A DNA stretch of 64,000 bases from Bacilli bacterium. GTDB lineage: Bacteria > Bacillota_I > Bacilli_A > RF39 > UBA660. The position numbers and the translations under genes were made by a program. The notes under the pieces are model-generated. The model was given only the letters and a program-made list of their open reading frames with translations, had not been told where the DNA came from and did not search any database. Shown one piece after another: positions 1 through 64,000 of this stretch. The stretch covers positions 1-64,000 of the forward strand of contig JAFSDH010000002.1 in NCBI GenBank assembly GCA_017436345.1, in the 5' to 3' direction. Numbering within the stretch: position 1 is the first letter of the stretch; each line of letters opens with the position of its first letter.

Positions 1-91
1 ACTGAGAGGGTACACCTGTTCCCATCCCGAACACAGAAGTTAAGCTCTCAAGTGCCGACGATAGTGAATGCGAAAATAGGACGTTGCCAAT
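1..91 (+). rRNA. rrf: 5S ribosomal RNA, 3' part
   Basis: The stretch carries the conserved 5S core (CCCATCCCGAACACAGAAGTT at about 23-43, then the GCCGA and AGTAGGACG-like segments, here AATAGGACGTTGCCAA). The 5' end lies outside the window. A hairpin terminator follows at 114-138, so this is the end of an rRNA operon on the plus strand. Confidence 0.93.
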
Positions 92-113
92 GATTTTTTT
101 TTTGTAATTTTTT

Positions 114-138
114 ATCCACATTTAATGTGGATTTTTTT
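114..138 (+). terminator. rRNA operon terminator
   Basis: A 7-bp stem, ATCCACA (114-120) with TGTGGAT (126-132), has a 5-nt loop and is followed by a T run. It closes the rRNA transcript. Confidence 0.8.
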
Positions 139-202
139 ATGCCTAAATTGACTTTAAAACGCTTGTATGGTATCATATGTATTCAATGGAGGGCGATTTA
201 TT

Positions 203-1261
203 ATGGCATTAACTATAAAGAATTTAAAAATAAATTTAGAATCAAAAATTTTAAATGCTAACAATACTTTTATAGTGGCTCATAATAATATTGACCTTGA
301 TGGATTAGGTTCCTCAGTAGGTTTATCCTTAATCCCAACTAATCTAGGAAAACATGCATATATTGTAATTGATGAAAATGATTTTTCAATGGATACGCTT
401 GTACAACGTTTAATTGAGGAAAAATGTGAAAATTTTAAATTTGTAAATAAGGATGAATGTCTTGATTTAATTACTGGAAATGATTTACTTATTTTAACAG
501 ATGTGAATAAAATAGGTAGAACTTGTTTTTATGATACGGCCGATGCTTTTAAAGAAATTATGGTTATTGATCATCATGAAACTGATTCTACGTCAATAAC
601 AGGTCCAAATAGCTACGTTTTTCCAGATGCATCAAGTGCTAGTGAAATAGTTGCAATGCTTTTAAAATTAAGTCAAACTAAATATGATGAAAATGTTGCA
701 ACTGCATTATTAGCAGGTATAAATTTAGATACAAACAATTATACAAAGAATAGAGGCTCTGCTACTTTAAGAATAATTGCTAATTTGATGGATCGAGGCG
801 GAGATGATGCCTACATTACTTCATTATTTATGGGAGACTATTCTGACAACATAAAAAGATACGAAGTAGCATCACGTGAAAATACAGAATTTAGAACATT
901 TACTAAAGAAACAACTGTACCTATTGAAGGTGATGAAGATACATCTTTTAATACTACATTTAGTATTGCAATAGCTGCAGATCCTGAAATAAGAGGAAAA
1001 GTTGTTTTGGCTCAAGCTGCAAATTATTTATTAGATTTTGCAGATGTTTCAATTACAATGGCAAATATAAGTAGTAGAACGATAAGCGTACATGGTAGAT
1101 CAAAAGGACAAATAAATATCGGTGAATTATTTAAAAAAGTTGACGGTGGTGGTAGCATTAAGTCAAGTGCTACAGAGATTCATGATTGTACATTGGAAGA
1201 AGCAAAGCAAAAAATACTTTCTATATTTCCACCACTATCTAAACCTAAAAAATTTGTTTAA
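203..1261 (+). CDS. DHH/DHHA1 phosphoesterase, GdpP-like catalytic domain without the sensor part
   Basis: This 352-aa protein has the two-domain architecture of DHH-DHHA1 phosphoesterases. The N-terminal DHH domain shows HNNIDLDGLGS as the first metal motif and VIDHHET as the DHH motif. The DHHA1 domain (about 240-352) shows VLAQAANYLL, ISVHGRSKGQINI and the loop DGGGSIKSSA. These segments resemble the catalytic part of the c-di-AMP phosphodiesterase GdpP more than NrnA. The usual GdpP membrane, PAS-like and GGDEF-like regions are absent, so it is a soluble standalone version that may hydrolyse c-di-AMP, pApA or short oligonucleotides. The GGGH glycine loop of the family reads GGGS here. The start is the ATG at 203, preceded by GGAGGG at 188-193; an upstream in-frame ATG at 167 lacks a ribosome site. 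It stands alone between the rRNA operon and the t6A operon. Confidence 0.82.
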   Translation: MALTIKNLKINLESKILNANNTFIVAHNNIDLDGLGSSVGLSLIPTNLGKHAYIVIDENDFSMDTLVQRLIEEKCENFKFVNKDECLDLITGNDLLILTDVNKIGRTCFYDTADAFKEIMVIDHHETDSTSITGPNSYVFPDASSASEIVAMLLKLSQTKYDENVATALLAGINLDTNNYTKNRGSATLRIIANLMDRGGDDAYITSLFMGDYSDNIKRYEVASRENTEFRTFTKETTVPIEGDEDTSFNTTFSIAIAADPEIRGKVVLAQAANYLLDFADVSITMANISSRTISVHGRSKGQINIGELFKKVDGGGSIKSSATEIHDCTLEEAKQKILSIFPPLSKPKKFV

Positions 1262-1300
1262 CAATTTATATATCTATTATGTAAAGTTTATTCAACTTTA

Positions 1301-1330
1301 TTGTTTTTCTTAAAATGAATTTGCTATAAT
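1301..1330 (+). promoter_or_regulatory. sigma-A promoter of the t6A operon
   Basis: TTGTTT (1301-1306), an 18-bp spacer and an extended -10 TGCTATAAT (TATAAT at 1325-1330) lie 17 bp before the tsaE start. Confidence 0.65.
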
Positions 1331-1346
1331 AAAATAGGTGATAGAT

Positions 1347-1799
1347 ATGATAGAAAAGATAACAACATATAGTGAAAAAGAAACTATTGAAATAGCTCAA
1401 AATTTTGAGTCTGAAAAATTTCCAAATATGGTAATATGTTTAGATGGAGATCTTGGTAGTGGAAAAACTGTGTTTACAAAAGGTTTTGCGCAAGCCTTAG
1501 GTATAGAAGAAAATATTACATCTCCAACATTTAATATAATAAAAGAATACCCAAATGGTGAATTACCATTATATCATATGGATGTTTATCGCTTAGATGG
1601 TAATGCTGATGGTGTTGGAATAGAAGAATATTTCAATAAAGGCGGAGTTGTAATCATAGAATGGGCAGATACTATTGAAGATATTTTACCAACAGAAAGA
1701 CTAGATATAAAATTTAAAGTAGTAGATGAAAATTCTAGAGTATTAAAATTTATTCCACATGGTCAAAAATATGAAGAAATTTGTGGAGCTGTTCTATGA
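1347..1799 (+). CDS. tsaE: tRNA t6A biosynthesis ATPase TsaE
   Basis: This 150-aa P-loop protein has Walker A GDLGSGKT, the TSPTFNII segment and the YHMDVYRL and IIEWAD motifs that define TsaE. It is the ATPase that resets the TsaB-TsaD complex during threonylcarbamoyl transfer to A37 of ANN-decoding tRNAs. The start chosen is the ATG at 1347, 4 nt after AGGTGAT; an in-frame GTG at 1338 lies inside that ribosome site. It is the first gene of a tight operon, and its TGA stop overlaps the tsaB ATG (ATGA), which points to translational coupling. Confidence 0.95.
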   Translation: MIEKITTYSEKETIEIAQNFESEKFPNMVICLDGDLGSGKTVFTKGFAQALGIEENITSPTFNIIKEYPNGELPLYHMDVYRLDGNADGVGIEEYFNKGGVVIIEWADTIEDILPTERLDIKFKVVDENSRVLKFIPHGQKYEEICGAVL

Positions 1800-2434
1800 A
1801 ATACTTATATGTAGATACAACTTCAAATTTTTTATACACAGGTATTGTGGATAAAGATTTGTTATTGTGCGAAAGAAAGATAAGATTTGACAAAGACTTA
1901 TCAACAATGGCATTAACAACTATTGTTGATATGATGGATGAGAATAATATAAAACCCAATGATATTAATAAAATAATCTTAGTAAACGGACCTGGATCTT
2001 TTACAGGGTGTAGAATAGGTATAACAATTGCTAAAACATATGCATGGAGTTTAAATATCCCAATTACAACTATATCAAGTTTAGAAGCAATGGCTTTAAT
2101 TGATGATGAATATGATTTTTATGTTCCAATGCTAGATGCTAGAAGAGATTATGTATTTTCTGGAATATATGATAAAGATAATAATCAAATTTTAAAAAAT
2201 CAGTATGTTAAAAAAAGCATTGTTGAAACAGCAATAACAAATATGTCTGATAATTTTGTTTTTATTACAAATGATGAATTAGATGTTAATGGTCCAAAAA
2301 TAAATTATGACCCTAACATCTTAAAAATCGTCTTAAAATATAAGGATAAAGAATCAGTAAATCCTCACGGAATTGATGCTGAATATTTAAAGTTGACTGA
2401 GGCAGAGGAAAAATTAAATGATAATAAGTGTTAA
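1796..2434 (+). CDS. tsaB: tRNA t6A complex dimerisation subunit TsaB
   Basis: This 212-aa ASKHA-fold protein begins MKYLYVDTTSNFLYTGI and carries the GPGSFTGCRIGITIAK segment diagnostic of TsaB (YeaZ). It has no catalytic metal site of its own and acts as the dimer partner that activates TsaD. The ATG at 1796 overlaps the tsaE stop and is preceded by TGGAG. The gene overlaps rimI by 17 nt, so tsaE, tsaB, rimI and tsaD form one cotranscribed block. Confidence 0.95.
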   Translation: MKYLYVDTTSNFLYTGIVDKDLLLCERKIRFDKDLSTMALTTIVDMMDENNIKPNDINKIILVNGPGSFTGCRIGITIAKTYAWSLNIPITTISSLEAMALIDDEYDFYVPMLDARRDYVFSGIYDKDNNQILKNQYVKKSIVETAITNMSDNFVFITNDELDVNGPKINYDPNILKIVLKYKDKESVNPHGIDAEYLKLTEAEEKLNDNKC

Positions 2435-2849
2435 CATTGACAACTTAAGTTTAATAAACGAAATACAAACTACATTTAATGTATTATATAAACAAAAAAA
2501 CGAACTAAAAAAAGAGTTTGAAATGAATCCTTATACCAAGATATATATATATATAGAAAATGATAATATTTTAGGAATATTACATATAAACGATATATAT
2601 GATAGGTATGAAATAAATAATATATATGTTTTAGAAGAATATCGAAACAAGGGTATTGCTTCGAAGCTATTAGAATATGTTATTGAGTTGGGGAAAAAAA
2701 ATAATATTTTAAATATAACTCTAGAAGTACGAAAAAATAATGTAAATGCTATAAAATTATACAATAAATATAATTTTAAAGAAAAAGCAATTCGTAAAGG
2801 ATACTATAACGGAATAGACGGAATATTAATGGAAAAAGAGATGATGTAA
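2418..2849 (+). CDS. rimI: RimI-like ribosomal protein N-acetyltransferase
   Basis: This 143-aa GNAT protein has the acetyl-CoA binding signature YRNKGIASKLLEYVI, LEVRKNNVNAIKLYNKYNF in motif B, and the C-terminal GYYNGIDGILMEKEM typical of RimI. RimI acetylates the N-terminal alanine of ribosomal protein S18. Its position between tsaB and tsaD is the common Bacillota arrangement. The start lies inside tsaB and the stop abuts the tsaD ATG at 2850. Confidence 0.9.
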   Translation: MIISVNIDNLSLINEIQTTFNVLYKQKNELKKEFEMNPYTKIYIYIENDNILGILHINDIYDRYEINNIYVLEEYRNKGIASKLLEYVIELGKKNNILNITLEVRKNNVNAIKLYNKYNFKEKAIRKGYYNGIDGILMEKEMM

Positions 2850-3854
2850 ATGAAGGATATATATATACTTGGAATTGAAAGTAGTTGTGATGAAACAAGT
2901 TGCTCTATCGTAAAAAATGGTAGAGAAGAACTTGCAACTGTTATCTTATCTCAAATTGATATTCATAAAAATTATGGTGGAGTAGTTCCTGAAATTGCTA
3001 GTCGTCAACATGTTAAAAATATTACAATGGTAATAGAAGAATGTTTAGAAAAAGCCAATATGAAAATGGAAGATGTAGATGCTATAGCAGTTACTTATGG
3101 ACCAGGGTTAATTGGTTCATTACTAATTGGATTAGAAGCAGCAAAAACATTATCATATATATATAATAAGCCACTAGTACCAGTACATCATATTGCTGGA
3201 CACATTTATGCTAATAATTTAGTAAAAGAAATGAAATTTCCATTACTATCATTAGTAATAAGTGGTGGACATACTGAATTAGTCTTTATGGAAGATCACT
3301 TAAAATTTGAAAAATTAGGTGGAACATTAGATGATGCAGTAGGAGAATGCTATGACAAAGTAGCTCGTGTTGTTGGAATTCCTTATCCAGGAGGTCCATC
3401 AATTGATAAAATGGCACACATTGGAAAAAATAGTTATAATTTACCATTACCACTTAATGATAATTCTTATAACTTTAGTTTTAGTGGTCTAAAAAGTGCT
3501 GTTATTAATTTAAGTCATAATGAAGCACAAAGAGGAAACGAATTAAATAAAGAAGATTTAGCTGCTTCTTTTCAAGAAGTAGTTGTTGAAATAATAAGCA
3601 AAAAAGTAGAAAAAGCTATTAAAGAAAAAAATATAAAATATTTTATTACAGCTGGTGGAGTTGCTGCCAATAAGGGGATTCGAGAAAAACTTGCAAAAGT
3701 TTGTGAAGAATCTAATATCGAATACAGCTTTCCAGAAATAAAATATTGTACTGATAATGCTGCAATGATTGCTGCAGCAGGATATTTTTATTTTATTAAT
3801 AATCGAGTATCTACTATTGAAATTAATGCAAAATCAAATGATGTTTTGAAATAA
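2850..3854 (+). CDS. tsaD: tRNA N6-adenosine threonylcarbamoyltransferase TsaD
   Basis: This 334-aa protein opens with GIESSCDETSCSIV and contains the metal-binding HHIAGH (about 113-118), VISGGHTELV, the GECYDKVARVVGIPYPGGPSID segment and FITAGGVAANKGIR. Length and motifs are complete for TsaD (Kae1/YgjD), which transfers the threonylcarbamoyl group from TC-AMP to A37. It is the last gene of the t6A operon, and a strong terminator begins at its stop codon. Confidence 0.97.
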   Translation: MKDIYILGIESSCDETSCSIVKNGREELATVILSQIDIHKNYGGVVPEIASRQHVKNITMVIEECLEKANMKMEDVDAIAVTYGPGLIGSLLIGLEAAKTLSYIYNKPLVPVHHIAGHIYANNLVKEMKFPLLSLVISGGHTELVFMEDHLKFEKLGGTLDDAVGECYDKVARVVGIPYPGGPSIDKMAHIGKNSYNLPLPLNDNSYNFSFSGLKSAVINLSHNEAQRGNELNKEDLAASFQEVVVEIISKKVEKAIKEKNIKYFITAGGVAANKGIREKLAKVCEESNIEYSFPEIKYCTDNAAMIAAAGYFYFINNRVSTIEINAKSNDVLK

Positions 3855-3885
3855 ACTGTTTTTATAGTGGAAAAACAGTTTTTTT
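3853..3885 (+). terminator. t6A operon terminator
   Basis: An 11-bp perfect stem, AAACTGTTTTT (3853-3863) with AAAAACAGTTT (3871-3881), has a 7-nt loop and ends in T residues. Confidence 0.85.
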
Positions 3886-3902
3886 GTTATAGGGAGGGAA
3901 TT

Positions 3903-6089
3903 ATGGAAAAATTAGAGAAACAATTAATAGAATACTTAAAAATAAAAGTTAAAAATATGTCATTAGAAGAGATATATCAAGATTTAGGAACAGAATATGA
4001 TAAAGATGATATTTTAACCACCATAGTTCATCTCGAGAAAAAAGGTAAGATTTTTAGAAATAAGAAAAATGAATTTCAAGCTTGGCATAATGGACTTGGT
4101 CGAATCTTTGGTACAATAAAGCTAACATCTAAAGGAGCCGGATTACTTAAAGAAGAAAATGGAAATATTACATTTATCCATAGAGATTTTTTGAATGGTT
4201 GCTTAAATGGTGATAAAGTTATTGTTAAAGATTTAAAGATGGTAAAACCAAGAGGAAAAGAAAAAGAAAGACAAGAGGGAAAAGTTGAACGTATAGTTGA
4301 ACGTGTACAATCAAGAATATTATGCGAACTTATTAACAATAATGGAGTTAAAAGTATTAAACCTCTTACAGAAAATGAAGATTTAAAAGTAAGAATAAAT
4401 AAAGATGATATAAAAAAGTATGTAGATGGAGATTTATTATTAGTTGATTTAGAACTTGAAAGAAAAGATGAGTATTTTCCAGGTACAATTTTAAAAAGAG
4501 TGTGTCATAAAGATGATCCTAACAGCGAACTAATTACCATTGCTGCTACTCATGGTTTTGACTATGAATTTCCTGATGAAGTAAAAGAAGAAGTTAAAAA
4601 TATTCCAAAAGATATAAAAAATGAAGACTTATCAAATAGAGTAGATTTAAGAAATAAATTAATCTTTACTATTGATGGTGAAGATACTAAAGATATTGAT
4701 GATGCCATTTCTTTAGAAATATTACCAAATGGTAACTATAAATTAGGTGTGCATATAGCTGATGTATCACATTATGTTAAACCTGGAACAGCTATATTTA
4801 GAGAAGCCTTAAAAAGAGGAACTTCATTGTATATGTTAAGTTCTGTTATTCCAATGTTACCTCGTGAATTATCAAATGGAATCTGTTCATTAAATCCTAA
4901 TGAAGAAAGATTAGCTAAATCTTGTGAAATGGAAATTGATCCAAGTGGTAATATTATAAGTAGTAAAATTTTTGATAGTGTTATAAAGTCAAATAAAAAG
5001 ATGTCTTATACAGCTGTTAATAAAATAATTGAAAGTAATGAAATTCCTGAAGGATATGAAGACTATGCTGAATTATTAAAAGAAATGAATAATTTATCAA
5101 AAAGAATGTCTGCAAAAAGAAAAAATGCTGGTGCAGTAGAATTTGATAAACCAGAAATGAAAATAATAACTGATATAAAAGGTAGAATAAAAGAAATAAA
5201 GGTACTAAAACAAAGATCAGCTGAATTATTAATAGAAAATTTTATGCTTGCAGCTAATGAAACTGTTGCAACAACTGTTGCAAAAAGAAAGTTACCATTT
5301 ATTTATCGTGTTCATGATTTACCAAATAAGGACAAGTTATCTGAAATAGCTGATAACATCTGTAGTAATAACAATGAAATAAAAAAACCATCAGCACCAT
5401 TCTCGTCTTCAAAAGTAATACAAAGATTTTTATCAATTCTAAGTAAATATCAAGAGTATCCAGCATATTCAAATATGATTTTAAGATGTATGAGTAAAGC
5501 CGAATACTCTAATAACAATATTGGTCATTTTGGATTAGCTATGCAAAATTATACACATTTTACTTCTCCAATTAGAAGATTTCCAGATTTAATAGTACAT
5601 CATCTTTTAAGTTTATATGATAATAAAGACTTAAGTGATATAAATATGAAAGAGTTAAATGAAACAATAGGAGAAATAGCATTTCAATCTTCTGAAAGAG
5701 AAAGAGCCGCTCAAAGAGCCGAGTATGATGCTAATGACATGAAAACAGCCGAATTTATGGCAGACCATATAGGTGAAGAGTATAATGGAACAATTGTTGA
5801 TATTACAGATAAAGGAATGAGTATTATACTAGATAATTTAATTGAAGGATTTGTTGCGAATCGCGACATTGAACCAAAAGGGCTATATAAATTTTATAAG
5901 AGTAAACGTATGTTAATTTCTGAACAAGAATCATACAAACTTGGAGATAAAGTTTCAGTTAAAGTTAAATCTGCAAACAAAAAAACAAAAAAGATTAATT
6001 TTATAGCTTTAGGGCATGAAAAAACTAAAAATGAACAAGAAATTAAAGAAAAAGCTAAAACTAAAACATTAAGTTCTAGACAAAATTAA
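3903..6089 (+). CDS. rnr: Ribonuclease R
   Basis: This 728-aa 3'-5' exoribonuclease has an N-terminal winged-helix region (about 1-65), cold-shock/OB domains, and the RNB catalytic domain opening with GEDTKDIDDAIS, whose Asp cluster binds the metals. HIADVSHYV, FTSPIRRFPDLIVHH and a C-terminal S1 domain (about 630-710) follow, and then a Lys-rich tail. It degrades structured RNA and, in many bacteria, works with tmRNA quality control. The ATG at 3903 follows AGGGAGGGA; an in-frame start at 3867 would lie within the preceding terminator. No smpB or secG gene lies beside it. Confidence 0.95.
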   Translation: MEKLEKQLIEYLKIKVKNMSLEEIYQDLGTEYDKDDILTTIVHLEKKGKIFRNKKNEFQAWHNGLGRIFGTIKLTSKGAGLLKEENGNITFIHRDFLNGCLNGDKVIVKDLKMVKPRGKEKERQEGKVERIVERVQSRILCELINNNGVKSIKPLTENEDLKVRINKDDIKKYVDGDLLLVDLELERKDEYFPGTILKRVCHKDDPNSELITIAATHGFDYEFPDEVKEEVKNIPKDIKNEDLSNRVDLRNKLIFTIDGEDTKDIDDAISLEILPNGNYKLGVHIADVSHYVKPGTAIFREALKRGTSLYMLSSVIPMLPRELSNGICSLNPNEERLAKSCEMEIDPSGNIISSKIFDSVIKSNKKMSYTAVNKIIESNEIPEGYEDYAELLKEMNNLSKRMSAKRKNAGAVEFDKPEMKIITDIKGRIKEIKVLKQRSAELLIENFMLAANETVATTVAKRKLPFIYRVHDLPNKDKLSEIADNICSNNNEIKKPSAPFSSSKVIQRFLSILSKYQEYPAYSNMILRCMSKAEYSNNNIGHFGLAMQNYTHFTSPIRRFPDLIVHHLLSLYDNKDLSDINMKELNETIGEIAFQSSERERAAQRAEYDANDMKTAEFMADHIGEEYNGTIVDITDKGMSIILDNLIEGFVANRDIEPKGLYKFYKSKRMLISEQESYKLGDKVSVKVKSANKKTKKINFIALGHEKTKNEQEIKEKAKTKTLSSRQN

Positions 6090-6144
6090 TTTTTTAGTGT
6101 ATAGTTCATAGTATCGTGCTTATAAAACTTGATAAAAAATTTAT

Positions 6145-6169
6145 AACGAGCTAATATAGTTCGTTTTTT
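6145..6169 (+). terminator. Terminator after rnr
   Basis: A 9-bp stem with one G-U pair, AACGAGCTA (6145-6153) with TAGTTCGTT (6157-6165), has a 3-nt loop and a T run. Confidence 0.75.
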
Positions 6170-6185
6170 ATTTAGGGAGGTATGT

Positions 6186-8231
6186 ATGAATCTTAGTGAA
6201 AAAGAAATGAAACAAGAAAAGGCCTACTTAGATGCAACACTTGATGTTATAAGAGGAAAAATATCTAAATTAGGTCAAGAACTTTATGAAAGAGAAGATA
6301 AAGTTCAAGAATTTCAAAAATTCATTTGGGATAGTAAAGCTGACATGGACCCAACTGAAATGAAAAATATGATTTTAGCTAATGATACAGAAGTAATGCT
6401 TATGCAAAACAAAGGAAAGTATCTACAAAAGCTATATCGTATCCAAGATAATCCTTATTTTGGATCTATGACCTTTCAAGATGAAGATGAACAAAATAAA
6501 ATTTATATAGGTATTACTCATGTTGAAGATGAAGAAAATGATATATATCTAGTAAATGACTGGCGCTCACCAATATGTTCTATGTTCTATGATTATGAAG
6601 TAGGACCAGCTAAGTATAAAGCACCAGGGGGAGAAGTAGAAGGAGAAATCCTTTGCAAAAGACAATTTAATATTAAAGATGGAAAAATTGTAAGAGTTTT
6701 TGATAATAATTTGAATATTGATGATGAATTACTTCAAGAAGTCTTAGCAACAGAATCAAGTGATAAAATGAAAAATATTGTTAACACTATTCAACAAGAA
6801 CAAAATGCTATTATTAGAAATATTGAAGATAAAAATTTAATTGTTCAAGGTATTGCAGGAAGTGGTAAAACAAGTGTTGCACTTCACCGAATTGCCTTCT
6901 TATTATACAAAATTGAAAATTTAACTTCAAACAATGTACTTATTTTTTCACCAAACCAAATATTCTCAGAATATATATCTAATGTCTTGCCTGAACTTGG
7001 AGAAGATAATACAATGCAAACAACATTCCATGACTTTCTAACAACATATACAAGTGAATTTAAGGATGTTGAGTCTTTTACTAATTTTATTGAAAGGTAT
7101 TATAAATATACAGAAACAAATGAAGAATTGGTTCGTTATAAACAAAGTGATCAAGTTATAACTGACTTAAATAATTATGTTAAAGATTTTATTGATAAAG
7201 CTCATTTTACTGAAGATATAGTAAATAAAGATTATTCTATAACTAAAGAAGAGCTAGATGATTTATTAAAAGATCGTTTTAATAAAATGTTATTCTTTGA
7301 AAGACTTGATTTAATTGGAGAAAAATTATCAAATAATTATTATAATGGTAATAAATCAAAAGCTAGAAGTATCAGATCTCAATTAGTAAAAATATTAAAT
7401 ACTAGTTTAGACTTTAAAACAATCTATAAAAATTTCTTCTATAGTAAGTTCTTTAAAGAAAGTTTTAAGGGAACTATAACTGATGAAGAAATAGATGAAA
7501 TGATTAAAAGAAAAACAATTAATTATGAAGATGCTTGTTTATTCACATATTTAAAATCTTTATTAAAAGGTTTTGATTATCGCGGAATGATTAAACAAGT
7601 AGTTATAGATGAAGCTCAAGACTATTCAAAATTACAATATATAATAATTAAGAATATATTTAAGAAAGCTAACTTTACTATTTTAGGAGATATTAATCAA
7701 ACAATAAATCCATATTATAAATATGATAGTTTAGAAATATTAAAAGATGTATTTAAATCTGGAACAAATTATTTAGAATTAAGAAAAACATATCGTTCAT
7801 CTCCTGAAATAATAGAACATACTAATAAAATATTAGGTTTAAATCACGTTTCAGCTATTAGAAAATCTGAAAATAAACCAGTAATTTTTAGGGATGAAAC
7901 TAATTTAAAAGATAATTTAATAAATGATGTAACAAATCTTAAGAAAGTAAGTAAAAGTGTTGCAATAATAACTAAAACAGATGATGAAAGTGAATACTTA
8001 TATGAACTTCTAAAAAAAGATATACCTGATTTATCACTATTAAATTCAAATTCAGTTGGTTTTAATAAAGAAATGATTGTTATTCCATCATATGTCGCAA
8101 AAGGTTTAGAGTTTGATTCTGCAATCATATATACTGATAAAATAAATAAATATAAAGAAACTGAAAAATATTTATATTATGTAGCATGTACAAGAAGTCA
8201 ACATCAATTAATAATATATAACCAAAAATAA
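6186..8231 (+). CDS. helD: HelD-like superfamily 1 helicase (RNA polymerase recycling)
   Basis: This 681-aa protein has an N-terminal coiled coil (about 1-60), a beta-rich region with VNDWRSPICSMFYDYEVG, and a UvrD-type ATPase core. The core shows Walker A GIAGSGKTSVALHR, Walker B VVIDEAQDYSKLQY, motif IV LRKTYRSSPEI, motif V VAKGLEFDSAII and motif VI YVACTRSQHQ. The coiled-coil arm followed by a split helicase core is the architecture of HelD, which in Gram-positive bacteria removes stalled RNA polymerase from DNA. It is somewhat shorter than Bacillus HelD. The ATG at 6186 follows GGGAGG. A UvrD-like repair helicase is less likely because the N-terminus is HelD-type and a separate pcrA is present. 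Confidence 0.85.
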   Translation: MNLSEKEMKQEKAYLDATLDVIRGKISKLGQELYEREDKVQEFQKFIWDSKADMDPTEMKNMILANDTEVMLMQNKGKYLQKLYRIQDNPYFGSMTFQDEDEQNKIYIGITHVEDEENDIYLVNDWRSPICSMFYDYEVGPAKYKAPGGEVEGEILCKRQFNIKDGKIVRVFDNNLNIDDELLQEVLATESSDKMKNIVNTIQQEQNAIIRNIEDKNLIVQGIAGSGKTSVALHRIAFLLYKIENLTSNNVLIFSPNQIFSEYISNVLPELGEDNTMQTTFHDFLTTYTSEFKDVESFTNFIERYYKYTETNEELVRYKQSDQVITDLNNYVKDFIDKAHFTEDIVNKDYSITKEELDDLLKDRFNKMLFFERLDLIGEKLSNNYYNGNKSKARSIRSQLVKILNTSLDFKTIYKNFFYSKFFKESFKGTITDEEIDEMIKRKTINYEDACLFTYLKSLLKGFDYRGMIKQVVIDEAQDYSKLQYIIIKNIFKKANFTILGDINQTINPYYKYDSLEILKDVFKSGTNYLELRKTYRSSPEIIEHTNKILGLNHVSAIRKSENKPVIFRDETNLKDNLINDVTNLKKVSKSVAIITKTDDESEYLYELLKKDIPDLSLLNSNSVGFNKEMIVIPSYVAKGLEFDSAIIYTDKINKYKETEKYLYYVACTRSQHQLIIYNQK

Positions 8232-8254
8232 GATACGAAAGTATCTTTTTTTTT
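8231..8254 (+). terminator. Terminator after helD
   Basis: AGATAC-GAAA-GTATCT (8231-8246) is a GNRA-loop hairpin followed by a T run. Confidence 0.8.
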
Positions 8255-8309
8255 AGGAAATTTATAATAAAGAGATAATAATGTTATTGATAGTAATTAA
8301 GGAGGAAAT

Positions 8310-9788
8310 ATGAAAAAAGTAATTATATTAGTAATATTATTATCATTTATATTAGGGTTAAAATTAGATGTATATGCACAAAACTATACTGATAAATTTA
8401 TTATTGCTGAAGAAATAGAAGGTATATATTTTGGGAAAAATAATGGAAGTGTAACACAATATCGCAAAGCTAAGTTTAAAAGAAGAGTATCTGATAATCA
8501 AATTGTATATTGTATTGAACCATTTGTAGATATGATAGAAAATAGTAATTACAATGGTTATGATTATAACTATGAAAAATTATTAAACATGGCAACTGAA
8601 AAATGGGAAAAAGTAATGCTAATATCATATTATGGATATGGATATAAAAACCATACTGATTCTAAATGGTATGCTATAACTCAACTACTTATTTGGCAAA
8701 CAATAGAAGAAGAATCTGATTTTTTCTATACAGAAACTTTTAAAGGAAAAAGAGTAACTAGATTTGTAAAAGAAACAAATGAAATAAAAGAGTTAGTTAA
8801 TAATCACTTTAAAAAGGTATCTTTTGATAATGAAATTATAGATGTATCAATAAATTCGGAAATAATTCTAGAAGATAAAAATCAAGTATTAGAAAATTAT
8901 GAATTGGTTAATAATAAGGACATTGCCAAAATAGATGGTAATAGATTAATTATAAATACAAATAATAAGCAACAAGAATTAGAAATAAGGTTAGAAAAAA
9001 AAGATAAAATATATAAAGCAATTCCTATAATATATGTAAGTAATACATATCAAAATGTACTTTCAGTTGGTAGTTACAATCCTATTATTAGTTCGTTTAA
9101 ATTAAAAATAGATAGTGGAAAAATAACTATCTATAAAAAGGACAAAGATACTGAAGATTTTAATCCTCAAGGAGAAGCATTATTGCAAGGAACAACATAT
9201 GAATTATATAATGAAGAAAATAAATTTGTGGATAAAATCATAGTAAATGAAGAAGGAATAGCTACATTATCTAATATTAAATATGGAAATTACATGTTAA
9301 AGGAATCTGTTGCTGGCAAGGGGTACCTACTTGATAAGAATGTATATTTTTTTAATATAAATAATGAAAATAAAAATATTTCTTTAGAATTATATAATCA
9401 AGTAATAAAAAGTAAAGTAAAAATAGTAAAATTTTTATCAGACAATACTGGTAATAGATATGAAAGTAACATAACTTTTCAAATCATAAATAATAAAGGA
9501 GAAGTCGTTCAAGAATTAATAACAGATGAATTTGGAACTGCAATAATAGAATTACCATATGGAACCTATAAAGTTAAACAAATTAATACTAGTAATGGGT
9601 ATAATAAAGTAGATGATTTTGAAATAATTATAGATGAGAACACAGAAAAAGAACTTGAATATTTCTTATATGATTTAAAAGTACCTAATACATATCAAAA
9701 AAGTTATTTTAATATGTTTTCTGTAATTCTTATTTCTTTATTGTTATCATCTTCAATATTGGTATATAAAAATGCAAAAAGTAATTAA
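8310..9788 (+). CDS. Sortase-anchored thioester/Cna-B surface adhesin
   Basis: This 492-aa secreted wall protein starts with a signal peptide ending near VYAQ. It has a thioester-type domain: Cys68 in IVYCIEPF pairs with Gln125 in ITQLLIWQ, the Cys-Gln pair that forms an internal thioester in Gram-positive adhesins. Two Cna-B/SpaA-like modules follow (about 275-350, beginning GKITIYKKD, and about 375-455, beginning KVKIVKFLSD). The C-terminus is a sorting signal, VPNTY, then a hydrophobic segment and a Lys-containing tail, so the motif is PNT rather than LPxTG. The next gene is a sortase overlapping by 17 nt, which probably anchors it. AAGGAGG precedes the start. A related protein occurs at 23128-24948. 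Confidence 0.85.
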   Translation: MKKVIILVILLSFILGLKLDVYAQNYTDKFIIAEEIEGIYFGKNNGSVTQYRKAKFKRRVSDNQIVYCIEPFVDMIENSNYNGYDYNYEKLLNMATEKWEKVMLISYYGYGYKNHTDSKWYAITQLLIWQTIEEESDFFYTETFKGKRVTRFVKETNEIKELVNNHFKKVSFDNEIIDVSINSEIILEDKNQVLENYELVNNKDIAKIDGNRLIINTNNKQQELEIRLEKKDKIYKAIPIIYVSNTYQNVLSVGSYNPIISSFKLKIDSGKITIYKKDKDTEDFNPQGEALLQGTTYELYNEENKFVDKIIVNEEGIATLSNIKYGNYMLKESVAGKGYLLDKNVYFFNINNENKNISLELYNQVIKSKVKIVKFLSDNTGNRYESNITFQIINNKGEVVQELITDEFGTAIIELPYGTYKVKQINTSNGYNKVDDFEIIIDENTEKELEYFLYDLKVPNTYQKSYFNMFSVILISLLLSSSILVYKNAKSN

Positions 9789-10347
9789 TGTCATATATAT
9801 AATTATCATAGTAATAGAACTATTTCTTTTTAAGATGTACAATGATAAAAAAAATGAGGAAAAAAAAGAACAAATAGAAAGTAGTAGTATAAATTACATA
9901 TTAAACCAAGGAATAGAATATCGAAAAAAAAGTGATGAAAAAAATGTTATTAATTACGAAATGATATTAGAAATTCCTAAAATAAATTTAAAAAAAGGGA
10001 TATTATCAAAAGCGGATAAGGATAATAATATTGATAAGAATATTACTATTCTTGAACAATCATCATATCCAGATAAAGTAGGAAATATATTTTTAGCAGC
10101 TCATTCTGGATCAGGAAATAAATCATATTTTAATAATCTTGTTCAATTAAAGAAAGAAGATGAAGCAAAATTATATTTTAATGAGAAAATATATACTTAT
10201 AAATTACAAGAAATAAGATCAATAGAAAAAAATAAATACATTACTATAAGTACTAAAACAAATAATAATTTAATATTAATAACGTGCAATCAAAAAGAAA
10301 AAAATAGATTTCTATTTTTTATATTTACTTTAAAAGCAGAAGATTAG
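9772..10347 (+). CDS. Sortase
   Basis: This 191-aa membrane transpeptidase has an N-terminal membrane segment (about 5-21) and the sortase beta-barrel: LEIPKINLKKGIL, then catalytic His111 in AAHSGSG, Cys172 in LILITCN and Arg179 in KNRF. It overlaps the adhesin gene by 17 nt, so the pair is translationally coupled and the adhesin with its VPNTY signal is the likely substrate. The sortase class is not certain; the short form and PNT-type substrate fit the class B/D range. Confidence 0.88.
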   Translation: MQKVINVIYIIIIVIELFLFKMYNDKKNEEKKEQIESSSINYILNQGIEYRKKSDEKNVINYEMILEIPKINLKKGILSKADKDNNIDKNITILEQSSYPDKVGNIFLAAHSGSGNKSYFNNLVQLKKEDEAKLYFNEKIYTYKLQEIRSIEKNKYITISTKTNNNLILITCNQKEKNRFLFFIFTLKAED

Positions 10348-10360
10348 TTCTGCTTTTTTT
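10332..10360. terminator. Convergent terminator, sortase / ABC permease
   Basis: AAAAGCAGA (10332-10340) pairs with TCTGCTTTT (10349-10357). With A and T runs on either side it can serve the sortase (plus) and the permease operon (minus). Confidence 0.75.
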
Positions 10361-11138
10361 CTATATAAATATCCAATTTATTTATAATTAAATACATTAA
10401 ATAAGAAATTATCCCAAGAATAAAAGTAGCTGTAATAGTTAGATTAATATTAAATACTTGAGAACCATACATAATTAAGTATCCTAACCCTCTTTTCGAT
10501 ACTAACAGTTCTCCCATAATAACTCCAATTAATGACATACTTATGTTAATTTTAAAAGAACTTATTATATTTCTTAAATTACTTGGTACAATGACTTTAA
10601 AAAATATTTGATATTTACTAGCTTTTAAACTTTTCATTAAAATAATTAAATCTTTATCTGTTGAACTAAAAGCATTATATATATTTAATATTGATATAAA
10701 TGTGGAGATTAATAAAGCCATTATTATAATCGAATTTGTGCTTGCACCTACCCAAATAATAATTAAAGGACCAAGTGCTACTTTAGGTAAGGAGTTTAAT
10801 ATAGTTAAATATGGATCAAATACTTTAAATAGAAAATTACTCCACCAAAAAATAGATGCAATTATAAAACCAATAAATGATGCTATAAAAAAACTAATTA
10901 AAGTTTCGTAAAGAGTAATAGCAATGTGTTCTAGTAAATTGTTACTAATAAATAACTGTAAAATAGTATTAAAAACTTTGCTAGGTGCAGAATATAAAAA
11001 TGGGTTTAATATTTCCTTATATGATAATAGTTCCCAAATGATTAAAAATGTAAGAACTATTAATATCTGAACTAAAATGATTGTTATTTTTCTTTTTCGA
11101 TTTTTTCTTAAAAAATCTAAATGTTCTTTACTAAACAT
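10344..11138 (-). CDS. ABC transporter permease (NitT/TauT/ThiX type)
   Basis: This 264-aa inner-membrane permease has about six hydrophobic segments and a BPD_transp_1 domain with the ATPase-coupling EAA-like loop LMKSLKASKYQIFFKVIVPSNL. The GELLVSKRGLGYLIMYGSQVF segment is typical of SsuC/TauC/ThiX permeases. The start is the ATG at 11138, which overlaps the end of the ATPase gene by 8 nt (ATGTTTAG); a longer frame to 11225 reads through the ATPase fragment and is not used. It is intact, but the two upstream genes of its operon are split by insertions, so its transport role is probably lost in this state. Confidence 0.88.
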   Translation of the reverse strand: MFSKEHLDFLRKNRKRKITIILVQILIVLTFLIIWELLSYKEILNPFLYSAPSKVFNTILQLFISNNLLEHIAITLYETLISFFIASFIGFIIASIFWWSNFLFKVFDPYLTILNSLPKVALGPLIIIWVGASTNSIIIMALLISTFISILNIYNAFSSTDKDLIILMKSLKASKYQIFFKVIVPSNLRNIISSFKINISMSLIGVIMGELLVSKRGLGYLIMYGSQVFNINLTITATFILGIISYLMYLIINKLDIYIEKKQN

Positions 11139-11305
11139 GATTATCAATTTCTTTCCATATTTTATCATAATAAGAATTAAATTTTTCAGTTCGTCTTTTA
11201 GATGAAGGATAAAGATTATTATCAAAACTTATATTATGAATATTCTTAATTTTTGCAGGTCTTTTTGTTAATACTATTATTTTGTTAGAAAGACTTATAG
11301 CTTCA
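11131..11305 (-). pseudogene. C-terminal fragment of interrupted ABC transporter ATPase
   Basis: The minus strand encodes, without stops, 57 residues starting EAISLSNKIIVLTKRPAKIK and ending KEIDNHV, then TAG. This is the C-terminal tail of a NitT/TauT-family ATPase. The missing front is at 14565-15140, where the reading frame breaks after VTHDLAE. Joining the two at the shared TGAA gives HDLAEAISLSN in frame, the normal family sequence. Element A separates the halves. The stop overlaps the permease start. Confidence 0.9.
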
Positions 11306-11326
11306 CTTAGGTAAAAATAAACATAA
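11305..11326 (+). repeat. Element A left end: attP right half-site
   Basis: The arm begins ACTTAG just inside the TC crossover (11303-11304) and ends ACATAA. It is the inverted partner of 14544-14565 at the other end. Outside the core lies the host half-site within the ATPase gene. Confidence 0.75.
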
Positions 11327-11353
11327 AAAATGGTTTAAATAATATATATTAAT

Positions 11354-12481
11354 ATGGAAAAAATTAATACAGGGATTTATATAAGAGTCTCTACAGACGA
11401 ACAAGTAAAACATGGATATTCAATAAAAGCTCAAAAAGATAAGCTTGTTAATTTTGCTCAAATTAAGGAATGGAATATATATAAAATATATATAGATGAA
11501 GGAGTTAGTGGAAAAAATTTAAATAGACCAAAAGTCAAAGAACTAATTAATGATGTAAAAAATAAAAGTATTAATAATATCTTAGTATATAAAATTGATA
11601 GATTAACGCGTTCAACCAAAGATCTCATTGAATTAATTGAAATGTTTTCTAAATATAATTGTGAATTTAATTCCTTGACAGAATCAATTGATACATCTTC
11701 TCCATCGGGTAGAATGTTTATAAAAATAATTGGGCTTTTTGCCGAATTTGAAAGGGAAACCATTGCCGAAAGAATAAAAATTGGATTTGAAAGAAAAGTA
11801 AAAGAAGGATACAGTATTTGTTCTTCAACATCATCGTATGGATATAGTCGTATTAAAGGAAAAAAAATACAAATAATAAAAAAAGATGAAGCATTAATTG
11901 TAAGAAAAATATTTAAGATGTATCAAAACAATAAAAGTATTAAAGAAATCAAAAAATACTTATTATCAAAAAAAGTACCTACTAAAAAGAATAAAACATG
12001 GTCCAATAAAATGATTACTAATATATTAACTAACCCCAATTATATAGGTAAAGTAAGATATGGTATAAATAGAAAAGACTATTTTGAAAACGATGGTAAG
12101 CATCAGAGTATAATCTCTAGACAAGAATTTATGAGTATTCAAAAAAAAATAAATAATCAACTAAAAACTAAAGAAGATGCTTATTATTCGAATAAACTAA
12201 TTTGTATGTGTGGAAAAAAAATGCATACGAAAAGAACTTATATAAATAATAAAATATATATAAATTATACTTGTAAAAATAAATCATGCTTATTTAAGAG
12301 TATAAGTCATAAATTTTTAGATAGATATTTTAATATAAACAATATGAGCATAATTACTCAAAAAGATATAATTCAGAATATAGTAAAAGAAATAAGAATA
12401 ATCTCTTTAAAAAAAGAATTAAAGATTCTGTATAATTGTGTAAAATTAGAGAATGAAAACTTTACACTTATAAAAAAATAA
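11354..12481 (+). CDS. Serine recombinase of element A
   Basis: This 375-aa site-specific recombinase has the catalytic resolvase domain with the nucleophilic serine in YIRVSTDEQ, then KIDRLTRSTKDLIELIE and GLFAEFERETIAERIKIG. The recombinase DNA-binding domain (about 150-260) follows. A zinc-ribbon has Cys pairs in CMCGKK and CKNKSC (about 276-312), and the tail is short. At 375 residues it is compact for a large serine integrase. The ATG at 11354 lacks a good ribosome site, so expression may be weak or leaderless. It lies 50 bp inside the left end of element A and most likely catalyses its integration and excision. Confidence 0.93.
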   Translation: MEKINTGIYIRVSTDEQVKHGYSIKAQKDKLVNFAQIKEWNIYKIYIDEGVSGKNLNRPKVKELINDVKNKSINNILVYKIDRLTRSTKDLIELIEMFSKYNCEFNSLTESIDTSSPSGRMFIKIIGLFAEFERETIAERIKIGFERKVKEGYSICSSTSSYGYSRIKGKKIQIIKKDEALIVRKIFKMYQNNKSIKEIKKYLLSKKVPTKKNKTWSNKMITNILTNPNYIGKVRYGINRKDYFENDGKHQSIISRQEFMSIQKKINNQLKTKEDAYYSNKLICMCGKKMHTKRTYINNKIYINYTCKNKSCLFKSISHKFLDRYFNINNMSIITQKDIIQNIVKEIRIISLKKELKILYNCVKLENENFTLIKK

Positions 12482-12555
12482 AATGTCAAATTTGTCACTA
12501 ATGTATTTATAAAGGAAAATATAAAATATATACTAATAATAGGATAGGAGGTATT

Positions 12556-13131
12556 ATGAAAAAAACAAGAATTTTATCTGGTATGACGATGTTTATCGCT
12601 ATTGTTTTAATATTGACAGGATACTCTATTATATTCATAAATGATTATCAAGTTGATGCAAAAGAAGTGAGTTCATATGCCTCATTAATTAAGACAAGTT
12701 ATACGTCATATTCTTTAGATATGGAAAAAATATCATATGATATAAAAGAAACAGAAATATTTAATATTAAATATTATACGGAACTAAAGGTTAATTATGA
12801 TGCTAATAATCAAGAATTAAGTGACATTGAAACAAAAATAAAAGAAAGTGAAATTATGTCAAAAACTCTTTTACACGAATGTAGTGTAAGAGAATACAAT
12901 GACTATCAAATTGATTATAATTGTGAAATGATTAGTCACAACTATGAATCAATTATAAATGCTTATGTATCTCTAGTATCAAAATATAATAAACTAATAA
13001 ATGATTATAATAATTGGTTAGGAGAACAAAAAAATATAAATAGTAATAAATTAAATGAATATATACCTAAATATTATAATAAAAACATTGACATTAATAA
13101 TGACGGAGAATATTCTGGTGTAATAAAATAA
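12556..13131 (+). CDS. Membrane-anchored extracellular protein, unknown function
   Basis: This 191-aa protein has one N-terminal hydrophobic segment (about 10-30) that could be an uncleaved signal anchor. An extracytoplasmic helical, Tyr/Asn-rich domain follows, with two Cys (HECSVRE and NCEMIS) that could form a disulfide. I recognise no family. AGGAGG precedes the ATG. The next gene starts 11 nt downstream, so it is probably coexpressed with the phosphodiester-glycosidase-like protein as element A cargo. Confidence 0.7.
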   Translation: MKKTRILSGMTMFIAIVLILTGYSIIFINDYQVDAKEVSSYASLIKTSYTSYSLDMEKISYDIKETEIFNIKYYTELKVNYDANNQELSDIETKIKESEIMSKTLLHECSVREYNDYQIDYNCEMISHNYESIINAYVSLVSKYNKLINDYNNWLGEQKNINSNKLNEYIPKYYNKNIDINNDGEYSGVIK

Positions 13132-13142
13132 GGAGGAATAGT

Positions 13143-14540
13143 ATGAGATATGATGAGGATCTTGAAATAATTGATGCTTTTGAAGATATAGAACCAATAT
13201 CTCATATTATGAATAAGCCTGTAACAAAAAAAGAAGATAAAAAAGTAGAAAAAATATCAGTAAAGAAAGAAAATAATAAAAAAGAAAAAAATAATAATTA
13301 TAATAAAAAAAATAAACTATTATTTAATTCTATTATATTTTTACCAATATGTTCTTTAATATATTTAATATCACTTAATAGTAATATTTTAATTAATAAT
13401 AGAATTAGTATTTTTTCTCTTTGTTTAATAATATTATTTTTAATAACGTTAATAGTAGGAATTATAAAAGAAATATTCATTAAAAGAAATATCTTTATAA
13501 AACTATTAAAAACAACATCAGCTTTTTTATATATAAGTGTTTTTGTTGGAATAAGTATACTTTTATATGGAAATGATTCTACAGTAAGAGACTTTATTAT
13601 TGATAAAGCTATGTCAACAACTAATCATCAATATTTAGCTACATGGCTATTTGATGAAAATACAATAAGTACAAGTCTTTTACAATTAAAAGAAGCAACA
13701 CAAATAGAAATAAATGGAAGTGATAAAATTACTTTCAATGAGATAAATTATAATCAAGAAATTTATACTAGTATTTATGAAGAACAAATTTTAAATAAAG
13801 AAAATGAAGATGATTTATATAAAATAATTGAAATACAAGGAACAACAATAGGAGCTAATTATAAATACAAGGGATATTTAGTAGCTATATATGATCCTTC
13901 TAAAGTAAAAATAGGTACTTCAAGTGGAGCTGGTACTCATAATGGATCATATGGAGAAATTCTTTCAATGATATCAAAGAAAAATAATGCATTAGTGGCC
14001 ATGAATGCTGGTGGTTTCTATGATCCTAATTGGCGAAGTAATGGTGGAATTCCTCATGGTGCTGTTATTAAAGATGGAAAAATACAAAGTGAATTTAGAC
14101 GTGGGGATGTTAGTGGTGGATTAATTGGTTTTAACTACAACAATGAACTAGTATTAAAAAGAATGACTGCTGAAGAAGCTATTAATAGTGGAATAAGAGA
14201 TGCTGTTGACTGGGGACCTTATTTAATTGTTAATGGTAAAAATCAATATGCAAATGTAAAAAAATATAGTTGGGCAACGTCAAGAAGTGCAATTGGTCAA
14301 AGAGCTGACGGAATCGTATTAATGCTTGTTATCGATGGTGGAAATCAACCAGGAAGTTATGGAGCTAGCTATGCCGACATTGCTAAAATAATGGAAAACT
14401 ATGGAGCAGTAAATGCTGCTAATTTAGACGGTGGTACATCGACTGCTTTGGTAGAAAATAATGAATATGTAAATAATCCATGGAATGGTCATAAAAGAAC
14501 CATTAGAAGATTACCAAATGCTTGGATTGTTGTAAAATAA
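13143..14540 (+). CDS. Membrane protein with phosphodiester glycosidase (NAGPA-like) domain
   Basis: This 465-aa protein has an acidic/Lys-rich cytoplasmic N-terminus (1-57), several hydrophobic segments (about 58-140) and a C-terminal extracellular NAGPA domain. The domain shows ALVAMNAGGFYDPNW, GLIGFNYNNELV, WGPYLIVNGK, RSAIGQRADGIVLMLVIDG and ANLDGGTSTALVENN. The family cleaves phosphodiester-linked sugars and is found near polysaccharide genes, so a role in processing a cell-surface polymer is plausible. The substrate is unknown. It is the last gene of element A, ending 4 nt before the attP half-site. Confidence 0.85.
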   Translation: MRYDEDLEIIDAFEDIEPISHIMNKPVTKKEDKKVEKISVKKENNKKEKNNNYNKKNKLLFNSIIFLPICSLIYLISLNSNILINNRISIFSLCLIILFLITLIVGIIKEIFIKRNIFIKLLKTTSAFLYISVFVGISILLYGNDSTVRDFIIDKAMSTTNHQYLATWLFDENTISTSLLQLKEATQIEINGSDKITFNEINYNQEIYTSIYEEQILNKENEDDLYKIIEIQGTTIGANYKYKGYLVAIYDPSKVKIGTSSGAGTHNGSYGEILSMISKKNNALVAMNAGGFYDPNWRSNGGIPHGAVIKDGKIQSEFRRGDVSGGLIGFNYNNELVLKRMTAEEAINSGIRDAVDWGPYLIVNGKNQYANVKKYSWATSRSAIGQRADGIVLMLVIDGGNQPGSYGASYADIAKIMENYGAVNAANLDGGTSTALVENNEYVNNPWNGHKRTIRRLPNAWIVVK

Positions 14541-14543
14541 AAA

Positions 14544-14565
14544 TTATGTTAATAAGAATATAAGT
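14544..14565 (+). repeat. Element A right end: attP left half-site
   Basis: The arm opens TTATGTT and ends TAAGT directly before the TC crossover at 14566-14567. It is the inverted partner of 11305-11326, matching at 15 of 22 positions. Confidence 0.75.
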
Positions 14566-15140
14566 TCAGCTAAATCATGGGTAACCATAATAACTGTCTT
14601 ATGTTCTTTTTTTATAATTTTATATAAATCATCTGCAAGCATAATTCTTGTTTGATAGTCTAAGGCCGAAAAAGGTTCATCTAAGAGTAAAATATCAGGG
14701 TTAATAGCTAATGTTCTTATTAAAGCAACTCTTTGTCGCATACCGCCAGATAAACTTCTAGGATATTTATCTTTAAAGTCATATAATCCATAATTTTTTA
14801 AAAGACTAATAACTCTATTTTTAGTAATATCATTAAGTTCATTATAAATTTCTAATCCTAATAAACAATTATCAAGGACAGTACGCCAAGGTAATAATGA
14901 ATCTTTTTGTAACATATAGCCAATTCTTAAATTTTTATCTGATATAATGTTTCCTTCAGATTTTTCTTCTAGATTAGCAAGAATAGATAGTAAAGTGCTT
15001 TTTCCACAACCAGATGGACCTACTATTGATATGAAATCCTCTTCTTTAACTTCTAAAGAAATATTATCTATTGCTATAACTTCACTAGTAATATCATGAT
15101 ATATTTTTTTTAAATCATTTATTTTTAAAATATTACTCAT
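14565..15140 (-). pseudogene. N-terminal part of interrupted ABC transporter ATPase
   Basis: This 192-codon fragment has Walker A GPSGCGKST, a Q-loop (MLQKDSLLPWRTVLDN), the signature LSGGMRQRVALIRTLA, Walker B ILLLDEPFSALD and the switch His in VTHDLAE. The native frame breaks at the TGAA core; the open frame runs 7 further codons (LIFLLT, then stop at 14544) inside element A. The last 57 residues are at 11131-11305. The start overlaps the substrate-binding protein stop by 8 nt (ATGAGTAA). The nucleotide-binding core is complete but the tail is lost. Confidence 0.9.
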
Positions 15141-15540
15141 TTACTGTATAAATTAAATCCTTATAGTTTACAGCCTTATCTAAGTGACCTGCTGCAATCA
15201 TTATTTCCTGTAGATGATCAAACGACTCTTTAGAAAAAGAAGTTGTTGTAGGCCAAGTATCTTGTTCTTTATAACGATTAATTACTTTTACCAAATCATT
15301 TAAAGACGTATCTGGGAAGAACTCTAAAATTATTTCAGCAATTTTATTACTATCATTTTCATTAACAAAATCTAATCCTCTTTGAATAGCACTATTAAAA
15401 CTAAGTATAATATCAGGATTTTCTTCTATAAAACTAATCTTAGCGTTATATGATGTATATGGTACATTTCCTCCTAATTCACCTAAAGATGCAACTACGT
15501 AACCATATCCTTGACTTTCTACCTCCAAAGCATTAGGTTC
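15133..15540 (-). pseudogene. C-terminal part of interrupted ABC substrate-binding protein
   Basis: The minus strand reads on from the GAAC core as P-N-A-L-E-V-E-S-Q-G-Y-G and then VVASLGELGGNVPYTSYNA, ending YKDLIYTVNE. This is the C-terminal third of an NMT1/THI5-like periplasmic-binding-fold lipoprotein or anchored protein. The frame is open through the junction, and an internal ATG at 15528 makes it look like a separate gene. It is one of three pieces of a single 330-aa protein, the others being 22130-22281 and 27808-28249. Confidence 0.92.
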
Positions 15541-15557
15541 TCTTAGTGTTACAAAAG
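15541..15557 (+). repeat. Element B left end: attP right half-site
   Basis: TCTTAGTGTTACAAAAG directly follows the TC crossover (15539-15540) and is the inverted partner of 22115-22131. Confidence 0.75.
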
Positions 15558-15629
15558 AATGTAAAGTAGTACTAATTAATTAAAAATAGAAAAATATATT
15601 ATGTTATACTACTAATAGTAGGTGATAAT

Positions 15630-16961
15630 ATGAAAAAAGGAATTTTACTTCCAATATTTTCCTTACCAAGTAAGTATGGAATAGGAGATTTTGGATATGA
15701 AGCATATGAATTTATTGATATTTTAAGTAGTAATAATATAGATTACTGGGAAATATTGCCGATAAATGATGATATTGGATCTCCTTACAGTCCGATAAGT
15801 TATTATGCTTTAAACAGAAATTATGTATCTTTAGATAAATTAAAAGAAATGAATTTGATAAATAAACCTCAAACAAAAGCTACGACTCCAAGAATCGTCT
15901 ATGACAATTTTAAAGAAAAGTATTATTTTGAAGCTTATAATAATTTTAAAGGTAATGATGAATATCTTGAGTTTATAAAAAATGAAGAAATAATTAAATA
16001 TGCCTTATTTATGCAAGAAAAAACTAATATTGAAAAAGAATACTTTTTGTTTTTACAATATATACTAGATAAGCAATGGAATGAATTAAAAGAATATGCT
16101 CATAGTAAAAATGTAAAAATAATAGGCGATTTACCTATATATCCAGACTACAATTCAGTAGAGGTAAAATACTATCCACAATATTATCAATTAAATAATG
16201 ATAATAAGATGGAATATGTATCAGGAGCATCACCAGACTACTTTAATAGTGAAGGTCAAAAATGGGGACATCCATTATATAATTTCGATGAAATGAAAAA
16301 AAATAATTATGAATATTTAATTAAGCGATATCAAGAATTCTTAAATAAATATGATTTAATTAGAATTGACCACTTTAGAGCTTTTGATACTTACTTTAAA
16401 ATACCAGTAAATGGCAGTGCTAAAGAAGGAATATACGTAGAAGGACCTGGAAAAAATTTCTTTAATCAATTATTTAAAATAACATCGAGTGATAAATTTA
16501 TTATTGAGGATTTAGGTGACTTACGAAAAGAAACATTTGAACTTAAAGACTATTATAATTTTAAAGGAATGAAAATAATTCAATATACCTTAAATCCAAA
16601 AGAGAAAAAAGATGAATATAATGATGTAGAAAACATGGTAATATATACTGGAAATCATGATAATAATACAATTGTTGGATGGTACAATAGTATATCAAAA
16701 CTAGATCAAATAAATATTAAAGAATTCTTAAAAGAACAAAATTGTTATGATGAAGACATTCATATAAGTTTTATTAAATATATATTAAAAAGTAAGGCTG
16801 ATCTAGCAATTATACCTGTTCAAGACATAATTGGTCTTGATGAAAATTCAAGAGTAAATTTGCCAGGTACTGTAGACAATAGTAATTGGTCTTGGCAATT
16901 AAAAAATTTCGAAGAATTTAAAAATAATATTACTATATTAAATGAGACTATTAAACAATAG
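15630..16961 (+). CDS. malQ: 4-alpha-glucanotransferase (GH77, amylomaltase)
   Basis: This 443-aa cytoplasmic GH77 enzyme transfers alpha-1,4-glucan segments during maltodextrin or glycogen use. The family signatures are present: LPSKYGIGDFG near the N-terminus, SPYSPISYYALN, IRIDHFRAF with the nucleophilic Asp, FIIEDLGDL with the acid/base Glu, and YTGNHDNNTIVGWY. It is shorter than the usual roughly 500 residues, apparently by a compacted helical subdomain around residues 95-150. RBS AGGTGAT precedes the ATG, with an extended -10 (TGTTATACT, to 15610) just inside the element. It is the first cargo gene of element B and no other maltose genes are nearby. Confidence 0.92.
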   Translation: MKKGILLPIFSLPSKYGIGDFGYEAYEFIDILSSNNIDYWEILPINDDIGSPYSPISYYALNRNYVSLDKLKEMNLINKPQTKATTPRIVYDNFKEKYYFEAYNNFKGNDEYLEFIKNEEIIKYALFMQEKTNIEKEYFLFLQYILDKQWNELKEYAHSKNVKIIGDLPIYPDYNSVEVKYYPQYYQLNNDNKMEYVSGASPDYFNSEGQKWGHPLYNFDEMKKNNYEYLIKRYQEFLNKYDLIRIDHFRAFDTYFKIPVNGSAKEGIYVEGPGKNFFNQLFKITSSDKFIIEDLGDLRKETFELKDYYNFKGMKIIQYTLNPKEKKDEYNDVENMVIYTGNHDNNTIVGWYNSISKLDQINIKEFLKEQNCYDEDIHISFIKYILKSKADLAIIPVQDIIGLDENSRVNLPGTVDNSNWSWQLKNFEEFKNNITILNETIKQ

Positions 16962-16968
16962 TCTTTTT
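16945..16968 (+). terminator. Terminator overlapping the malQ stop
   Basis: AGACTATT (16945-16952) pairs with AATAGTCT (16957-16964) around an AAAC loop, followed by T residues. The stop codon lies in the 3' arm. Confidence 0.75.
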
Positions 16969-16970
16969 AC

Positions 16971-16999
16971 TTTACTTGTTATTAACAAAATGTTATAAT
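16971..16999 (+). promoter_or_regulatory. Promoter of the nucleotidase-hydrolase gene
   Basis: TTTACT (16971-16976), a 17-bp spacer and TATAAT (16994-16999), preceded by TGT as an extended -10, sit 19 bp before the ATG at 17019. Confidence 0.7.
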
Positions 17000-17018
17000 C
17001 AAAACAAGAGGTGATATT

Positions 17019-18470
17019 ATGCGTATAGGTCTAGATATTGATAATGTAATCGCTGATTTAGATAAAGGACTTTTAAAATATTTAAAAAAAGAAGATAAAA
17101 AGAAAAGAAATAATGGAATTATTAATAAAAATGAAAGATATGCCGCTCTTTTATTTGATTGGACAACTGAAGAAATAAGAGAGTTCTTTACGAATAATAT
17201 GCAAAATATTGCCAAAGAACTTGAACTAAGAGAAGGTGTTAAATACTATATAGATAAATTAAATGCCGATGGTCACGAACTATTTCTAATAACTAATCGA
17301 GTTTATCCTGATTATAGTGATCCTGAAGGTGTTACAGTCAAATGGTTAAAAGAAAAAGAAATTAATTATAAAAAAATAATATTTACTGAGACAAGAGATA
17401 AAAGTGAAGCTTGTATAAATAATAAAATTGATATTATGTTTGATGATGATATAGGTAACTGTATCAGATTAAAAAATAAGGGAATAAATTTTTGTATGAT
17501 GTGCACTAAATTAAACTATGAACATCGAGGTAATCTTCCCTATGTAAGAAATTTTAAAGAGCTATACGAGAAGGTGAAAGAAATGAATGAGATAAAAAAA
17601 GTTATTTTAGATACTGATATGTATAATGAAGTAGATGACCAGTTTGCTTTGACATATATAATGAAATCACTTCAAAATATTGAATTGGAAGCAATAACTA
17701 TTGCCCCATTTTCTAAAAGTGGTTATGCAGAAGAATTATCTATTCAAGATGGTGTTCAAAAAAGCTATGAAACAACTATAAAATTATTAAAAATGCTAGA
17801 AAAAGAAGAATACATAGATAAAGTTTATAAAGGAGCTACTAGCTATTTTGATAACGAAGAAACAACAAATGATGCTGTTGAAAAAATAATAGAAATATCA
17901 CTTAAAAATGAAAAAACATTTATAGTTGGAATAGGAGCTATAACAAATATTGCCTTAGCTATAAAAAAAGAACCTAAGATAATTGATAAAATAGAAGTAA
18001 TATGGTTAGGTGGAAATAGTTTTTTATCACATCAAAACCGAGAATTTAACTTTTATCAAGATATAGAAGGAGTAAGATATGTATTTGAATCTAAAGTAAA
18101 GTTGACAGTTATTCCTTGTCGTAATGTTTCATCACATTTAACAACAACTAAATATGAGTTAGAACACTATATAGGTAATACACCTTTAGGAAAATATCTT
18201 ATTGATACAATGATTAATTGTAAAAAAAGATATTTTAAGACAGAAAAAGATACTTATGGACAAAGTAAAACAATTTGGGACTTAAGTGCAATTGCATATT
18301 TAGTAAATAAAGATTGGTTTACAAGAGAATATATAAGTTGTCCCACTATATTAAATGATGGCAGATATGAAATGACAAAAGATAGACACGAAATTATTTT
18401 TATAAATGATTTATCAAGAAATAAGATCTTTAATGATTATTTTAAAAAGATGAGGAATGAATATGATTAA
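17019..18470 (+). CDS. Fusion: 5'-nucleotidase (HAD) plus nucleoside hydrolase (IUNH)
   Basis: This 483-aa protein joins two domains. Residues 1-185 are a HAD-type 5'(3')-deoxyribonucleotidase-like domain with the nucleophile motif GLDIDNVIAD, LITNRVYP and MFDDDIGNC. Residues about 190-483 are an inosine-uridine-preferring nucleoside hydrolase with the metal-binding DTDMYNEVDDQFAL (usually DTDxGxDDA), GAITNIALAI and the later IWDLSAIAYLV. The two steps are consecutive: nucleotide to nucleoside, then nucleoside to base plus ribose. Such a fusion would give a one-protein nucleotide salvage enzyme. An internal ATG at 17584 with an AAGGTGA site could also yield the hydrolase alone. The hydrolase motif deviates from consensus, so substrate is uncertain. 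Confidence 0.85.
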   Translation: MRIGLDIDNVIADLDKGLLKYLKKEDKKKRNNGIINKNERYAALLFDWTTEEIREFFTNNMQNIAKELELREGVKYYIDKLNADGHELFLITNRVYPDYSDPEGVTVKWLKEKEINYKKIIFTETRDKSEACINNKIDIMFDDDIGNCIRLKNKGINFCMMCTKLNYEHRGNLPYVRNFKELYEKVKEMNEIKKVILDTDMYNEVDDQFALTYIMKSLQNIELEAITIAPFSKSGYAEELSIQDGVQKSYETTIKLLKMLEKEEYIDKVYKGATSYFDNEETTNDAVEKIIEISLKNEKTFIVGIGAITNIALAIKKEPKIIDKIEVIWLGGNSFLSHQNREFNFYQDIEGVRYVFESKVKLTVIPCRNVSSHLTTTKYELEHYIGNTPLGKYLIDTMINCKKRYFKTEKDTYGQSKTIWDLSAIAYLVNKDWFTREYISCPTILNDGRYEMTKDRHEIIFINDLSRNKIFNDYFKKMRNEYD

Positions 18471-19017
18471 GAAAATATTTAAGCACTTACATCTAATAAA
18501 CAAACATAGATGGCTAGTATTCAAACTATCTATAAAAGCTGGAATTCCTTTTCAAGGTTTAATTCATGACTTATCTAAATATTCCCCAACTGAATTTATT
18601 GAAAGTGTAAAATATTACAATGGCAAAAGAAGCCCAATATCCATATCAAAACAAGAAAATGGATATTCTAAAGCATGGCTACATCATAAAGGAAGAAATA
18701 AACATCATTTTGAATACTGGTATGATTTTAATACTAAAGAAAAAACTCCAGTAATACCATATAAATATACTGTTGAAATGATATGTGATACAATAGCTGC
18801 GGGAATGTCATATATGAAAGAAGAATGGACTCCTAAAGCGCAAAGTGAATATTTCGAAAAAAGAAGAGATTTAGAATATATTAATGAAGATATAAAAAGT
18901 GTTTTAAGAGATGTGTATAAACAACTAGAAACAAAAGGTCTAAATAAAACAATAAATAAGTATAACTTAAAAAAAACTTATGAAAAACATACTAATAAAA
19001 GTGCTAAAAATAAATAA
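18463..19017 (+). CDS. DUF5662-like protein
   Basis: This roughly 184-aa soluble protein is rich in conserved-looking His: HRWLVFKLSIKAG, LIHDLSKYSPTEF and WLHHKGRNKHHFEYWYDF, then AAGMSYM. The pattern matches the uncharacterised DUF5662 family, whose His/Asp residues suggest an HD-like metal site; the family assignment is from memory. ATG 18463 has GAGGA at ideal spacing; ATG 18457 is the alternative. It overlaps the nucleotidase-hydrolase stop by 8 nt, so the two are coupled and it may act in the same nucleotide pathway. Confidence 0.72.
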   Translation: MIKKIFKHLHLINKHRWLVFKLSIKAGIPFQGLIHDLSKYSPTEFIESVKYYNGKRSPISISKQENGYSKAWLHHKGRNKHHFEYWYDFNTKEKTPVIPYKYTVEMICDTIAAGMSYMKEEWTPKAQSEYFEKRRDLEYINEDIKSVLRDVYKQLETKGLNKTINKYNLKKTYEKHTNKSAKNK

Positions 19018-19055
19018 AAAGTGTTATAATATGCACTACAAAGGAGAGATTACAT

Positions 19056-21101
19056 ATGCTAATTAAATCAACTGCTATTGATCGATTATTAAGAGAAAAT
19101 CCTAATTTAAAAGAAAGAAGATTTGGTCTTCCAGCTATTGGAAGAAGACTCGATGGTGAACAATTTAATCCAACTGTTCAAGACATCGCAGATGCTATTA
19201 ACTTTTACGGATTTGAAGTTAGAGATAGTGAAATCGTTAATAAACCAGATATTGATTTAGGTGGAGGAAACCCTATGAAATATCCACCATTTTCTTTATC
19301 AATAAAAGAAATGATAAATTCACTTTCAAACACTGATTTATATAAATATCCCTATACTGAAGGTGATGATAATATTAGAAAAATACTTCTTGATTATATT
19401 GAACAAGAAGGATTTATAAATACAGAACCATATGATTATGAAGATGTAGATGATAAAGGTTTATCAATTCATAACTTAACATTTTTACCATCAACATCAA
19501 TTACTTTCAATATAATTATTAATATTATTGCAAAACCTGGAGATGTTATTTTAGTACCAGGTCCTAATTATGGACTTTTTACAATTAGAGCTGAAAGAGC
19601 AGGTGCTGAAGTAGAAATCATTCCTCTTGAAGAAGAAGATAATTATTTAGTTAATCCAGATAAACTAGCTAATACTATCGATGAAATAAACAATTCCCTT
19701 CAAAGAATATATCAAAAAAGAAGAGGTTATGTTCCACGTGTTGTAGCTTTTCTAAATGCTAACCCTAATAATCCAACAGGGAAAGTTATGGGTGAGAAAC
19801 AAGCTGAACTTTTAAAAAAGATTGGTCAAGTTTGTTTAGAAAGAGGCGTATTTGTAATTGATGATATGGTTTATCGTGATGTTACCTTTGATGAGGAAAA
19901 TATTGCTAAGCCAATTGCTACGATTCCTGGTATGTTTAGAAATACAATTACACTATTTGGGCTTTCAAAAAGTTATGGAATGGCTAGCTTAAGAGCAGGT
20001 TTTTTAATTGCCGATGAAATAATTATCAGAGAAGTTATAAATAGAATTTTTCAAGAAATGGATTCATCACCAGATATTGTTGGTAGAGCATTAATGGGAG
20101 CATTCTCTGCAACTGAAGAAAGAAATAAAGAATATGAAAAATATTTTAAGCCATTAAGAAAGGAATATGTATTTAGATATAATATTTTAAAAGCTTTAGT
20201 AGAGGGGATCGATAGTATTGATAACTTTACTATGAAAGAAAAAGTAAAAGATACAATCAAAAAATATATTCCTGAAAAGAATAAAAGAAATAGTATTTTA
20301 AAAGGATTGCCTTATGTAAAAATACCTAAAAATTTAGAGCCAGAAGCAGGATTTTTTGCTATATTAGATTTTACAGAAATAAAAGGTAAAAAATATAATG
20401 GGAAAGAAATAAAAACAGAACGTGATTTATTAGAGTTTTTCTATTATACAAATCGTTTGCGCTTTTTAATTGGTCAATCAATAAGTTGGCCTAATCCTAA
20501 AGAATTAGTCGGTAGAGTAACGTTTGCTCTAGAAATAGATAGATTAATAAATAGTTTTGTTTTAATGAATAATTCTCTTCAAAAAATTGTTGCAGAAAAC
20601 GAATATGAAATAAGATTAAATAAGTTAGAAGACCAAGAACAAATGGCGCGAATAAAAGTTGATGGTTGGCAAGTTGCTTATCAAGATATAGTTGATAAAG
20701 AGTATTTAAATAATATGGATTATGATTTACAAACAAAGCGCTATATAGATAGTTTTGAGGAATATAAAGATAGCGTTCTAGTCATTGAAAATAAGCATAC
20801 AAAAGAAATTTTAGGATATTCATGTTTTGATAAAAATACGAAAGCAAAATATGATTCAGAATTAGTAAGTATATATGTAAAACCAGAATATAAATCTCAA
20901 GGAATTGGTAGTTTATTATTAAAAGAAACAATTAAAATATTGAAAGAAAATAATAAAAAAAATATGATTTTATGGTGTTTTAAAGATAATATAAATGCTT
21001 TAAAATTTTATGAAAAATTAGGTGGACAAATCAAAGAAGAAAAAATTGCTACAATTGGAAATAAAGAATATGAAGAATATGGAATAGTATTTGAATTCTA
21101 A
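19056..21101 (+). CDS. Fusion: PLP-dependent aminotransferase (class I/II) plus GNAT acetyltransferase
   Basis: This 681-aa protein has an N-terminal fold-type I aminotransferase (about 1-510): LGGGNPMKYPPF, PGPNYGLF, NANPNNPTGKV, FVIDDMVYRD and the Schiff-base Lys in LFGLSKSYGMASLRAGF. A complete GNAT domain follows (about 525-681) with VSIYVKPEYKSQGIGSLLL and NINALKFYEKLG. An amino-acid transamination activity is likely, and the attached acetyltransferase may acetylate the product or an unrelated amine. Substrates cannot be read from the sequence. AAGGAG precedes the start, and an extended -10 TGTTATAAT ends at 19030. It is cargo of element B. Confidence 0.88.
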   Translation: MLIKSTAIDRLLRENPNLKERRFGLPAIGRRLDGEQFNPTVQDIADAINFYGFEVRDSEIVNKPDIDLGGGNPMKYPPFSLSIKEMINSLSNTDLYKYPYTEGDDNIRKILLDYIEQEGFINTEPYDYEDVDDKGLSIHNLTFLPSTSITFNIIINIIAKPGDVILVPGPNYGLFTIRAERAGAEVEIIPLEEEDNYLVNPDKLANTIDEINNSLQRIYQKRRGYVPRVVAFLNANPNNPTGKVMGEKQAELLKKIGQVCLERGVFVIDDMVYRDVTFDEENIAKPIATIPGMFRNTITLFGLSKSYGMASLRAGFLIADEIIIREVINRIFQEMDSSPDIVGRALMGAFSATEERNKEYEKYFKPLRKEYVFRYNILKALVEGIDSIDNFTMKEKVKDTIKKYIPEKNKRNSILKGLPYVKIPKNLEPEAGFFAILDFTEIKGKKYNGKEIKTERDLLEFFYYTNRLRFLIGQSISWPNPKELVGRVTFALEIDRLINSFVLMNNSLQKIVAENEYEIRLNKLEDQEQMARIKVDGWQVAYQDIVDKEYLNNMDYDLQTKRYIDSFEEYKDSVLVIENKHTKEILGYSCFDKNTKAKYDSELVSIYVKPEYKSQGIGSLLLKETIKILKENNKKNMILWCFKDNINALKFYEKLGGQIKEEKIATIGNKEYEEYGIVFEF

Positions 21102-21130
21102 AAAGACTTATCATAAAAGTCTTTTTTTTT
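21101..21130 (+). terminator. Terminator after the aminotransferase-GNAT gene
   Basis: AAAGACT (21102-21108) pairs with AGTCTTT (21118-21124), followed by a long T run. It separates cargo from the recombinase gene. Confidence 0.78.
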
Positions 21131-21179
21131 AATATATTTTAGTATAAAAATTATTCATTATTGAAAAGGATGAATATAG

Positions 21180-22106
21180 ATGAACTTATATGAAATAAGA
21201 CAAAAACTAAATATGGGATATAATCTGAAAGATATAAGATTAAGAGTAACGTTTTATTCGAGAGTATCAACAGATCATAATGAACAAAAAAACTCTTTGT
21301 CAAATCAAAGTGAACATTTTAAAAAAATAATAAAAGCTAATAGAAACTGGGAGTATGTAGAAGGATATGTAGATGATGGTATTACTGGAATGAGTGTTCA
21401 AAAAAGAGATAGTTTTAAAAGAATGATTATCGATTCTAAAAATAATAAATTTGATTTAATAATTACAAAAGAAATATCTAGATTTTCGAGAAACACATTA
21501 GATAGTATAAAATACACTAGAGAACTATTAAATAATGGTGTTGCTGTATTATTTTATAATGATAATATAAATACCATTTTCCCCGATAGTGAACTAAGAC
21601 TTACAATAATGGCATCGATGGCCCAGGATGAAGTAAGAAGACTATCTGAAAGAGTAAAATTTGGGATGAAAAGAGCTCAAGAAAAAGGCGTAATGTTAGG
21701 AAATAATCAAATTTATGGATATAAAATAAATAAAGAACAAGATAAATTAATAGTACTTGAAGACGAAGCAAAAGTTATAAAAAAAATATTTAATATGTAT
21801 ATTGAAAAAAATTTATCTTTTAATAAAATATCTAAAGTACTAAATAAAGAAAATATAAAGACAAAGTTTGAAAAAAAATGGAACCCATCACAAATATCAA
21901 GAATAATAACAAATCCAAAATATAAAGGATATTTTTGTGCTAGAAAAAAAGAAGTTATTGATTATATGAATAAAAGAATAAAAATAAATGAAAAAGATAA
22001 ATGGATTATCTATAAAGATGAAGAAAGAATACCTGTAATTATAGAAGAAAAAATATGGAACAAGGCAAATAAAAAACTAAGTAAAAAGAATAAAAAAGAA
22101 AAGTAA
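21180..22106 (+). CDS. Serine recombinase of element B, minimal form without zinc ribbon
   Basis: This 308-aa recombinase has the catalytic serine in TFYSRVSTDH, TKEISRFSRNTLD and MASMAQDEVRRLSERVKFG. A recombinase DNA-binding domain (about 180-300) has NKISKVLNKENI, WNPSQISRIITNPKYKG and WIIYKDEERIPVIIEEKIW. The protein stops where other large serine recombinases enter the zinc ribbon and coiled coil, and ends KKLSKKNKKEK. There is no sign of frameshift: the stop is followed within 9 nt by the attP arm. AAGGATG precedes the ATG. It is the terminal gene of element B and points toward the right end. Confidence 0.92.
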   Translation: MNLYEIRQKLNMGYNLKDIRLRVTFYSRVSTDHNEQKNSLSNQSEHFKKIIKANRNWEYVEGYVDDGITGMSVQKRDSFKRMIIDSKNNKFDLIITKEISRFSRNTLDSIKYTRELLNNGVAVLFYNDNINTIFPDSELRLTIMASMAQDEVRRLSERVKFGMKRAQEKGVMLGNNQIYGYKINKEQDKLIVLEDEAKVIKKIFNMYIEKNLSFNKISKVLNKENIKTKFEKKWNPSQISRIITNPKYKGYFCARKKEVIDYMNKRIKINEKDKWIIYKDEERIPVIIEEKIWNKANKKLSKKNKKEK

Positions 22107-22114
22107 TAATGCTA

Positions 22115-22131
22115 TTTATATAACACTATGT
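22115..22131 (+). repeat. Element B right end: attP left half-site
   Basis: TTTATATAACACTATGT lies directly before the TC crossover (22132-22133) and is the inverted partner of 15541-15557. Confidence 0.75.
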
Positions 22132-22281
22132 TCAAATAGTGATACAAAATCTCCTATTCCTGAAATAAAGGAACCACTCATAGCACCAAAACTTATACTT
22201 GTATCAATATTTACATCTTTATTAGGATCAATTCCATGTTGTCTTAAAATCCACTCTAAAGTCATCTCTGGCATACCACCT
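22130..22281 (-). pseudogene. Middle fragment of interrupted ABC substrate-binding protein
   Basis: About 150 bp between elements B and C encode, on the minus strand and without stops, GGMPEMTLEWILRQHGIDP, NKDVNIDTSISFGAMSGSF and ISGIGDFVSLFE. These are highly typical NMT1/THI5-like binding-protein sequences. The piece begins in frame from the AGGTG core shared with 27808-27812 and ends in the GAAC core shared with 15537-15540. It has no start or stop of its own and is too short to be found as a gene. It links the N-terminal (27808-28249) and C-terminal (15133-15540) pieces. Confidence 0.93.
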
Positions 22282-22299
22282 GTTGGGGAAAAAAGTGAT
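22281..22299 (+). repeat. Element C left end: attP right half-site
   Basis: TGTTGGGGAAAAAAGTGAT directly follows the CC crossover (22279-22280) and is the inverted partner of 27791-27809. Confidence 0.78.
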
Positions 22300-22303
22300 A
22301 AAG

Positions 22304-22332
22304 TTGACTTTTTTTTAAAATTATAGTATTAT
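22304..22332 (+). promoter_or_regulatory. Promoter at the left end of element C
   Basis: TTGACT (22304-22309), 17 bp and TATTAT (22327-22332) sit 5 bp inside the attP arm, upstream of the mgtC-like gene. The cargo therefore carries its own promoter, and binding of the recombinase to the end could block it. Confidence 0.7.
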
Positions 22333-22361
22333 TTAAAGCACTTTTTGGGGGGAGATATAGT

Positions 22362-23039
22362 ATGGATACTTTGGATTTTGCAACAAGAATAGTAATAGCA
22401 TTATTACTGGGAATGTTTATTGGTTTTGAAAGACAAATAACAGGTCATCCAGCAGGAATTAGAACAAATATGTTAATCTGTCTTGGTTCTTGTATGTTCT
22501 TATTATTTCCAATGATTATGGGTTCAGATGATATACAAAGAGTTGCCAGTTATATTGTATCTGGTGTCGGTTTTTTATGTAGTGGTGTTATTTTTAAAGA
22601 AAATGGTACTGTTAAAGGATTAAATACGGCAGCAACACTATGGTGTACAGCAGCAATTGGTTTACTTTCTAGTTCAGGAATGTATTCTTATGCCTTTATT
22701 GCAACATTTATCTTGTTAATGGCAAATATCTTATTTAGACCATTATCACAAAAAATAGAACCACTAGATTCTTTTAACGAAGATGAAAGCTTTTACAAAA
22801 TAAATGTTGTTTGTCATGAAAAAGATGAATTAAAAGTAAGATCTGAAATTCTAAAAGAAATAAAAGGAACAAAATTAACATTAACTGAGTTAGATACTAA
22901 AGAACTAGAGAATAACAAAGTACAAATAGAAGCAACATATCGCTTTATTGGTCAAAGAGTTGATGAAACAATTGAAAGCTTAGTTGCAACACTTAGTATT
23001 AAACATGGTATTAAAAAAGTAGGTTGGGAAATTATTTAA
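22362..23039 (+). CDS. MgtC/SapB family membrane protein
   Basis: This 225-aa protein has about four transmembrane segments with the MgtC signature RIVIALLLGMFIGFERQ, HPAGIRTNMLICLGSC and GFLCSGVIFKENGTVKGLNTAATLWCTAAIGLL. A soluble C-terminal ACT-like domain (about 145-225) follows. MgtC proteins are linked to growth in low magnesium and to membrane-potential control, and in some bacteria they inhibit F-ATPase. A GGGGGG-type ribosome site precedes the ATG. The terminator lies inside its last codons. It is cargo of element C. Confidence 0.9.
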   Translation: MDTLDFATRIVIALLLGMFIGFERQITGHPAGIRTNMLICLGSCMFLLFPMIMGSDDIQRVASYIVSGVGFLCSGVIFKENGTVKGLNTAATLWCTAAIGLLSSSGMYSYAFIATFILLMANILFRPLSQKIEPLDSFNEDESFYKINVVCHEKDELKVRSEILKEIKGTKLTLTELDTKELENNKVQIEATYRFIGQRVDETIESLVATLSIKHGIKKVGWEII

Positions 23040-23052
23040 CCCGACCTTTTTT
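23021..23052 (+). terminator. Terminator embedded in the 3' end of the mgtC-like gene
   Basis: AGGTTGGG (23021-23028, coding) pairs with CCCGACCT (23040-23047) with one G-U pair, and T residues follow. The 5' arm codes for the last residues of the protein. Confidence 0.72.
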
Positions 23053-23066
23053 GTTCGAATTTTTGT

Positions 23067-23095
23067 TTGACTTATAGCACGTTTTATGTTATAAT
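23067..23095 (+). promoter_or_regulatory. Strong sigma-A promoter of the element C adhesin
   Basis: TTGACT (23067-23072), exactly 17 bp and TATAAT (23090-23095) precede the ATG at 23128. This is close to consensus and predicts high expression. Confidence 0.85.
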
Positions 23096-23127
23096 AGCAA
23101 GCAATTAAGCAAGTAGGGGGAATATAT

Positions 23128-24948
23128 ATGAAAAAATTAAGTATTGCTTTTAAAAGATTATTATTAATAATAATTGCTTTTTCAAGTGTAGTGAGTACAA
23201 ATGTATTTGCTGCAACAAGTGCTCCTAGTACTATTACTATGGGTACAGGTAAACAATTAACAGGATATGTTAATGGTACATATTTTTCAACAAAAGTAAC
23301 TAATGATGGAAAATATGCATATTGTACAGACATCAATAAAAAAACACCTAATGGAATGAAAATGACATTAGTAGAAGCAAAAGATGCTGGTATGTCTTAT
23401 ATTATTCAAAATGGATATCCAAAAAAATCATTTACAGGAGATGCCAACAAAGATTATTACATTACTCAAGCTGCTGTTTGGTGGTATTTAGATGATACAA
23501 CAGGAAGCTCTAATTTAAGTAATAGTTTTAAAACAACAGGATCAGACAGTTATGGATTAAGAAAATATATTAAACAACTAGTAGCTGATGCTAAAGAAGC
23601 AAAACAAGACGGATATACAAAACCAAGTGTTAGTTTAAGTGTTAGTTCAACAACTTTAACTTTATCTTCTGATAAAAAATATTATTATTCAGGAGAAATT
23701 ACAGTAAAAGCAACATCTATAAAAGGAAAAGTATCATTAAGTTTAACAGATGCACCAAAAGATGCAAAAATAGTTAATACTAGTGATAAAGAAGTAAGTA
23801 GCGTAAATGCAGGAGCAAAAGTTAAAATTAAAGTTCCTGCAAGTAATGTTTCAAACTTAGAAACATCATTTACAATTAAAGCAACAGCTACTGGAGAAGT
23901 TTATAAATCTTATATGTATAAACCAAGTAATAGTAATTATCAACCAGTTGTAATTGGTGTGTTATTTCCAGAAACATCAACAGTAAATGCAAGTAAAAAA
24001 TTTACAATAAAATCAGCACAAGTAGAAATCATTAAAGTTGATACAGAAACAAATAAACCTTTAGCAGGAGCTAAATTAGAATTAAGAGATAACAAAGGTA
24101 ATGTTGTTGATTCATGGACTTCTACTACAAGTGCACATACAATTAAAAATTTACCTGAAGGGACATATAAATTAGTTGAAACAAAAGCACCAGATGGATA
24201 TAAATTAAATGATACAGCTCAAGAAGTAACATTAAAAGCAGGGGTGCTAACAAAGGTTTCATTCTATAATAGTAAAAAAGAACCTACAAAAGTAGTGATA
24301 ATTAAAAGGGATAAAGAAACAAATGAAACTTTAGCAGGAGCAGTATTCGTACTTAAGGATTCTACTGGTAAAGAAATAACTACATGGACATCAACAACAA
24401 ATGGACATTATGTTTCAGGATTACCAGAAGGAGAATATACAGTTGAAGAATTAACAGCTCCAGAAGGTTATATTAAATCTGATGAAGTTCAAAAAGTTAA
24501 ATTAGAGTCTGGTAAAACAGTAACTGTTACATTCTATAATCAAAAAGAAGTAATTGAAATTAAAACATTAGTAGAAATTCGTAAAGTAAATGGTGAAACA
24601 GGCGAATATTTAGCAGGAGCTGACCTAGTACTAAAAAATAGTGCTGGTGAAGTTATTGATACATGGACTACTACAAATGAAGCTCATGTTATTGAAAATT
24701 TAAAACCTGGAAAATATTATATTTCTGAAACAAAAGCACCAAATGGATTTATTTTATCAACAGAAGTTGTGGAAATTGAAATAACAGAAGATGGTGGAAC
24801 AGTAATAGCTACTTTCTACAACACACCTGAAATTGAAGTTCCTAATACATTAACAAATAAATCAATACTTGCAATAGTTGTTGGTATTATTACAATCACA
24901 ATTGGTGGAAGTATTGTATATATAAACTATAGAAAAGAAGAAATATAA
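23128..24948 (+). CDS. Sortase-anchored thioester/Cna-B adhesin (element C)
   Basis: This 606-aa surface protein has a signal peptide (cleavage near NVFAAT). Its thioester domain has Cys66 (YAYCTDIN) and Gln114 (YITQAAVWWY). A beta domain follows (about 160-290), then three Cna-B/SpaA modules (about 293-385, 386-480 and 486-575), each opening with V-x-I-x-K-x-(D/N) and closing with a PEG(T/E)Y or PGKYY and ETKAP-like strand. The C-terminus has the sorting signal VPNTL, a hydrophobic helix and YRKEEI. The modules are near-repeats and probably carry isopeptide bonds. The partner sortase follows 1 nt downstream. It resembles the chromosomal protein at 8310-9788 but is longer by one module. Confidence 0.9.
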   Translation: MKKLSIAFKRLLLIIIAFSSVVSTNVFAATSAPSTITMGTGKQLTGYVNGTYFSTKVTNDGKYAYCTDINKKTPNGMKMTLVEAKDAGMSYIIQNGYPKKSFTGDANKDYYITQAAVWWYLDDTTGSSNLSNSFKTTGSDSYGLRKYIKQLVADAKEAKQDGYTKPSVSLSVSSTTLTLSSDKKYYYSGEITVKATSIKGKVSLSLTDAPKDAKIVNTSDKEVSSVNAGAKVKIKVPASNVSNLETSFTIKATATGEVYKSYMYKPSNSNYQPVVIGVLFPETSTVNASKKFTIKSAQVEIIKVDTETNKPLAGAKLELRDNKGNVVDSWTSTTSAHTIKNLPEGTYKLVETKAPDGYKLNDTAQEVTLKAGVLTKVSFYNSKKEPTKVVIIKRDKETNETLAGAVFVLKDSTGKEITTWTSTTNGHYVSGLPEGEYTVEELTAPEGYIKSDEVQKVKLESGKTVTVTFYNQKEVIEIKTLVEIRKVNGETGEYLAGADLVLKNSAGEVIDTWTTTNEAHVIENLKPGKYYISETKAPNGFILSTEVVEIEITEDGGTVIATFYNTPEIEVPNTLTNKSILAIVVGIITITIGGSIVYINYRKEEI

Positions 24949-24949
24949 T

Positions 24950-25666
24950 TTGAAAAAAAGAAAATTATTACGTCTAGGAATTATCATAATATTATTAGGA
25001 ATTTCATTAACATCTTATGAATATTTTCTAGCAAAGAAAAGTTATGCATTTGAGTATATGAATAACAAATTGTATTTATCTTCAAATGAAACTCCCGAGT
25101 TTATTGAAGAAGAAGGTATAACAACAGATGAAGATACTTATGATGAGGATTTAACTGTTGAAGAAATAACAAATAACACAAATAATATAAATAATCAAAA
25201 TAATACTAGTAATAATACTCAAACACAAAAAAAGAATAATACTAAAAAAGAAAATTATTATTATATTGGTTATCTAGAAATACCAAAGATAAATTTTAAA
25301 AAGGGGTTTGTCGATATTAACTCACAAGACAATGTTGTAAGTAAAAATATTACAATTATTTCTGGATCTAAATATCCTAATATAGATAAAGGTAACTTTA
25401 TTATAGCGGGGCATTCTGGGACAGGAATACATTCTTATTTTAAAAACTTATACAAATTATCCTTAAATGATAAAGCATACGTATATTATAAAAACGTTAA
25501 ATATACATATAAAATAGTAAATATATATAAACAACCAAAAGATGGTACAGTGGCTATATATAGAGATTATACAAAAACAACTTTAACTTTAGTAACATGT
25601 ACAAAAGACGATAAAACATCACAAACAATTTACGTTGCGGAGTTAGAGAGTAAAATAAACTATTAA
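24950..25666 (+). CDS. Sortase (element C)
   Basis: This 238-aa sortase has an N-terminal membrane helix (about 8-24), an Asn/Thr-rich linker (about 70-102) and the catalytic barrel: YLEIPKINFKKGF, His155 in IIAGHSG and Cys217 in LTLVTCT. The usual active-site Arg a few residues after the Cys is not seen; the strand reads DDKTSQTIYVA. The gene starts with TTG at 24950, immediately after the adhesin stop at 24948, suggesting translational coupling. The adhesin with VPNTL is the likely substrate. Confidence 0.88.
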   Translation: MKKRKLLRLGIIIILLGISLTSYEYFLAKKSYAFEYMNNKLYLSSNETPEFIEEEGITTDEDTYDEDLTVEEITNNTNNINNQNNTSNNTQTQKKNNTKKENYYYIGYLEIPKINFKKGFVDINSQDNVVSKNITIISGSKYPNIDKGNFIIAGHSGTGIHSYFKNLYKLSLNDKAYVYYKNVKYTYKIVNIYKQPKDGTVAIYRDYTKTTLTLVTCTKDDKTSQTIYVAELESKINY

Positions 25667-25682
25667 AAAAGGGGGTGGGTTG

Positions 25683-26462
25683 ATGTTACAATTAACATTA
25701 TTAGAAAAATTAAAAATATTGTTTGATTTAATATTAGCATCCCCATTCTTTATTTTTCTATTAATATTTACAATATTAGTATTTATAATATTATTAGATA
25801 GTAAAAATTATAAAAAAAGACAAGTACAAAAATATATATTAGGAATATACTTATTAGTTTTTATTGCGGTTATTATTAAACATCATTCATCTTTCCTATC
25901 AGTTGTTGATTATTTAATAAATAACGTATTTGTGATATTCTATTTTCCAAATATTGCTGTATATGCCATAATGATAATAATTATAAATATAATTATGTTA
26001 AAAAGTATTTTTTCTAATAAGGATAAAATAATACGAACAGTTAATATGGCATCATATAGTATAATAATGTACTTAATGTTGTTAATCATATATACAATAA
26101 CTACTGAAAGTATTGATGTTTATAATGAAGTATCATTATATTCAAACACAACAATACTATCATTAGTTGAACTAAGTAATATATTATTTCTTATATGGAT
26201 TATTTTAATACTTCTAAATAAACTACTAGATTTCTTAGAAACTAAAGGACTTAAAACTAAAAGTAAGATTCTTCCTACAATAGAAAAAGAAATTGTAACA
26301 GTAGAAAAAGAAGTAATTAAAGAAGTTCCAGTAGAGGTAATAAAAGAAGTACCTATTGAAGTAGAAAGAGTAGTATATAAAGAAAAACAAGTAGATATGT
26401 TTACTAAAGAAGAATATCTTGTTATGTTAAATATATTAAAAAATGATTATAAAAAAGACTAG
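25683..26462 (+). CDS. Polytopic membrane protein with repetitive charged C-terminus, unknown function
   Basis: This 259-aa protein has about five hydrophobic segments (about 12-38, 50-66, 78-110, 122-146 and 157-182). A cytoplasmic tail with a repeated E-V-P-(V/I)-E-V type unit follows (about 204-242: EKEVIKEVPVEVIKEVPIEV), probably an extended or coiled rod. The start is the ATG at 25683 after GGGGGTGGG; a TTG at 25680 is less likely. It follows the sortase closely and may assist surface assembly. No family recognised. Confidence 0.68.
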   Translation: MLQLTLLEKLKILFDLILASPFFIFLLIFTILVFIILLDSKNYKKRQVQKYILGIYLLVFIAVIIKHHSSFLSVVDYLINNVFVIFYFPNIAVYAIMIIIINIIMLKSIFSNKDKIIRTVNMASYSIIMYLMLLIIYTITTESIDVYNEVSLYSNTTILSLVELSNILFLIWIILILLNKLLDFLETKGLKTKSKILPTIEKEIVTVEKEVIKEVPVEVIKEVPIEVERVVYKEKQVDMFTKEEYLVMLNILKNDYKKD

Positions 26463-26477
26463 AAATAGTCTTTTTTT
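26451..26477 (+). terminator. Terminator separating element C cargo from the recombinase
   Basis: An 11-bp stem, AAAAAAGACTA with TAGTCTTTTTT, has a GAAA loop (26462-26465) and runs into T residues. Confidence 0.85.
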
Positions 26478-26511
26478 AATTTGTTAGAATAAAATGTTCT
26501 AGGAGGAATAC

Positions 26512-26598
26512 ATGAAACAAATAACTATAATTAAACACTATTCTAATAATAAGCAATCATTAATGGAACTAATCAATAGATTAAAAATTAAAATATGA
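26512..26598 (+). CDS. 28-aa ORF coupled to the serine recombinase
   Basis: AGGAGGAATAC places a strong ribosome site before the ATG at 26512. The product is MKQITIIKHYSNNKQSLMEL followed by INRLKIKI. Its TGA overlaps the recombinase ATG (ATGA, 26595-26598), and the recombinase has no ribosome site of its own. The small frame therefore probably drives recombinase translation by coupling; a function as a peptide is possible but unproven. Confidence 0.7.
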   Translation: MKQITIIKHYSNNKQSLMELINRLKIKI

Positions 26599-27803
26599 AT
26601 ATTGCTTTGTATATGAGATTATCAAAAGAAGATGAAGAAAATAAAGAAAGTAAGAGTATTAGTAATCAAAAAATATATTTAAATAATTATATAAATAAAT
26701 TTGAATATAAAAATGTATATGAGTATGTAGATGATGGATATAGTGGAACGAATTTTAATCGCCCGGCATTTAATCAATTATTAAAAGATATAGAAAATAA
26801 AAAAATTAATACTATAATAACAAAAGATTCATCACGCTTAGGAAGAAATGTTAGTTGGGTTACTTATTATATAGAAGAATATTTTCCTAGTAAAAAAATA
26901 AGATATATATCCATAGATGATAATTATGATTCTGAAAATATAAATTCAACAGAGATGGAACTGTTAACATTTAAAACTTTATTTAATGATTATTATTGCC
27001 GAGACATTTCTAAAAAAATTAGATCGAGTCTAAAAATAAAGAAAATCGAAGGGAAATTTACTGGTTGGAAAGCCCCATATGGCTATAAAAAAAGTAAAAA
27101 AGATAAATATCATTTAGAAATAGATAAGAGTGTAGAAAAAAATGTTAAAGAAATATTTAAACTAGCATATGAAAAAAATACTCCAAGCAAAATTGCTTTA
27201 ATTTTAAATAATAAAAAAATTAAATCTCCATCAGAATATATTGGACTAAAAAATAGCAAGTGGAGTACCAAAACAATAACAGATATTTTAACAAATGAAA
27301 CATACATAGGAAATCTTACTCAGGGAAAGAGAAAAAAAATAAATCATAAGTTAAAACAAAGTATAACTCTTCCTAAGGATGAATGGATTATAAAGAGAAA
27401 TACTCATGAACCAATTATTAATAAATACATATTTGATATAGTGCAAGAAAATCTTTCTAAGAGTAAAAATATAAAAAAAAATAATATAAAAAACTATCGA
27501 TTACTTAATTTAATGTATTGTAAAGAGTGTTTATCCAAGATTGGTATAAATAAAAAAAATAATAATTTATATTGTGTATGTAATAACTATAAAAAAAATT
27601 ATAAATATAAGAAATGTACTCCTCATAGTTATAATTATTTAAAACTAGAAAAAAAGATTATTGAAGAACTAAATCAAGATATAAATAAAATAGGTAGAGA
27701 TATAAAAAATGATGAAATATATTTTGATATGCTACAAAAAATATATATATCAGAATATGGAGAAATAGAACTATTTTTAAATTATAATTCATCACTTTTA
27801 TAG
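26595..27803 (+). CDS. Serine recombinase of element C
   Basis: This 402-aa recombinase has catalytic Ser in ALYMRLSKEDEE, TKDSSRLGRNVSWV, and the YCRDISKKIRSSLKIKK linker helix. A recombinase domain has WSTKTITDILTNETYIGNL and WIIKRNTHEPII, and a zinc ribbon has Cys in YCKECLS and CVCNNYKKNYKYKKC (about 310-344). A short C-terminal helix follows. Its start overlaps the stop of a 28-aa ORF. Its stop codon lies inside the attP half-site (27791-27809), so the gene and the element end are fused. It differs strongly from the recombinases of A and B, so the three elements are not copies of one another. Confidence 0.94.
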   Translation: MNIALYMRLSKEDEENKESKSISNQKIYLNNYINKFEYKNVYEYVDDGYSGTNFNRPAFNQLLKDIENKKINTIITKDSSRLGRNVSWVTYYIEEYFPSKKIRYISIDDNYDSENINSTEMELLTFKTLFNDYYCRDISKKIRSSLKIKKIEGKFTGWKAPYGYKKSKKDKYHLEIDKSVEKNVKEIFKLAYEKNTPSKIALILNNKKIKSPSEYIGLKNSKWSTKTITDILTNETYIGNLTQGKRKKINHKLKQSITLPKDEWIIKRNTHEPIINKYIFDIVQENLSKSKNIKKNNIKNYRLLNLMYCKECLSKIGINKKNNNLYCVCNNYKKNYKYKKCTPHSYNYLKLEKKIIEELNQDINKIGRDIKNDEIYFDMLQKIYISEYGEIELFLNYNSSLL

Positions 27804-27809
27804 CAATCA
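27791..27809 (+). repeat. Element C right end: attP left half-site
   Basis: ATCACTTTTATAGCAATCA lies directly before the CC crossover (27810-27811) and contains the recombinase stop codon. It is the inverted partner of 22281-22299. Confidence 0.78.
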
Positions 27810-28249
27810 CCTTCTCGTCCACCAATGATGAATTTCCCTCGTAGGTCATCTAAAGTAAAATTATCAATTTTTTCTCTTGATACAATAAAACTTCCATCTT
27901 TTTGTGTAAGTTGGGCAAAGGTTTTTAAATAATCTTCTTCTCCACCATTATATACATAAATGGTTGCTTCACTTCCACAAAATCCAATATCAACATCACC
28001 AGATAATACAGCAGCAGTAACTTTATCAGCACCATTAGCTAGTGACAACTCAATATCTATACCTTCATCTTCAAAATATCCATTTGCAATTGCAACATAC
28101 TGTGGAGCATAAAAAATACTGTGTGCCACTTCTGCTACCTTAATAGTTTTTAATTTATTCTCATCTTTCTTATTTAAATTAAATAATACAGAACATAATA
28201 TTATGAAAATTAATAAAATAAAAATAGAATTAATAATAATTTTTCTCAT
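27808..28249 (-). pseudogene. N-terminal part of interrupted ABC substrate-binding protein
   Basis: The minus strand encodes a signal-anchor sequence (about 1-24), then KVAEVAHSIFYAPQYVAIAN, GYFEDEGIDIELSLANGADK and GDVDIGFCGSEATIYVYNG, and ends in frame at IIGGREG where element C begins. This is the first half of an NMT1/THI5-like binding protein. The open frame runs on to a stop at 27782 inside the element. With 22130-22281 and 15133-15540 it makes 442+147+404 = 993 nt, i.e. 330 aa plus stop. AAGGAGGT (28254-28261) precedes the start. The Cys in LCSVLF could be a lipobox, but it is not convincing. Confidence 0.92.
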
Positions 28250-28275
28250 AATTACCTCCTTAATAATTACATTGT

Positions 28276-28305
28276 ATTATACGTAATAAAATATCTTTAT
28301 GTGAA
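28276..28305 (-). promoter_or_regulatory. Promoter of the interrupted ABC operon
   Basis: On the minus strand TTCACA (28305-28300), 18 bp and TATAAT (28281-28276) lie upstream of the AAGGAGGT site. The promoter is intact, although its operon is cut three times. Confidence 0.6.
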
Positions 28306-28380
28306 AAACTATTAAAAAAAAATAAAATCTATAGTATAATAATTTATATAATAGGGTTGGGTTTAAAATAGAGGTGTTTT

Positions 28381-29478
28381 ATGGCGAAGAAAAAGGCAAA
28401 AAAACAAATAAATAAAAAAGCAAAGACAAAATTAAATATTCATATTAATCTAATTATCAATAGTATACTAATTGCTTTATTATTCTTTGGTGCTGTTTTT
28501 TTATTAACAATTGCAAATAATATTGATGTCGAAAACAAAAAAACAATTGGAAAGTATAAAGAAACAAGTGATATTAATTATAATGTAACTTTAAAACCAA
28601 ATAATTTTTATCAAACTGCAACTCTACCTATGAATCAAGTATATCCAGCTCAAGTAATTGATAAAATAAATATTAATTATAAATATTTATTTGAAACAAG
28701 TGAAGCTACAAATTATAAATCTAGATATTTTGCAACAGCTACAATAATTATAAATAATAAAGATAATGATGACTTTATAGAAGATAAACAATTATTAGAA
28801 AGAACTTATCAGTTACAAAATGAAATATATATTAATGAAAATAATACAGAAAACTATAGTATTGAAAAGAATTTTGTAATTGATTATAATGCATATAATA
28901 ATTTTGTTATAAACTATATGAATGCATATAATTTATCTATAGATGCCTATTTGAAAGTAATTATGTATGTACAAACTGAAAATATGTTAAATAATGAAAC
29001 CATAAACATAAGTAAAGCTATGGAAGTAAGAATACCACTAGCAAAAACTCCAATTGAAATAACTATAAATAATCCTACTGATCAAAGTGGTAGTATAGAA
29101 GAAAAAAATAATGTAATAACCAATAATCTTTTCTTTATTATTCTAGCAATTATTATGTTGATTACTAGTATCTTATTATTTATTCAAGAATTTAGAAAAG
29201 TATTAAAAAGCGATAAAGAACAATCCAAATTCATAAATGAATTAAATAAGATAATAACTAATAATAGTGATGTTATCGTTAAAATTAAAAATAAAATAGA
29301 TTTAAAAGATAGTAATGTAATAGAAGTAGAAACTATAGAGGCATTATTGGATGTTCAAAACGAACTAAGAATACCAATCGCATATTTTGAAACTAAGAAA
29401 AATAAAGAGGGATATTTCGTCATTGTAAATGGTAAAGAAATATGGCAATACATATTAAAAATAGAAGATGATAAATAA
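28381..29478 (+). CDS. DUF5305-like membrane protein
   Basis: This 365-aa protein has a Lys-rich cytoplasmic start and a first membrane helix (about 22-46). A large extracellular beta-rich domain follows (about 50-235, with YNVTLKPNNFYQTATLPMNQVY), then a second helix (about 245-270) and a cytoplasmic tail. The arrangement fits DUF5305, a family often encoded near signal peptidase and exported protein genes; assignment is from memory. A TATAAT at 28335-28340 could be its -10. It stands alone, divergent from the interrupted ABC operon. Confidence 0.65.
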   Translation: MAKKKAKKQINKKAKTKLNIHINLIINSILIALLFFGAVFLLTIANNIDVENKKTIGKYKETSDINYNVTLKPNNFYQTATLPMNQVYPAQVIDKININYKYLFETSEATNYKSRYFATATIIINNKDNDDFIEDKQLLERTYQLQNEIYINENNTENYSIEKNFVIDYNAYNNFVINYMNAYNLSIDAYLKVIMYVQTENMLNNETINISKAMEVRIPLAKTPIEITINNPTDQSGSIEEKNNVITNNLFFIILAIIMLITSILLFIQEFRKVLKSDKEQSKFINELNKIITNNSDVIVKIKNKIDLKDSNVIEVETIEALLDVQNELRIPIAYFETKKNKEGYFVIVNGKEIWQYILKIEDDK

Positions 29479-29491
29479 TCGTCTTCTTTTT
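29463..29491 (+). terminator. Terminator after the DUF5305-like gene
   Basis: AGAAGATGA (29463-29471) pairs with TCGTCTTCT (29479-29487) with one G-U pair, and a T run follows. The 5' arm is coding. Confidence 0.72.
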
Positions 29492-29546
29492 TATTTTAAA
29501 AAGATAATTAATAAGTTATAATATTTATTGAAGGTAGGTAAGATAT

Positions 29547-31646
29547 ATGAACTTAGAAGAATTAAACAAAGAGCAAAAAGAAGCTGTTTTAACAACAGAA
29601 GGACCTATTTTAATACTAGCTGGTGCTGGTAGTGGAAAAACAAAAGTTTTAACGACTAAAATAGCGTATTTAATAGAAGAAAAAGGAATTAGTCCATCAA
29701 ATATATTAGCAATAACTTTTACAAATAAAGCTGCTAAAGAAATGAAAGAAAGATTATTTAAACTAGTTGGAGTAATATCTAAATATAGTCAAGTATCAAC
29801 ATTTCATTCTTTTGGACTAAAAATAATTCGTGAAAATTGTGAACAACTAGGATATGGATCAAACTTTATTATTATGGATAGCGATGATTCATTATCTGTA
29901 GTAAAGAAAATATTAAAAGAATTTAATTTAGACCCAAAACAATATAATCCTAATGCTATTAGAAATAAAATAAGTAGTTGTAAAAATGAATTGGTTTCAC
30001 CAGAAGACTATGAAAAATTTGCCATTAGTGAATTTGAAAAAATTGTTTTAAAAGTATATCAAAAATATGATAAGACTTTAAAAAGAAATAATTCTATTGA
30101 TTTTGATGACCTTTTAATATTACCAATTAAACTATTTAGAGATCATCCATCAATTCTTCAAAAATATCAAGAAAAGTTTAAATATATATTAATAGATGAG
30201 TATCAAGATACAAATGAAGCCCAATATATATTAACAAAAATGATTAGTGCTAAGTATAAAAATATTTGTTGTGTTGGAGATAATGACCAATCAATTTATA
30301 GTTTTAGAGGAGCTAATTATCGTAATATATTAAATTTTGAAAAAGATTATAAAGATGCTAAAGTAGTTAAGCTAGAACAAAATTATCGTTCAACATCTAC
30401 TATTCTTGATGCTGCAAACTGTGTTATTAAAAATAATACAGAAAGAAAAGATAAAAATCTTTGGTCTACAAAAGGCGAAGGAGAAAAAATTAAATATTTT
30501 AGAGCATTTAATGAAAAAGACGAAGCTTTCTATGTAATTAGAGAAATAAAAAGTTTGATTAATAAAGGTGTTAATTATCAAGATATTGCTGTTATCTATC
30601 GTACTAATGCACAGTCTCGTGTTCTAGAAGAAGAATTTTTAGCTAGTAACATTCCTCATCATATTGTAGGAGGAACTGGTTTCTATAGTAGAAAAGAAAT
30701 TAAAGATTTATTAGCATATCTTAGATTAATCCATAATGAAAAAGATAATATTAGTTTAACTAGAATTATAAATGTACCAAAAAGAGGGATTGGCTTAAAA
30801 AGTATAAGTAACTTAAGTGAAAAAGCCGATTCTTTAGAAATAAGTATGTATGAAGCTATTACAACAGGAAAAGAATATGAATTCAAAAAGATGATAGAAG
30901 ATTTAAAAAGAATAGCAAAAGACTTAACTTTGACTGAACTTGTTGATAAAATATTAGATGTAACAGGAATGAGAAAAGAAATAGAGGATGAAAATACTCT
31001 AGTTGCAGAAAATAGATTAGAAAACTTGGAAGAATTCAAATCTATAACAAAAACATTTGAAGAAAGAGATGGTATTGTTTCTCTTGAAGATTTCTTACTT
31101 GAAACAAGTCTTCTTACAGATGTTAATGAGTACAAAGATGATCCTAATCGTGTTAGCTTAATGACTGTTCATTCGGTTAAAGGATTAGAGTTTGATAATG
31201 TTTTTGTTGTTGGATTAGAAGAAGGAATTTTTCCACATGTTAATTCATTAATGGATAATAGTGAATTAGAAGAAGAAAGAAGACTATGCTATGTTGCTAT
31301 TACAAGAGCAAAAGAAAAATTATACTTAGTAAATAGTAGAATGCGAACTTTATTTGGTAAAGAACAATCTAATCCGGCCAGTAGATTTATTGCAGAAATA
31401 AATCAAGACTTATTAGAAAAGGCCTTTAAAGATAAAACAGAAGAAGAATCAAAAGGGAAAATTAATAAAGAAGAATTATTCCATAAAGAAAATGTTGATT
31501 TATGTGTTGGAGACTTTGTATATCATGATGTATTTGGAAATGGAAAAGTCTTAGAATTATCTGGATCAATCGCAACTATTGCTTTTAAACATCCACATGG
31601 AATTAAAAAATTAATGAAAAATCATAAAAGTATAAAAAAAATATAG
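29547..31646 (+). CDS. pcrA: ATP-dependent DNA helicase PcrA/UvrD
   Basis: This 699-aa SF1A helicase has a Q motif (LNKEQKEAV), Walker A LAGAGSGKT, AITFTNKAAKEMKERL, Walker B ILIDEYQDTNEAQY, GDNDQSIYSFRGA, LEQNYRST, VSLMTVHSVKGLEFDNVFV and YVAITRAKEKLYL. The C-terminal tail (about 645-699) has a Tudor-like region (VGDFVYHDVFGNGKVLEL) typical of PcrA. It acts in repair and removal of RecA or RNA polymerase. The ligA gene two positions downstream reproduces the common pcrA-ligA pairing in Bacillota. The start follows AGGTAGG. Confidence 0.96.
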   Translation: MNLEELNKEQKEAVLTTEGPILILAGAGSGKTKVLTTKIAYLIEEKGISPSNILAITFTNKAAKEMKERLFKLVGVISKYSQVSTFHSFGLKIIRENCEQLGYGSNFIIMDSDDSLSVVKKILKEFNLDPKQYNPNAIRNKISSCKNELVSPEDYEKFAISEFEKIVLKVYQKYDKTLKRNNSIDFDDLLILPIKLFRDHPSILQKYQEKFKYILIDEYQDTNEAQYILTKMISAKYKNICCVGDNDQSIYSFRGANYRNILNFEKDYKDAKVVKLEQNYRSTSTILDAANCVIKNNTERKDKNLWSTKGEGEKIKYFRAFNEKDEAFYVIREIKSLINKGVNYQDIAVIYRTNAQSRVLEEEFLASNIPHHIVGGTGFYSRKEIKDLLAYLRLIHNEKDNISLTRIINVPKRGIGLKSISNLSEKADSLEISMYEAITTGKEYEFKKMIEDLKRIAKDLTLTELVDKILDVTGMRKEIEDENTLVAENRLENLEEFKSITKTFEERDGIVSLEDFLLETSLLTDVNEYKDDPNRVSLMTVHSVKGLEFDNVFVVGLEEGIFPHVNSLMDNSELEEERRLCYVAITRAKEKLYLVNSRMRTLFGKEQSNPASRFIAEINQDLLEKAFKDKTEEESKGKINKEELFHKENVDLCVGDFVYHDVFGNGKVLELSGSIATIAFKHPHGIKKLMKNHKSIKKI

Positions 31647-31655
31647 GAGGTTTTT

Positions 31656-32573
31656 ATGAATAAAGATTTAACATTAGTAATTATGGCTGCTGGAATGGGA
31701 AGTCGTTTCGGTGGTTTAAAACAAATCGAACCAGTTGGGCCAAATGGAGAGTTTATAATTGACTATTCTATTTATGATGCTATTAAGGCTGGTTTTACAA
31801 AGGTAGTATTTATTATTAAAGAAGAAAACTACGATTTATTTAAAGAAACAATTGGTAAAAGAGTTGAAAAACAAAAGATTCAAATTGAATACGTATTTCA
31901 AAAAACAGAAGATGTTCCAGAAGAGTTCAAACATTTAACTGATCGTGAAAAACCATGGGGTACAGGTCATGCTATTTTAGCTGCTAAAGATAAAGTAAAC
32001 GAAAACTTTGCAATCATTAATGCTGATGATTTCTATGGAAGAGATGGATATATGGTTATCGCTAATTACTTAAGAGGAGTAGAGAAAAAAGATAAAGAAC
32101 CGTTCTCAATGGTTGCATATCAAGTCGCTAATACACTAACAGAAAATGGATCAGTAAAACGTGGTGTATGTGAACAAGAAAAAGGATATTTAACTAAGAT
32201 TGTTGAAAGTAGCGTAGAAAGAGTAAAAGAAATAATACATGTTAAACCATTAGATGGTTCAAAAGAATTTACAGTTGAAGATGACGCTTTAGTATCAATG
32301 AACTTTCTAGGATTTACTCCTAAAATATTTGAAATTTTAGAAGAAAAATTTACTCCATTCTTAAAAGCAAATGAGGATAATTATCAAAAATGTGAATTTC
32401 TAATTCCAGAAGTATTATTTGAAACAATAAAAGAAGGAACTGCAGAAGTAAAAGTATTACCTACAAATGCTAAATGGTACGGAGTAACATATCGAGCTGA
32501 TAAAGAGGGAGTAGTTAAAGCAATCGAAAAAATGATTGAAAAAGGAGAATATCCTAATAATTTATGGAAATAA
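31656..32573 (+). CDS. Nucleotidyltransferase (sugar-phosphate type)
   Basis: This 305-aa protein has a complete GT-A nucleotidyltransferase core: IMAAGMGSRFGGLKQIEPVG at the N-terminus (the signature loop G-x-G-x-R), NADDFYGRDGY as the metal/nucleotide motif and GFTPKIFEIL. It resembles glucose-1-phosphate or mannose-1-phosphate nucleotidyltransferases, but the sugar and nucleotide cannot be told from the sequence. AGGAGG precedes the start 9 nt after pcrA, so it is cotranscribed with pcrA. A strong terminator follows. Confidence 0.8.
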   Translation: MNKDLTLVIMAAGMGSRFGGLKQIEPVGPNGEFIIDYSIYDAIKAGFTKVVFIIKEENYDLFKETIGKRVEKQKIQIEYVFQKTEDVPEEFKHLTDREKPWGTGHAILAAKDKVNENFAIINADDFYGRDGYMVIANYLRGVEKKDKEPFSMVAYQVANTLTENGSVKRGVCEQEKGYLTKIVESSVERVKEIIHVKPLDGSKEFTVEDDALVSMNFLGFTPKIFEILEEKFTPFLKANEDNYQKCEFLIPEVLFETIKEGTAEVKVLPTNAKWYGVTYRADKEGVVKAIEKMIEKGEYPNNLWK

Positions 32574-32599
32574 AAAAGACATGAAATTGTCTTTTTTTT
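32572..32599 (+). terminator. Terminator of the pcrA operon
   Basis: AAAAAAGACA (32572-32581) pairs with TGTCTTTTTT (32588-32597) around a 6-nt loop. Confidence 0.82.
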
Positions 32600-32679
32600 A
32601 TTGATAAAATAACATAATAAAATTCATAAATTAGTTTATGTATTAATAAAAAATTGATATAATTATATTGGTGATATAA

Positions 32680-34665
<1,986 letters not shown>

Positions 34666-34708
34666 TTTTTATTATTCTTTTTATGTTATACTAAAAATAG
34701 GTGATAAT

Positions 34709-35692
34709 ATGTTTTTAAATTTATGTCAAGATAGTAACGCTCTATCTGTTATATCTTTAGCTAAAGATATAATAAGAGTAATACAAATTGGAGTACCTAT
34801 TATTTTAATATTAATGTGTAGTATTGATTTAGGAAAACAAATATTTAATAATGGAGAAAAATCATATCAAAAAATTATCAAAAAGATGTTGGCCGCTACT
34901 ATGATATTTTTTGTACCGATGTTAATAAGTCTTTTTTTAGATTTATTAAGCATTCGAGATTATAAAATGACTGATTGTTGGAGTAATTCTGAAACAACGA
35001 CAATTTCTTATTTAAAGGCACAAGAAAAAGCTTTAGATGAAAAAGAAAAAGAAACTAGGCAAAAAGAAAAAGATAAAGCTGAAAAAGAACGTAAAGAACT
35101 AGAAGAAAATAGAGAAAAGATTAGAAAAGAACATGAAAAAGCTGCTGAAGAAGCTAAAAAAAATAATAATAACAATAATAATCCGAGTTCAGGAACTGTA
35201 ATTTATGATGCTACTTTATTTAATGAAAATGGAAAAGATGGATTAGTTGATGTTGTAAATGGTGAATTCTTCAAACCATCAAGTGGAACAAGTGGTGCTG
35301 ATGGAACAAAAGGTTCTGGCCCATATGGATATAATATTTTCTTTTATAATCGTTTAAAAGCATTTTGTGATGCAGCAAAAGAAGCAGGTCATACAGTTAA
35401 TATGAGTACAAGTGTAGATGGAGCTTGGCGTTCTTATGCAAGACAAAAGTATTTTTGGGATTGTTATCAAAAGAAAAATTGTAATAATGGAAACCTAGCA
35501 GCTAGACCAGGAACATCTAATCATGGTTGGGGTATTGCTTCTGATTTAAGTTTCAGTGGATATAATGCAAAATTATGGGCTCATGATAATGCTGCTAAAT
35601 ATGGATTAAAATTCCCTTTGTGTAATAATATTAGAACAGGTGATTGTAAAGAAGACTGGCATATCGAGCCATATGTATTAAAAAATAAGTAG
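34709..35692 (+). CDS. Membrane-anchored M15 peptidase (D-alanyl-D-alanine carboxypeptidase-like)
   Basis: This 327-aa protein has an N-terminal region with two hydrophobic segments (about 20-40 and 58-80). A charged coiled coil (about 105-155) and a poly-Asn linker follow. The C-terminal VanY/M15B domain shows AWRSYARQKYFWDCY, ARPGTSNHGWGIASDL (zinc His and Asp) and EDWHIEPYV (second zinc His). Several Cys in the domain (DCYQKKNC, CNN, DC) may form disulfides. It probably trims peptidoglycan stem peptides or cleaves crosslinks outside the membrane. An extended -10 TGTTATACT ends at 34692. Confidence 0.88.
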   Translation: MFLNLCQDSNALSVISLAKDIIRVIQIGVPIILILMCSIDLGKQIFNNGEKSYQKIIKKMLAATMIFFVPMLISLFLDLLSIRDYKMTDCWSNSETTTISYLKAQEKALDEKEKETRQKEKDKAEKERKELEENREKIRKEHEKAAEEAKKNNNNNNNPSSGTVIYDATLFNENGKDGLVDVVNGEFFKPSSGTSGADGTKGSGPYGYNIFFYNRLKAFCDAAKEAGHTVNMSTSVDGAWRSYARQKYFWDCYQKKNCNNGNLAARPGTSNHGWGIASDLSFSGYNAKLWAHDNAAKYGLKFPLCNNIRTGDCKEDWHIEPYVLKNK

Positions 35693-35700
35693 GTGATAAA

Positions 35701-36384
35701 ATGAACGATGAAGAAAAAAAGTCACTTAAAGTATTAATTGTAATTCTAGTAATATGTTTACTAATAACATTAATATTATTTTTCATTAATAATAAAAATA
35801 AAAAGGTAGATAAAGCACTTGCTGGAAATGAATATATTCTAGAAAGAGAAACTGAATATAGTAAAGATGAATCTAAAGGAAAATTACCTCTTATTAATTT
35901 AAAGGGTAAAGAAATTGAAGAAATAAATGAAGAAATCATAAATAATTATTTTGATATTGTTAACTCAGAATATGATACATATCAATATGAATATTATATT
36001 TATGAAGATATATTATCTTTATTTATAACAATTACTAAATTTGATGATAGTGAATATGGTAATATTAATTATTACTCATATAATATTAATATTAATTCAA
36101 ACGAACTATTAACAAATGATGAATTAATTAAATATTTAAAATTAGATAAAAATGATATAACAGAAACGATAGATACTAGATTAAAAGACTATTACTTAAA
36201 AGATAGTCTAAATAAAGATATATCTTTAGAACAATACAAAGAAAGAATTAGCTATAAATACGAAAACGTTTCTTTTGTCCTAAAAGAAAATAATTTATAT
36301 GGTTACGTTAGTTTAACAACAACTCAAGATTTAACTAGTTATCCTGGAAACATAAATGAATTTAACTTATATAAAATAAAATAA
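35701..36384 (+). CDS. Single-pass membrane protein, unknown function
   Basis: This 227-aa protein has one N-terminal membrane helix (about 9-29) and an extracytoplasmic domain with a Tyr-rich centre (EYDTYQYEYYIYEDILSLFI). The alternating pattern vaguely recalls DUF3298/RsiV-like folds but is not a firm match. It starts 9 nt after the M15 peptidase with GTAGGTGAT and is probably cotranscribed, suggesting an envelope role. Confidence 0.65.
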   Translation: MNDEEKKSLKVLIVILVICLLITLILFFINNKNKKVDKALAGNEYILERETEYSKDESKGKLPLINLKGKEIEEINEEIINNYFDIVNSEYDTYQYEYYIYEDILSLFITITKFDDSEYGNINYYSYNININSNELLTNDELIKYLKLDKNDITETIDTRLKDYYLKDSLNKDISLEQYKERISYKYENVSFVLKENNLYGYVSLTTTQDLTSYPGNINEFNLYKIK

Positions 36385-36411
36385 AAAGTAGATATTTATA
36401 TCTACTTTTTT
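36383..36411. terminator. Convergent bidirectional terminator
   Basis: A 12-bp perfect stem, AAAAAGTAGATA with TATCTACTTTTT (to 36410), has a 4-nt loop. It serves the gene at 35701 (plus) and the one at 36410 (minus). Confidence 0.82.
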
Positions 36412-36991
36412 ATTGATTAATTTGAGTAAAGTTAAATGTTGCATCAATATTTATTTTTGAATTACTAATAGCTAAAGCTGTATCTTCAGCATTATCCATA
36501 GCATTAGTACTACTATCATCCCATTTTACGTATACTCTAATTTTAGTTAATTTTGTATTATGAACTATTTCACCATAGATACCATCATCAGGTATTTCTA
36601 AAATATCAGAATTAATATCTGGGTTTATAATATAACCATAAGAAATAATATCTGGATAATTTTCATTTTGTTCAACCTTTAATAAAAAGGAAAATGATAC
36701 ATCAACATTACTAGCATCAATTTCAATATCGAAATAGCCACTTACACCAGGCGCTAAAACATTTTCAGCGACATATTCATTGCTTTCAAATGTTGGGGTA
36801 ACATTTCCAGAAACTGTATTTTTTCCAGCAATACTTTCATTATTTAGCTTAATATCCCAACTAGCTAAAGAAATATCTACTTCTTGCATTACTTTTTTCT
36901 TATATTTAGCATAAGTCTCTTGATATAAGAAAAAAATACCAACTAATAATAAAATGATAAATATTCCTATAAAAACATACCTTTTATTCAT
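36410..36991 (-). CDS. TasA/camelysin-like exported protein (minus strand)
   Basis: This 193-aa protein has an N-terminal hydrophobic segment (about 4-23) followed by TYAKYKKKV and a beta-rich domain beginning EVDISLASWDIKLN. VLAPGVSGYFDIEIDASNVD is the region matching PGS/PGD strands of TasA-like proteins, and the C-terminus reads IRVYVKWDDSS. The signal segment followed by T-Y-A-x-Y/F is the SipW-substrate type. The start is the ATG at 36991 with GGTGAT upstream. It is the closest relative in the window of 51116-51700. It lies opposite to the rest of the filament-type locus. Confidence 0.72.
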   Translation of the reverse strand: MNKRYVFIGIFIILLLVGIFFLYQETYAKYKKKVMQEVDISLASWDIKLNNESIAGKNTVSGNVTPTFESNEYVAENVLAPGVSGYFDIEIDASNVDVSFSFLLKVEQNENYPDIISYGYIINPDINSDILEIPDDGIYGEIVHNTKLTKIRVYVKWDDSSTNAMDNAEDTALAISNSKINIDATFNFTQINQ

Positions 36992-37096
36992 ATTATCACC
37001 ACTATAATAATAGTAACATAAGGTATTTTTACAGTCAAACAACCAATAAAAATATCTGCTAAAGATGTAAAATTTAGACATAAATCGACAAAACTA

Positions 37097-37125
37097 TTGC
37101 AAGTTTTGTAAATGTAAAATATAAT
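37097..37125 (+). promoter_or_regulatory. Promoter of the exported-protein locus
   Basis: TTGCAA (37097-37102), 17 bp and TATAAT (37120-37125) lie 62 bp before the ATG at 37188. Confidence 0.78.
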
Positions 37126-37187
37126 ATAAATAGTAGTATAGTAGAGGAACATATACTCACGTATTAAAATTCAGAATAGGTGGTTAG

Positions 37188-37892
37188 ATGAAAAGAGATT
37201 ATACTGTTTCTACTACTGCAGATAAAGTGCACAAAAAAAAGATTTTATCTAAAATATCTAAATTATCACTTTTATTATTACTATTATTCATATCTGCAAT
37301 ATACTTAATACTGTATGTTGTTTATAATGAAAGTAGTTTTACTATAAGAGTAGATCAAGATATGTTAAAAAGTAGTATCTTTTTGACAGAAGATGGAAGC
37401 TTAAAAAATAAAACTCGCTCGCTATCTGCCAATGCTGCCGAATATATGGATAATATCTCTGTGAAATGGATTAGTGAAGATGTTGATACTGAAGCAAATG
37501 GTTCGCATAATGGTGATAACTACTTTGCTTATAGCTTTTACTTAGTCCATAATGGTGAAAATCCAATTCATTATTGGTATGAAATCAATATCGATGATAT
37601 TATTAAAGATTTGGATAAAGCTATAAGAGTAATGGTTTATCATAATGGTGTAAAAACTATTTATGCAAAAGCAAATGGGAAAACACAAGAAGCAGAAGAA
37701 GGCACTAAAAAGTTTTACTCAGATACAACCGCAGTATTAGAACAAAGAAAAAATTTCTCGCCTGGTGATAAAGATAGATTCACTATTGTTGTTTGGATTG
37801 AAGGGGATGACCCTGAATGCAATAACGAATTGCTAGGTGGAGGTATAAAAATGCATATGGATATTACCGAAGAAAGAATTATTAGAGATTAA
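37188..37892 (+). CDS. Exported TasA/camelysin-like protein with WIEGxDxxC motif
   Basis: This 234-aa protein has a membrane helix at about 25-48 and an extracellular domain ending FTIVVWIEGDDPECNNELLG, then GGIKMHMDITEE. The segment VWIEGDDPEC..GG matches MWIEGQDVDC..GG at the end of the next gene's product. Both are thus members of one family with different N-terminal parts. A long helix replaces the short SipW-type signal, so it may stay membrane-anchored. The next gene starts 14 nt downstream. Confidence 0.68.
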   Translation: MKRDYTVSTTADKVHKKKILSKISKLSLLLLLLFISAIYLILYVVYNESSFTIRVDQDMLKSSIFLTEDGSLKNKTRSLSANAAEYMDNISVKWISEDVDTEANGSHNGDNYFAYSFYLVHNGENPIHYWYEINIDDIIKDLDKAIRVMVYHNGVKTIYAKANGKTQEAEEGTKKFYSDTTAVLEQRKNFSPGDKDRFTIVVWIEGDDPECNNELLGGGIKMHMDITEERIIRD

Positions 37893-37906
37893 AGGGAGTG
37901 TACAAA

Positions 37907-38932
37907 ATGGCTAAAAAAAATAATAAAAAAGCTAAAAAACAAAGAAAATTATTATTAGCACTTTTAATGTTACTATTAACATTTGTAACATTATCAACAA
38001 GTACTTATGCATGGTTTACAGCAAATAAAACTGTAACAGTAAGTAGTATTAATGTAAACGTTGCAGCTGCTAATGGTTTGCAAATTTCAGTAGATGCAAT
38101 TGAATGGAAAGCAGTTGTTACTAACGATGATATTAAAAGAGTTATAACTGCTAAAGGAACAGATACGGATACATATCCTACAGCAGTAAACCAATTACCT
38201 AGTTCAGAAACAAGTTTAGCTCCAGTTTCAACAGTAGGAACTATTACTGATGGTAAAATGGAAATGTTCTTAGGAGAAATTGATGCTGATGCTCAAGGTA
38301 CCTATAAATTAACATCAACAAAATCAACAGAAACAAATACAACTACTGGTGGACACTTCGTTGCTTTTGACTTATTCTTCCAAGTGCAAGCTGAAACACA
38401 AATTTATTTAACAAATGCTGCTCAAGTTATTGCAGGTAATACTGATAGTGGAATTCATAATGCCGCTCGTGTAGCATTTATTATTGAAGGAACTAAAGCT
38501 GCAGGTACTGCCGCTGGTGAAATTCAAACTTTAGCTGGTGGAAACGATGCAATAATTTGGGAACCAAACAATGACGTTCATACTGCTGCTGCTGTTCAAC
38601 ACGCATTAAATACATATGGAATTACTACATCAATTGAAGGTGCAGCACCAATTAATTATTATGGATTAAAAGCAGCATTTAGTGAAGGAGAAGTATTAAC
38701 AAGTACAAACTCTGATAAATTTGGACAAGTAACAATGGATATTTCTACTCCTGCTGCTGGAATTGAACAAACAGCATTTAAGCCAGTGTTCTTATTACCA
38801 GCTGGTGTAACAAAAGTAAGAGTATACATGTGGATTGAAGGTCAAGATGTTGACTGTGAAAACAATGCATCTGGTGGAGATATTACATTTGATTTACAAT
38901 TTAGTTCAAACTCAAATATAAGTGGTTCATAG
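37907..38932 (+). CDS. TasA-like filament protein with SipW-type signal
   Basis: This 341-aa protein has a Lys-rich start, a hydrophobic stretch (about 12-30) and then STYAWFTANKTVTVSSINV, the classical SipW-type signal end seen in TasA and camelysin. The mature domain is beta-rich and low in Cys. It ends VRVYMWIEGQDVDCENNASG, which matches the preceding gene. The codons are somewhat richer in GC3 than neighbours, suggesting high expression. ATG 37907 lies 8 nt after GGGAG; GTG 37898 overlaps that site. It is a good candidate for the main subunit of a surface fibre, processed by the SipW-like peptidases downstream. Confidence 0.82.
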   Translation: MAKKNNKKAKKQRKLLLALLMLLLTFVTLSTSTYAWFTANKTVTVSSINVNVAAANGLQISVDAIEWKAVVTNDDIKRVITAKGTDTDTYPTAVNQLPSSETSLAPVSTVGTITDGKMEMFLGEIDADAQGTYKLTSTKSTETNTTTGGHFVAFDLFFQVQAETQIYLTNAAQVIAGNTDSGIHNAARVAFIIEGTKAAGTAAGEIQTLAGGNDAIIWEPNNDVHTAAAVQHALNTYGITTSIEGAAPINYYGLKAAFSEGEVLTSTNSDKFGQVTMDISTPAAGIEQTAFKPVFLLPAGVTKVRVYMWIEGQDVDCENNASGGDITFDLQFSSNSNISGS

Positions 38933-38952
38933 AACTAAAATAATATTGAAAC

Positions 38953-38979
38953 AAATGACCTTGAATAAAGGTCATTTTA
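38953..38979 (+). terminator. Terminator after the TasA-like gene
   Basis: AAATGACCTT (38953-38962) pairs with AAGGTCATTT (38968-38977) around GAATA. The T run is short, so it may be an attenuator allowing partial read-through. Confidence 0.6.
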
Positions 38980-38992
38980 TGTAGGAGGAATT

Positions 38993-39139
38993 ATGGTAGA
39001 AGAAAATAATCCAAGAGAAAATAATATTCTTAATTTAAGTGAATTAACTAATGATGATCTAATGGAATTTCATAAAAAAATAGATGAACATATTAAATAC
39101 TTAAATAATAGTATTTTAGAAGTAGAAGAAGAGGAATAA
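38993..39139 (+). CDS. Small acidic 48-aa protein
   Basis: AGGAGG precedes the ATG at 38993. The product is acidic and helical: MVEENNPRENNILNLSEL, then TNDDLMEFHKKIDEHIKYLN and NSILEVEEEE. The next start (39141) is 1 nt after the stop, indicating coupling with the 535-aa protein. The function is unknown; it could be a chaperone or partner of that protein. Confidence 0.72.
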   Translation: MVEENNPRENNILNLSELTNDDLMEFHKKIDEHIKYLNNSILEVEEEE

Positions 39140-39140
39140 T

Positions 39141-40748
39141 ATGAATGAAGTATTATATCAATTTGAATTAGATAAGAAATATATTGAAGAATTTCCTTTA
39201 GAGACAACTGAAGGTACAAAAAAAATGATTAAGAATTATCATATTAATGCAATAAATAGCCGTAATGCCTATGTGAAAAATAAAACAGAAGAATATATTG
39301 AATTAAAAGACAAAGTCTATAAAGAACTTGAAAGAAGAGTTATAGAATTAACTCCTAAAGAAAATAATGATCAATATATAAATATCGAAAAGGGTATTAA
39401 AAGTTACAAAGACATAATTAAGTATAATAATAAATATAATACTATTTATGAAAAGTTAGACTTTGATAAAATAATAACAGATATGGGAGATATAGATATT
39501 GCCAACTTATCTGAGGTAAATAACTTTATTAAGCAAATATTAGAAATATTTACAAGCGCCAATATAAATCTAACTATAAATGATTTTGATTATAGTATGT
39601 ATACAAAAGAATATATGAATGTTTATTTTAATAATATAAACGAGGAATCATTTAACGATAAAATGAAAAATATCTTTGATGAAATTTATTGGGAATGTCC
39701 CAACTTAATAACACATTTAAAACTAAATATAAGATATATTTATAATAAGTATAATAAAGACTTAGAATTGTTCTTTAATAATAAAAATAACGAAGTTTTA
39801 CAAAATAATAATACTACTAAAGAAGATTACATTAATAACTATGTATCTTTAGTAAAACAATTAATTAATGCTAAAGAAAAGGATTCATATTTATTAAGCG
39901 ATAAATTCTTAAAAAGTGAAATATCTATTTATGATTACTTAGATGATACTCCACAAGTTAGAAAGAACTTTAATAGATTTTTGTTTGAAAATGAGTTTAA
40001 AAACTTAAATGAAAAAGAACAAAATGATTTATATATAGAAATAAAGAATTTAAAGTATGTTATTGTTGAATTAAATAATTATAATTTATATAAAGAATTC
40101 TTAAAGGATATAATAACTAGATATAAAGCTAAAGAAACATATAAAGGCTTATATCAAAATAAATTAAAGGAAATAGAAAAAGCTGAAAAAGATAGAATTA
40201 ATTTAATAAATCAATATAATAAGAAAGAAAGTAAATTCTTCTTCTTTAAAAAGAAAGAAGATAAAAACTTAGTAAAGGTAAAAATAAATGAACAAATTAA
40301 GCAGCTAGATTCGCTATATAATGAATTAGATGATTGTAATATCAATGAAATAATTGCATCAAGACTTGATGAAACATCAACCATTTATGATGCATTAGAA
40401 ATATGTTCATCATATTATAACTATTTTAAAAGAACTTATCAAAAACTTGAATCAAATACAAAAGACATAAATTTTACTAGTGAATATGAGAAAATATTTA
40501 ACTATGTAAATGATGTTAATAATACATTTATAAAAAAGATAAAGTTTTTAGAAGAAATTGAAATATCAGATATTATTTTTGATAAATATAAACTATTAAA
40601 TATTAATATTTCCAAAGATGATTTAACTGATAATATTAAGCAACTAGAAGATAGTGTTGATTTTGTAAATAGAGTATATGATATAAAAAATAGTAACATT
40701 TCAATTGAACTTATTAAGTTCATAGTTGATTTTAAAAAATTAAACTAG
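39141..40748 (+). CDS. 535-aa cytoplasmic helical protein, unknown function
   Basis: This protein lacks signal or membrane segments and is almost entirely helical and charged, with likely coiled coils (about 20-80 and 330-400). An interruption at KKESKFFFFKKKEDKN (about 364-379) is notable. I recognise no catalytic motif. Its place between the fibre-type protein and a SipW-like peptidase, with a coupled 48-aa partner, suggests a cytoplasmic role in this export locus. The start follows GAGGAATAAT. Confidence 0.65.
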   Translation: MNEVLYQFELDKKYIEEFPLETTEGTKKMIKNYHINAINSRNAYVKNKTEEYIELKDKVYKELERRVIELTPKENNDQYINIEKGIKSYKDIIKYNNKYNTIYEKLDFDKIITDMGDIDIANLSEVNNFIKQILEIFTSANINLTINDFDYSMYTKEYMNVYFNNINEESFNDKMKNIFDEIYWECPNLITHLKLNIRYIYNKYNKDLELFFNNKNNEVLQNNNTTKEDYINNYVSLVKQLINAKEKDSYLLSDKFLKSEISIYDYLDDTPQVRKNFNRFLFENEFKNLNEKEQNDLYIEIKNLKYVIVELNNYNLYKEFLKDIITRYKAKETYKGLYQNKLKEIEKAEKDRINLINQYNKKESKFFFFKKKEDKNLVKVKINEQIKQLDSLYNELDDCNINEIIASRLDETSTIYDALEICSSYYNYFKRTYQKLESNTKDINFTSEYEKIFNYVNDVNNTFIKKIKFLEEIEISDIIFDKYKLLNINISKDDLTDNIKQLEDSVDFVNRVYDIKNSNISIELIKFIVDFKKLN

Positions 40749-40766
40749 TAACCACTAGTTTTTTTT
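40742..40766 (+). terminator. Terminator after the 535-aa protein gene
   Basis: AAACTAGT (40742-40749) pairs with ACTAGTTT (40754-40761) around AACC, and a T run follows. Confidence 0.78.
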
Positions 40767-40813
40767 AAAATATTCAGTTATAATAAAAATGATAGAATAA
40801 TAGGGTGGCAAGT

Positions 40814-42103
40814 ATGAAAGTAATTAAAAAAGTATTTAAATATTTAGCCTATAGTTTATTATCAATACTCGTATTATTTTCAATTTATACAGTTATAGCA
40901 ACCAAAGTATTTAAACAAGATTATGTAAAAATACTAGGGCACACATATTTTGTAGTTGCAAGCGGAAGCATGTCTGGAACAATTGAATTAAATGATATCA
41001 TTGTTGTTAAATTAAATGATTCATACGAAAAAGACGACATCATTACTTTTAAAAAAGATGATTCATATATTACTCATAGAGTGGTAAGAGTAGAAGAAGA
41101 AAAAGTAATAACTAGGGGAGATACAAATAATTTAGAAGATGATCCGGTTTCTAAAAAAGATGTAGTAGGTCGGGTTGTTTTTGTCATATCTATGTTTAAT
41201 CTATTGAAATTAGCAATTCTTGTCGTATTTATTGTTATTATCGTTATTGTTGCTAACTTTGATAAAATATTTAATAAATATATTGTTAAAGATAAAAAGA
41301 AGGTAAAAGCAAAAAATAAAACACCTCTAGAATTTACCCAAAAGATAAAAATTGATAAAAATAGCGGAATACCATTAATCGATGGACAAAATGATGATGT
41401 TGAAGTTTTAGAGCTAGATGATGAAAAAGAATTCTTGAATTTAGTATTGAAAATGCTAAAAATAAAAAATAAAGGATTAAAGCTAACAAAAGAAGGTTCA
41501 TTAAAACTTAAATATGTTTATGAATTAACTACTATTATTATGCTTGATCCAGTTGAATTAAATAATTGTTTAAAAAATACACCATTTGATGAATTATATA
41601 ATTATGATTTTGAAGATATTTCATTTACAAAAAACATTCAAGACAAATTGTATGAGATGCCGTTATACATATATTTAAAATTATTATCTTATTCGCTTTT
41701 GTATGATGAAAACGAATTCTTTGATGCAGTATTTAAAGTGTTAAAATATCGAATTAAGATTGATAGAGACCAAAAATTTATTAAAGATACCAAAAAATTG
41801 ACAGAAGTTTTATCGTTAATAGAAAAGATTATTATTAATGTTGGTCATGAAGAAGATTTTGAATTAAGAGGTATAAGAGAAAAAGTTAAAATTAATAAAG
41901 CTATTCGTAATATCAAATTAGAAGAAACAAAAAACTTAAAATTACATGAAACATCTACTTTAATTACTATAACAAAAGAAATGGTTCAAAAACACGAAGA
42001 AAAAATTCAAGTTAAGTCAAAACCTAATTGTCCTCATTGTGGTGGAAAAATCCCAAATCCAACTTTCAAAAGATGTCCACACTGCGGTGGTGAAATAAAA
42101 TAA
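40814..42103 (+). CDS. ER-type (SipW-like) signal peptidase with C-terminal cytoplasmic domain and zinc ribbon
   Basis: This 429-aa protein has a signal peptidase of the ER/archaeal type (about 1-160): membrane helix 11-31, catalytic Ser52 in VVASGSM, His88 in YITHRVV (His instead of the bacterial Lys), RGDTNNLEDD, and a second helix (about 125-150). The remaining 270 residues are cytoplasmic and helical, ending in a zinc ribbon, CPHCGG..CPHCGG. This fusion is unusual, since SipW proteins are normally about 190 aa. The tail could link peptidase activity to a cytoplasmic partner. The start is ATG 40814 after AGGGTGG, and a TATAAT lies at 40779-40784. Confidence 0.85.
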   Translation: MKVIKKVFKYLAYSLLSILVLFSIYTVIATKVFKQDYVKILGHTYFVVASGSMSGTIELNDIIVVKLNDSYEKDDIITFKKDDSYITHRVVRVEEEKVITRGDTNNLEDDPVSKKDVVGRVVFVISMFNLLKLAILVVFIVIIVIVANFDKIFNKYIVKDKKKVKAKNKTPLEFTQKIKIDKNSGIPLIDGQNDDVEVLELDDEKEFLNLVLKMLKIKNKGLKLTKEGSLKLKYVYELTTIIMLDPVELNNCLKNTPFDELYNYDFEDISFTKNIQDKLYEMPLYIYLKLLSYSLLYDENEFFDAVFKVLKYRIKIDRDQKFIKDTKKLTEVLSLIEKIIINVGHEEDFELRGIREKVKINKAIRNIKLEETKNLKLHETSTLITITKEMVQKHEEKIQVKSKPNCPHCGGKIPNPTFKRCPHCGGEIK

Positions 42104-42106
42104 AAG

Positions 42107-42128
42107 AAAGAAGTGTATACTTCTTTTT
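42107..42128 (+). terminator. Terminator after the signal peptidase gene
   Basis: AAAGAAGT (42107-42114) pairs with ACTTCTTT (42119-42126) around GTAT, and a T run follows. An extended -10 TGATATAAT ending at 42152 then starts the giant gene. Confidence 0.78.
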
Positions 42129-42168
42129 TTGTTGTAAAAAGAGTGATATAATGATACTAGGTGAAAAT

Positions 42169-45100
42169 ATGAAGAATCAAAGGGAGTTAAAAAGAAAAAT
42201 TGTTCTTAGTATATTTTTTCTAGTATTGATGATTGTAGGTATATGCTCAAAACTCGCACCTACTAGTTTCAGTGAATTCAATACTATTGAAAATACATGG
42301 AGTGGTGAAATAGCGACTTCTTTTGATGGTGGAAATGGTACAAAAGAAAATCCATACCAAATATCTCGTGGTGAGGAATTAGCATATTTTAAGTCTTTAA
42401 TTGAAGGAGAAAATAGTTCTCTATACATAGATAAATATTATGTTCTTACTGATAATATTAATATGGGAAATTTAGCTTTTTATCCAATAGGAATAGGAGA
42501 TAAAATATTTAAAGGAAGTATAGATGGACAAGGATATTCAATAACAAATATTACTTTGACAGAAGAAACTAAAGAAGAAGATGAATCAGTTGCTGGATTA
42601 TTTACAAAGCTTGATAATGCTACTATTAAAAATATTAATATAAATGCAATTGTTATCGAACTAAAAGAACAAGATAATTTATATGTAGGAGCTCTTGCGG
42701 GATTAACTAATAATACGATATTAGAAAATATAGCTTTTAGTAATGTTAAAATTAATATATTGGAAAATGAGAATGTTAAAGATATCAATACTATTAATAT
42801 AGGTGGTATATCTGGTTATGATAAAGATAGTACCCTTAAAAATATTTATGTAAATAATAAAGTTATATATAAAGATAAAGAGAAAAAAGGAAGTTTATTT
42901 GGTTGGACTAATATTGAAGAAGTATCAAATGTTATTATTAACTCAGATACTGAATTAAACTCGACTAATAATAAAACTATTAATGGAACTTATTTATTAG
43001 AAGAAGTACCAAAAGATATACTTGATACTTTAAATAAAGATCTTACAACTGATTATTATTGGGTTTATGAAAATAATAGTTTTCATTTATACAAAGAAGA
43101 AATAGTTTTATATGAAGAAGTAATAAATGTTGAAAACGTTAAAGCAACAATAACTCCACATGCTTCTGGTATAGATGGAAATACAGTTTATGTTAATGAT
43201 TTAGAAGCGGATAAAAACTATTATATTGGATTAAATTATACAACCAGTGAAAGTGGTACATTACCAACAACTGCATCTAAAAACTTATATAATGATAATA
43301 ACTTGGTAAAAGTTCAAATAACATATGATGCAACAACGACAACTAATGGAGAAACGATTACAGGAAGCGTATCACTAGATGAACCCCAAAATAAATATGT
43401 TTATTATAAAACATATCCTGTAAATAATAATGGAACAAGTAGTTTAAATGATGATTTTATAAAAATTGAATTAATTGATAATCCATTTACTAATCGTCCA
43501 TCAGGTTTAGGATTTAATGGTTGGACGACTAACTATTCTGGAGCTAAAATTAGTATTGATACAACAATTTATGTAAGATATGTCGAAATTCCTATTACAT
43601 ATAATGACAATTTACCAGAAGATATTGTAATAGATTTTAAAGCTAAATGGACTACTGCTGATGTAGAATATATAGAATCAAATTCATCTTCTGCCCTAAC
43701 AAATGCAATAGGTAGATTTAACGATGCCAGTTTACAAGAATTAAATACTAAAATTGAACATAGACATGAAACACCAATTTATGGTGATATATATGATATT
43801 GATATGTCAGGATATTATCGTTATGAAACAATATCAAGATGGAGGAGTTATCCAAGTGGTAGCCGTAATGCTAGTGGTGATACTGTAAGTGGATTGTGTT
43901 TATCAAGTGGTGGTTGTTCATATTATGGACTAGTTGATGATGAAACATATAATGGTAGTGATACATATTATGAATGGAGTGGAAATGCTTGGACTGTTGT
44001 TGATATAAATAGTTTAGAAATTCCAATTGTTGATTATGAAGTATCATATACATACACCGATTTATTAAGTACAACAGATAATATGAGTTCATATTTCGAA
44101 AGAGTAATTATTTCTCGTGGTAATAGTTATGCTGGATATTATAATGCAAATGGTGAGTATCAAGAAAGTGGTACATGTACAACAACAGCGGGATGTACTT
44201 ATTACAAACTTTTACAATATTATAATGAACAAGGAGAAGAAAATACCTATAATACTAATAAAACATATTATTATCTAGTAACAAGAGATACTAATATTAT
44301 GGTTTTAAATGTAAACTTATCTTATTCTTGGGCTGGAAATCAATCTAAACCTTTAACATTTACAGGTTTGTATAATGGTACTTTAAATAACGTAACTTGG
44401 ACGGTAACTAGTACCTATGTAAGAGCAAATGATGACTTAGTTATTGAAAATATGCGTATAAGTGGTGGAACCGATGCGGCAGAAACAACTCCAACAACTG
44501 CAACAGGTAACACGACTTCTAAATATTTTTATGGTGGATGGAACAACGTAAAAATAGGAAGAGGAATAACGAGAAATGGCAATTATATTAATTTCTCCGT
44601 AGCTATGGGAGGAATAAATACCAATACGGGGTCATCAAGTAGTATTACAGAATATCGCTTTGTAGTAGAATCAGGATATTATAGCACTTTATCATTAACA
44701 GGTGGAGCATCAACAAGAACTGTTTATATAAATGGTGAAGGTATTTATGGAAATGATTATGATCGTGTTAAAGAAGATAATACAAAATTAGATGTATATT
44801 TCTGTGCATCTGGTTCTTGGGGAAACAATGTATATAAATCAGGTGCTACTTCAATTGCAATGCATCAAAGAATAAAAAGTGGTAACTTTGGTTCGCGCCG
44901 ACCAACATCAACAAATAGTAGTGCTAGTGACTATAGTTATGGCATCTATGTTGGTGGAAGAAATAGTGGTGGTAACTATACTGCTCGTGAAGCAATTGTG
45001 GAAGGTGGATGGATTTATAATCTTATTGGTGGACCAATTGCTCAATCATCAAACCAAAATTACAATGATTCATATATATATGTAAAAGGTGGAACTGTTG

Positions 45101-48100
45101 ACATTATTATTGGAGGAGCAGGACGTACAACAACATATGGAAATAGAATTATTCAAGTAACAGGCGGAACTATTAGTTATAGTGTTTTTGGTGGAAGTAA
45201 TGGAATTACCAGTGATACAAGTGGTGATCAAGCTGGTAAATTAACGGGTACTCCATATATTTATATTGGTGGAGATGCAACAATTGGAAATAGCACATAT
45301 GTTGCCAATAATAATACTGTTTTTGGAATTGAATCAGGAAGTGTCTTTGGAGTTGGTAATGGACGATCTGGTACTGATACAATTGGAACTGCTGAAAACT
45401 CTTATATCATTATAGATGGTGAAGCTAATATATTAAGAAATGTTTATGGTGGTGGAAATTATGGTGCTGTTGGTATTTCAACAACCAAATCAACATCAAC
45501 TACTGAAATAAATGTCTTAGGTGGAACGGTACAAGGTGCTATCTTCGGCGGTGGAAACCGTAGTGGATCTGGTTCAACTAGCAAAACTTCTGCAATAACA
45601 ATAAACCAAAAAGGCGGAATTGTAGGTAACATTTATGGTGGTTCAAATGAAGCCGGAACAACATATGGAAGTGTTACTATAAATGCTTTAGGTGGAACTG
45701 TAAATAACGATATTTATGGTGGAGGATATGGTGGAAGATCTAACTCCTCTAATGGAACCTATGTTAGAGATAAAATAAATATAAAAATTGGAGATAAGTC
45801 AGATAGTATCATACCAACTATAAATGGTTCAGTTTATGGGGGAAGTGCTTTTGGTAGTGTTAATGGTACATCTAATTCAACTTCAGTATCTTCAAATGGA
45901 GTTGAAATAACTGTTAATGAAGGTGTAATTAAAAAGTCATTATTTGGTGGAGGTAAAGGTAATAATACTTATACTCCATATGTAATGGGAAATATCCTTA
46001 TTACTATAAATGATAGTAATATTGCTGATATCTTTGGAGGAAATGATGCTGCTGGAACTCCTAATGGTACTATAGATATCCATTTAAAAGGTGGTACAAT
46101 TGGACGTGTTTTTGGAGGAGGGAATAACGCTAGCGTTAAAACCAATAACATTTATTTAGAAGGATCAACTTGCACAAGTATTTTTGGTGGAAGTAATGCT
46201 AGTGGTACTGTAACAACTTCTAATATAAAAACAACAAGTGGTTCTGTTGATACAATCTATGGTGGAAATAATACGGCAGGAAATACTGTAACAAGTAATA
46301 TCATAATTGATGGTGCCACTATCAAAAATGCTGTTTATGGAGGAGGAAACCTTGCTGAAACAGAAACTACAAATGTAACTTTAAATAAATCATTTATACC
46401 AAATGTTTTTGGTGGTGGAGCTAATGCAAATATTAGTAACGCTACTAATATAAGATTAAATGGAAGTATTATTGGAAACTTATATGGTGGAAGTAATGCT
46501 GGAGGAAATGTTGGTAAAACAACTATAACTATTGATAATGGATATGCTGGTACTGTCTTCGGTGGAAACAATGAAGCTGGTCTTTCTACTACAACAAACA
46601 TAACTTTAAATAACGGAATCGTAAATAGTATGTACGGTGGTGGAAATAAAGTTGGAGTAACAACTTCTAATATTACTCTTAATAATGGAACATCAAATAA
46701 TGTATATGGTGGTTCAAATCAATCTGGGGATGTTACAACGACTAATATTACAGCCCCTAAATCAAACGATACAACATATTCAAATGATGTATTATCTATG
46801 AACGTTACAAATGAAAAATCATATGATGTTGCCCCATATGCATCAAGTTCTAAAGTAAATGTAACTATTTCAAATAGTAGTTCAACTCCAATAACAAAAT
46901 GGGAAGCATACATAATAACAACAGAAACATCCCTAGCTAATAACTGGTCTCAATCAGCTATAACGCCATTAACTAATTCATTTGTTATTGATGAAACAAA
47001 TCAATATTGGGGAACTAATACCATCCCAGCTAACGGTTCATATAGTTTTGAATTCTATACGGGAAATCCTGGACCTGCTAATGAATTTAATATTTTAGGA
47101 TATTATATAGTAGGGTATGATGCATCTGGAAATAAATATGTAATGAGTCAAAATGATGGATTAAATGTTCAAGAATTATATGGTGGTAATAATCTAGGTG
47201 GAACAACTACTACTCCAAATATAACTTTAAATAAAGGTAATTATAATAATATATATGGTGGCGGAAACCAAGCCATAACAAATGCTAATCCAACTGTAAA
47301 TGTTTTAGATATCAATGTTGAAAATTCAATTTATGGTGGAGGAAATCAAGCTACAGTACTTGGAAATACTATTGTTAATGTAAATGGTAACACTTCTGTT
47401 GGTAAAAATGTATTTGGTGGAGGAAATCATGGTGCTATTGGAGAACTATCATCTGATGATAGTAGTTCAGTTGTAAACATATCAGGCGCAGTCATAGGTG
47501 GTAATGTTTACGGTGGATGTAATACTTCCGTTGTATATGGAACAACAAAAGTTAACATTGGTAAAGAAGCAGCTAATTTAGATAATAGTACAATTGGTAA
47601 TATTCAAATTGCTGGTACAGTATTTGGTGGAGGAGAAGCTAATGAGTCTGGTTCTGAAGTATATGACTTTAGCTTTATCAGTGTTACTCAAGGTATTGAT
47701 ATTTTAATTGACGGAACTGGCTATGACACAAATAACTTAGAATTTAAAATATCAGGAAGTATTTTTGGTTCAGGTAACGCCTCTTCATCAGCTGGTCCAT
47801 CTAATATATATATTCAAAAATTAGGTACTAGAAAAAAACCTAATTCGTCTATATCTATTCAAAGAGCAGATATCGTTACATTAGATAATTCTGCAATTGA
47901 ACTTGTTGGTACAACCGACAGAACTAATGAATATTCTAACATCAAGTATTCATTAAATAGAATTAAGAAATTAAAAATAAAAAATAATTCAGCTATTTTA
48001 CTACGAGAAAATGCTAACATGTTACAAGAATTTGCAAGCTTAGTAGATATTAATGGAAAAGAAGAAAAAGCAACTGTTACAATTGATGATAGCAGTAAAA

Positions 48101-50433
48101 CAGTAACTAAAAATGTTGATAATCGTTTATACTTACTAGCAGGTAAAAATTTAAATGTATCACAAAATGAAGCTGTTACAGATTATGGAGTTGTATCTGG
48201 TATGACATTCTTAGGAATGTATCAAACGTATTCAAGCGGTTCATATGTATATGGAATGTATGATGAAAGTAAAAGTTATGGATCTAGCGCATCCGGAGGA
48301 GATGTTATAACAGGAGGTTCATATGTATTAGGTCTACATCAACTTAATCATGATATTACAGTTGATGGTTACTATACAAACTACATTGATGATGATTATA
48401 CAGTACTAACTACTGCGTATGTTGTTCCAACTCCACCAGATTCAAACTACTATATGTGGACAATTGGTACGGCATCAATAAATTATTCATTTCATTTAAC
48501 AGCATCTAAATATTCATCACTTGGTACATATGAATTATCGTTAAAAGATTTCTCTAAAGGAAATACTATCTTTAATGTCATTGGTTTTAATCCTGACGGT
48601 TTAAGACCCGGTGTTGAATTAATTGAGCCAACTAGTGTACCAAAACTAGCTGAAACAACAGAAGCTGCAAATAATACATTAGGTTTATCAATGAAAACTG
48701 AAACAACAGAATGGACAAAACATGGAACAACAAAATTCTATACAAATAAAAATCCAAATCATGAAGGTGATAAAACATATTCAACAGATAACCAAACAGT
48801 AGCCCCTTCATTAATGTTTTATTTGTATCATGCCAAAAATATTGCAGCTAATGAAGAATTGGGTACAGTTGTTATCTCTCTTCAAGCAATGAGTCCTAAA
48901 AATGAAATTGAATATGAAACACAATTAATAACTATATCAGTTACAATTGATACAAAAGATTATGATGATGGAAATAGTTATGATGCTAGTATTACATATT
49001 CTAAAAAGTATGAAATGCCATCAGCTACTAGTGTAAATATTACTAATAAGAGTCAATTTACATCATATTTTGCATTGTTTGCTGAGGCAAATGATGAAGA
49101 CTATTTTTATGGACGTAATAATGAATATTATCATACCTTAATATCTAATTATGCATTACCAGTAGGAACACAAATAACAATGATTGATTATGGTGCTAAT
49201 GAAACTAATCCAAACTTTTATTATTATACAGTTACTCAAGATATCTATAATGAAAAAGTAAGACAACTCCAACAAGAAGATGAAATAACATATTTATTGT
49301 CTGATTTTATCAAAATGGATTCAACTTCCGAAAATAATAGATATAATGATGCTAATAATAATACCTTGTATTATCATGAAAATATAAATTATGTCATGGA
49401 AGAGTTTATCTTTATTTTTGATTTTAAAGATACAGAAAATGTTGGTGAAAAACTAGAAAATACGATTTTATTCGAGCTAAGAAATAAAGAAGATCGTACA
49501 ATTCTTTCTGTATTAGGTATTCGTCAAGGATTGATGGTTTATAATTTATACGAATCAAGTAATATTGTTTTAAATGAAGAACTTATTATGGATAATAATT
49601 ATTTATATTATGATACTGCTAAAAAAACATCATATCGTACTTCAATTGGTTATAACCAAACTGAATCTCGTCAATCAATCATTGATACTAACTATGAAAG
49701 TAGTAGTATGGGAATAAATATAAAGTTATATGATAAAACTGGTACACAAGTATCATCTTCACAACTAAGTAGTACAACAATTACAATTGATAATCAAACA
49801 TACTATGTTGATAGTAATGGAGTATTTAGAATTAAACTAGCTGATAAAGTATCTAACTTAACTAAAGAAATGTCCATTACTACTGGTATATCACTACCAA
49901 CTGGAAATTATAAGATGGAAATATCATTATTTGCATCAAATGATGGTCTTCATAATAGTAGTGATAAAGGTGCTACAATAAAAGAAATTGATTTAATTGT
50001 AGTTGGTAATAATAATTTGATAATTGCTGATGCTGAAGATACATCAAAATTAGTAATTGGTAAAACTGGTTTAAATATGGCTAATAGCAAAGAAGAAAAA
50101 ATTATTATTCAATACTCTTCAGTTTTAGAAAAACCTAATATAAGAATGACGGTTTATAAAAGAGATACAACAACATCTACAACAAATAATTATACTGAAT
50201 ATGATGCTGGTAAACTATTTACTAATAGCTTTAGTTTTCCACCAGTTCCTTATTCACCACAATCTACATACGAATATAATGTTACTACAAATCCAGAAGC
50301 GATAAATGAACTAACATATACTCTTGAAAATGAACTGGAAAGTGGTACATATAAAATAATGTTTAGACTTTATGATGGAAATCAAATAATAGATGAAGAT
50401 TATGTTTATATTATTATAAGGAAAAACGTTTAA
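42169..50433 (+). CDS. Giant exported beta-helix surface protein (2754 aa)
   Basis: The protein starts with a signal/anchor helix (about 6-32), followed by WSGEIATSFDGGNGTKENPY and QISRGEELAYF, the entry motif of beta-helical adhesins with GLUG-like repeats (about 45-300). A tandem pair of Cys modules follows at about 540-710 (SGLCLSSGGCSYYGL and SGTCTTTAGCTYYKL). About 24 copies of a short repeat with a (Y/F)GG(G/S)N turn occupy about 1005-1874. They are interrupted at about 1528-1666 by a domain resembling family 2 cellulose-binding modules (TNTIPANGSYSFEFYTG). The rest (about 1900-2754) is beta-rich. There is no LPxTG/PNT sorting signal and no C-terminal helix, so attachment is not by sortase. 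It probably forms a long rod. The ATG at 42169 follows AGGTGA. Confidence 0.82.
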   Translation: MKNQRELKRKIVLSIFFLVLMIVGICSKLAPTSFSEFNTIENTWSGEIATSFDGGNGTKENPYQISRGEELAYFKSLIEGENSSLYIDKYYVLTDNINMGNLAFYPIGIGDKIFKGSIDGQGYSITNITLTEETKEEDESVAGLFTKLDNATIKNININAIVIELKEQDNLYVGALAGLTNNTILENIAFSNVKINILENENVKDINTINIGGISGYDKDSTLKNIYVNNKVIYKDKEKKGSLFGWTNIEEVSNVIINSDTELNSTNNKTINGTYLLEEVPKDILDTLNKDLTTDYYWVYENNSFHLYKEEIVLYEEVINVENVKATITPHASGIDGNTVYVNDLEADKNYYIGLNYTTSESGTLPTTASKNLYNDNNLVKVQITYDATTTTNGETITGSVSLDEPQNKYVYYKTYPVNNNGTSSLNDDFIKIELIDNPFTNRPSGLGFNGWTTNYSGAKISIDTTIYVRYVEIPITYNDNLPEDIVIDFKAKWTTADVEYIESNSSSALTNAIGRFNDASLQELNTKIEHRHETPIYGDIYDIDMSGYYRYETISRWRSYPSGSRNASGDTVSGLCLSSGGCSYYGLVDDETYNGSDTYYEWSGNAWTVVDINSLEIPIVDYEVSYTYTDLLSTTDNMSSYFERVIISRGNSYAGYYNANGEYQESGTCTTTAGCTYYKLLQYYNEQGEENTYNTNKTYYYLVTRDTNIMVLNVNLSYSWAGNQSKPLTFTGLYNGTLNNVTWTVTSTYVRANDDLVIENMRISGGTDAAETTPTTATGNTTSKYFYGGWNNVKIGRGITRNGNYINFSVAMGGINTNTGSSSSITEYRFVVESGYYSTLSLTGGASTRTVYINGEGIYGNDYDRVKEDNTKLDVYFCASGSWGNNVYKSGATSIAMHQRIKSGNFGSRRPTSTNSSASDYSYGIYVGGRNSGGNYTAREAIVEGGWIYNLIGGPIAQSSNQNYNDSYIYVKGGTVDIIIGGAGRTTTYGNRIIQVTGGTISYSVFGGSNGITSDTSGDQAGKLTGTPYIYIGGDATIGNSTYVANNNTVFGIESGSVFGVGNGRSGTDTIGTAENSYIIIDGEANILRNVYGGGNYGAVGISTTKSTSTTEINVLGGTVQGAIFGGGNRSGSGSTSKTSAITINQKGGIVGNIYGGSNEAGTTYGSVTINALGGTVNNDIYGGGYGGRSNSSNGTYVRDKINIKIGDKSDSIIPTINGSVYGGSAFGSVNGTSNSTSVSSNGVEITVNEGVIKKSLFGGGKGNNTYTPYVMGNILITINDSNIADIFGGNDAAGTPNGTIDIHLKGGTIGRVFGGGNNASVKTNNIYLEGSTCTSIFGGSNASGTVTTSNIKTTSGSVDTIYGGNNTAGNTVTSNIIIDGATIKNAVYGGGNLAETETTNVTLNKSFIPNVFGGGANANISNATNIRLNGSIIGNLYGGSNAGGNVGKTTITIDNGYAGTVFGGNNEAGLSTTTNITLNNGIVNSMYGGGNKVGVTTSNITLNNGTSNNVYGGSNQSGDVTTTNITAPKSNDTTYSNDVLSMNVTNEKSYDVAPYASSSKVNVTISNSSSTPITKWEAYIITTETSLANNWSQSAITPLTNSFVIDETNQYWGTNTIPANGSYSFEFYTGNPGPANEFNILGYYIVGYDASGNKYVMSQNDGLNVQELYGGNNLGGTTTTPNITLNKGNYNNIYGGGNQAITNANPTVNVLDINVENSIYGGGNQATVLGNTIVNVNGNTSVGKNVFGGGNHGAIGELSSDDSSSVVNISGAVIGGNVYGGCNTSVVYGTTKVNIGKEAANLDNSTIGNIQIAGTVFGGGEANESGSEVYDFSFISVTQGIDILIDGTGYDTNNLEFKISGSIFGSGNASSSAGPSNIYIQKLGTRKKPNSSISIQRADIVTLDNSAIELVGTTDRTNEYSNIKYSLNRIKKLKIKNNSAILLRENANMLQEFASLVDINGKEEKATVTIDDSSKTVTKNVDNRLYLLAGKNLNVSQNEAVTDYGVVSGMTFLGMYQTYSSGSYVYGMYDESKSYGSSASGGDVITGGSYVLGLHQLNHDITVDGYYTNYIDDDYTVLTTAYVVPTPPDSNYYMWTIGTASINYSFHLTASKYSSLGTYELSLKDFSKGNTIFNVIGFNPDGLRPGVELIEPTSVPKLAETTEAANNTLGLSMKTETTEWTKHGTTKFYTNKNPNHEGDKTYSTDNQTVAPSLMFYLYHAKNIAANEELGTVVISLQAMSPKNEIEYETQLITISVTIDTKDYDDGNSYDASITYSKKYEMPSATSVNITNKSQFTSYFALFAEANDEDYFYGRNNEYYHTLISNYALPVGTQITMIDYGANETNPNFYYYTVTQDIYNEKVRQLQQEDEITYLLSDFIKMDSTSENNRYNDANNNTLYYHENINYVMEEFIFIFDFKDTENVGEKLENTILFELRNKEDRTILSVLGIRQGLMVYNLYESSNIVLNEELIMDNNYLYYDTAKKTSYRTSIGYNQTESRQSIIDTNYESSSMGINIKLYDKTGTQVSSSQLSSTTITIDNQTYYVDSNGVFRIKLADKVSNLTKEMSITTGISLPTGNYKMEISLFASNDGLHNSSDKGATIKEIDLIVVGNNNLIIADAEDTSKLVIGKTGLNMANSKEEKIIIQYSSVLEKPNIRMTVYKRDTTTSTTNNYTEYDAGKLFTNSFSFPPVPYSPQSTYEYNVTTNPEAINELTYTLENELESGTYKIMFRLYDGNQIIDEDYVYIIIRKNV
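45184..47790 (+). repeat. Coding repeat array: about 24 beta-helix turns with YGGGN/FGGSN motif
   Basis: Units of roughly 28-40 residues contain N-(I/V)-(Y/F)-G-G-(G/S)-N, such as VYGGGNYGAVG, IFGGGNRSGSG, IYGGSNEAGTT and VFGGGNNASVK. At DNA level the unit carries recurring TATGGTGG or TTTGGTGG followed by AAAT. The array is split by a unique domain at 46750-47165. It lies within one open frame, so it is protein repeat structure, not CRISPR. Confidence 0.88.
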
Positions 50434-50459
50434 AACATTCACGGAAGTGAATGTTTTTC
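50432..50459 (+). terminator. Terminator after the giant gene
   Basis: AAAACATTCAC (50432-50442) pairs with GTGAATGTTTT (50447-50457) around GGAA. Confidence 0.85.
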
Positions 50460-50479
50460 TTTGTAAAATGACTTTTTTA

Positions 50480-50508
50480 TTGTATTTAAATTGAGACAAT
50501 GATATACT
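50480..50508 (+). promoter_or_regulatory. Promoter of the inactive signal-peptidase homologue
   Basis: TTGTAT (50480-50485), 17 bp and TATACT (50503-50508) lie 15 bp before the ATG. Confidence 0.68.
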
Positions 50509-50523
50509 AGAAGTGGTGATAAT

Positions 50524-51051
50524 ATGAAGAGCATATTAAAAATTCTGTTGGGTATCTTAGAAATAGCTATCATAATATTTGCTATCTTTATGGTTGCTAC
50601 AGTATTTATGAGAAACGAATATGGTTATACTCAATTTGGTGATAAAACATGGATTATAATTGATGATATGAATATTGCTGAGTTACCACATTATACTAGT
50701 GGAGATTTAGTAATTATAGAAAAAGTTTTATATAACGATGTTAATGTTGGTGATGAACTTTACTATTATGATACAATTAATGAACAATATATAGTTAGAA
50801 GTGGTATTGTAAAAACTAAAGCAGGGGATAATAGAAGTGCTTTATATACTTTTGAAGGTGAAAAATCTACTGCTGTTGCTGGTGAAAGATTATTAGGAGA
50901 ATATTCATCATCTCATTCTAATATGGGAAAAATATTAGGATTTTTACAATCAACAGCTGGCTTCTTAATATTTGTAATTTTACCAATATTAGTCTTATTC
51001 ATCTATCAAGTTTATAACTTAGTAATGATATTAAAATATGACAAAGAATAA
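50524..51051 (+). CDS. Signal-peptidase homologue lacking the catalytic residues
   Basis: This 175-aa protein has the SipW layout: N-terminal helix (about 5-28), beta domain and C-terminal helix (about 140-168). The catalytic Ser-Met is replaced: the active paralogues read ASGSM or ATGSM while this one reads IIDDM (Asp48 at the serine position). The THR motif with the catalytic His reads IVRSG. The later GDNRSA still resembles GDxN. It is therefore probably catalytically dead and may act as a scaffold, substrate receptor or regulator of the two active paralogues. A TasA-like gene follows. Confidence 0.78.
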   Translation: MKSILKILLGILEIAIIIFAIFMVATVFMRNEYGYTQFGDKTWIIIDDMNIAELPHYTSGDLVIIEKVLYNDVNVGDELYYYDTINEQYIVRSGIVKTKAGDNRSALYTFEGEKSTAVAGERLLGEYSSSHSNMGKILGFLQSTAGFLIFVILPILVLFIYQVYNLVMILKYDKE

Positions 51052-51086
51052 GAAAGTGTTATAAATCATAACATTTTCTTTTTTTT
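51051..51086 (+). terminator. Terminator after the inactive peptidase homologue
   Basis: AGAAAGTGTTAT (51051-51062) pairs with ATAACATTTTCT (51068-51079) with one wobble pair, and a T run follows. TGCTATAAT (to 51096) is the next extended -10. Confidence 0.75.
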
Positions 51087-51115
51087 ATGCTATAATTTAT
51101 TATAGGAGGGATACG

Positions 51116-51700
51116 ATGAAAGATAAGAAAAACAAATTTTTATTATTAGTAATAATCTCTATTTTTGCATTGTATTTCTTAAGCAATGAAACATATACAG
51201 CATATGAATCAGAAGTTAATAATCAAGTAGGACTAGCTGTTGCTGATTGGAAAATAGAAATAGATGGTCAAGATATTGCTAGATCAACAGAAGATATATC
51301 ACTAAGTAATATTACTTGGGAATCTACTCATACTAATCAATCAACAGTTGCTCCAGGAAGCAAAGGTGTTGTTACAATTAATATTGATCCAACAACAACA
51401 GAAGTGGCAATTAAATATAGTATTAGTTTTTCTGATCATACCTCAAATCCAGATTGCTTACTTACCGTAACTTCGATTTATTTAGAAGAAGAAAAATTAG
51501 AAAAAATAAATGATAATACTTATTCTGGAATCATAACTTTAGATCAAATTAAAAATAAAACAGTAAAAGTATTAAAAATACATGTTGAATGGGTAAATGA
51601 TGAAGCTAATAATGATATAGATACTCAAATAGGATTAAATGAATCTGAAGCAAACTATTTAAATCTTGAATTTATGGCAGAACAATACTTAGGAGAATAA
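51116..51700 (+). CDS. TasA/camelysin-like exported protein
   Basis: This 194-aa protein has a hydrophobic helix (about 7-22), then ETYTAYESEVNNQVGLAVADWKIE, a SipW-type signal end. Its beta domain contains TVAPGSKGVVTINIDPTTTEVAIKYSI and ends LKIHVEWVND. The layout matches 36410-36991 closely: both share (L/V)A-x-W-x-I-x-(L/I), then APG-x-x-G and a late V-(K/E)-W. It is a probable minor fibre subunit or assembly factor. AGGAGGG precedes the ATG, and it heads a three-gene run with 51715 and 52349. Confidence 0.75.
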   Translation: MKDKKNKFLLLVIISIFALYFLSNETYTAYESEVNNQVGLAVADWKIEIDGQDIARSTEDISLSNITWESTHTNQSTVAPGSKGVVTINIDPTTTEVAIKYSISFSDHTSNPDCLLTVTSIYLEEEKLEKINDNTYSGIITLDQIKNKTVKVLKIHVEWVNDEANNDIDTQIGLNESEANYLNLEFMAEQYLGE

Positions 51701-51714
51701 AGAAAGGTGATTTT

Positions 51715-52341
51715 ATGAAAAGATCTATAAACATTTTTTTTCATAATATAAGAGAATTAAAAAGAAATAAAAAAATCATATATCGATTTCGATTCTTAAT
51801 ATTATCTCTATTCTTTTTAACTATAATTTCCTTTGGTTTATTTTCATTAATAAAGTCATATGCATCATTTCAATCAAATGCTAAATTATCTTTAGATATT
51901 CAAACAGCTATGTATGTAGTTGATGTTGGTGAAATGTCTTTTAATATTGATTTAGATCGTATTGTTCCATCAGAAGATCCATATATATATACGTTTAGTA
52001 TTTCAAACTTTGACTCAGAAAAAAGAACAGACGTTGATTTAGAATATACTCTAAGTATTCAAACAACAACTAATTTACCACTAAAATATCGCCTATATTA
52101 TGATGGCTATAATCTTGCTGAAAAAGGAATTATTACATCTTCTGAATTAAGACAAGATGAAGATGATAGTTGGTATAATTATTTTAATATAAATCAAAAA
52201 TATGAATTTACATATAAAGAAAATCAAACTAATATTTATTATTTAGTAATTGATTTCCCAGTAAACTATAAAGATACTATTGAATATAGTGATGCTGTTG
52301 AAAATATTCAAGTAATAATTGATTCAAAACAAATACTTTAG
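51715..52341 (+). CDS. TasA-like exported protein, long signal
   Basis: This 208-aa protein has a basic N-terminus, a membrane helix (about 27-46) and KSYASFQSNAKLSLDIQTAMY, again the A-x-F SipW-type junction. Its beta domain contains IVPSEDPYIYTFSISNFDSEKRTDVDLEYTLSI, a strand pair typical of the TasA fold. It is placed between two related genes and overlaps none (14 nt after the first). AAAGGTGAT precedes the ATG. Confidence 0.7.
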   Translation: MKRSINIFFHNIRELKRNKKIIYRFRFLILSLFFLTIISFGLFSLIKSYASFQSNAKLSLDIQTAMYVVDVGEMSFNIDLDRIVPSEDPYIYTFSISNFDSEKRTDVDLEYTLSIQTTTNLPLKYRLYYDGYNLAEKGIITSSELRQDEDDSWYNYFNINQKYEFTYKENQTNIYYLVIDFPVNYKDTIEYSDAVENIQVIIDSKQIL

Positions 52342-52348
52342 GAGTTTT

Positions 52349-53311
52349 ATGAAAAGAAAAAAGTTTAAATTAAAAAAAATTAAGTTGAACAAAAAACAAA
52401 AACTAATAGCTATTTTAATAGCTCTTTTCATAGTGACATTAACTCTTGTAACAACTTTCGGTAGATATGCTTATAATTTATATCAAAATTATATATTAGA
52501 AAGTCAAGGCTTTTATTTTAACTCATCAGTTATGTCAATGAATGGTTCAAAACACAGTATTAATAACTGGGATGGAGTTAATGCTTATCCAATATCAATT
52601 GACTTAAATAATAAAAAAAATGATTTATTATGGACTAAGAGTGACATAACTTACGATATAACAGTGGAATGTTCATCAAACATTAGGTGTGTACTAAATA
52701 AAACAGAAGGAGTTATTTATAGTGATACTCAGGTTGATAGTTATACTATAACGATTTATCCAGTTGGAAACTTTACTGAAAATCAAACTGCTGAAGTAAA
52801 AACAACAGCTAAATCAACATATCCATATGTTAAAGAATTATCTACTACTTATAATATTGGAATTGAAACATCTAATTTCTCTTATAAAATAACTGATAGT
52901 GTTGGTTCTAAATACTTAGTCTTAGAATTAACTAACGCTTTTACTTATTACAAAGTTCAAACAGCTTTTGGTAACTATAAAGTTGGAGATAATATTTCTA
53001 TTGATGAATATAATTCTTTAACAACTACCCAAAAAGCTAATTGTTTGTCTGCCAGAGTTACATTAAAGTTTAATCCAAATGATTTACTTTTAGATATGAC
53101 TGATACTACATATAAAAATAGATTAAGTAATTCTCAAACTACAACAATTATGGATAGTTATCAATATGTTACAGGCTTTCAATTTAAAATGGATGCTAGT
53201 TCCAATAATAAAATAATATTTTATAAGACAGATTCATCTAAGAATTATACATATCCATCAAATTCAAATTCAATTATTGAAGTTAGTACTTATACAGTAG
53301 ATGATATATAA
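52349..53311 (+). CDS. Exported beta-rich protein of the TasA-type locus
   Basis: This 320-aa protein has a strongly basic N-terminus, a helix (about 17-37) and TTFGRYAYNLYQNYILESQGFYFNS. An extracellular domain with one close Cys pair (VECSSNIRCVL) follows. GFYFNSSVMS after a signal helix resembles a pilin- or TasA-like mature start, but no firm family is recognised. The start is ATG 52349 after AGGAG; an earlier in-frame ATG at 52319 lies inside the preceding gene. It is cotranscribed with the two genes before it and closed by a terminator. Confidence 0.65.
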   Translation: MKRKKFKLKKIKLNKKQKLIAILIALFIVTLTLVTTFGRYAYNLYQNYILESQGFYFNSSVMSMNGSKHSINNWDGVNAYPISIDLNNKKNDLLWTKSDITYDITVECSSNIRCVLNKTEGVIYSDTQVDSYTITIYPVGNFTENQTAEVKTTAKSTYPYVKELSTTYNIGIETSNFSYKITDSVGSKYLVLELTNAFTYYKVQTAFGNYKVGDNISIDEYNSLTTTQKANCLSARVTLKFNPNDLLLDMTDTTYKNRLSNSQTTTIMDSYQYVTGFQFKMDASSNNKIIFYKTDSSKNYTYPSNSNSIIEVSTYTVDDI

Positions 53312-53333
53312 AGATGCCAAGCATCTTTTTTTC
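53310..53333 (+). terminator. Terminator after the three-gene TasA-type run
   Basis: AAAGATGC (53310-53317) pairs with GCATCTTT (53321-53328) around CAA, and a T run follows. Confidence 0.78.
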
Positions 53334-53401
53334 TTTATATATAATTGAATTATATATCTTTATTATGATATAATTTATGTTAGAGTAGAATGGTGATAAT
53401 T

Positions 53402-54475
53402 ATGGGAATAATTGATAAATATTTTGAATTTAAGAAAAATGTATTACTAAGTTATAATGAAATATTTTTTGATAATGAAAAAAATGCTAATAAATATTTA
53501 TTATCTTTTATAGAAACATATATTAATACCTATTATTTCCATTTATTAGATACTTATTATGATACAGAAGTATTGGCTTTTGATGATAAAATCATGATAA
53601 AAGAACTTCAAGGAAAAAGATTAGAATTACTAGATGAAATAGATAAAACTTTAACGGAAGAAGAAATATCTAAACAAAAGAACTTAATTGAAAAATGTTA
53701 TAAGTTTTCTTTTATATCTATTATTATTGATTTAACTAATTATACTTATTGTAATAAAATAAGTGATTTTAGAGATACACTTAAACAAGTACTTATTGAA
53801 AATAAAAGACTAATAGAAACTACAGATGAATTAATAGAAAAATTAAGTGTCTTAGTAAAAGATAATGTTACTAAAGAAAGAAAATTCTTTTTAGGATTAA
53901 AAAATGATACTTTTGATATTAGTTATTATAGTTATAAGGATAGTAGTACTAATTTTATTGTAGAATTAGATTATCAAATTGATCAATTAGAAAGAAATTA
54001 TACTAAAAAAGTATTAGAAAAAAATTATAATAGCCCAAGAATATCATATGAAAAATTAATCGCAACAACTAATCTAGTCCAAATAGATTTATTAAATAGA
54101 ATTTTAAGAAATAAAAAGATAAATCATTATTTTATTAATTGTCCTTTAGAACACATTCATAAAAAAGAAACTTTAGAAGAAATAGTAACTAATTTTTCTA
54201 ATCCGAGAGTAAAAAACAATGTTGTTTTTATAATTAATTATAATGATTATATATCTAATAAATCATTATTTAAAAATTTAAAAGAATATAAGTTTGCTTT
54301 ATTAGTAGATTTAACAAGAACAATGGCATTAGATAAAAAACTAGATGAAATAGATTCATATGACATATTTAGTTATGTAATTATAAATGGTATTAAAAAA
54401 GCCGATTATCAATTAGTTGAAAATTATATCATGCATGGTAAAGAAATGTTTATGAATGAATTTAATATGATGTAA
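53402..54475 (+). CDS. 357-aa cytoplasmic protein, unknown function, linked to the AAA+ gene
   Basis: This soluble, mixed helical protein has no signal or membrane segment. The last 110 residues (NKKINHYFINCPLEHIHKKETLE, NNVVFIINYNDYISNK, YKFALLVDLTRTMALDKKLDEID) alternate strands and helices like a small Rossmann-type domain. No catalytic motif is recognised. An extended -10 TGATATAAT ends at 53374. It lies 11 nt upstream of the McrB-like AAA+ gene and is probably cotranscribed with it and the DUF2357 gene. Confidence 0.65.
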   Translation: MGIIDKYFEFKKNVLLSYNEIFFDNEKNANKYLLSFIETYINTYYFHLLDTYYDTEVLAFDDKIMIKELQGKRLELLDEIDKTLTEEEISKQKNLIEKCYKFSFISIIIDLTNYTYCNKISDFRDTLKQVLIENKRLIETTDELIEKLSVLVKDNVTKERKFFLGLKNDTFDISYYSYKDSSTNFIVELDYQIDQLERNYTKKVLEKNYNSPRISYEKLIATTNLVQIDLLNRILRNKKINHYFINCPLEHIHKKETLEEIVTNFSNPRVKNNVVFIINYNDYISNKSLFKNLKEYKFALLVDLTRTMALDKKLDEIDSYDIFSYVIINGIKKADYQLVENYIMHGKEMFMNEFNMM

Positions 54476-54486
54476 GGAGAGTAGTT

Positions 54487-56025
54487 ATGACAAAATTTAT
54501 TAATTTCTTATATGAATTTATGTCAGTCTTCTTTGAAGGAATAAAATCTATTGTATTAGGAATAGGAAAAGGTATTGTTCAAATATTTAATATTCCAGGA
54601 TATATAGAAATAATAAATTTTTATAAAGAAGAATTTGGTATAGCACAGTGGATATTAGCTGTTATTGCAATTGTTGTAATGATTGTTATATTAGGATTAA
54701 TAATATTACTTGTATACTTCTTAGTAAGAAAATATGTAAGATTTAGAAAAACCCTTGTTGAACAAGAAGGAATGCTTGAAGAAATAGGAGAATTAAATAA
54801 AAAAGTAAAAGATTTAGTAGAAGAAAAAGAAAAGATTTTAGCTATGAAAGTATCGCAAATGGGACTTAAACCTAGTGATAAACCTGAAGTAGAAACACCA
54901 ACAGAAGAAACAGAAGACGCTGAAGGAGAAATAGTTGATGATGATAATATAAGATTTACTAAGTTAAATTCTATTGATGAAGAATATAAAGATTATAAAG
55001 TTCAAGTATATAATAATACTTTTACGTTAGAAGAATTAGTTGAAATTTTTAGAAATTTTGCTGCTTCTAAATTAAGATTATATTATACATCTGAAATGAT
55101 AAGATTATTTATTTCAGCCTTATCATGTACGAGATTAGTTATCTTACAAGGGATATCTGGGACAGGGAAAACTTCCCTTGCTTATGCTTGGGGTAAATTT
55201 ATAAAAAAAGATGCCATAATCGCATCAGTACAACCGTCATGGCGTGATCGTACCGAGTTATTTGGTTATTTCAACGAATTTACTAAAAAGTTCAACGAAA
55301 CAGAAATTTTAAAAAAGATGTATGAAGCAAATTACAACGATGATGTATATGTAGCTGTTCTAGACGAAATGAACATCGCTCGTGTTGAATATTATTTTGC
55401 TGAAATGTTATCAATTCTAGAAATGCCAAGCCGTGATGAATGGATTGTTGAATTAGTACCAAGTAGTTGGCCAACAGACCCTAAAAAATTAGTAGATGGA
55501 AAACTTCGTATTCCAGATAATATGTGGTATATAGGTACAATCAATAACGATGACTCAACATTTGCTGTAACAGATAAAGTTTATGACCGTGCTTTACCTA
55601 TTGATATTAATGATAAAGGACAAGCATTTGATCCAATTCCAACAGATGCTATGAATATAAATAGTAGTTATCTAGAAGGATTATTTAAAAAAGCAAAAGA
55701 AAAAAATCCATTATCCGATGAAATGAATAAAAAGATTGAAGAAATGGATGATTACGTAATAAAGCACTTCCGTATTGCTTTTGGTAACCGTATTGTTAAA
55801 CAAATGAAAGACTTTGTTGCAACGTATGTCGAATGTGGTGGTACAGAAGTAGATGGAGTAGACTATTTCATAGCTAGAAAAATATTAAGAAAATTTGAGC
55901 AATTAAATCTAGCGTACATTCGTGATGAAATAGATGGATATATTAAATTCTTAGATCAAGAATTTGGTAAAGAACATTTTAAAGAATGTAAAGAATATTT
56001 ATTAAGACTTAAGAAAATGGTTTAG
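54487..56025 (+). CDS. Membrane-anchored McrB-like AAA+ ATPase
   Basis: This 512-aa protein has an N-terminal amphipathic region and one membrane helix (about 53-80). A coiled coil (about 85-120) and an acidic linker follow. The AAA+ domain of McrB type shows Walker A LQGISGTGKTSLAYAWGKF (about 220-238), Walker B VAVLDEMNIARVEYYF (about 288-303), sensor MWYIGTINNDDSTF and the Arg in DKVYDRALPIDI. McrB normally feeds a nuclease McrC; here the next gene is a DUF2357 protein without an obvious nuclease part. The membrane anchor and the surrounding export genes suggest it remodels envelope or secretion components rather than restricting DNA. Confidence 0.82.
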   Translation: MTKFINFLYEFMSVFFEGIKSIVLGIGKGIVQIFNIPGYIEIINFYKEEFGIAQWILAVIAIVVMIVILGLIILLVYFLVRKYVRFRKTLVEQEGMLEEIGELNKKVKDLVEEKEKILAMKVSQMGLKPSDKPEVETPTEETEDAEGEIVDDDNIRFTKLNSIDEEYKDYKVQVYNNTFTLEELVEIFRNFAASKLRLYYTSEMIRLFISALSCTRLVILQGISGTGKTSLAYAWGKFIKKDAIIASVQPSWRDRTELFGYFNEFTKKFNETEILKKMYEANYNDDVYVAVLDEMNIARVEYYFAEMLSILEMPSRDEWIVELVPSSWPTDPKKLVDGKLRIPDNMWYIGTINNDDSTFAVTDKVYDRALPIDINDKGQAFDPIPTDAMNINSSYLEGLFKKAKEKNPLSDEMNKKIEEMDDYVIKHFRIAFGNRIVKQMKDFVATYVECGGTEVDGVDYFIARKILRKFEQLNLAYIRDEIDGYIKFLDQEFGKEHFKECKEYLLRLKKMV

Positions 56026-56040
56026 TAAAGGAGGTATATT

Positions 56041-57129
56041 ATGGATAATATGGAATTAAATGATTCATTTTTAGAAGAATTAAACTCCATTCTTACTATT
56101 AAAACTGATTATGATAGTAAAGAATATAATTATACTTGGATTGAAATGTTTGAAGATGTAATTCCATATATCGATAATATTCTTAGAAATCCTAAAAGAT
56201 TTATTATAAATGAGGAAGAAGTTGTTAAAGTAGAATTATCCAAAAAAGTAACAGTAGAAAGTATAATTCATTTAACACAGCATACTAACTTAATTCAAGA
56301 TATTGGTGATGATGGAAGTGTTAAACCATCTAAAATATTAAATATAAATAAAGAAGAAAGTTTAGATACGTATGAAAATAGATTTGTATTTACTCTAATT
56401 AAAAATATGAATATGTTTTTTGATCAACACTCATCACAAATATCTGGAGAATCTTATTACATAGATAAAAAAGAAGCTAAATATGAAGCTAATACTAAGA
56501 TAGGAACAGAAGATGTCAAAATATCTATTTTATATTCTTCATATGATAAAAATGTAACTATAAAAGAAGGAAAAGATGGATCTAGTATTGAAGATCGATT
56601 AAAAAGAATTAAGCTACAACTTGATGGATTTACTTGTACAGAACTATATCAAACATTAACACATCTTCATGTTGCAGATGTTCGTTCTCCAATTAGAAAA
56701 ACTAATGTAATTTTGAAAAATCCTAACTTCCAAAAAGCATTTGAGTTATGGAACTTTTTACAAAGTTATGATGAAGATGATTGTGTTGCTGAAAAAACAG
56801 TAAAAGAAATTAATGATATAGGAGATATCAAAGGTCAATTTGATCAATCATTCTTATTAGATTATTTAGCTCTTCATGCTTTGTCAAAGAAAAAGGATCA
56901 AGCATCAGAAAAGAAAGTTATTTCATTAGCGTTATCTAGAGTAATTGAAAATATTCTTGAAATGGATGATGAAATTTTAGAAGATAAAATTAAAAAAGTA
57001 TTTAAAGATGAATTTAAAGCGGCAAAAGCAAAAGTTGATAAAAGAAATGAAAAAATAATAAAAACTTTCCACGATAGATTAATTAGAATGAATGAATCTA
57101 TTGATGAAGCATGTTCATATTTAAAGTAG
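56041..57129 (+). CDS. DUF2357-like partner of the McrB-like ATPase
   Basis: This 362-aa protein has a beta-rich N-terminus and the DUF2357 segment ILNINKEESLDTYENRFVFT (the E-N-R-F-V signature). C-terminal helices follow (VISLALSRVIENILEM). DUF2357 usually precedes a PD-(D/E)xK nuclease domain in McrC-like proteins; I see no E-x-K core after it here, so it is probably nuclease-free. It starts 15 nt after the AAA+ gene with AAGGAGG, consistent with a two-protein machine. Confidence 0.75.
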   Translation: MDNMELNDSFLEELNSILTIKTDYDSKEYNYTWIEMFEDVIPYIDNILRNPKRFIINEEEVVKVELSKKVTVESIIHLTQHTNLIQDIGDDGSVKPSKILNINKEESLDTYENRFVFTLIKNMNMFFDQHSSQISGESYYIDKKEAKYEANTKIGTEDVKISILYSSYDKNVTIKEGKDGSSIEDRLKRIKLQLDGFTCTELYQTLTHLHVADVRSPIRKTNVILKNPNFQKAFELWNFLQSYDEDDCVAEKTVKEINDIGDIKGQFDQSFLLDYLALHALSKKKDQASEKKVISLALSRVIENILEMDDEILEDKIKKVFKDEFKAAKAKVDKRNEKIIKTFHDRLIRMNESIDEACSYLK

Positions 57130-57136
57130 GTGAATT

Positions 57137-57703
57137 ATGAGAAAGATAATAGATAATAAAATATTTAAAATAATATATGGTCTTTTTAAATTTGTATTTA
57201 TTGCTATACTAGTAATTTATATTTCTTTTTTAGCAATTCAAAAATTTAGTGATAGTGGTACTATTATGGGGTATCGACTATATACAATTGCAACAGGATC
57301 AATGGAACCTGAATTAACTGTTGGTGATGTTATTCTTGTTGAAGAAACTAAATTTGAAGATTTGAAGGTAAAAGATGTAATTACATATGAATCCAAAGTA
57401 GCTGGTATGGAAGGAATGATTGTTACCCATAGAATTATTGATATGAATACTGAAACAAAAGAATTAATAACAAGAGGGGATGCAAATGATGCAGATGACC
57501 CACTTATTACTTTTGATCAAGTTCAAGGTAAAGTAACATATAAATTTATGATAATAAGTTTATTAACAAAATTAGTAAGAAATAAAGTAGGATTCTATTT
57601 CTTAGTATTTGTACCATTAGTATTAGTAATATTTTTAGAAATTGCAGATGTTGTAACTCAACCAAAAGATGAAGACGATGAAGATGAAAAAGAAAGTACA
57701 TAA
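57137..57703 (+). CDS. ER-type (SipW-like) signal peptidase
   Basis: This 188-aa peptidase has a first helix (about 14-34), catalytic Ser55 in IATGSMEPEL, His98 in IVTHRII, RGDANDADDP with the catalytic Asp pair and QVQGKV. A second helix is at about 145-172 and the C-terminus is acidic. All expected catalytic residues are present. SipW enzymes cleave TasA/camelysin-type signals, and the following gene encodes such a protein overlapping this one. GTAGGTGA precedes the ATG. Confidence 0.9.
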   Translation: MRKIIDNKIFKIIYGLFKFVFIAILVIYISFLAIQKFSDSGTIMGYRLYTIATGSMEPELTVGDVILVEETKFEDLKVKDVITYESKVAGMEGMIVTHRIIDMNTETKELITRGDANDADDPLITFDQVQGKVTYKFMIISLLTKLVRNKVGFYFLVFVPLVLVIFLEIADVVTQPKDEDDEDEKEST

Positions 57704-58418
57704 GATATATAACAAATTACAAAAGAAAAAAACAGCCATTAAGATAAGAGCATTTATAATGGCTGGTTTCTTACTTGCTGTTAACTCATTTGCTTGGTTT
57801 GTATTTATATCTAATGGTAATGGGAATATAACTGCTGATGTTATATCTTGGGATATCGTATTCTTAGATCAAGAAGAACAAGTAGAAATGTTAGATATTA
57901 ATTTAGATGATTTATATCCTGGTATGTCTAATTTTTCGCGAGATATTGTTGTAAAAAATAGAAGTGACCTAGATGCAACTTTTAAGTATGAGGTAGAAGG
58001 TGTAATAGTGTATGGAAAAGAATATGTAGTAGAAGATTATATTGCTTCTTTACAAAATGATTTCCCTTTTAAAATATCTTTCACACATAACAAAAATGAT
58101 TTAGCAATAGGTGAAAAGTTAAATTTTACTGTTTCAGTAACATGGCCTTTTGAATCAAGTAATGAATATTATAAATTAAATGAACTATATTCATATATGG
58201 ATTTAGTTAATTACTATACATTATCAAATGGAACATATACTAAAGTAAACATTACCGAAAGTAACTTTGATAGTTATGTTAAAAATGGTTTATATGTTGA
58301 AAGTGATGATGCTGATACTTTTTGGGGAGAAACAAGTGTAACCTATAAAGAACAATTCCCTGAAGAAAGCGCTATTACACTAAAAGTAAAATTAATTGTT
58401 ACGCAAAAAGTAAGTTAA
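57669..58418 (+). CDS. TasA-like exported protein, SipW-type signal
   Basis: This 249-aa protein has a basic start, a hydrophobic segment (about 28-45) and NSFAWFVFISNGNGNITADV, the AWF junction of SipW substrates. Its beta domain has DLYPGMSNFSRDIVVKNRSD, matching the L-x-PG-x strand of TasA. It overlaps the peptidase gene, so the two are coupled as an enzyme-substrate pair. Possible starts are 57669, 57678 and 57684; none has a clear ribosome site. Confidence 0.8.
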   Translation: MKTMKMKKKVHKIYNKLQKKKTAIKIRAFIMAGFLLAVNSFAWFVFISNGNGNITADVISWDIVFLDQEEQVEMLDINLDDLYPGMSNFSRDIVVKNRSDLDATFKYEVEGVIVYGKEYVVEDYIASLQNDFPFKISFTHNKNDLAIGEKLNFTVSVTWPFESSNEYYKLNELYSYMDLVNYYTLSNGTYTKVNITESNFDSYVKNGLYVESDDADTFWGETSVTYKEQFPEESAITLKVKLIVTQKVS

Positions 58419-58447
58419 AAAAAGAAGTAAATTTTTACTTCTTTTTT
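58417..58447. terminator. Convergent terminator
   Basis: AAAAAAGAAGTAA (58418-58430) pairs with TTACTTCTTTTTT (58435-58447). It serves the TasA-like gene (plus) and the radical SAM fusion (minus). Confidence 0.8.
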
Positions 58448-59910
58448 ATTTCAATTAAATATGGAGCAATCTCATTATCAGTATTATGATATTCGATATA
58501 ATTAATATTATTATTATTTAAATATTCATGAATTTTTTCACTTTCTATTTTCCCTTCATCATGACCTGGATATATGACAACAAGAATCATTCCCATATTA
58601 TGAATAAGTTTAAATGCTTCTTCAATTGCTTTAATAGTAGTTTCATACTTCGTTGTAATTGTTTTATCTCCACTAGGTAAATATCCTAAGTTAAATAATA
58701 CTAGTGATACTTTCCCAAGATAATCAGATAAATAACTAGTCATATTACTGTGTGAAGAAAGTATTAATTCATAATTATTACAATTATTACTATCTAAAAG
58801 AGTCTTTGTATTATTAATCGCACTTTTCTGAATATCAAATCCAAATACTTTACCAGAACTAACTGTTTTAGAAAGATACAATGTATCATTTCCATTTCCA
58901 GTAGTCGCATCAATAACGATATCATTAGGTTTTATATAAGAATCAATAAGATTATGAACATAATTTAATATTGTTTTACGATAACCTTGATAAGTATTAC
59001 GGCGTTCTAATTCCTTATCTATTTCATTTAAAACCCCAAACTTTTTAATAAGCCATGATGGTTCAATTAAATCATCACTATTAGGATCACCTGTAATACG
59101 ATTAATAACAATGTCTTCCCTCAAATGCTCAATCTGATCACAAACAATGTCCACATATTCTTCTTTACTTAATACATGAAATTTTTCTTTCTCATATAAA
59201 TTAGCTAAAGCAGTATCTTTTAATATATGAAGCATATGTATTTTTATTCCTTGTATATCTAACTTATTTAAAAAAGTAATAGTTTCAATCATCATTTCCT
59301 TAGTTTCATAAGGAAGACCATTAATAATATGAACAACTACATTTATATTTCTTTTTCTAAGTTCTTTTACACAACTAACAAAACAATCTAAATCATGACA
59401 TCTATTTATTAATTTAGAAGTAGATTCATGAATAGTTTGTAAACCAAGTTCAATAGTTAAATAAGTACGTTTACTAAGTTCTTCTAAATAGTCATAGCAT
59501 TCTAAACTTATACTATCAGGGCGTGTTGCAATATTTAAACCAATAACACCATCTATTTTAAGAACTCGTTCATACTTATCTTTTAAAGTATCAATATCCG
59601 CATAAGTATTTGTATTAGCTTGAAAATAACCAATATATTTACTATTAGGCCATTTCCTAAGAATTATATCTCTAATAGAATCAAATTGTTCTTCAAGTGG
59701 TTTTAATACATCTCCAGCAAAGTCACCACTACCAAGTTTAGAACAATATATACATCCTCCATATCCAACTTTTCCATCTTTATTAGGACAAGAAAAGCCA
59801 GCGTTTAAGCTAACTTTAAATACTTTAGAATTAAATTTATTTTTATAAAAATAATCAAGTGTATAATATCTCTTATTAGAATTTGTATACTTAAATATAT
59901 TCTTTTTCAT
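58435..59910 (-). CDS. Fusion: radical SAM enzyme (YtqA/MnmL) plus tRNA methyltransferase (YtqB/MnmM)
   Basis: This 491-aa protein has a radical SAM domain of the YtqA family (about 1-300), with Cys41, Cys53 and Cys56 (C-x11-C-x2-C in FSCPNK and GGCIYCSK), YFQANTNTYAD and GLNIATRPDS. A class I methyltransferase of the YtqB family follows (about 305-491): VIDATTGNGNDTLYLS, VFGFDIQKSAI and LVLFNLGYLPSGD. In Bacillus the two are adjacent genes implicated in converting cmnm5 to mnm5 at tRNA wobble uridine; here they form one chain. The names MnmL/MnmM rest on recalled literature. The start abuts the patatin gene stop, so the two are cotranscribed. Confidence 0.88.
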   Translation of the reverse strand: MKKNIFKYTNSNKRYYTLDYFYKNKFNSKVFKVSLNAGFSCPNKDGKVGYGGCIYCSKLGSGDFAGDVLKPLEEQFDSIRDIILRKWPNSKYIGYFQANTNTYADIDTLKDKYERVLKIDGVIGLNIATRPDSISLECYDYLEELSKRTYLTIELGLQTIHESTSKLINRCHDLDCFVSCVKELRKRNINVVVHIINGLPYETKEMMIETITFLNKLDIQGIKIHMLHILKDTALANLYEKEKFHVLSKEEYVDIVCDQIEHLREDIVINRITGDPNSDDLIEPSWLIKKFGVLNEIDKELERRNTYQGYRKTILNYVHNLIDSYIKPNDIVIDATTGNGNDTLYLSKTVSSGKVFGFDIQKSAINNTKTLLDSNNCNNYELILSSHSNMTSYLSDYLGKVSLVLFNLGYLPSGDKTITTKYETTIKAIEEAFKLIHNMGMILVVIYPGHDEGKIESEKIHEYLNNNNINYIEYHNTDNEIAPYLIEIKKK

Positions 59911-59911
59911 T

Positions 59912-61144
59912 TTAACTTATTGTATATAAATACAAAGCTCCCATAAATTCTTTAGGAAATAATACACTTAAATCTGCGATTTCTTTATGATACTCAATAG
60001 GTTCTAACATAAATTTGTATATTGATTTAACTATATGTTTTCTATTTATAGCTTTATCAAAATTAAGTTTTTTTAATTGATTTATATTAATTAATTCTTT
60101 ATCATCATAATTCTCAAATTTAACTTTTAAAATATGATTAAACATACTAATATCGTATACTTTATAATTAGGTATTTCAAATATTTCACCTAAGAACTCA
60201 ATACTTTTATCCATTGTTTTTTTATCATTAAAAGAATTTTTAATAAGTCTTTTATAAAAAGTAATAGAAGTAAGTTGATTAATAGTTCTTTTTCCGTTAA
60301 TACCAATCATTCTTTTAGCTACATAAGCATATTCAGAACCATATTTTTTATAGTTTTTGTCAAGATCATTTCTCTTAAAAGTATAATAGTCTCCATCTAA
60401 TTTTCCATATGCTTTCATCGTATCGTTATAACCAATTTTCATATTTCTTTTAATAAGTTTCTTATCAAAAACTAAAAAACTACCAAGTTCACAACTAGGT
60501 TTAATATAAGTAACTTTAACATCTTTATTTTTAACACTTCTTCTAATACCAATACTATCAAGTTCAACAGCAATAACTTCTGTTGCTCCCATATCAATTG
60601 CTAAATTAATTGGTAAATTATCATAATATCCACCATCAATAAATTTATCTCCGTCAATCTCTTTCATTTCAAAAGCTGGAAAACAAGATGTTGATGCGAC
60701 GATGTAATCATACATTTTATTCTTTTTAGTTTTATTTTTCGTTGCAAAATGTGGTTCTCTATCACTTAAATTATAAGAAACTACGCCATATTTAATCTTT
60801 GACTTGTAAAGTTTATCAATATTAATCCATCTTCTAACAAAGGTTTCATAGTTTTCAGTATCAATTCCTGTTTTATTAATAAAGTTTTTACTATAAAATT
60901 TAATTGCATTTTTTAACTCTTTCATTTCTTCTAAATCAGAACCAAATAATTTATAAAAATCTGTAGTAAGCCAAAGTCTCTTTCCTCGATAGTAAGTATC
61001 TTGTACAACTAAAGCACCATTAAGCGCTCCTATCGAAGTACCTGTAACAATATCAAAATCTATATTTAGCTTTTTTAAAGCTTTCCAAACACCCATTTGA
61101 TAAGCTCCTTTAGCTCCTCCACCAGCAAGTACTAATGCTCTCAT
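59912..61144 (-). CDS. Patatin-like phospholipase
   Basis: This 410-aa protein has the oxyanion motif AGGGAKGAYQMG (about 7-18), catalytic Ser37 in VTGTSIGALNGAL and the catalytic Asp in FIDGGYYDNLP. The core (about 1-200) is complete. About 200 C-terminal residues form an additional helical domain with no recognised match. It is a serine lipid acyl hydrolase, probably cytoplasmic or membrane-associated. It lies directly upstream of the radical SAM fusion on the same strand. Confidence 0.87.
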   Translation of the reverse strand: MRALVLAGGGAKGAYQMGVWKALKKLNIDFDIVTGTSIGALNGALVVQDTYYRGKRLWLTTDFYKLFGSDLEEMKELKNAIKFYSKNFINKTGIDTENYETFVRRWINIDKLYKSKIKYGVVSYNLSDREPHFATKNKTKKNKMYDYIVASTSCFPAFEMKEIDGDKFIDGGYYDNLPINLAIDMGATEVIAVELDSIGIRRSVKNKDVKVTYIKPSCELGSFLVFDKKLIKRNMKIGYNDTMKAYGKLDGDYYTFKRNDLDKNYKKYGSEYAYVAKRMIGINGKRTINQLTSITFYKRLIKNSFNDKKTMDKSIEFLGEIFEIPNYKVYDISMFNHILKVKFENYDDKELININQLKKLNFDKAINRKHIVKSIYKFMLEPIEYHKEIADLSVLFPKEFMGALYLYTIS

Positions 61145-61266
61145 ATTTCCTTCACCACTTAAATTATATCAAATATTGTATGAAAAAAGAATAAAAATGT
61201 TATATCTCTAGAATATATATGTTATAATAAATTATAGTAGAGTAAAAAGAATATGAGGGTGATTGT

Positions 61267-63759
61267 ATGTATAATTTAGGGCAACATTTCACAATTCAAC
61301 CAAACAACTTAAAAGCATCAGGTGATGTGACTTTTGAGGGAAGTAAGTATCGTATTACTGTTTTAACTGAAAGATTACTTCGCCTAGAGTATAGTGAAAT
61401 AGGTCGCTTTTCGGACGATTCAACACAATTAGTTGTAAATCGTGTTTTTGACAAGCCTGAATTTGAAGTAAAACAAGATAATTTATTTTTAGAAATACGT
61501 ACTAAATATTTCTCTTTAACATATTCAAAAAATTCACCATTTAAAGGTACTAGTGTTAATTCAATGAAAAATTTACGAGTTCAATTAAATGGAACAGAAT
61601 CAATTTGGAGTTATGGACATCCTGAAGTAAGAAATTTCTATGGATGTAATTCTACTCTAGATAGTTTCAATAAAAAAGAAACGATTAATAAAGGATTATA
61701 TTCAATCGAAGGATTTGTATCACTAGATGATTCTAATTCTTTAAGATTTGATTATGATGGAACTGTAAAAATAAATAATGAAGAAGATAAAAGTTATACG
61801 GATATATATTTATTTATGTATGGAAAAGACTTTGGTTTTTGTATCCAAGATTATTTTAAATTAACTGGAATGCCATCGCTTATACCTAGATATGCTTTAG
61901 GAAACTGGTGGTGTCGTAATTTACCATATACACAAAATGAGATTATTAAACTATCAGAAAAATTTAATGATAATGGAATGCCTCTTTCAGTTTTATTACT
62001 TGATAAAGATTGGCATTTTAGACAAAGACCATATGTTGAAGAAGTACCTGAAGAAGAAAAAAATAGAACAGTAAAAGAACAAGCTTTAGTTACTAATATG
62101 GGTGAAAAAATATATGATACTGGTTATACTTTTAATACTGATTTAATTCCAAATCCAAGAAAAATGGTTGAAGATTTACATCAAAAAGGTATTAGAGTAG
62201 GACTACATACTAATCCTAAAGATGGTATTAGAGATTATGAATATTTCTTTGAGGAAATAAAAAAATATATAACTCCCGATGAAGAAGGAAAAATTCCTTT
62301 TGCTCCATATGATCCAAAATATATTGATATTTATTTGAAAATACTAATACATCCTTTAGAAGGATTAGGAATAGATTTCTTTTGGAATGATTATAAAGAA
62401 GATAGTAAAGATCCAAAACAAACATGGCTATTAAATCATTATTTATATAAGGATTTAGCACGCCTTCCTGAAAAAAGAGGAATGATTCTTGGTAGAAGTG
62501 GAATGATTGCCGCTCATCGTTATCCAGTATTATACTCAGGAAAAACTAAAGTAAGTTGGGATAACTTCAAAACCATTCCATTCTTTAATCTGTCAGCTTC
62601 CAATATTGGAGTATGCTGGTGGAGTCATGATATAGGTGGTTATAATGAAGGAATTGAAGATAGTGAATTATATATTCGTTCAGTTCAACTTGGAGTATTT
62701 TCTCCAATTTTAAGATTCCATTCTGATAAAGGAAAATATTATAAAAGAGAACCATGGCGTTGGGATAAAAAAACATTTGAAATAGTTGATGATTATCTAA
62801 GATTAAGACATGAATTAATGACATATTTGTACACAGAAGCTTATGAATATTATTCAAAAGGAACTATGATATTCCAACCACTATACTACTTATATCCTAA
62901 GTTTTATGATGATGATGTTTATCGTAATGAATATTTCTTTGGTCGTCAATTATTTGTAACACCAATATTAAATAAAAGAGACTTAGTAATGAATAGAACT
63001 ATCCATCATTTCTTTTTACCAGATGGAACTTGGTATGATTTTTTCACTGGTCAAAAATATATTGGTAAACATAAATATATTGCATTCTATAAAGAAGAAG
63101 ATTATCCTGTTTTTGCCAAAGCAGGGGCTATTATTCCGCTATCAAAGAAAAGCAATGTTAATAACACCTCAGCGCCAACTGACTTAGAAATACAAGTGTT
63201 TGCTGGTGAAAGTAATAATTATGTAATGTATGAAGATGATGGTATTAGTTCTTTATATAAAGAAGGATATTTCTTAAAAACAGAAATTTCTTATAACTAT
63301 ATGCCAAATAATTATACTGTTATTGTAAGAGCTATTGAAGGTAAAAGTGGTATAATTCCTGATAAGAGAAACTATACAATTAGATTTAGAAATACAAGAC
63401 AAACAGAAACAGTAAGTGTATATTTTAATGAAGATAAATTAGAAGAAACACACTATAATGATAATAATGACTTTGTTGTTGAAATAAAAGATGTACCAAC
63501 TGTGGGTCAACTAACAGTTAGCGTAAAAGGTCCAGACATTGAAACAAGTGCTGTTCACGTAATGCAAGATGACTTAGATGATATATTAAATAACCTACAA
63601 ATACAAACAGTATTAAAAGAAGAAATAGGTAAAATAATATTTAGTACTGATGATTTAAGAATTAAAAAGATTAATCTAACTAAGCTAAAGAAAAAAGGAT
63701 TAGACCAATCTTTTGTAAAATTATTTAAGAAATTACTTGAATATATGGATCAAATTTAA
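61267..63759 (+). CDS. GH31 family glycosidase (alpha-glucosidase/alpha-xylosidase type)
   Basis: This 830-aa protein has an N-terminal beta domain (about 20-200) and a TIM barrel with GNWWCRNLPYTQNEI, the nucleophile Asp375 in GIDFFWNDYKED and RGMILGRSGMIAAHRYPVLYSG. SWDNFKTIPFFNLSASNIGVCWWSHDIGGYN contains the acid/base region. C-terminal beta domains and a helical tail (about 770-830) follow. The usual W-x-D-M-N-E of GH31 reads WNDYKE. No signal peptide is present, so it acts in the cytoplasm. An extended -10 TGTTATAAT ends at 61228. Confidence 0.9.
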   Translation: MYNLGQHFTIQPNNLKASGDVTFEGSKYRITVLTERLLRLEYSEIGRFSDDSTQLVVNRVFDKPEFEVKQDNLFLEIRTKYFSLTYSKNSPFKGTSVNSMKNLRVQLNGTESIWSYGHPEVRNFYGCNSTLDSFNKKETINKGLYSIEGFVSLDDSNSLRFDYDGTVKINNEEDKSYTDIYLFMYGKDFGFCIQDYFKLTGMPSLIPRYALGNWWCRNLPYTQNEIIKLSEKFNDNGMPLSVLLLDKDWHFRQRPYVEEVPEEEKNRTVKEQALVTNMGEKIYDTGYTFNTDLIPNPRKMVEDLHQKGIRVGLHTNPKDGIRDYEYFFEEIKKYITPDEEGKIPFAPYDPKYIDIYLKILIHPLEGLGIDFFWNDYKEDSKDPKQTWLLNHYLYKDLARLPEKRGMILGRSGMIAAHRYPVLYSGKTKVSWDNFKTIPFFNLSASNIGVCWWSHDIGGYNEGIEDSELYIRSVQLGVFSPILRFHSDKGKYYKREPWRWDKKTFEIVDDYLRLRHELMTYLYTEAYEYYSKGTMIFQPLYYLYPKFYDDDVYRNEYFFGRQLFVTPILNKRDLVMNRTIHHFFLPDGTWYDFFTGQKYIGKHKYIAFYKEEDYPVFAKAGAIIPLSKKSNVNNTSAPTDLEIQVFAGESNNYVMYEDDGISSLYKEGYFLKTEISYNYMPNNYTVIVRAIEGKSGIIPDKRNYTIRFRNTRQTETVSVYFNEDKLEETHYNDNNDFVVEIKDVPTVGQLTVSVKGPDIETSAVHVMQDDLDDILNNLQIQTVLKEEIGKIIFSTDDLRIKKINLTKLKKKGLDQSFVKLFKKLLEYMDQI

Positions 63760-63765
63760 TATAAT
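63737..63765 (+). promoter_or_regulatory. Promoter of the T-box transcript
   Basis: TTGAAT (63737-63742), 17 bp and TATAAT (63760-63765). The -35 and spacer lie inside the last codons of the GH31 gene. Confidence 0.72.
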
Positions 63766-63774
63766 ACACTTAAT

Positions 63775-63976
63775 TGCTGTGAAAAGTAGTAATAGATTGA
63801 TTATTTATAGAGAGTTAGTGGTTGGTGGAAACTAATAGTATAGATTTATGAACTTGTTTCACATGAAAGCAAATCGTAAGTCGCGTTAAGACATAGAGGT
63901 ATATTAAGAGAATTCTTATATATAAATTAAGGTGGTACCACGATCATTCGTCCTTATGGAAGAATGGTCGTTTTTT
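63775..63976 (+). promoter_or_regulatory. T-box riboswitch, probably leucine-responsive
   Basis: A Stem I region with AGAGAGTTAG and GGTTGGTGGAAACTAA is followed by the T-box sequence AAGGTGGTACCACG (63929-63942). A terminator follows: CGATCATTC (63941-63949) with GAATGGTCG (63962-63970), then T residues. The TGGT bulge fits a tRNA with A at position 73. In the specifier region GAACTTG, the triplet after GAA reads CTT (Leu), but this assignment is tentative without folding. Uncharged tRNA would favour read-through into the next gene. Confidence 0.88.
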
Positions 63977-63991
63977 GTTTTAGGAGGAAAT

Positions 63992-64000
63992 ATGATTGGT
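63992..64000 (+). CDS. Start of the T-box controlled gene (cut by the window end)
   Basis: AGGAGG at 63983-63988 precedes ATGATTGGT (Met-Ile-Gly). Only three codons are visible, so the product cannot be identified; an aminoacyl-tRNA synthetase, amino-acid transporter or biosynthesis gene is expected from the T-box. Confidence 0.5.

Follow-up and report, generated by a model that had tools for sequence, protein, structure and literature searches.

A transporter operon as a recurrent landing zone for serine-recombinase cassettes in uncultured gut Bacilli, with predicted excision during sporulation

In the DNA analysed here (the window: 64,000 nt of contig JAFSDH010000002.1, from a Bacilli bacterium of GTDB lineage RF39; UBA660), the binding-protein and ATPase genes of an ABC transporter operon are interrupted by three cassettes. 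We consider it probable that sporulating mother cells cut these cassettes out, which would rebuild both genes of an operon with a sigma-K-type promoter-like sequence. Related genomes show that such cassettes have landed in this operon repeatedly. A broader reading has slightly better than even chances: the operon may be a multi-bay docking station, with at least four recombinase lineages on seven motif-encoding sites, and where several bays are filled every element would have to be gone from one doomed cell for the transporter to function, making a DNA-level AND gate in the sporulation of uncultured gut Bacilli.

The pieces, gaps, and gene order (Table 1) are as first described in a sequence-only reading of the window. 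That reading also held that deletion at shared cores gives intact genes. Removing the inserts at their 4–5 bp cores does restore both frames if each core is counted once (993 nt, 330 aa for the binding protein; 747 nt, 248 aa for the ATPase; no internal stops in either); joining the pieces exactly as they were listed produces frameshifts, because each core is then counted twice. Relatives are split at the same residues, so the window insertions are not chance events. Searches of the transporter against NCBIfam gave only sub-threshold matches, to SsuA and similar families. Thiamine-type uptake was considered and rejected, a TPP riboswitch being absent from the window and from nine relatives' loci.

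Table 1. Positions in the window of the interrupted operon, its cores, and the three elements
Feature	Position	Strand	Remarks
Sigma-K-type promoter-like sequence	28275..28303	-	-35 CACA, -10 CGTATAATA; relaxed pattern match only
Substrate-binding protein (NMT1/SsuA-like), piece 1	27808..28249	-	Residues 1 to ~147, including core AGGTG (CACCT on +)
Substrate-binding protein, piece 2	22130..22281	-	Residues ~147-196
Substrate-binding protein, piece 3	15133..15540	-	Residues ~195-330
ABC ATPase, piece 1	14565..15140	-	Residues 1 to ~191
ABC ATPase, piece 2	11131..11305	-	Residues ~192-248
ABC permease	10344..11138	-	Whole in window; relatives' site G near residue 205
Core CACCT, element A	22277-22281/27808-27812		AGGTG on gene strand
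Core GTTC, element B	15537-15540/22130-22133		
Core TTCA, element C	11302-11305/14565-14568		
Element A	22277..27812	+	Site A, binding-protein motif GGREG|GMPEMT; CACCT cores at both ends
Element A serine recombinase	26595..27803	+	402 aa; Zn ribbon present
Element A cargo	22362..26462	+	MgtC, thioester/SpaA surface protein, sortase, unknown 260-aa protein
Element B	15537..22133	+	Site B, motif DFVSLFEPNA; GTTC cores at both ends
Element B serine recombinase	21180..22106	+	Truncated, 308 aa; Zn ribbon not found
Element B cargo	15630..21101	+	GH77 4-alpha-glucanotransferase, nucleotidase/nucleoside hydrolase fusion, DUF5662, aminotransferase-GNAT fusion
Element C	11302..14568	+	Site C, ATPase H-loop motif THDLAEA; TTCA cores at both ends
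Element C serine recombinase	11354..12481	+	375 aa
Element C cargo	12556..14540	+	191-aa unknown protein, NAGPA phosphodiester glycosidase

Each gap contains one serine recombinase (PF00239 plus PF07508, with the serine motif RVST/RLSK in all three) and plus-strand cargo, and the element ends are dyad-symmetric. The window's own genome (1.70 Mb) has four Resolvase-domain matches, three of them inside this operon. That the gaps lack transfer and replication genes was borne out by Pfam, which found no relaxase, transfer, or replication proteins among the 10 cargo proteins; the relaxase or type IV secretion genes typical of ICEs and IMEs are likewise missing from these ten. The core of element A is identical in two relatives (G001 and G005) and its cargo set recurs in G001, while element C shares its core with G006, where its cargo has orthologues. 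Recombinases A and C resemble their nearest relatives but are shorter than many family homologues. Elements A and C look competent for excision. Element B may be locked, and its recombinase is possibly dead, because the C-terminal part has been lost (308 aa, against 567 in G006 and 472 in G005 at that site); its outer att half-site is also weaker.

The binding-protein gene is split, with matches on both sides, in 60 of the 229 family genomes that have it (57 of 65 re-examined, plus G000, the window's host, G005, and G006). These splits span 45 genera and fall at four recurrent positions; with two further sites within the ATPase gene and another within the permease gene, the operon has seven. 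The housekeeping gene tsaD, which is essential and therefore not a neutral control, had multiple matches in 2 of 260 genomes. Among relatives' automatically mapped junctions the joined peptide rebuilds a conserved motif in 57 of 64; the junction finder penalises stops, so that stop-free joined peptides are not independent evidence, and the window junctions were determined separately. Up to three elements can occupy one gene (e.g., in G198), and among the genomes compared 12 genera hold both split and uncut binding-protein genes.

Recombinase clades follow these sites closely. After correction of two labels, a single clade accounts for all recombinases at sites A (31/31), B (26/26), E (4/4), F (4/4), and G (11/11), for 10 of 11 at D, and for seven at C, which has one outsider. 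Orientation at a given site is nearly always the same, and a site can hold almost identical recombinases in members of different genera. In 7 of 12 element pairs identity is high just inside the 5′-flank core and low outside it; five pairs, one of them within a genus, have no such step. The earlier suggestion of a targeted landing site is thus strongly supported by the seven recurrent sites, the clades that track them, and the many genera involved. Its description of three unrelated recombinases holds as to one serine recombinase per gap, but these are not random strangers, each belonging to a site-tied clade. Relatives of the operon recombinases were also seen in other cell-envelope genes, and spoIVA is possibly split in about 20 genomes (two or three matches, each of roughly half strength).

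The assemblies are drafts, many of them metagenome-assembled, and two genome pairs (G192/G214 and G065/G266) have near-identical contigs or coordinates, as might be expected of assembly artefacts or contamination. That explanation is highly improbable: the same junction residues and cores recur across many genera and are also present in named assemblies (L067, L075, L086, L026, and L027), with recombinase clades that track the sites.

The interrupted copies are, from their substitution patterns, kept under purifying selection. Between G005 and G007, pieces 1 and 2 of the binding protein differ by 8.5 nonsynonymous and 15.5 synonymous changes over 199 codons (p = 9.5e-7). Their site-A element appears to have been inherited together with the gene, because the dS of its recombinase (0.16) is close to that of the gene (0.14). 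Less favourable are the greater divergence of the site-B recombinase in this pair (dS 0.28, omega 0.26) and the omega of the binding protein in the window lineage (G000/G001), at 0.246 the highest within any genus. Stops occur in the aligned codons of 6 of 61 split genomes, at residue 146, 157, or 202, and are read as alignment overhang beyond the junction. The purifying selection weighs against the operon being a safe harbour, in which a dispensable transporter is landed on repeatedly, later hits come free, and no excision is programmed. Such an explanation would accommodate the varying occupancy within 12 genera, the movement of recombinases between genera, genes with several elements, and the truncated recombinase of element B, but it sits poorly with strong selection on pieces whose element was co-inherited, with the scarcity of stops, and with the developmental role implied by a mother-cell-type promoter and a link to spoIVA. 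We regard it as unlikely.

The promoter evidence comes from a sigma-K-type pattern for the family (mACm-N16/17-CATATAATA). In its relaxed form, defined after inspection of upstream sequences and applied to related genomes that are not independent, it lies upstream of the operon in 75 of the 89 genomes (10.2 expected); the strict form does so in 29 of 89 (0.9 expected). Control ORFs have the relaxed pattern in 120 of 947 cases and the strict one in 27 of 947, the latter itself in excess of shuffled sequences (4.2). Among 34 more distant orthologues the relaxed pattern is found for 19, against 1.9 expected. No sigma-A-like pattern was found in any of the 89 operon upstream regions, and a sigma-E-type pattern (19/89, 11.1 expected) was unconvincing. 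For C. difficile, a sigma-K promoter is described as having -10 CATATAAT and -35 AC, and an ABC ATPase gene, ytlC, is placed in the sigma-K regulon (PMC3789822, in the portions available).

The host genome itself has genes for Spo0A, SpoIVA, and SigK/SigE-like factors; its SigK match falls short of the curated threshold (290.0 vs. 298.65 bits). Presence of the binding-protein gene is associated with that of spoIVA (counts 215/14/35/27, p = 1.6e-11), and spoIVA scores over its cut-off in 57 of the 60 split genomes, with three lacking it. Promoter and relatives together make it likely that this is a spore-making operon.

The sequence-only reading had also raised a multi-input switch, the transporter being turned on by excision. 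Switching by excision finds indirect support in the purifying selection, the sigma-K-type promoter, the co-occurrence with spoIVA, and contig ends. The likeliest form would be an irreversible rearrangement of the terminal mother cell's DNA rather than a free multi-input switch. In three assemblies contigs stop precisely at cores (5 of the 14 ends that fall inside the genes), which would fit the coexistence of occupied with empty chromosomes, or of different elements, though the pattern could alternatively reflect two different elements at one site. Such hints of mixed states, together with the dyad att ends, would also suit a reversible population switch, with stochastic or nutrient-cued excision and reinsertion in vegetative cells (phase variation or active lysogeny) tuning uptake. 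This seems a poor candidate, given a promoter pattern that is sigma-K-type and in no case sigma-A-type, a gene that co-occurs with spoIVA, and the reported need of serine recombinases of such elements for a directionality factor in order to excise (PMC5595907, in part).

Under the preferred reading of mother-cell excision, each recombinase would remove its own element late in that cell, probably aided by a directionality factor, and the elements would be retained in the forespore chromosome. Since the transporter would be required solely in the doomed mother cell, many elements could accumulate in one operon with host pieces intact. Any element leaving on time would be tolerated at zero vegetative cost, and several recombinase lineages could therefore have converged on conserved motifs (the ABC signature, the H-loop, and binding-protein motifs) as attachment sites.

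Cargo is diverse: 67 elements encode 331 ORFs, counting recombinases, at a minimum length of 90 aa, and the non-recombinase cargo forms 182 clusters, of which 131 are singletons. There are 171 cargo representatives of at least 110 aa, 151 of which were scanned (74 against PHROGs, 77 with PADLOC). The PHROGs matches were repressor-like, tail-fibre-like, and reverse-transcriptase, each in one to three members, so some elements may carry phage-derived cargo. A phage origin was nevertheless rejected, viral scans of recombinases B and A having given one weak match each (48 and 27% identity). A defence-island theme was rejected: PADLOC returned restriction-modification and candidate models, each in one member, among the 25 of 94 families listed.

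Programmed gene rebuilding in sporulation has so far been known as scattered single cases. Seven sites in one operon, with separate recombinase lineages in an uncultured gut family, provide dozens of natural replicates with which to test what draws such elements to developmental genes. If the reading is true, a little-known SsuA/NMT1-type transporter would be tied to the late mother cell. For many of the family's recombinases, a comparison of occupied with empty relatives reveals the attachment sites directly. Metabolic and surface-protein cargo also moves among gut genera, with no transfer genes seen in the window elements.

Among known systems, SCC elements are also cargo cassettes with serine recombinases (Ccr). 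Their insertion point is the end of rlmH, and no developmental gene is split. The window elements were rejected as SCC: they lie in an ABC operon rather than rlmH, and their recombinases match CcrA/B/C far below the cut-offs (at most 187.5 bits against 700–900).

We instead place the elements with skin, SPbeta, and gin among the sporulation gene-intervening elements, with mother-cell excision predicted. Known examples are skin (sigK), SPbeta (spsM), vfbin (spoVFB), vrin (spoVR), gin (gerE), and yin (yabG); gin is described, in the portions of these sources available, as having no phage-related genes (PMC4191935, PMC5595907, PMC10747680). In these, as far as the sources extend, a mother-cell gene is split at a short direct repeat by an element with a serine recombinase, and mother-cell excision rebuilds it (PMC4191935, PMC5595907). 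The window elements likewise split coding sequences, restore frame on removal at a short repeat, and each encode a site-specific recombinase. They differ in occupying a transporter operon, at seven recurrent sites in three genes across a family, with up to three cassettes (2.6–13.3 kb) in one gene.

Cyanobacterial heterocyst interruption elements (nifHDK, hup, fdxN) offer a second parallel. As given in the accessible part of one survey, there are 101, including four in one nifD and six nifH variants; 52 of 100 identified recombinases are of the tyrosine type, and mean length is 41.5 kb (PMC4874684). On that account they share several variants per gene or operon, recombinases mostly clustering by variant, variable cargo, and a terminal cell; phylum and cell type are different, as are the many tyrosine recombinases and the greater mean length. 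Membership in the XisF equivalog was rejected (cut-off 375 bits, best window recombinase 138.7). At a third, a prolyl isomerase hot spot, distant large serine recombinases are described, in what was available of the source, as targeting one conserved site in one gene (PMC10083194), whereas here recombinase lineages hold separate sites along one operon.

An open-access literature search, with subscription papers mostly outside it, found no report of comparable saturation of an operon in any spore former. The earlier statement that no system of this form had been described needs narrowing, since intervening elements of sporulation and nif genes are known; the novelty lies in seven sites saturating a single operon.

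The pieces of the binding-protein, ATPase and permease genes that the sequence-only reading assigned to one minus-strand operon are real. With the three inserts (elements A, B, and C) removed and each core (the 4-5 bp repeat bounding an element) counted once, they give a 993-nt binding-protein and a 747-nt ATPase gene, each with one terminal stop; literal joining at the coordinates of that reading counts the cores twice and produces a frameshift. As it also proposed, each of the three gaps holds one recombinase, with ten plus-strand cargo proteins among them, none having transfer or replication domains. These account for three of the four Resolvase-domain matches in this 1.70-Mb genome (G000). 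The element ends show dyad symmetry around the cores (attP pairing positions at the best centre: 15/25 for C, 13/25 for B, 17/25 for A). The serine motif is retained in recombinases A and C, which at 402 and 375 aa are close in length to their nearest relatives (399 aa in G001 and 361 aa in G006). With recombinase B shortened to 308 aa, this genome may have lost the ability to rebuild its transporter, barring help in trans from another enzyme. Next to the operon is a gene pair for a thioester/SpaA surface protein and a sortase, and element A carries a homologous pair as cargo. Elsewhere, inspection by eye shows a 2760-aa surface-protein-like ORF among clustered genes of secreted-protein and signal-peptidase-like type, and a T-box leader lies at the end of the window.

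The comparison with close relatives suggested earlier bears this out: the binding protein is matched in five of nine genomes of the genus, and all five are split, at the same residues. Site A is split in G000, G001, G005, and G007; site B in G000, G005, G006 and, to the extent visible in its contigs, G007; and site C in G000 and G006. In G007 an ATPase piece starting at site D has a recombinase next to it. The cores are shared as well (AGGTG at A in G001 and G005; GAAC at B; TGAA at C in G006). Across the nine genomes, 10 of 31 Resolvase matches are located in the operon. Site A cargo of G000 is largely common with G001 and partly with G005 and G007, and site C cargo is common with G006; site B cargo differs among G000, G006, and the G005/G007 pair. 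ComEC-type genes occur in eight of the nine genomes, making transformation a possible route of element movement.

In a family sample of 291 genomes, evenly drawn from a larger group, the binding protein was found in 229. Splits were re-examined in 65 (61 with at least two matches, beside G000, G005, and G006, and four with a single partial match, the only single-match genomes inspected), of which 57 have a two-sided split: at site B in 29, A in 28, E in 4, and F in 3, with more than one site in six and three sites in G198. Together with G000, G005, and G006, this re-examined set gives 60 split genomes of 229, in 45 genera. Forty genomes with uncut binding proteins, taken from best-scoring matches and partly chosen for contig space, include 23 with full ATPase and permease genes, 7 with a two-sided ATPase split, and 10 incomplete or one-sided. 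The permease is split near residue 205 (site G), with one two-sided case (L191); the one-sided cases adjoin a recombinase. At 34 loci of greater divergence (L056-L092, excluding L067, L075, and L086) the binding-protein match is unsplit, in a search that favours uncut copies. Close matches that bear a name are uncultured Bacilli and the like, including two Candidatus Onthousia.

Features and site motifs (sites A, B, E, F, binding protein; C, D, ATPase; G, permease)
Feature	Genome	Location	Motif
Carboxypeptidase split	G005	L322 3811-10497	
Carboxypeptidase, one side of split	G007	L327	
Carboxypeptidase split	G001	L330 3592-7983	
Recombinase beside Amidase_3/CwlD-like piece with LysM (SafA-type) repeats	G000 and G005	L313 2616-9051; L315 8100-12604	
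ZIP-family transporter, apparently split around recombinase	G008	L317 6881-11512	
Near-identical DNA in two genera		L214 4211-9304; L222 5207-10245	
Surface protein and sortase pair	G000	window 8310-10347	
Homologous pair in element A	G000	window 23128-25666	
Surface-protein-like ORF and cluster	G000	window 42151-50433	
T-box leader	G000	window 63773-63958	
Site A			GGREGGMPEMT
Site B			DFVSLFEPNA
Site C (H-loop)			THDLAEA
Site D (ABC signature)			LSGGMRQRVALIRT
Site E			GADKV
Site F			ATIYVYN
Site G			SLIGVIMGE

Relatives yielded 64 mapped junctions: 23 at A, 19 at B, 8 at D, 5 at C, 4 each at E and F, and 1 at G. The conserved motif is restored at 57 of them (19 at A, 17 at B, 7 at D, and all of those at C, E, F, and G). 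The remaining seven (L201, L205, L209, L215, L218, one of L222, and L250) miss by at least a few residues, a discrepancy that we put down to the mapping method. No joined peptide contains a stop, a result partly built in, since the junction finder penalises stops.

A tree of 118 N-terminal recombinase sequences (those under 300 aa and duplicate loci L067 and L086 left out; some tips may be one genome present in two collections) groups by site. After relabelling of two tips, the site clades are A 31/31, B 26/26, E 4/4, F 4/4, and G 11/11; L230_G142_B1 is counted under A, by position, and L220_G261_F1, which lies upstream of the gene, is not counted under F. The site C clade has seven members and one outsider, found beside the split carboxypeptidase gene in G001. 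In the tree, A and E are separated by further recombinases from the genus, as are the B/F, C/G, and D parts from one another. Site D has 10/11; in the exception, G228 (L251), the site is held by an unrelated serine recombinase (23% identity), which suggests that the ABC signature motif has been targeted independently. Recombinases assigned to the other six sites run antisense to the operon in 81 of 82 cases (exception L203); those at site D run with it (13/13). Beside its B enzyme, G227 (L232) has a second, recombinase-A-like piece of 165 aa.

Element events are both deep and recent. The site A recombinases of the window's genus form one clade, with dS similar to the host gene's (0.95 vs. 0.87 for G000/G001; 0.16 vs. 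0.14 for G005/G007). Between genera, some recombinases are much more alike than their hosts: 100% nt identity vs. 65% for the ATPase in G048/G198, 96% vs. 73% in G071/G157, and 94% vs. 63% in G065/G086. G192/G214 are almost identical, host genes included, and may be cross-contaminated. Loci L214 and L222 share near-identical DNA over the E-to-A binding-protein piece and half of element A; pieces of host genes can therefore move as well.

Within genera, binding-protein omega is 0.05-0.25 where dS is measurable, in split and unsplit copies alike, and each of seven selected pairs with a shared split site has a significant synonymous excess (Fisher p <= 1e-6). Six of 61 split genomes have a stop in aligned codons (residue 146, 157, or 202), which we read as the alignment running beyond a junction. 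In G194 and G024, the two contigs with the gene halves stop at the site A core, with zero element bases, and the L017 contig terminates at the site D core; of 14 contig ends within 5 bases of a gene-fragment end, five are exactly at cores. Graph assemblers break where a flank has two successors, and we infer that the core-ending contigs reflect flanks with both empty and occupied states, or with two different elements.

Upstream of the binding protein is the pattern mACm-N16/17-CATATAATA, sigma-K-type by comparison with the B. subtilis sigma-K consensus. Its relaxed form, framed post hoc after viewing the sequences, occurs in 75 of 89 upstream regions (10.2 expected), and the strict form in 29 (0.9 expected); a sigma-A-like pattern is found in none of the 89. 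For comparison, 947 control ORFs from these loci give 120 relaxed (71.2 expected) and 27 strict matches (4.2 expected). The relaxed pattern also precedes 25 of 42 genes at loci L013-L055 (5.5 expected) and 19 of 34 more distant orthologues (1.9 expected). G000 encodes Spo0A, SpoIVA, a SigK-resembling sigma factor and, by reading of a second match, a SigE-resembling one. Binding protein and spoIVA occur together in 215 genomes, binding protein only in 14, spoIVA only in 35, and neither in 27. In C. difficile, the second sigK promoter has CATATAAT at -10 and AC at -35, and the sigma-K regulon includes ytlC, an ABC ATPase (PMC3789822). Some sulfonate transporters there are under SigH control (PMC7438776), so substrate class alone does not imply sigma-K.

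Other genes are split as well. In the same genus, recombinase elements interrupt a D-Ala-D-Ala carboxypeptidase gene at two different places, and one lies beside a LysM protein (L314). This agrees with elements collecting in envelope and sporulation genes, whose mother-cell status is putative. SpoIVA gives two or three half-strength matches in about 20 family genomes (e.g., G006, G010, G029, G060, G118, G166, G197, and G275), as if spoIVA too might be interrupted.

The operon's elements appear to work like sporulation gene-intervening elements, with mother-cell expression and excision predicted; our confidence is slightly lowered by the post hoc promoter pattern and the partly built-in stop-free joins. 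In sequence, they share the structural features that define that class.
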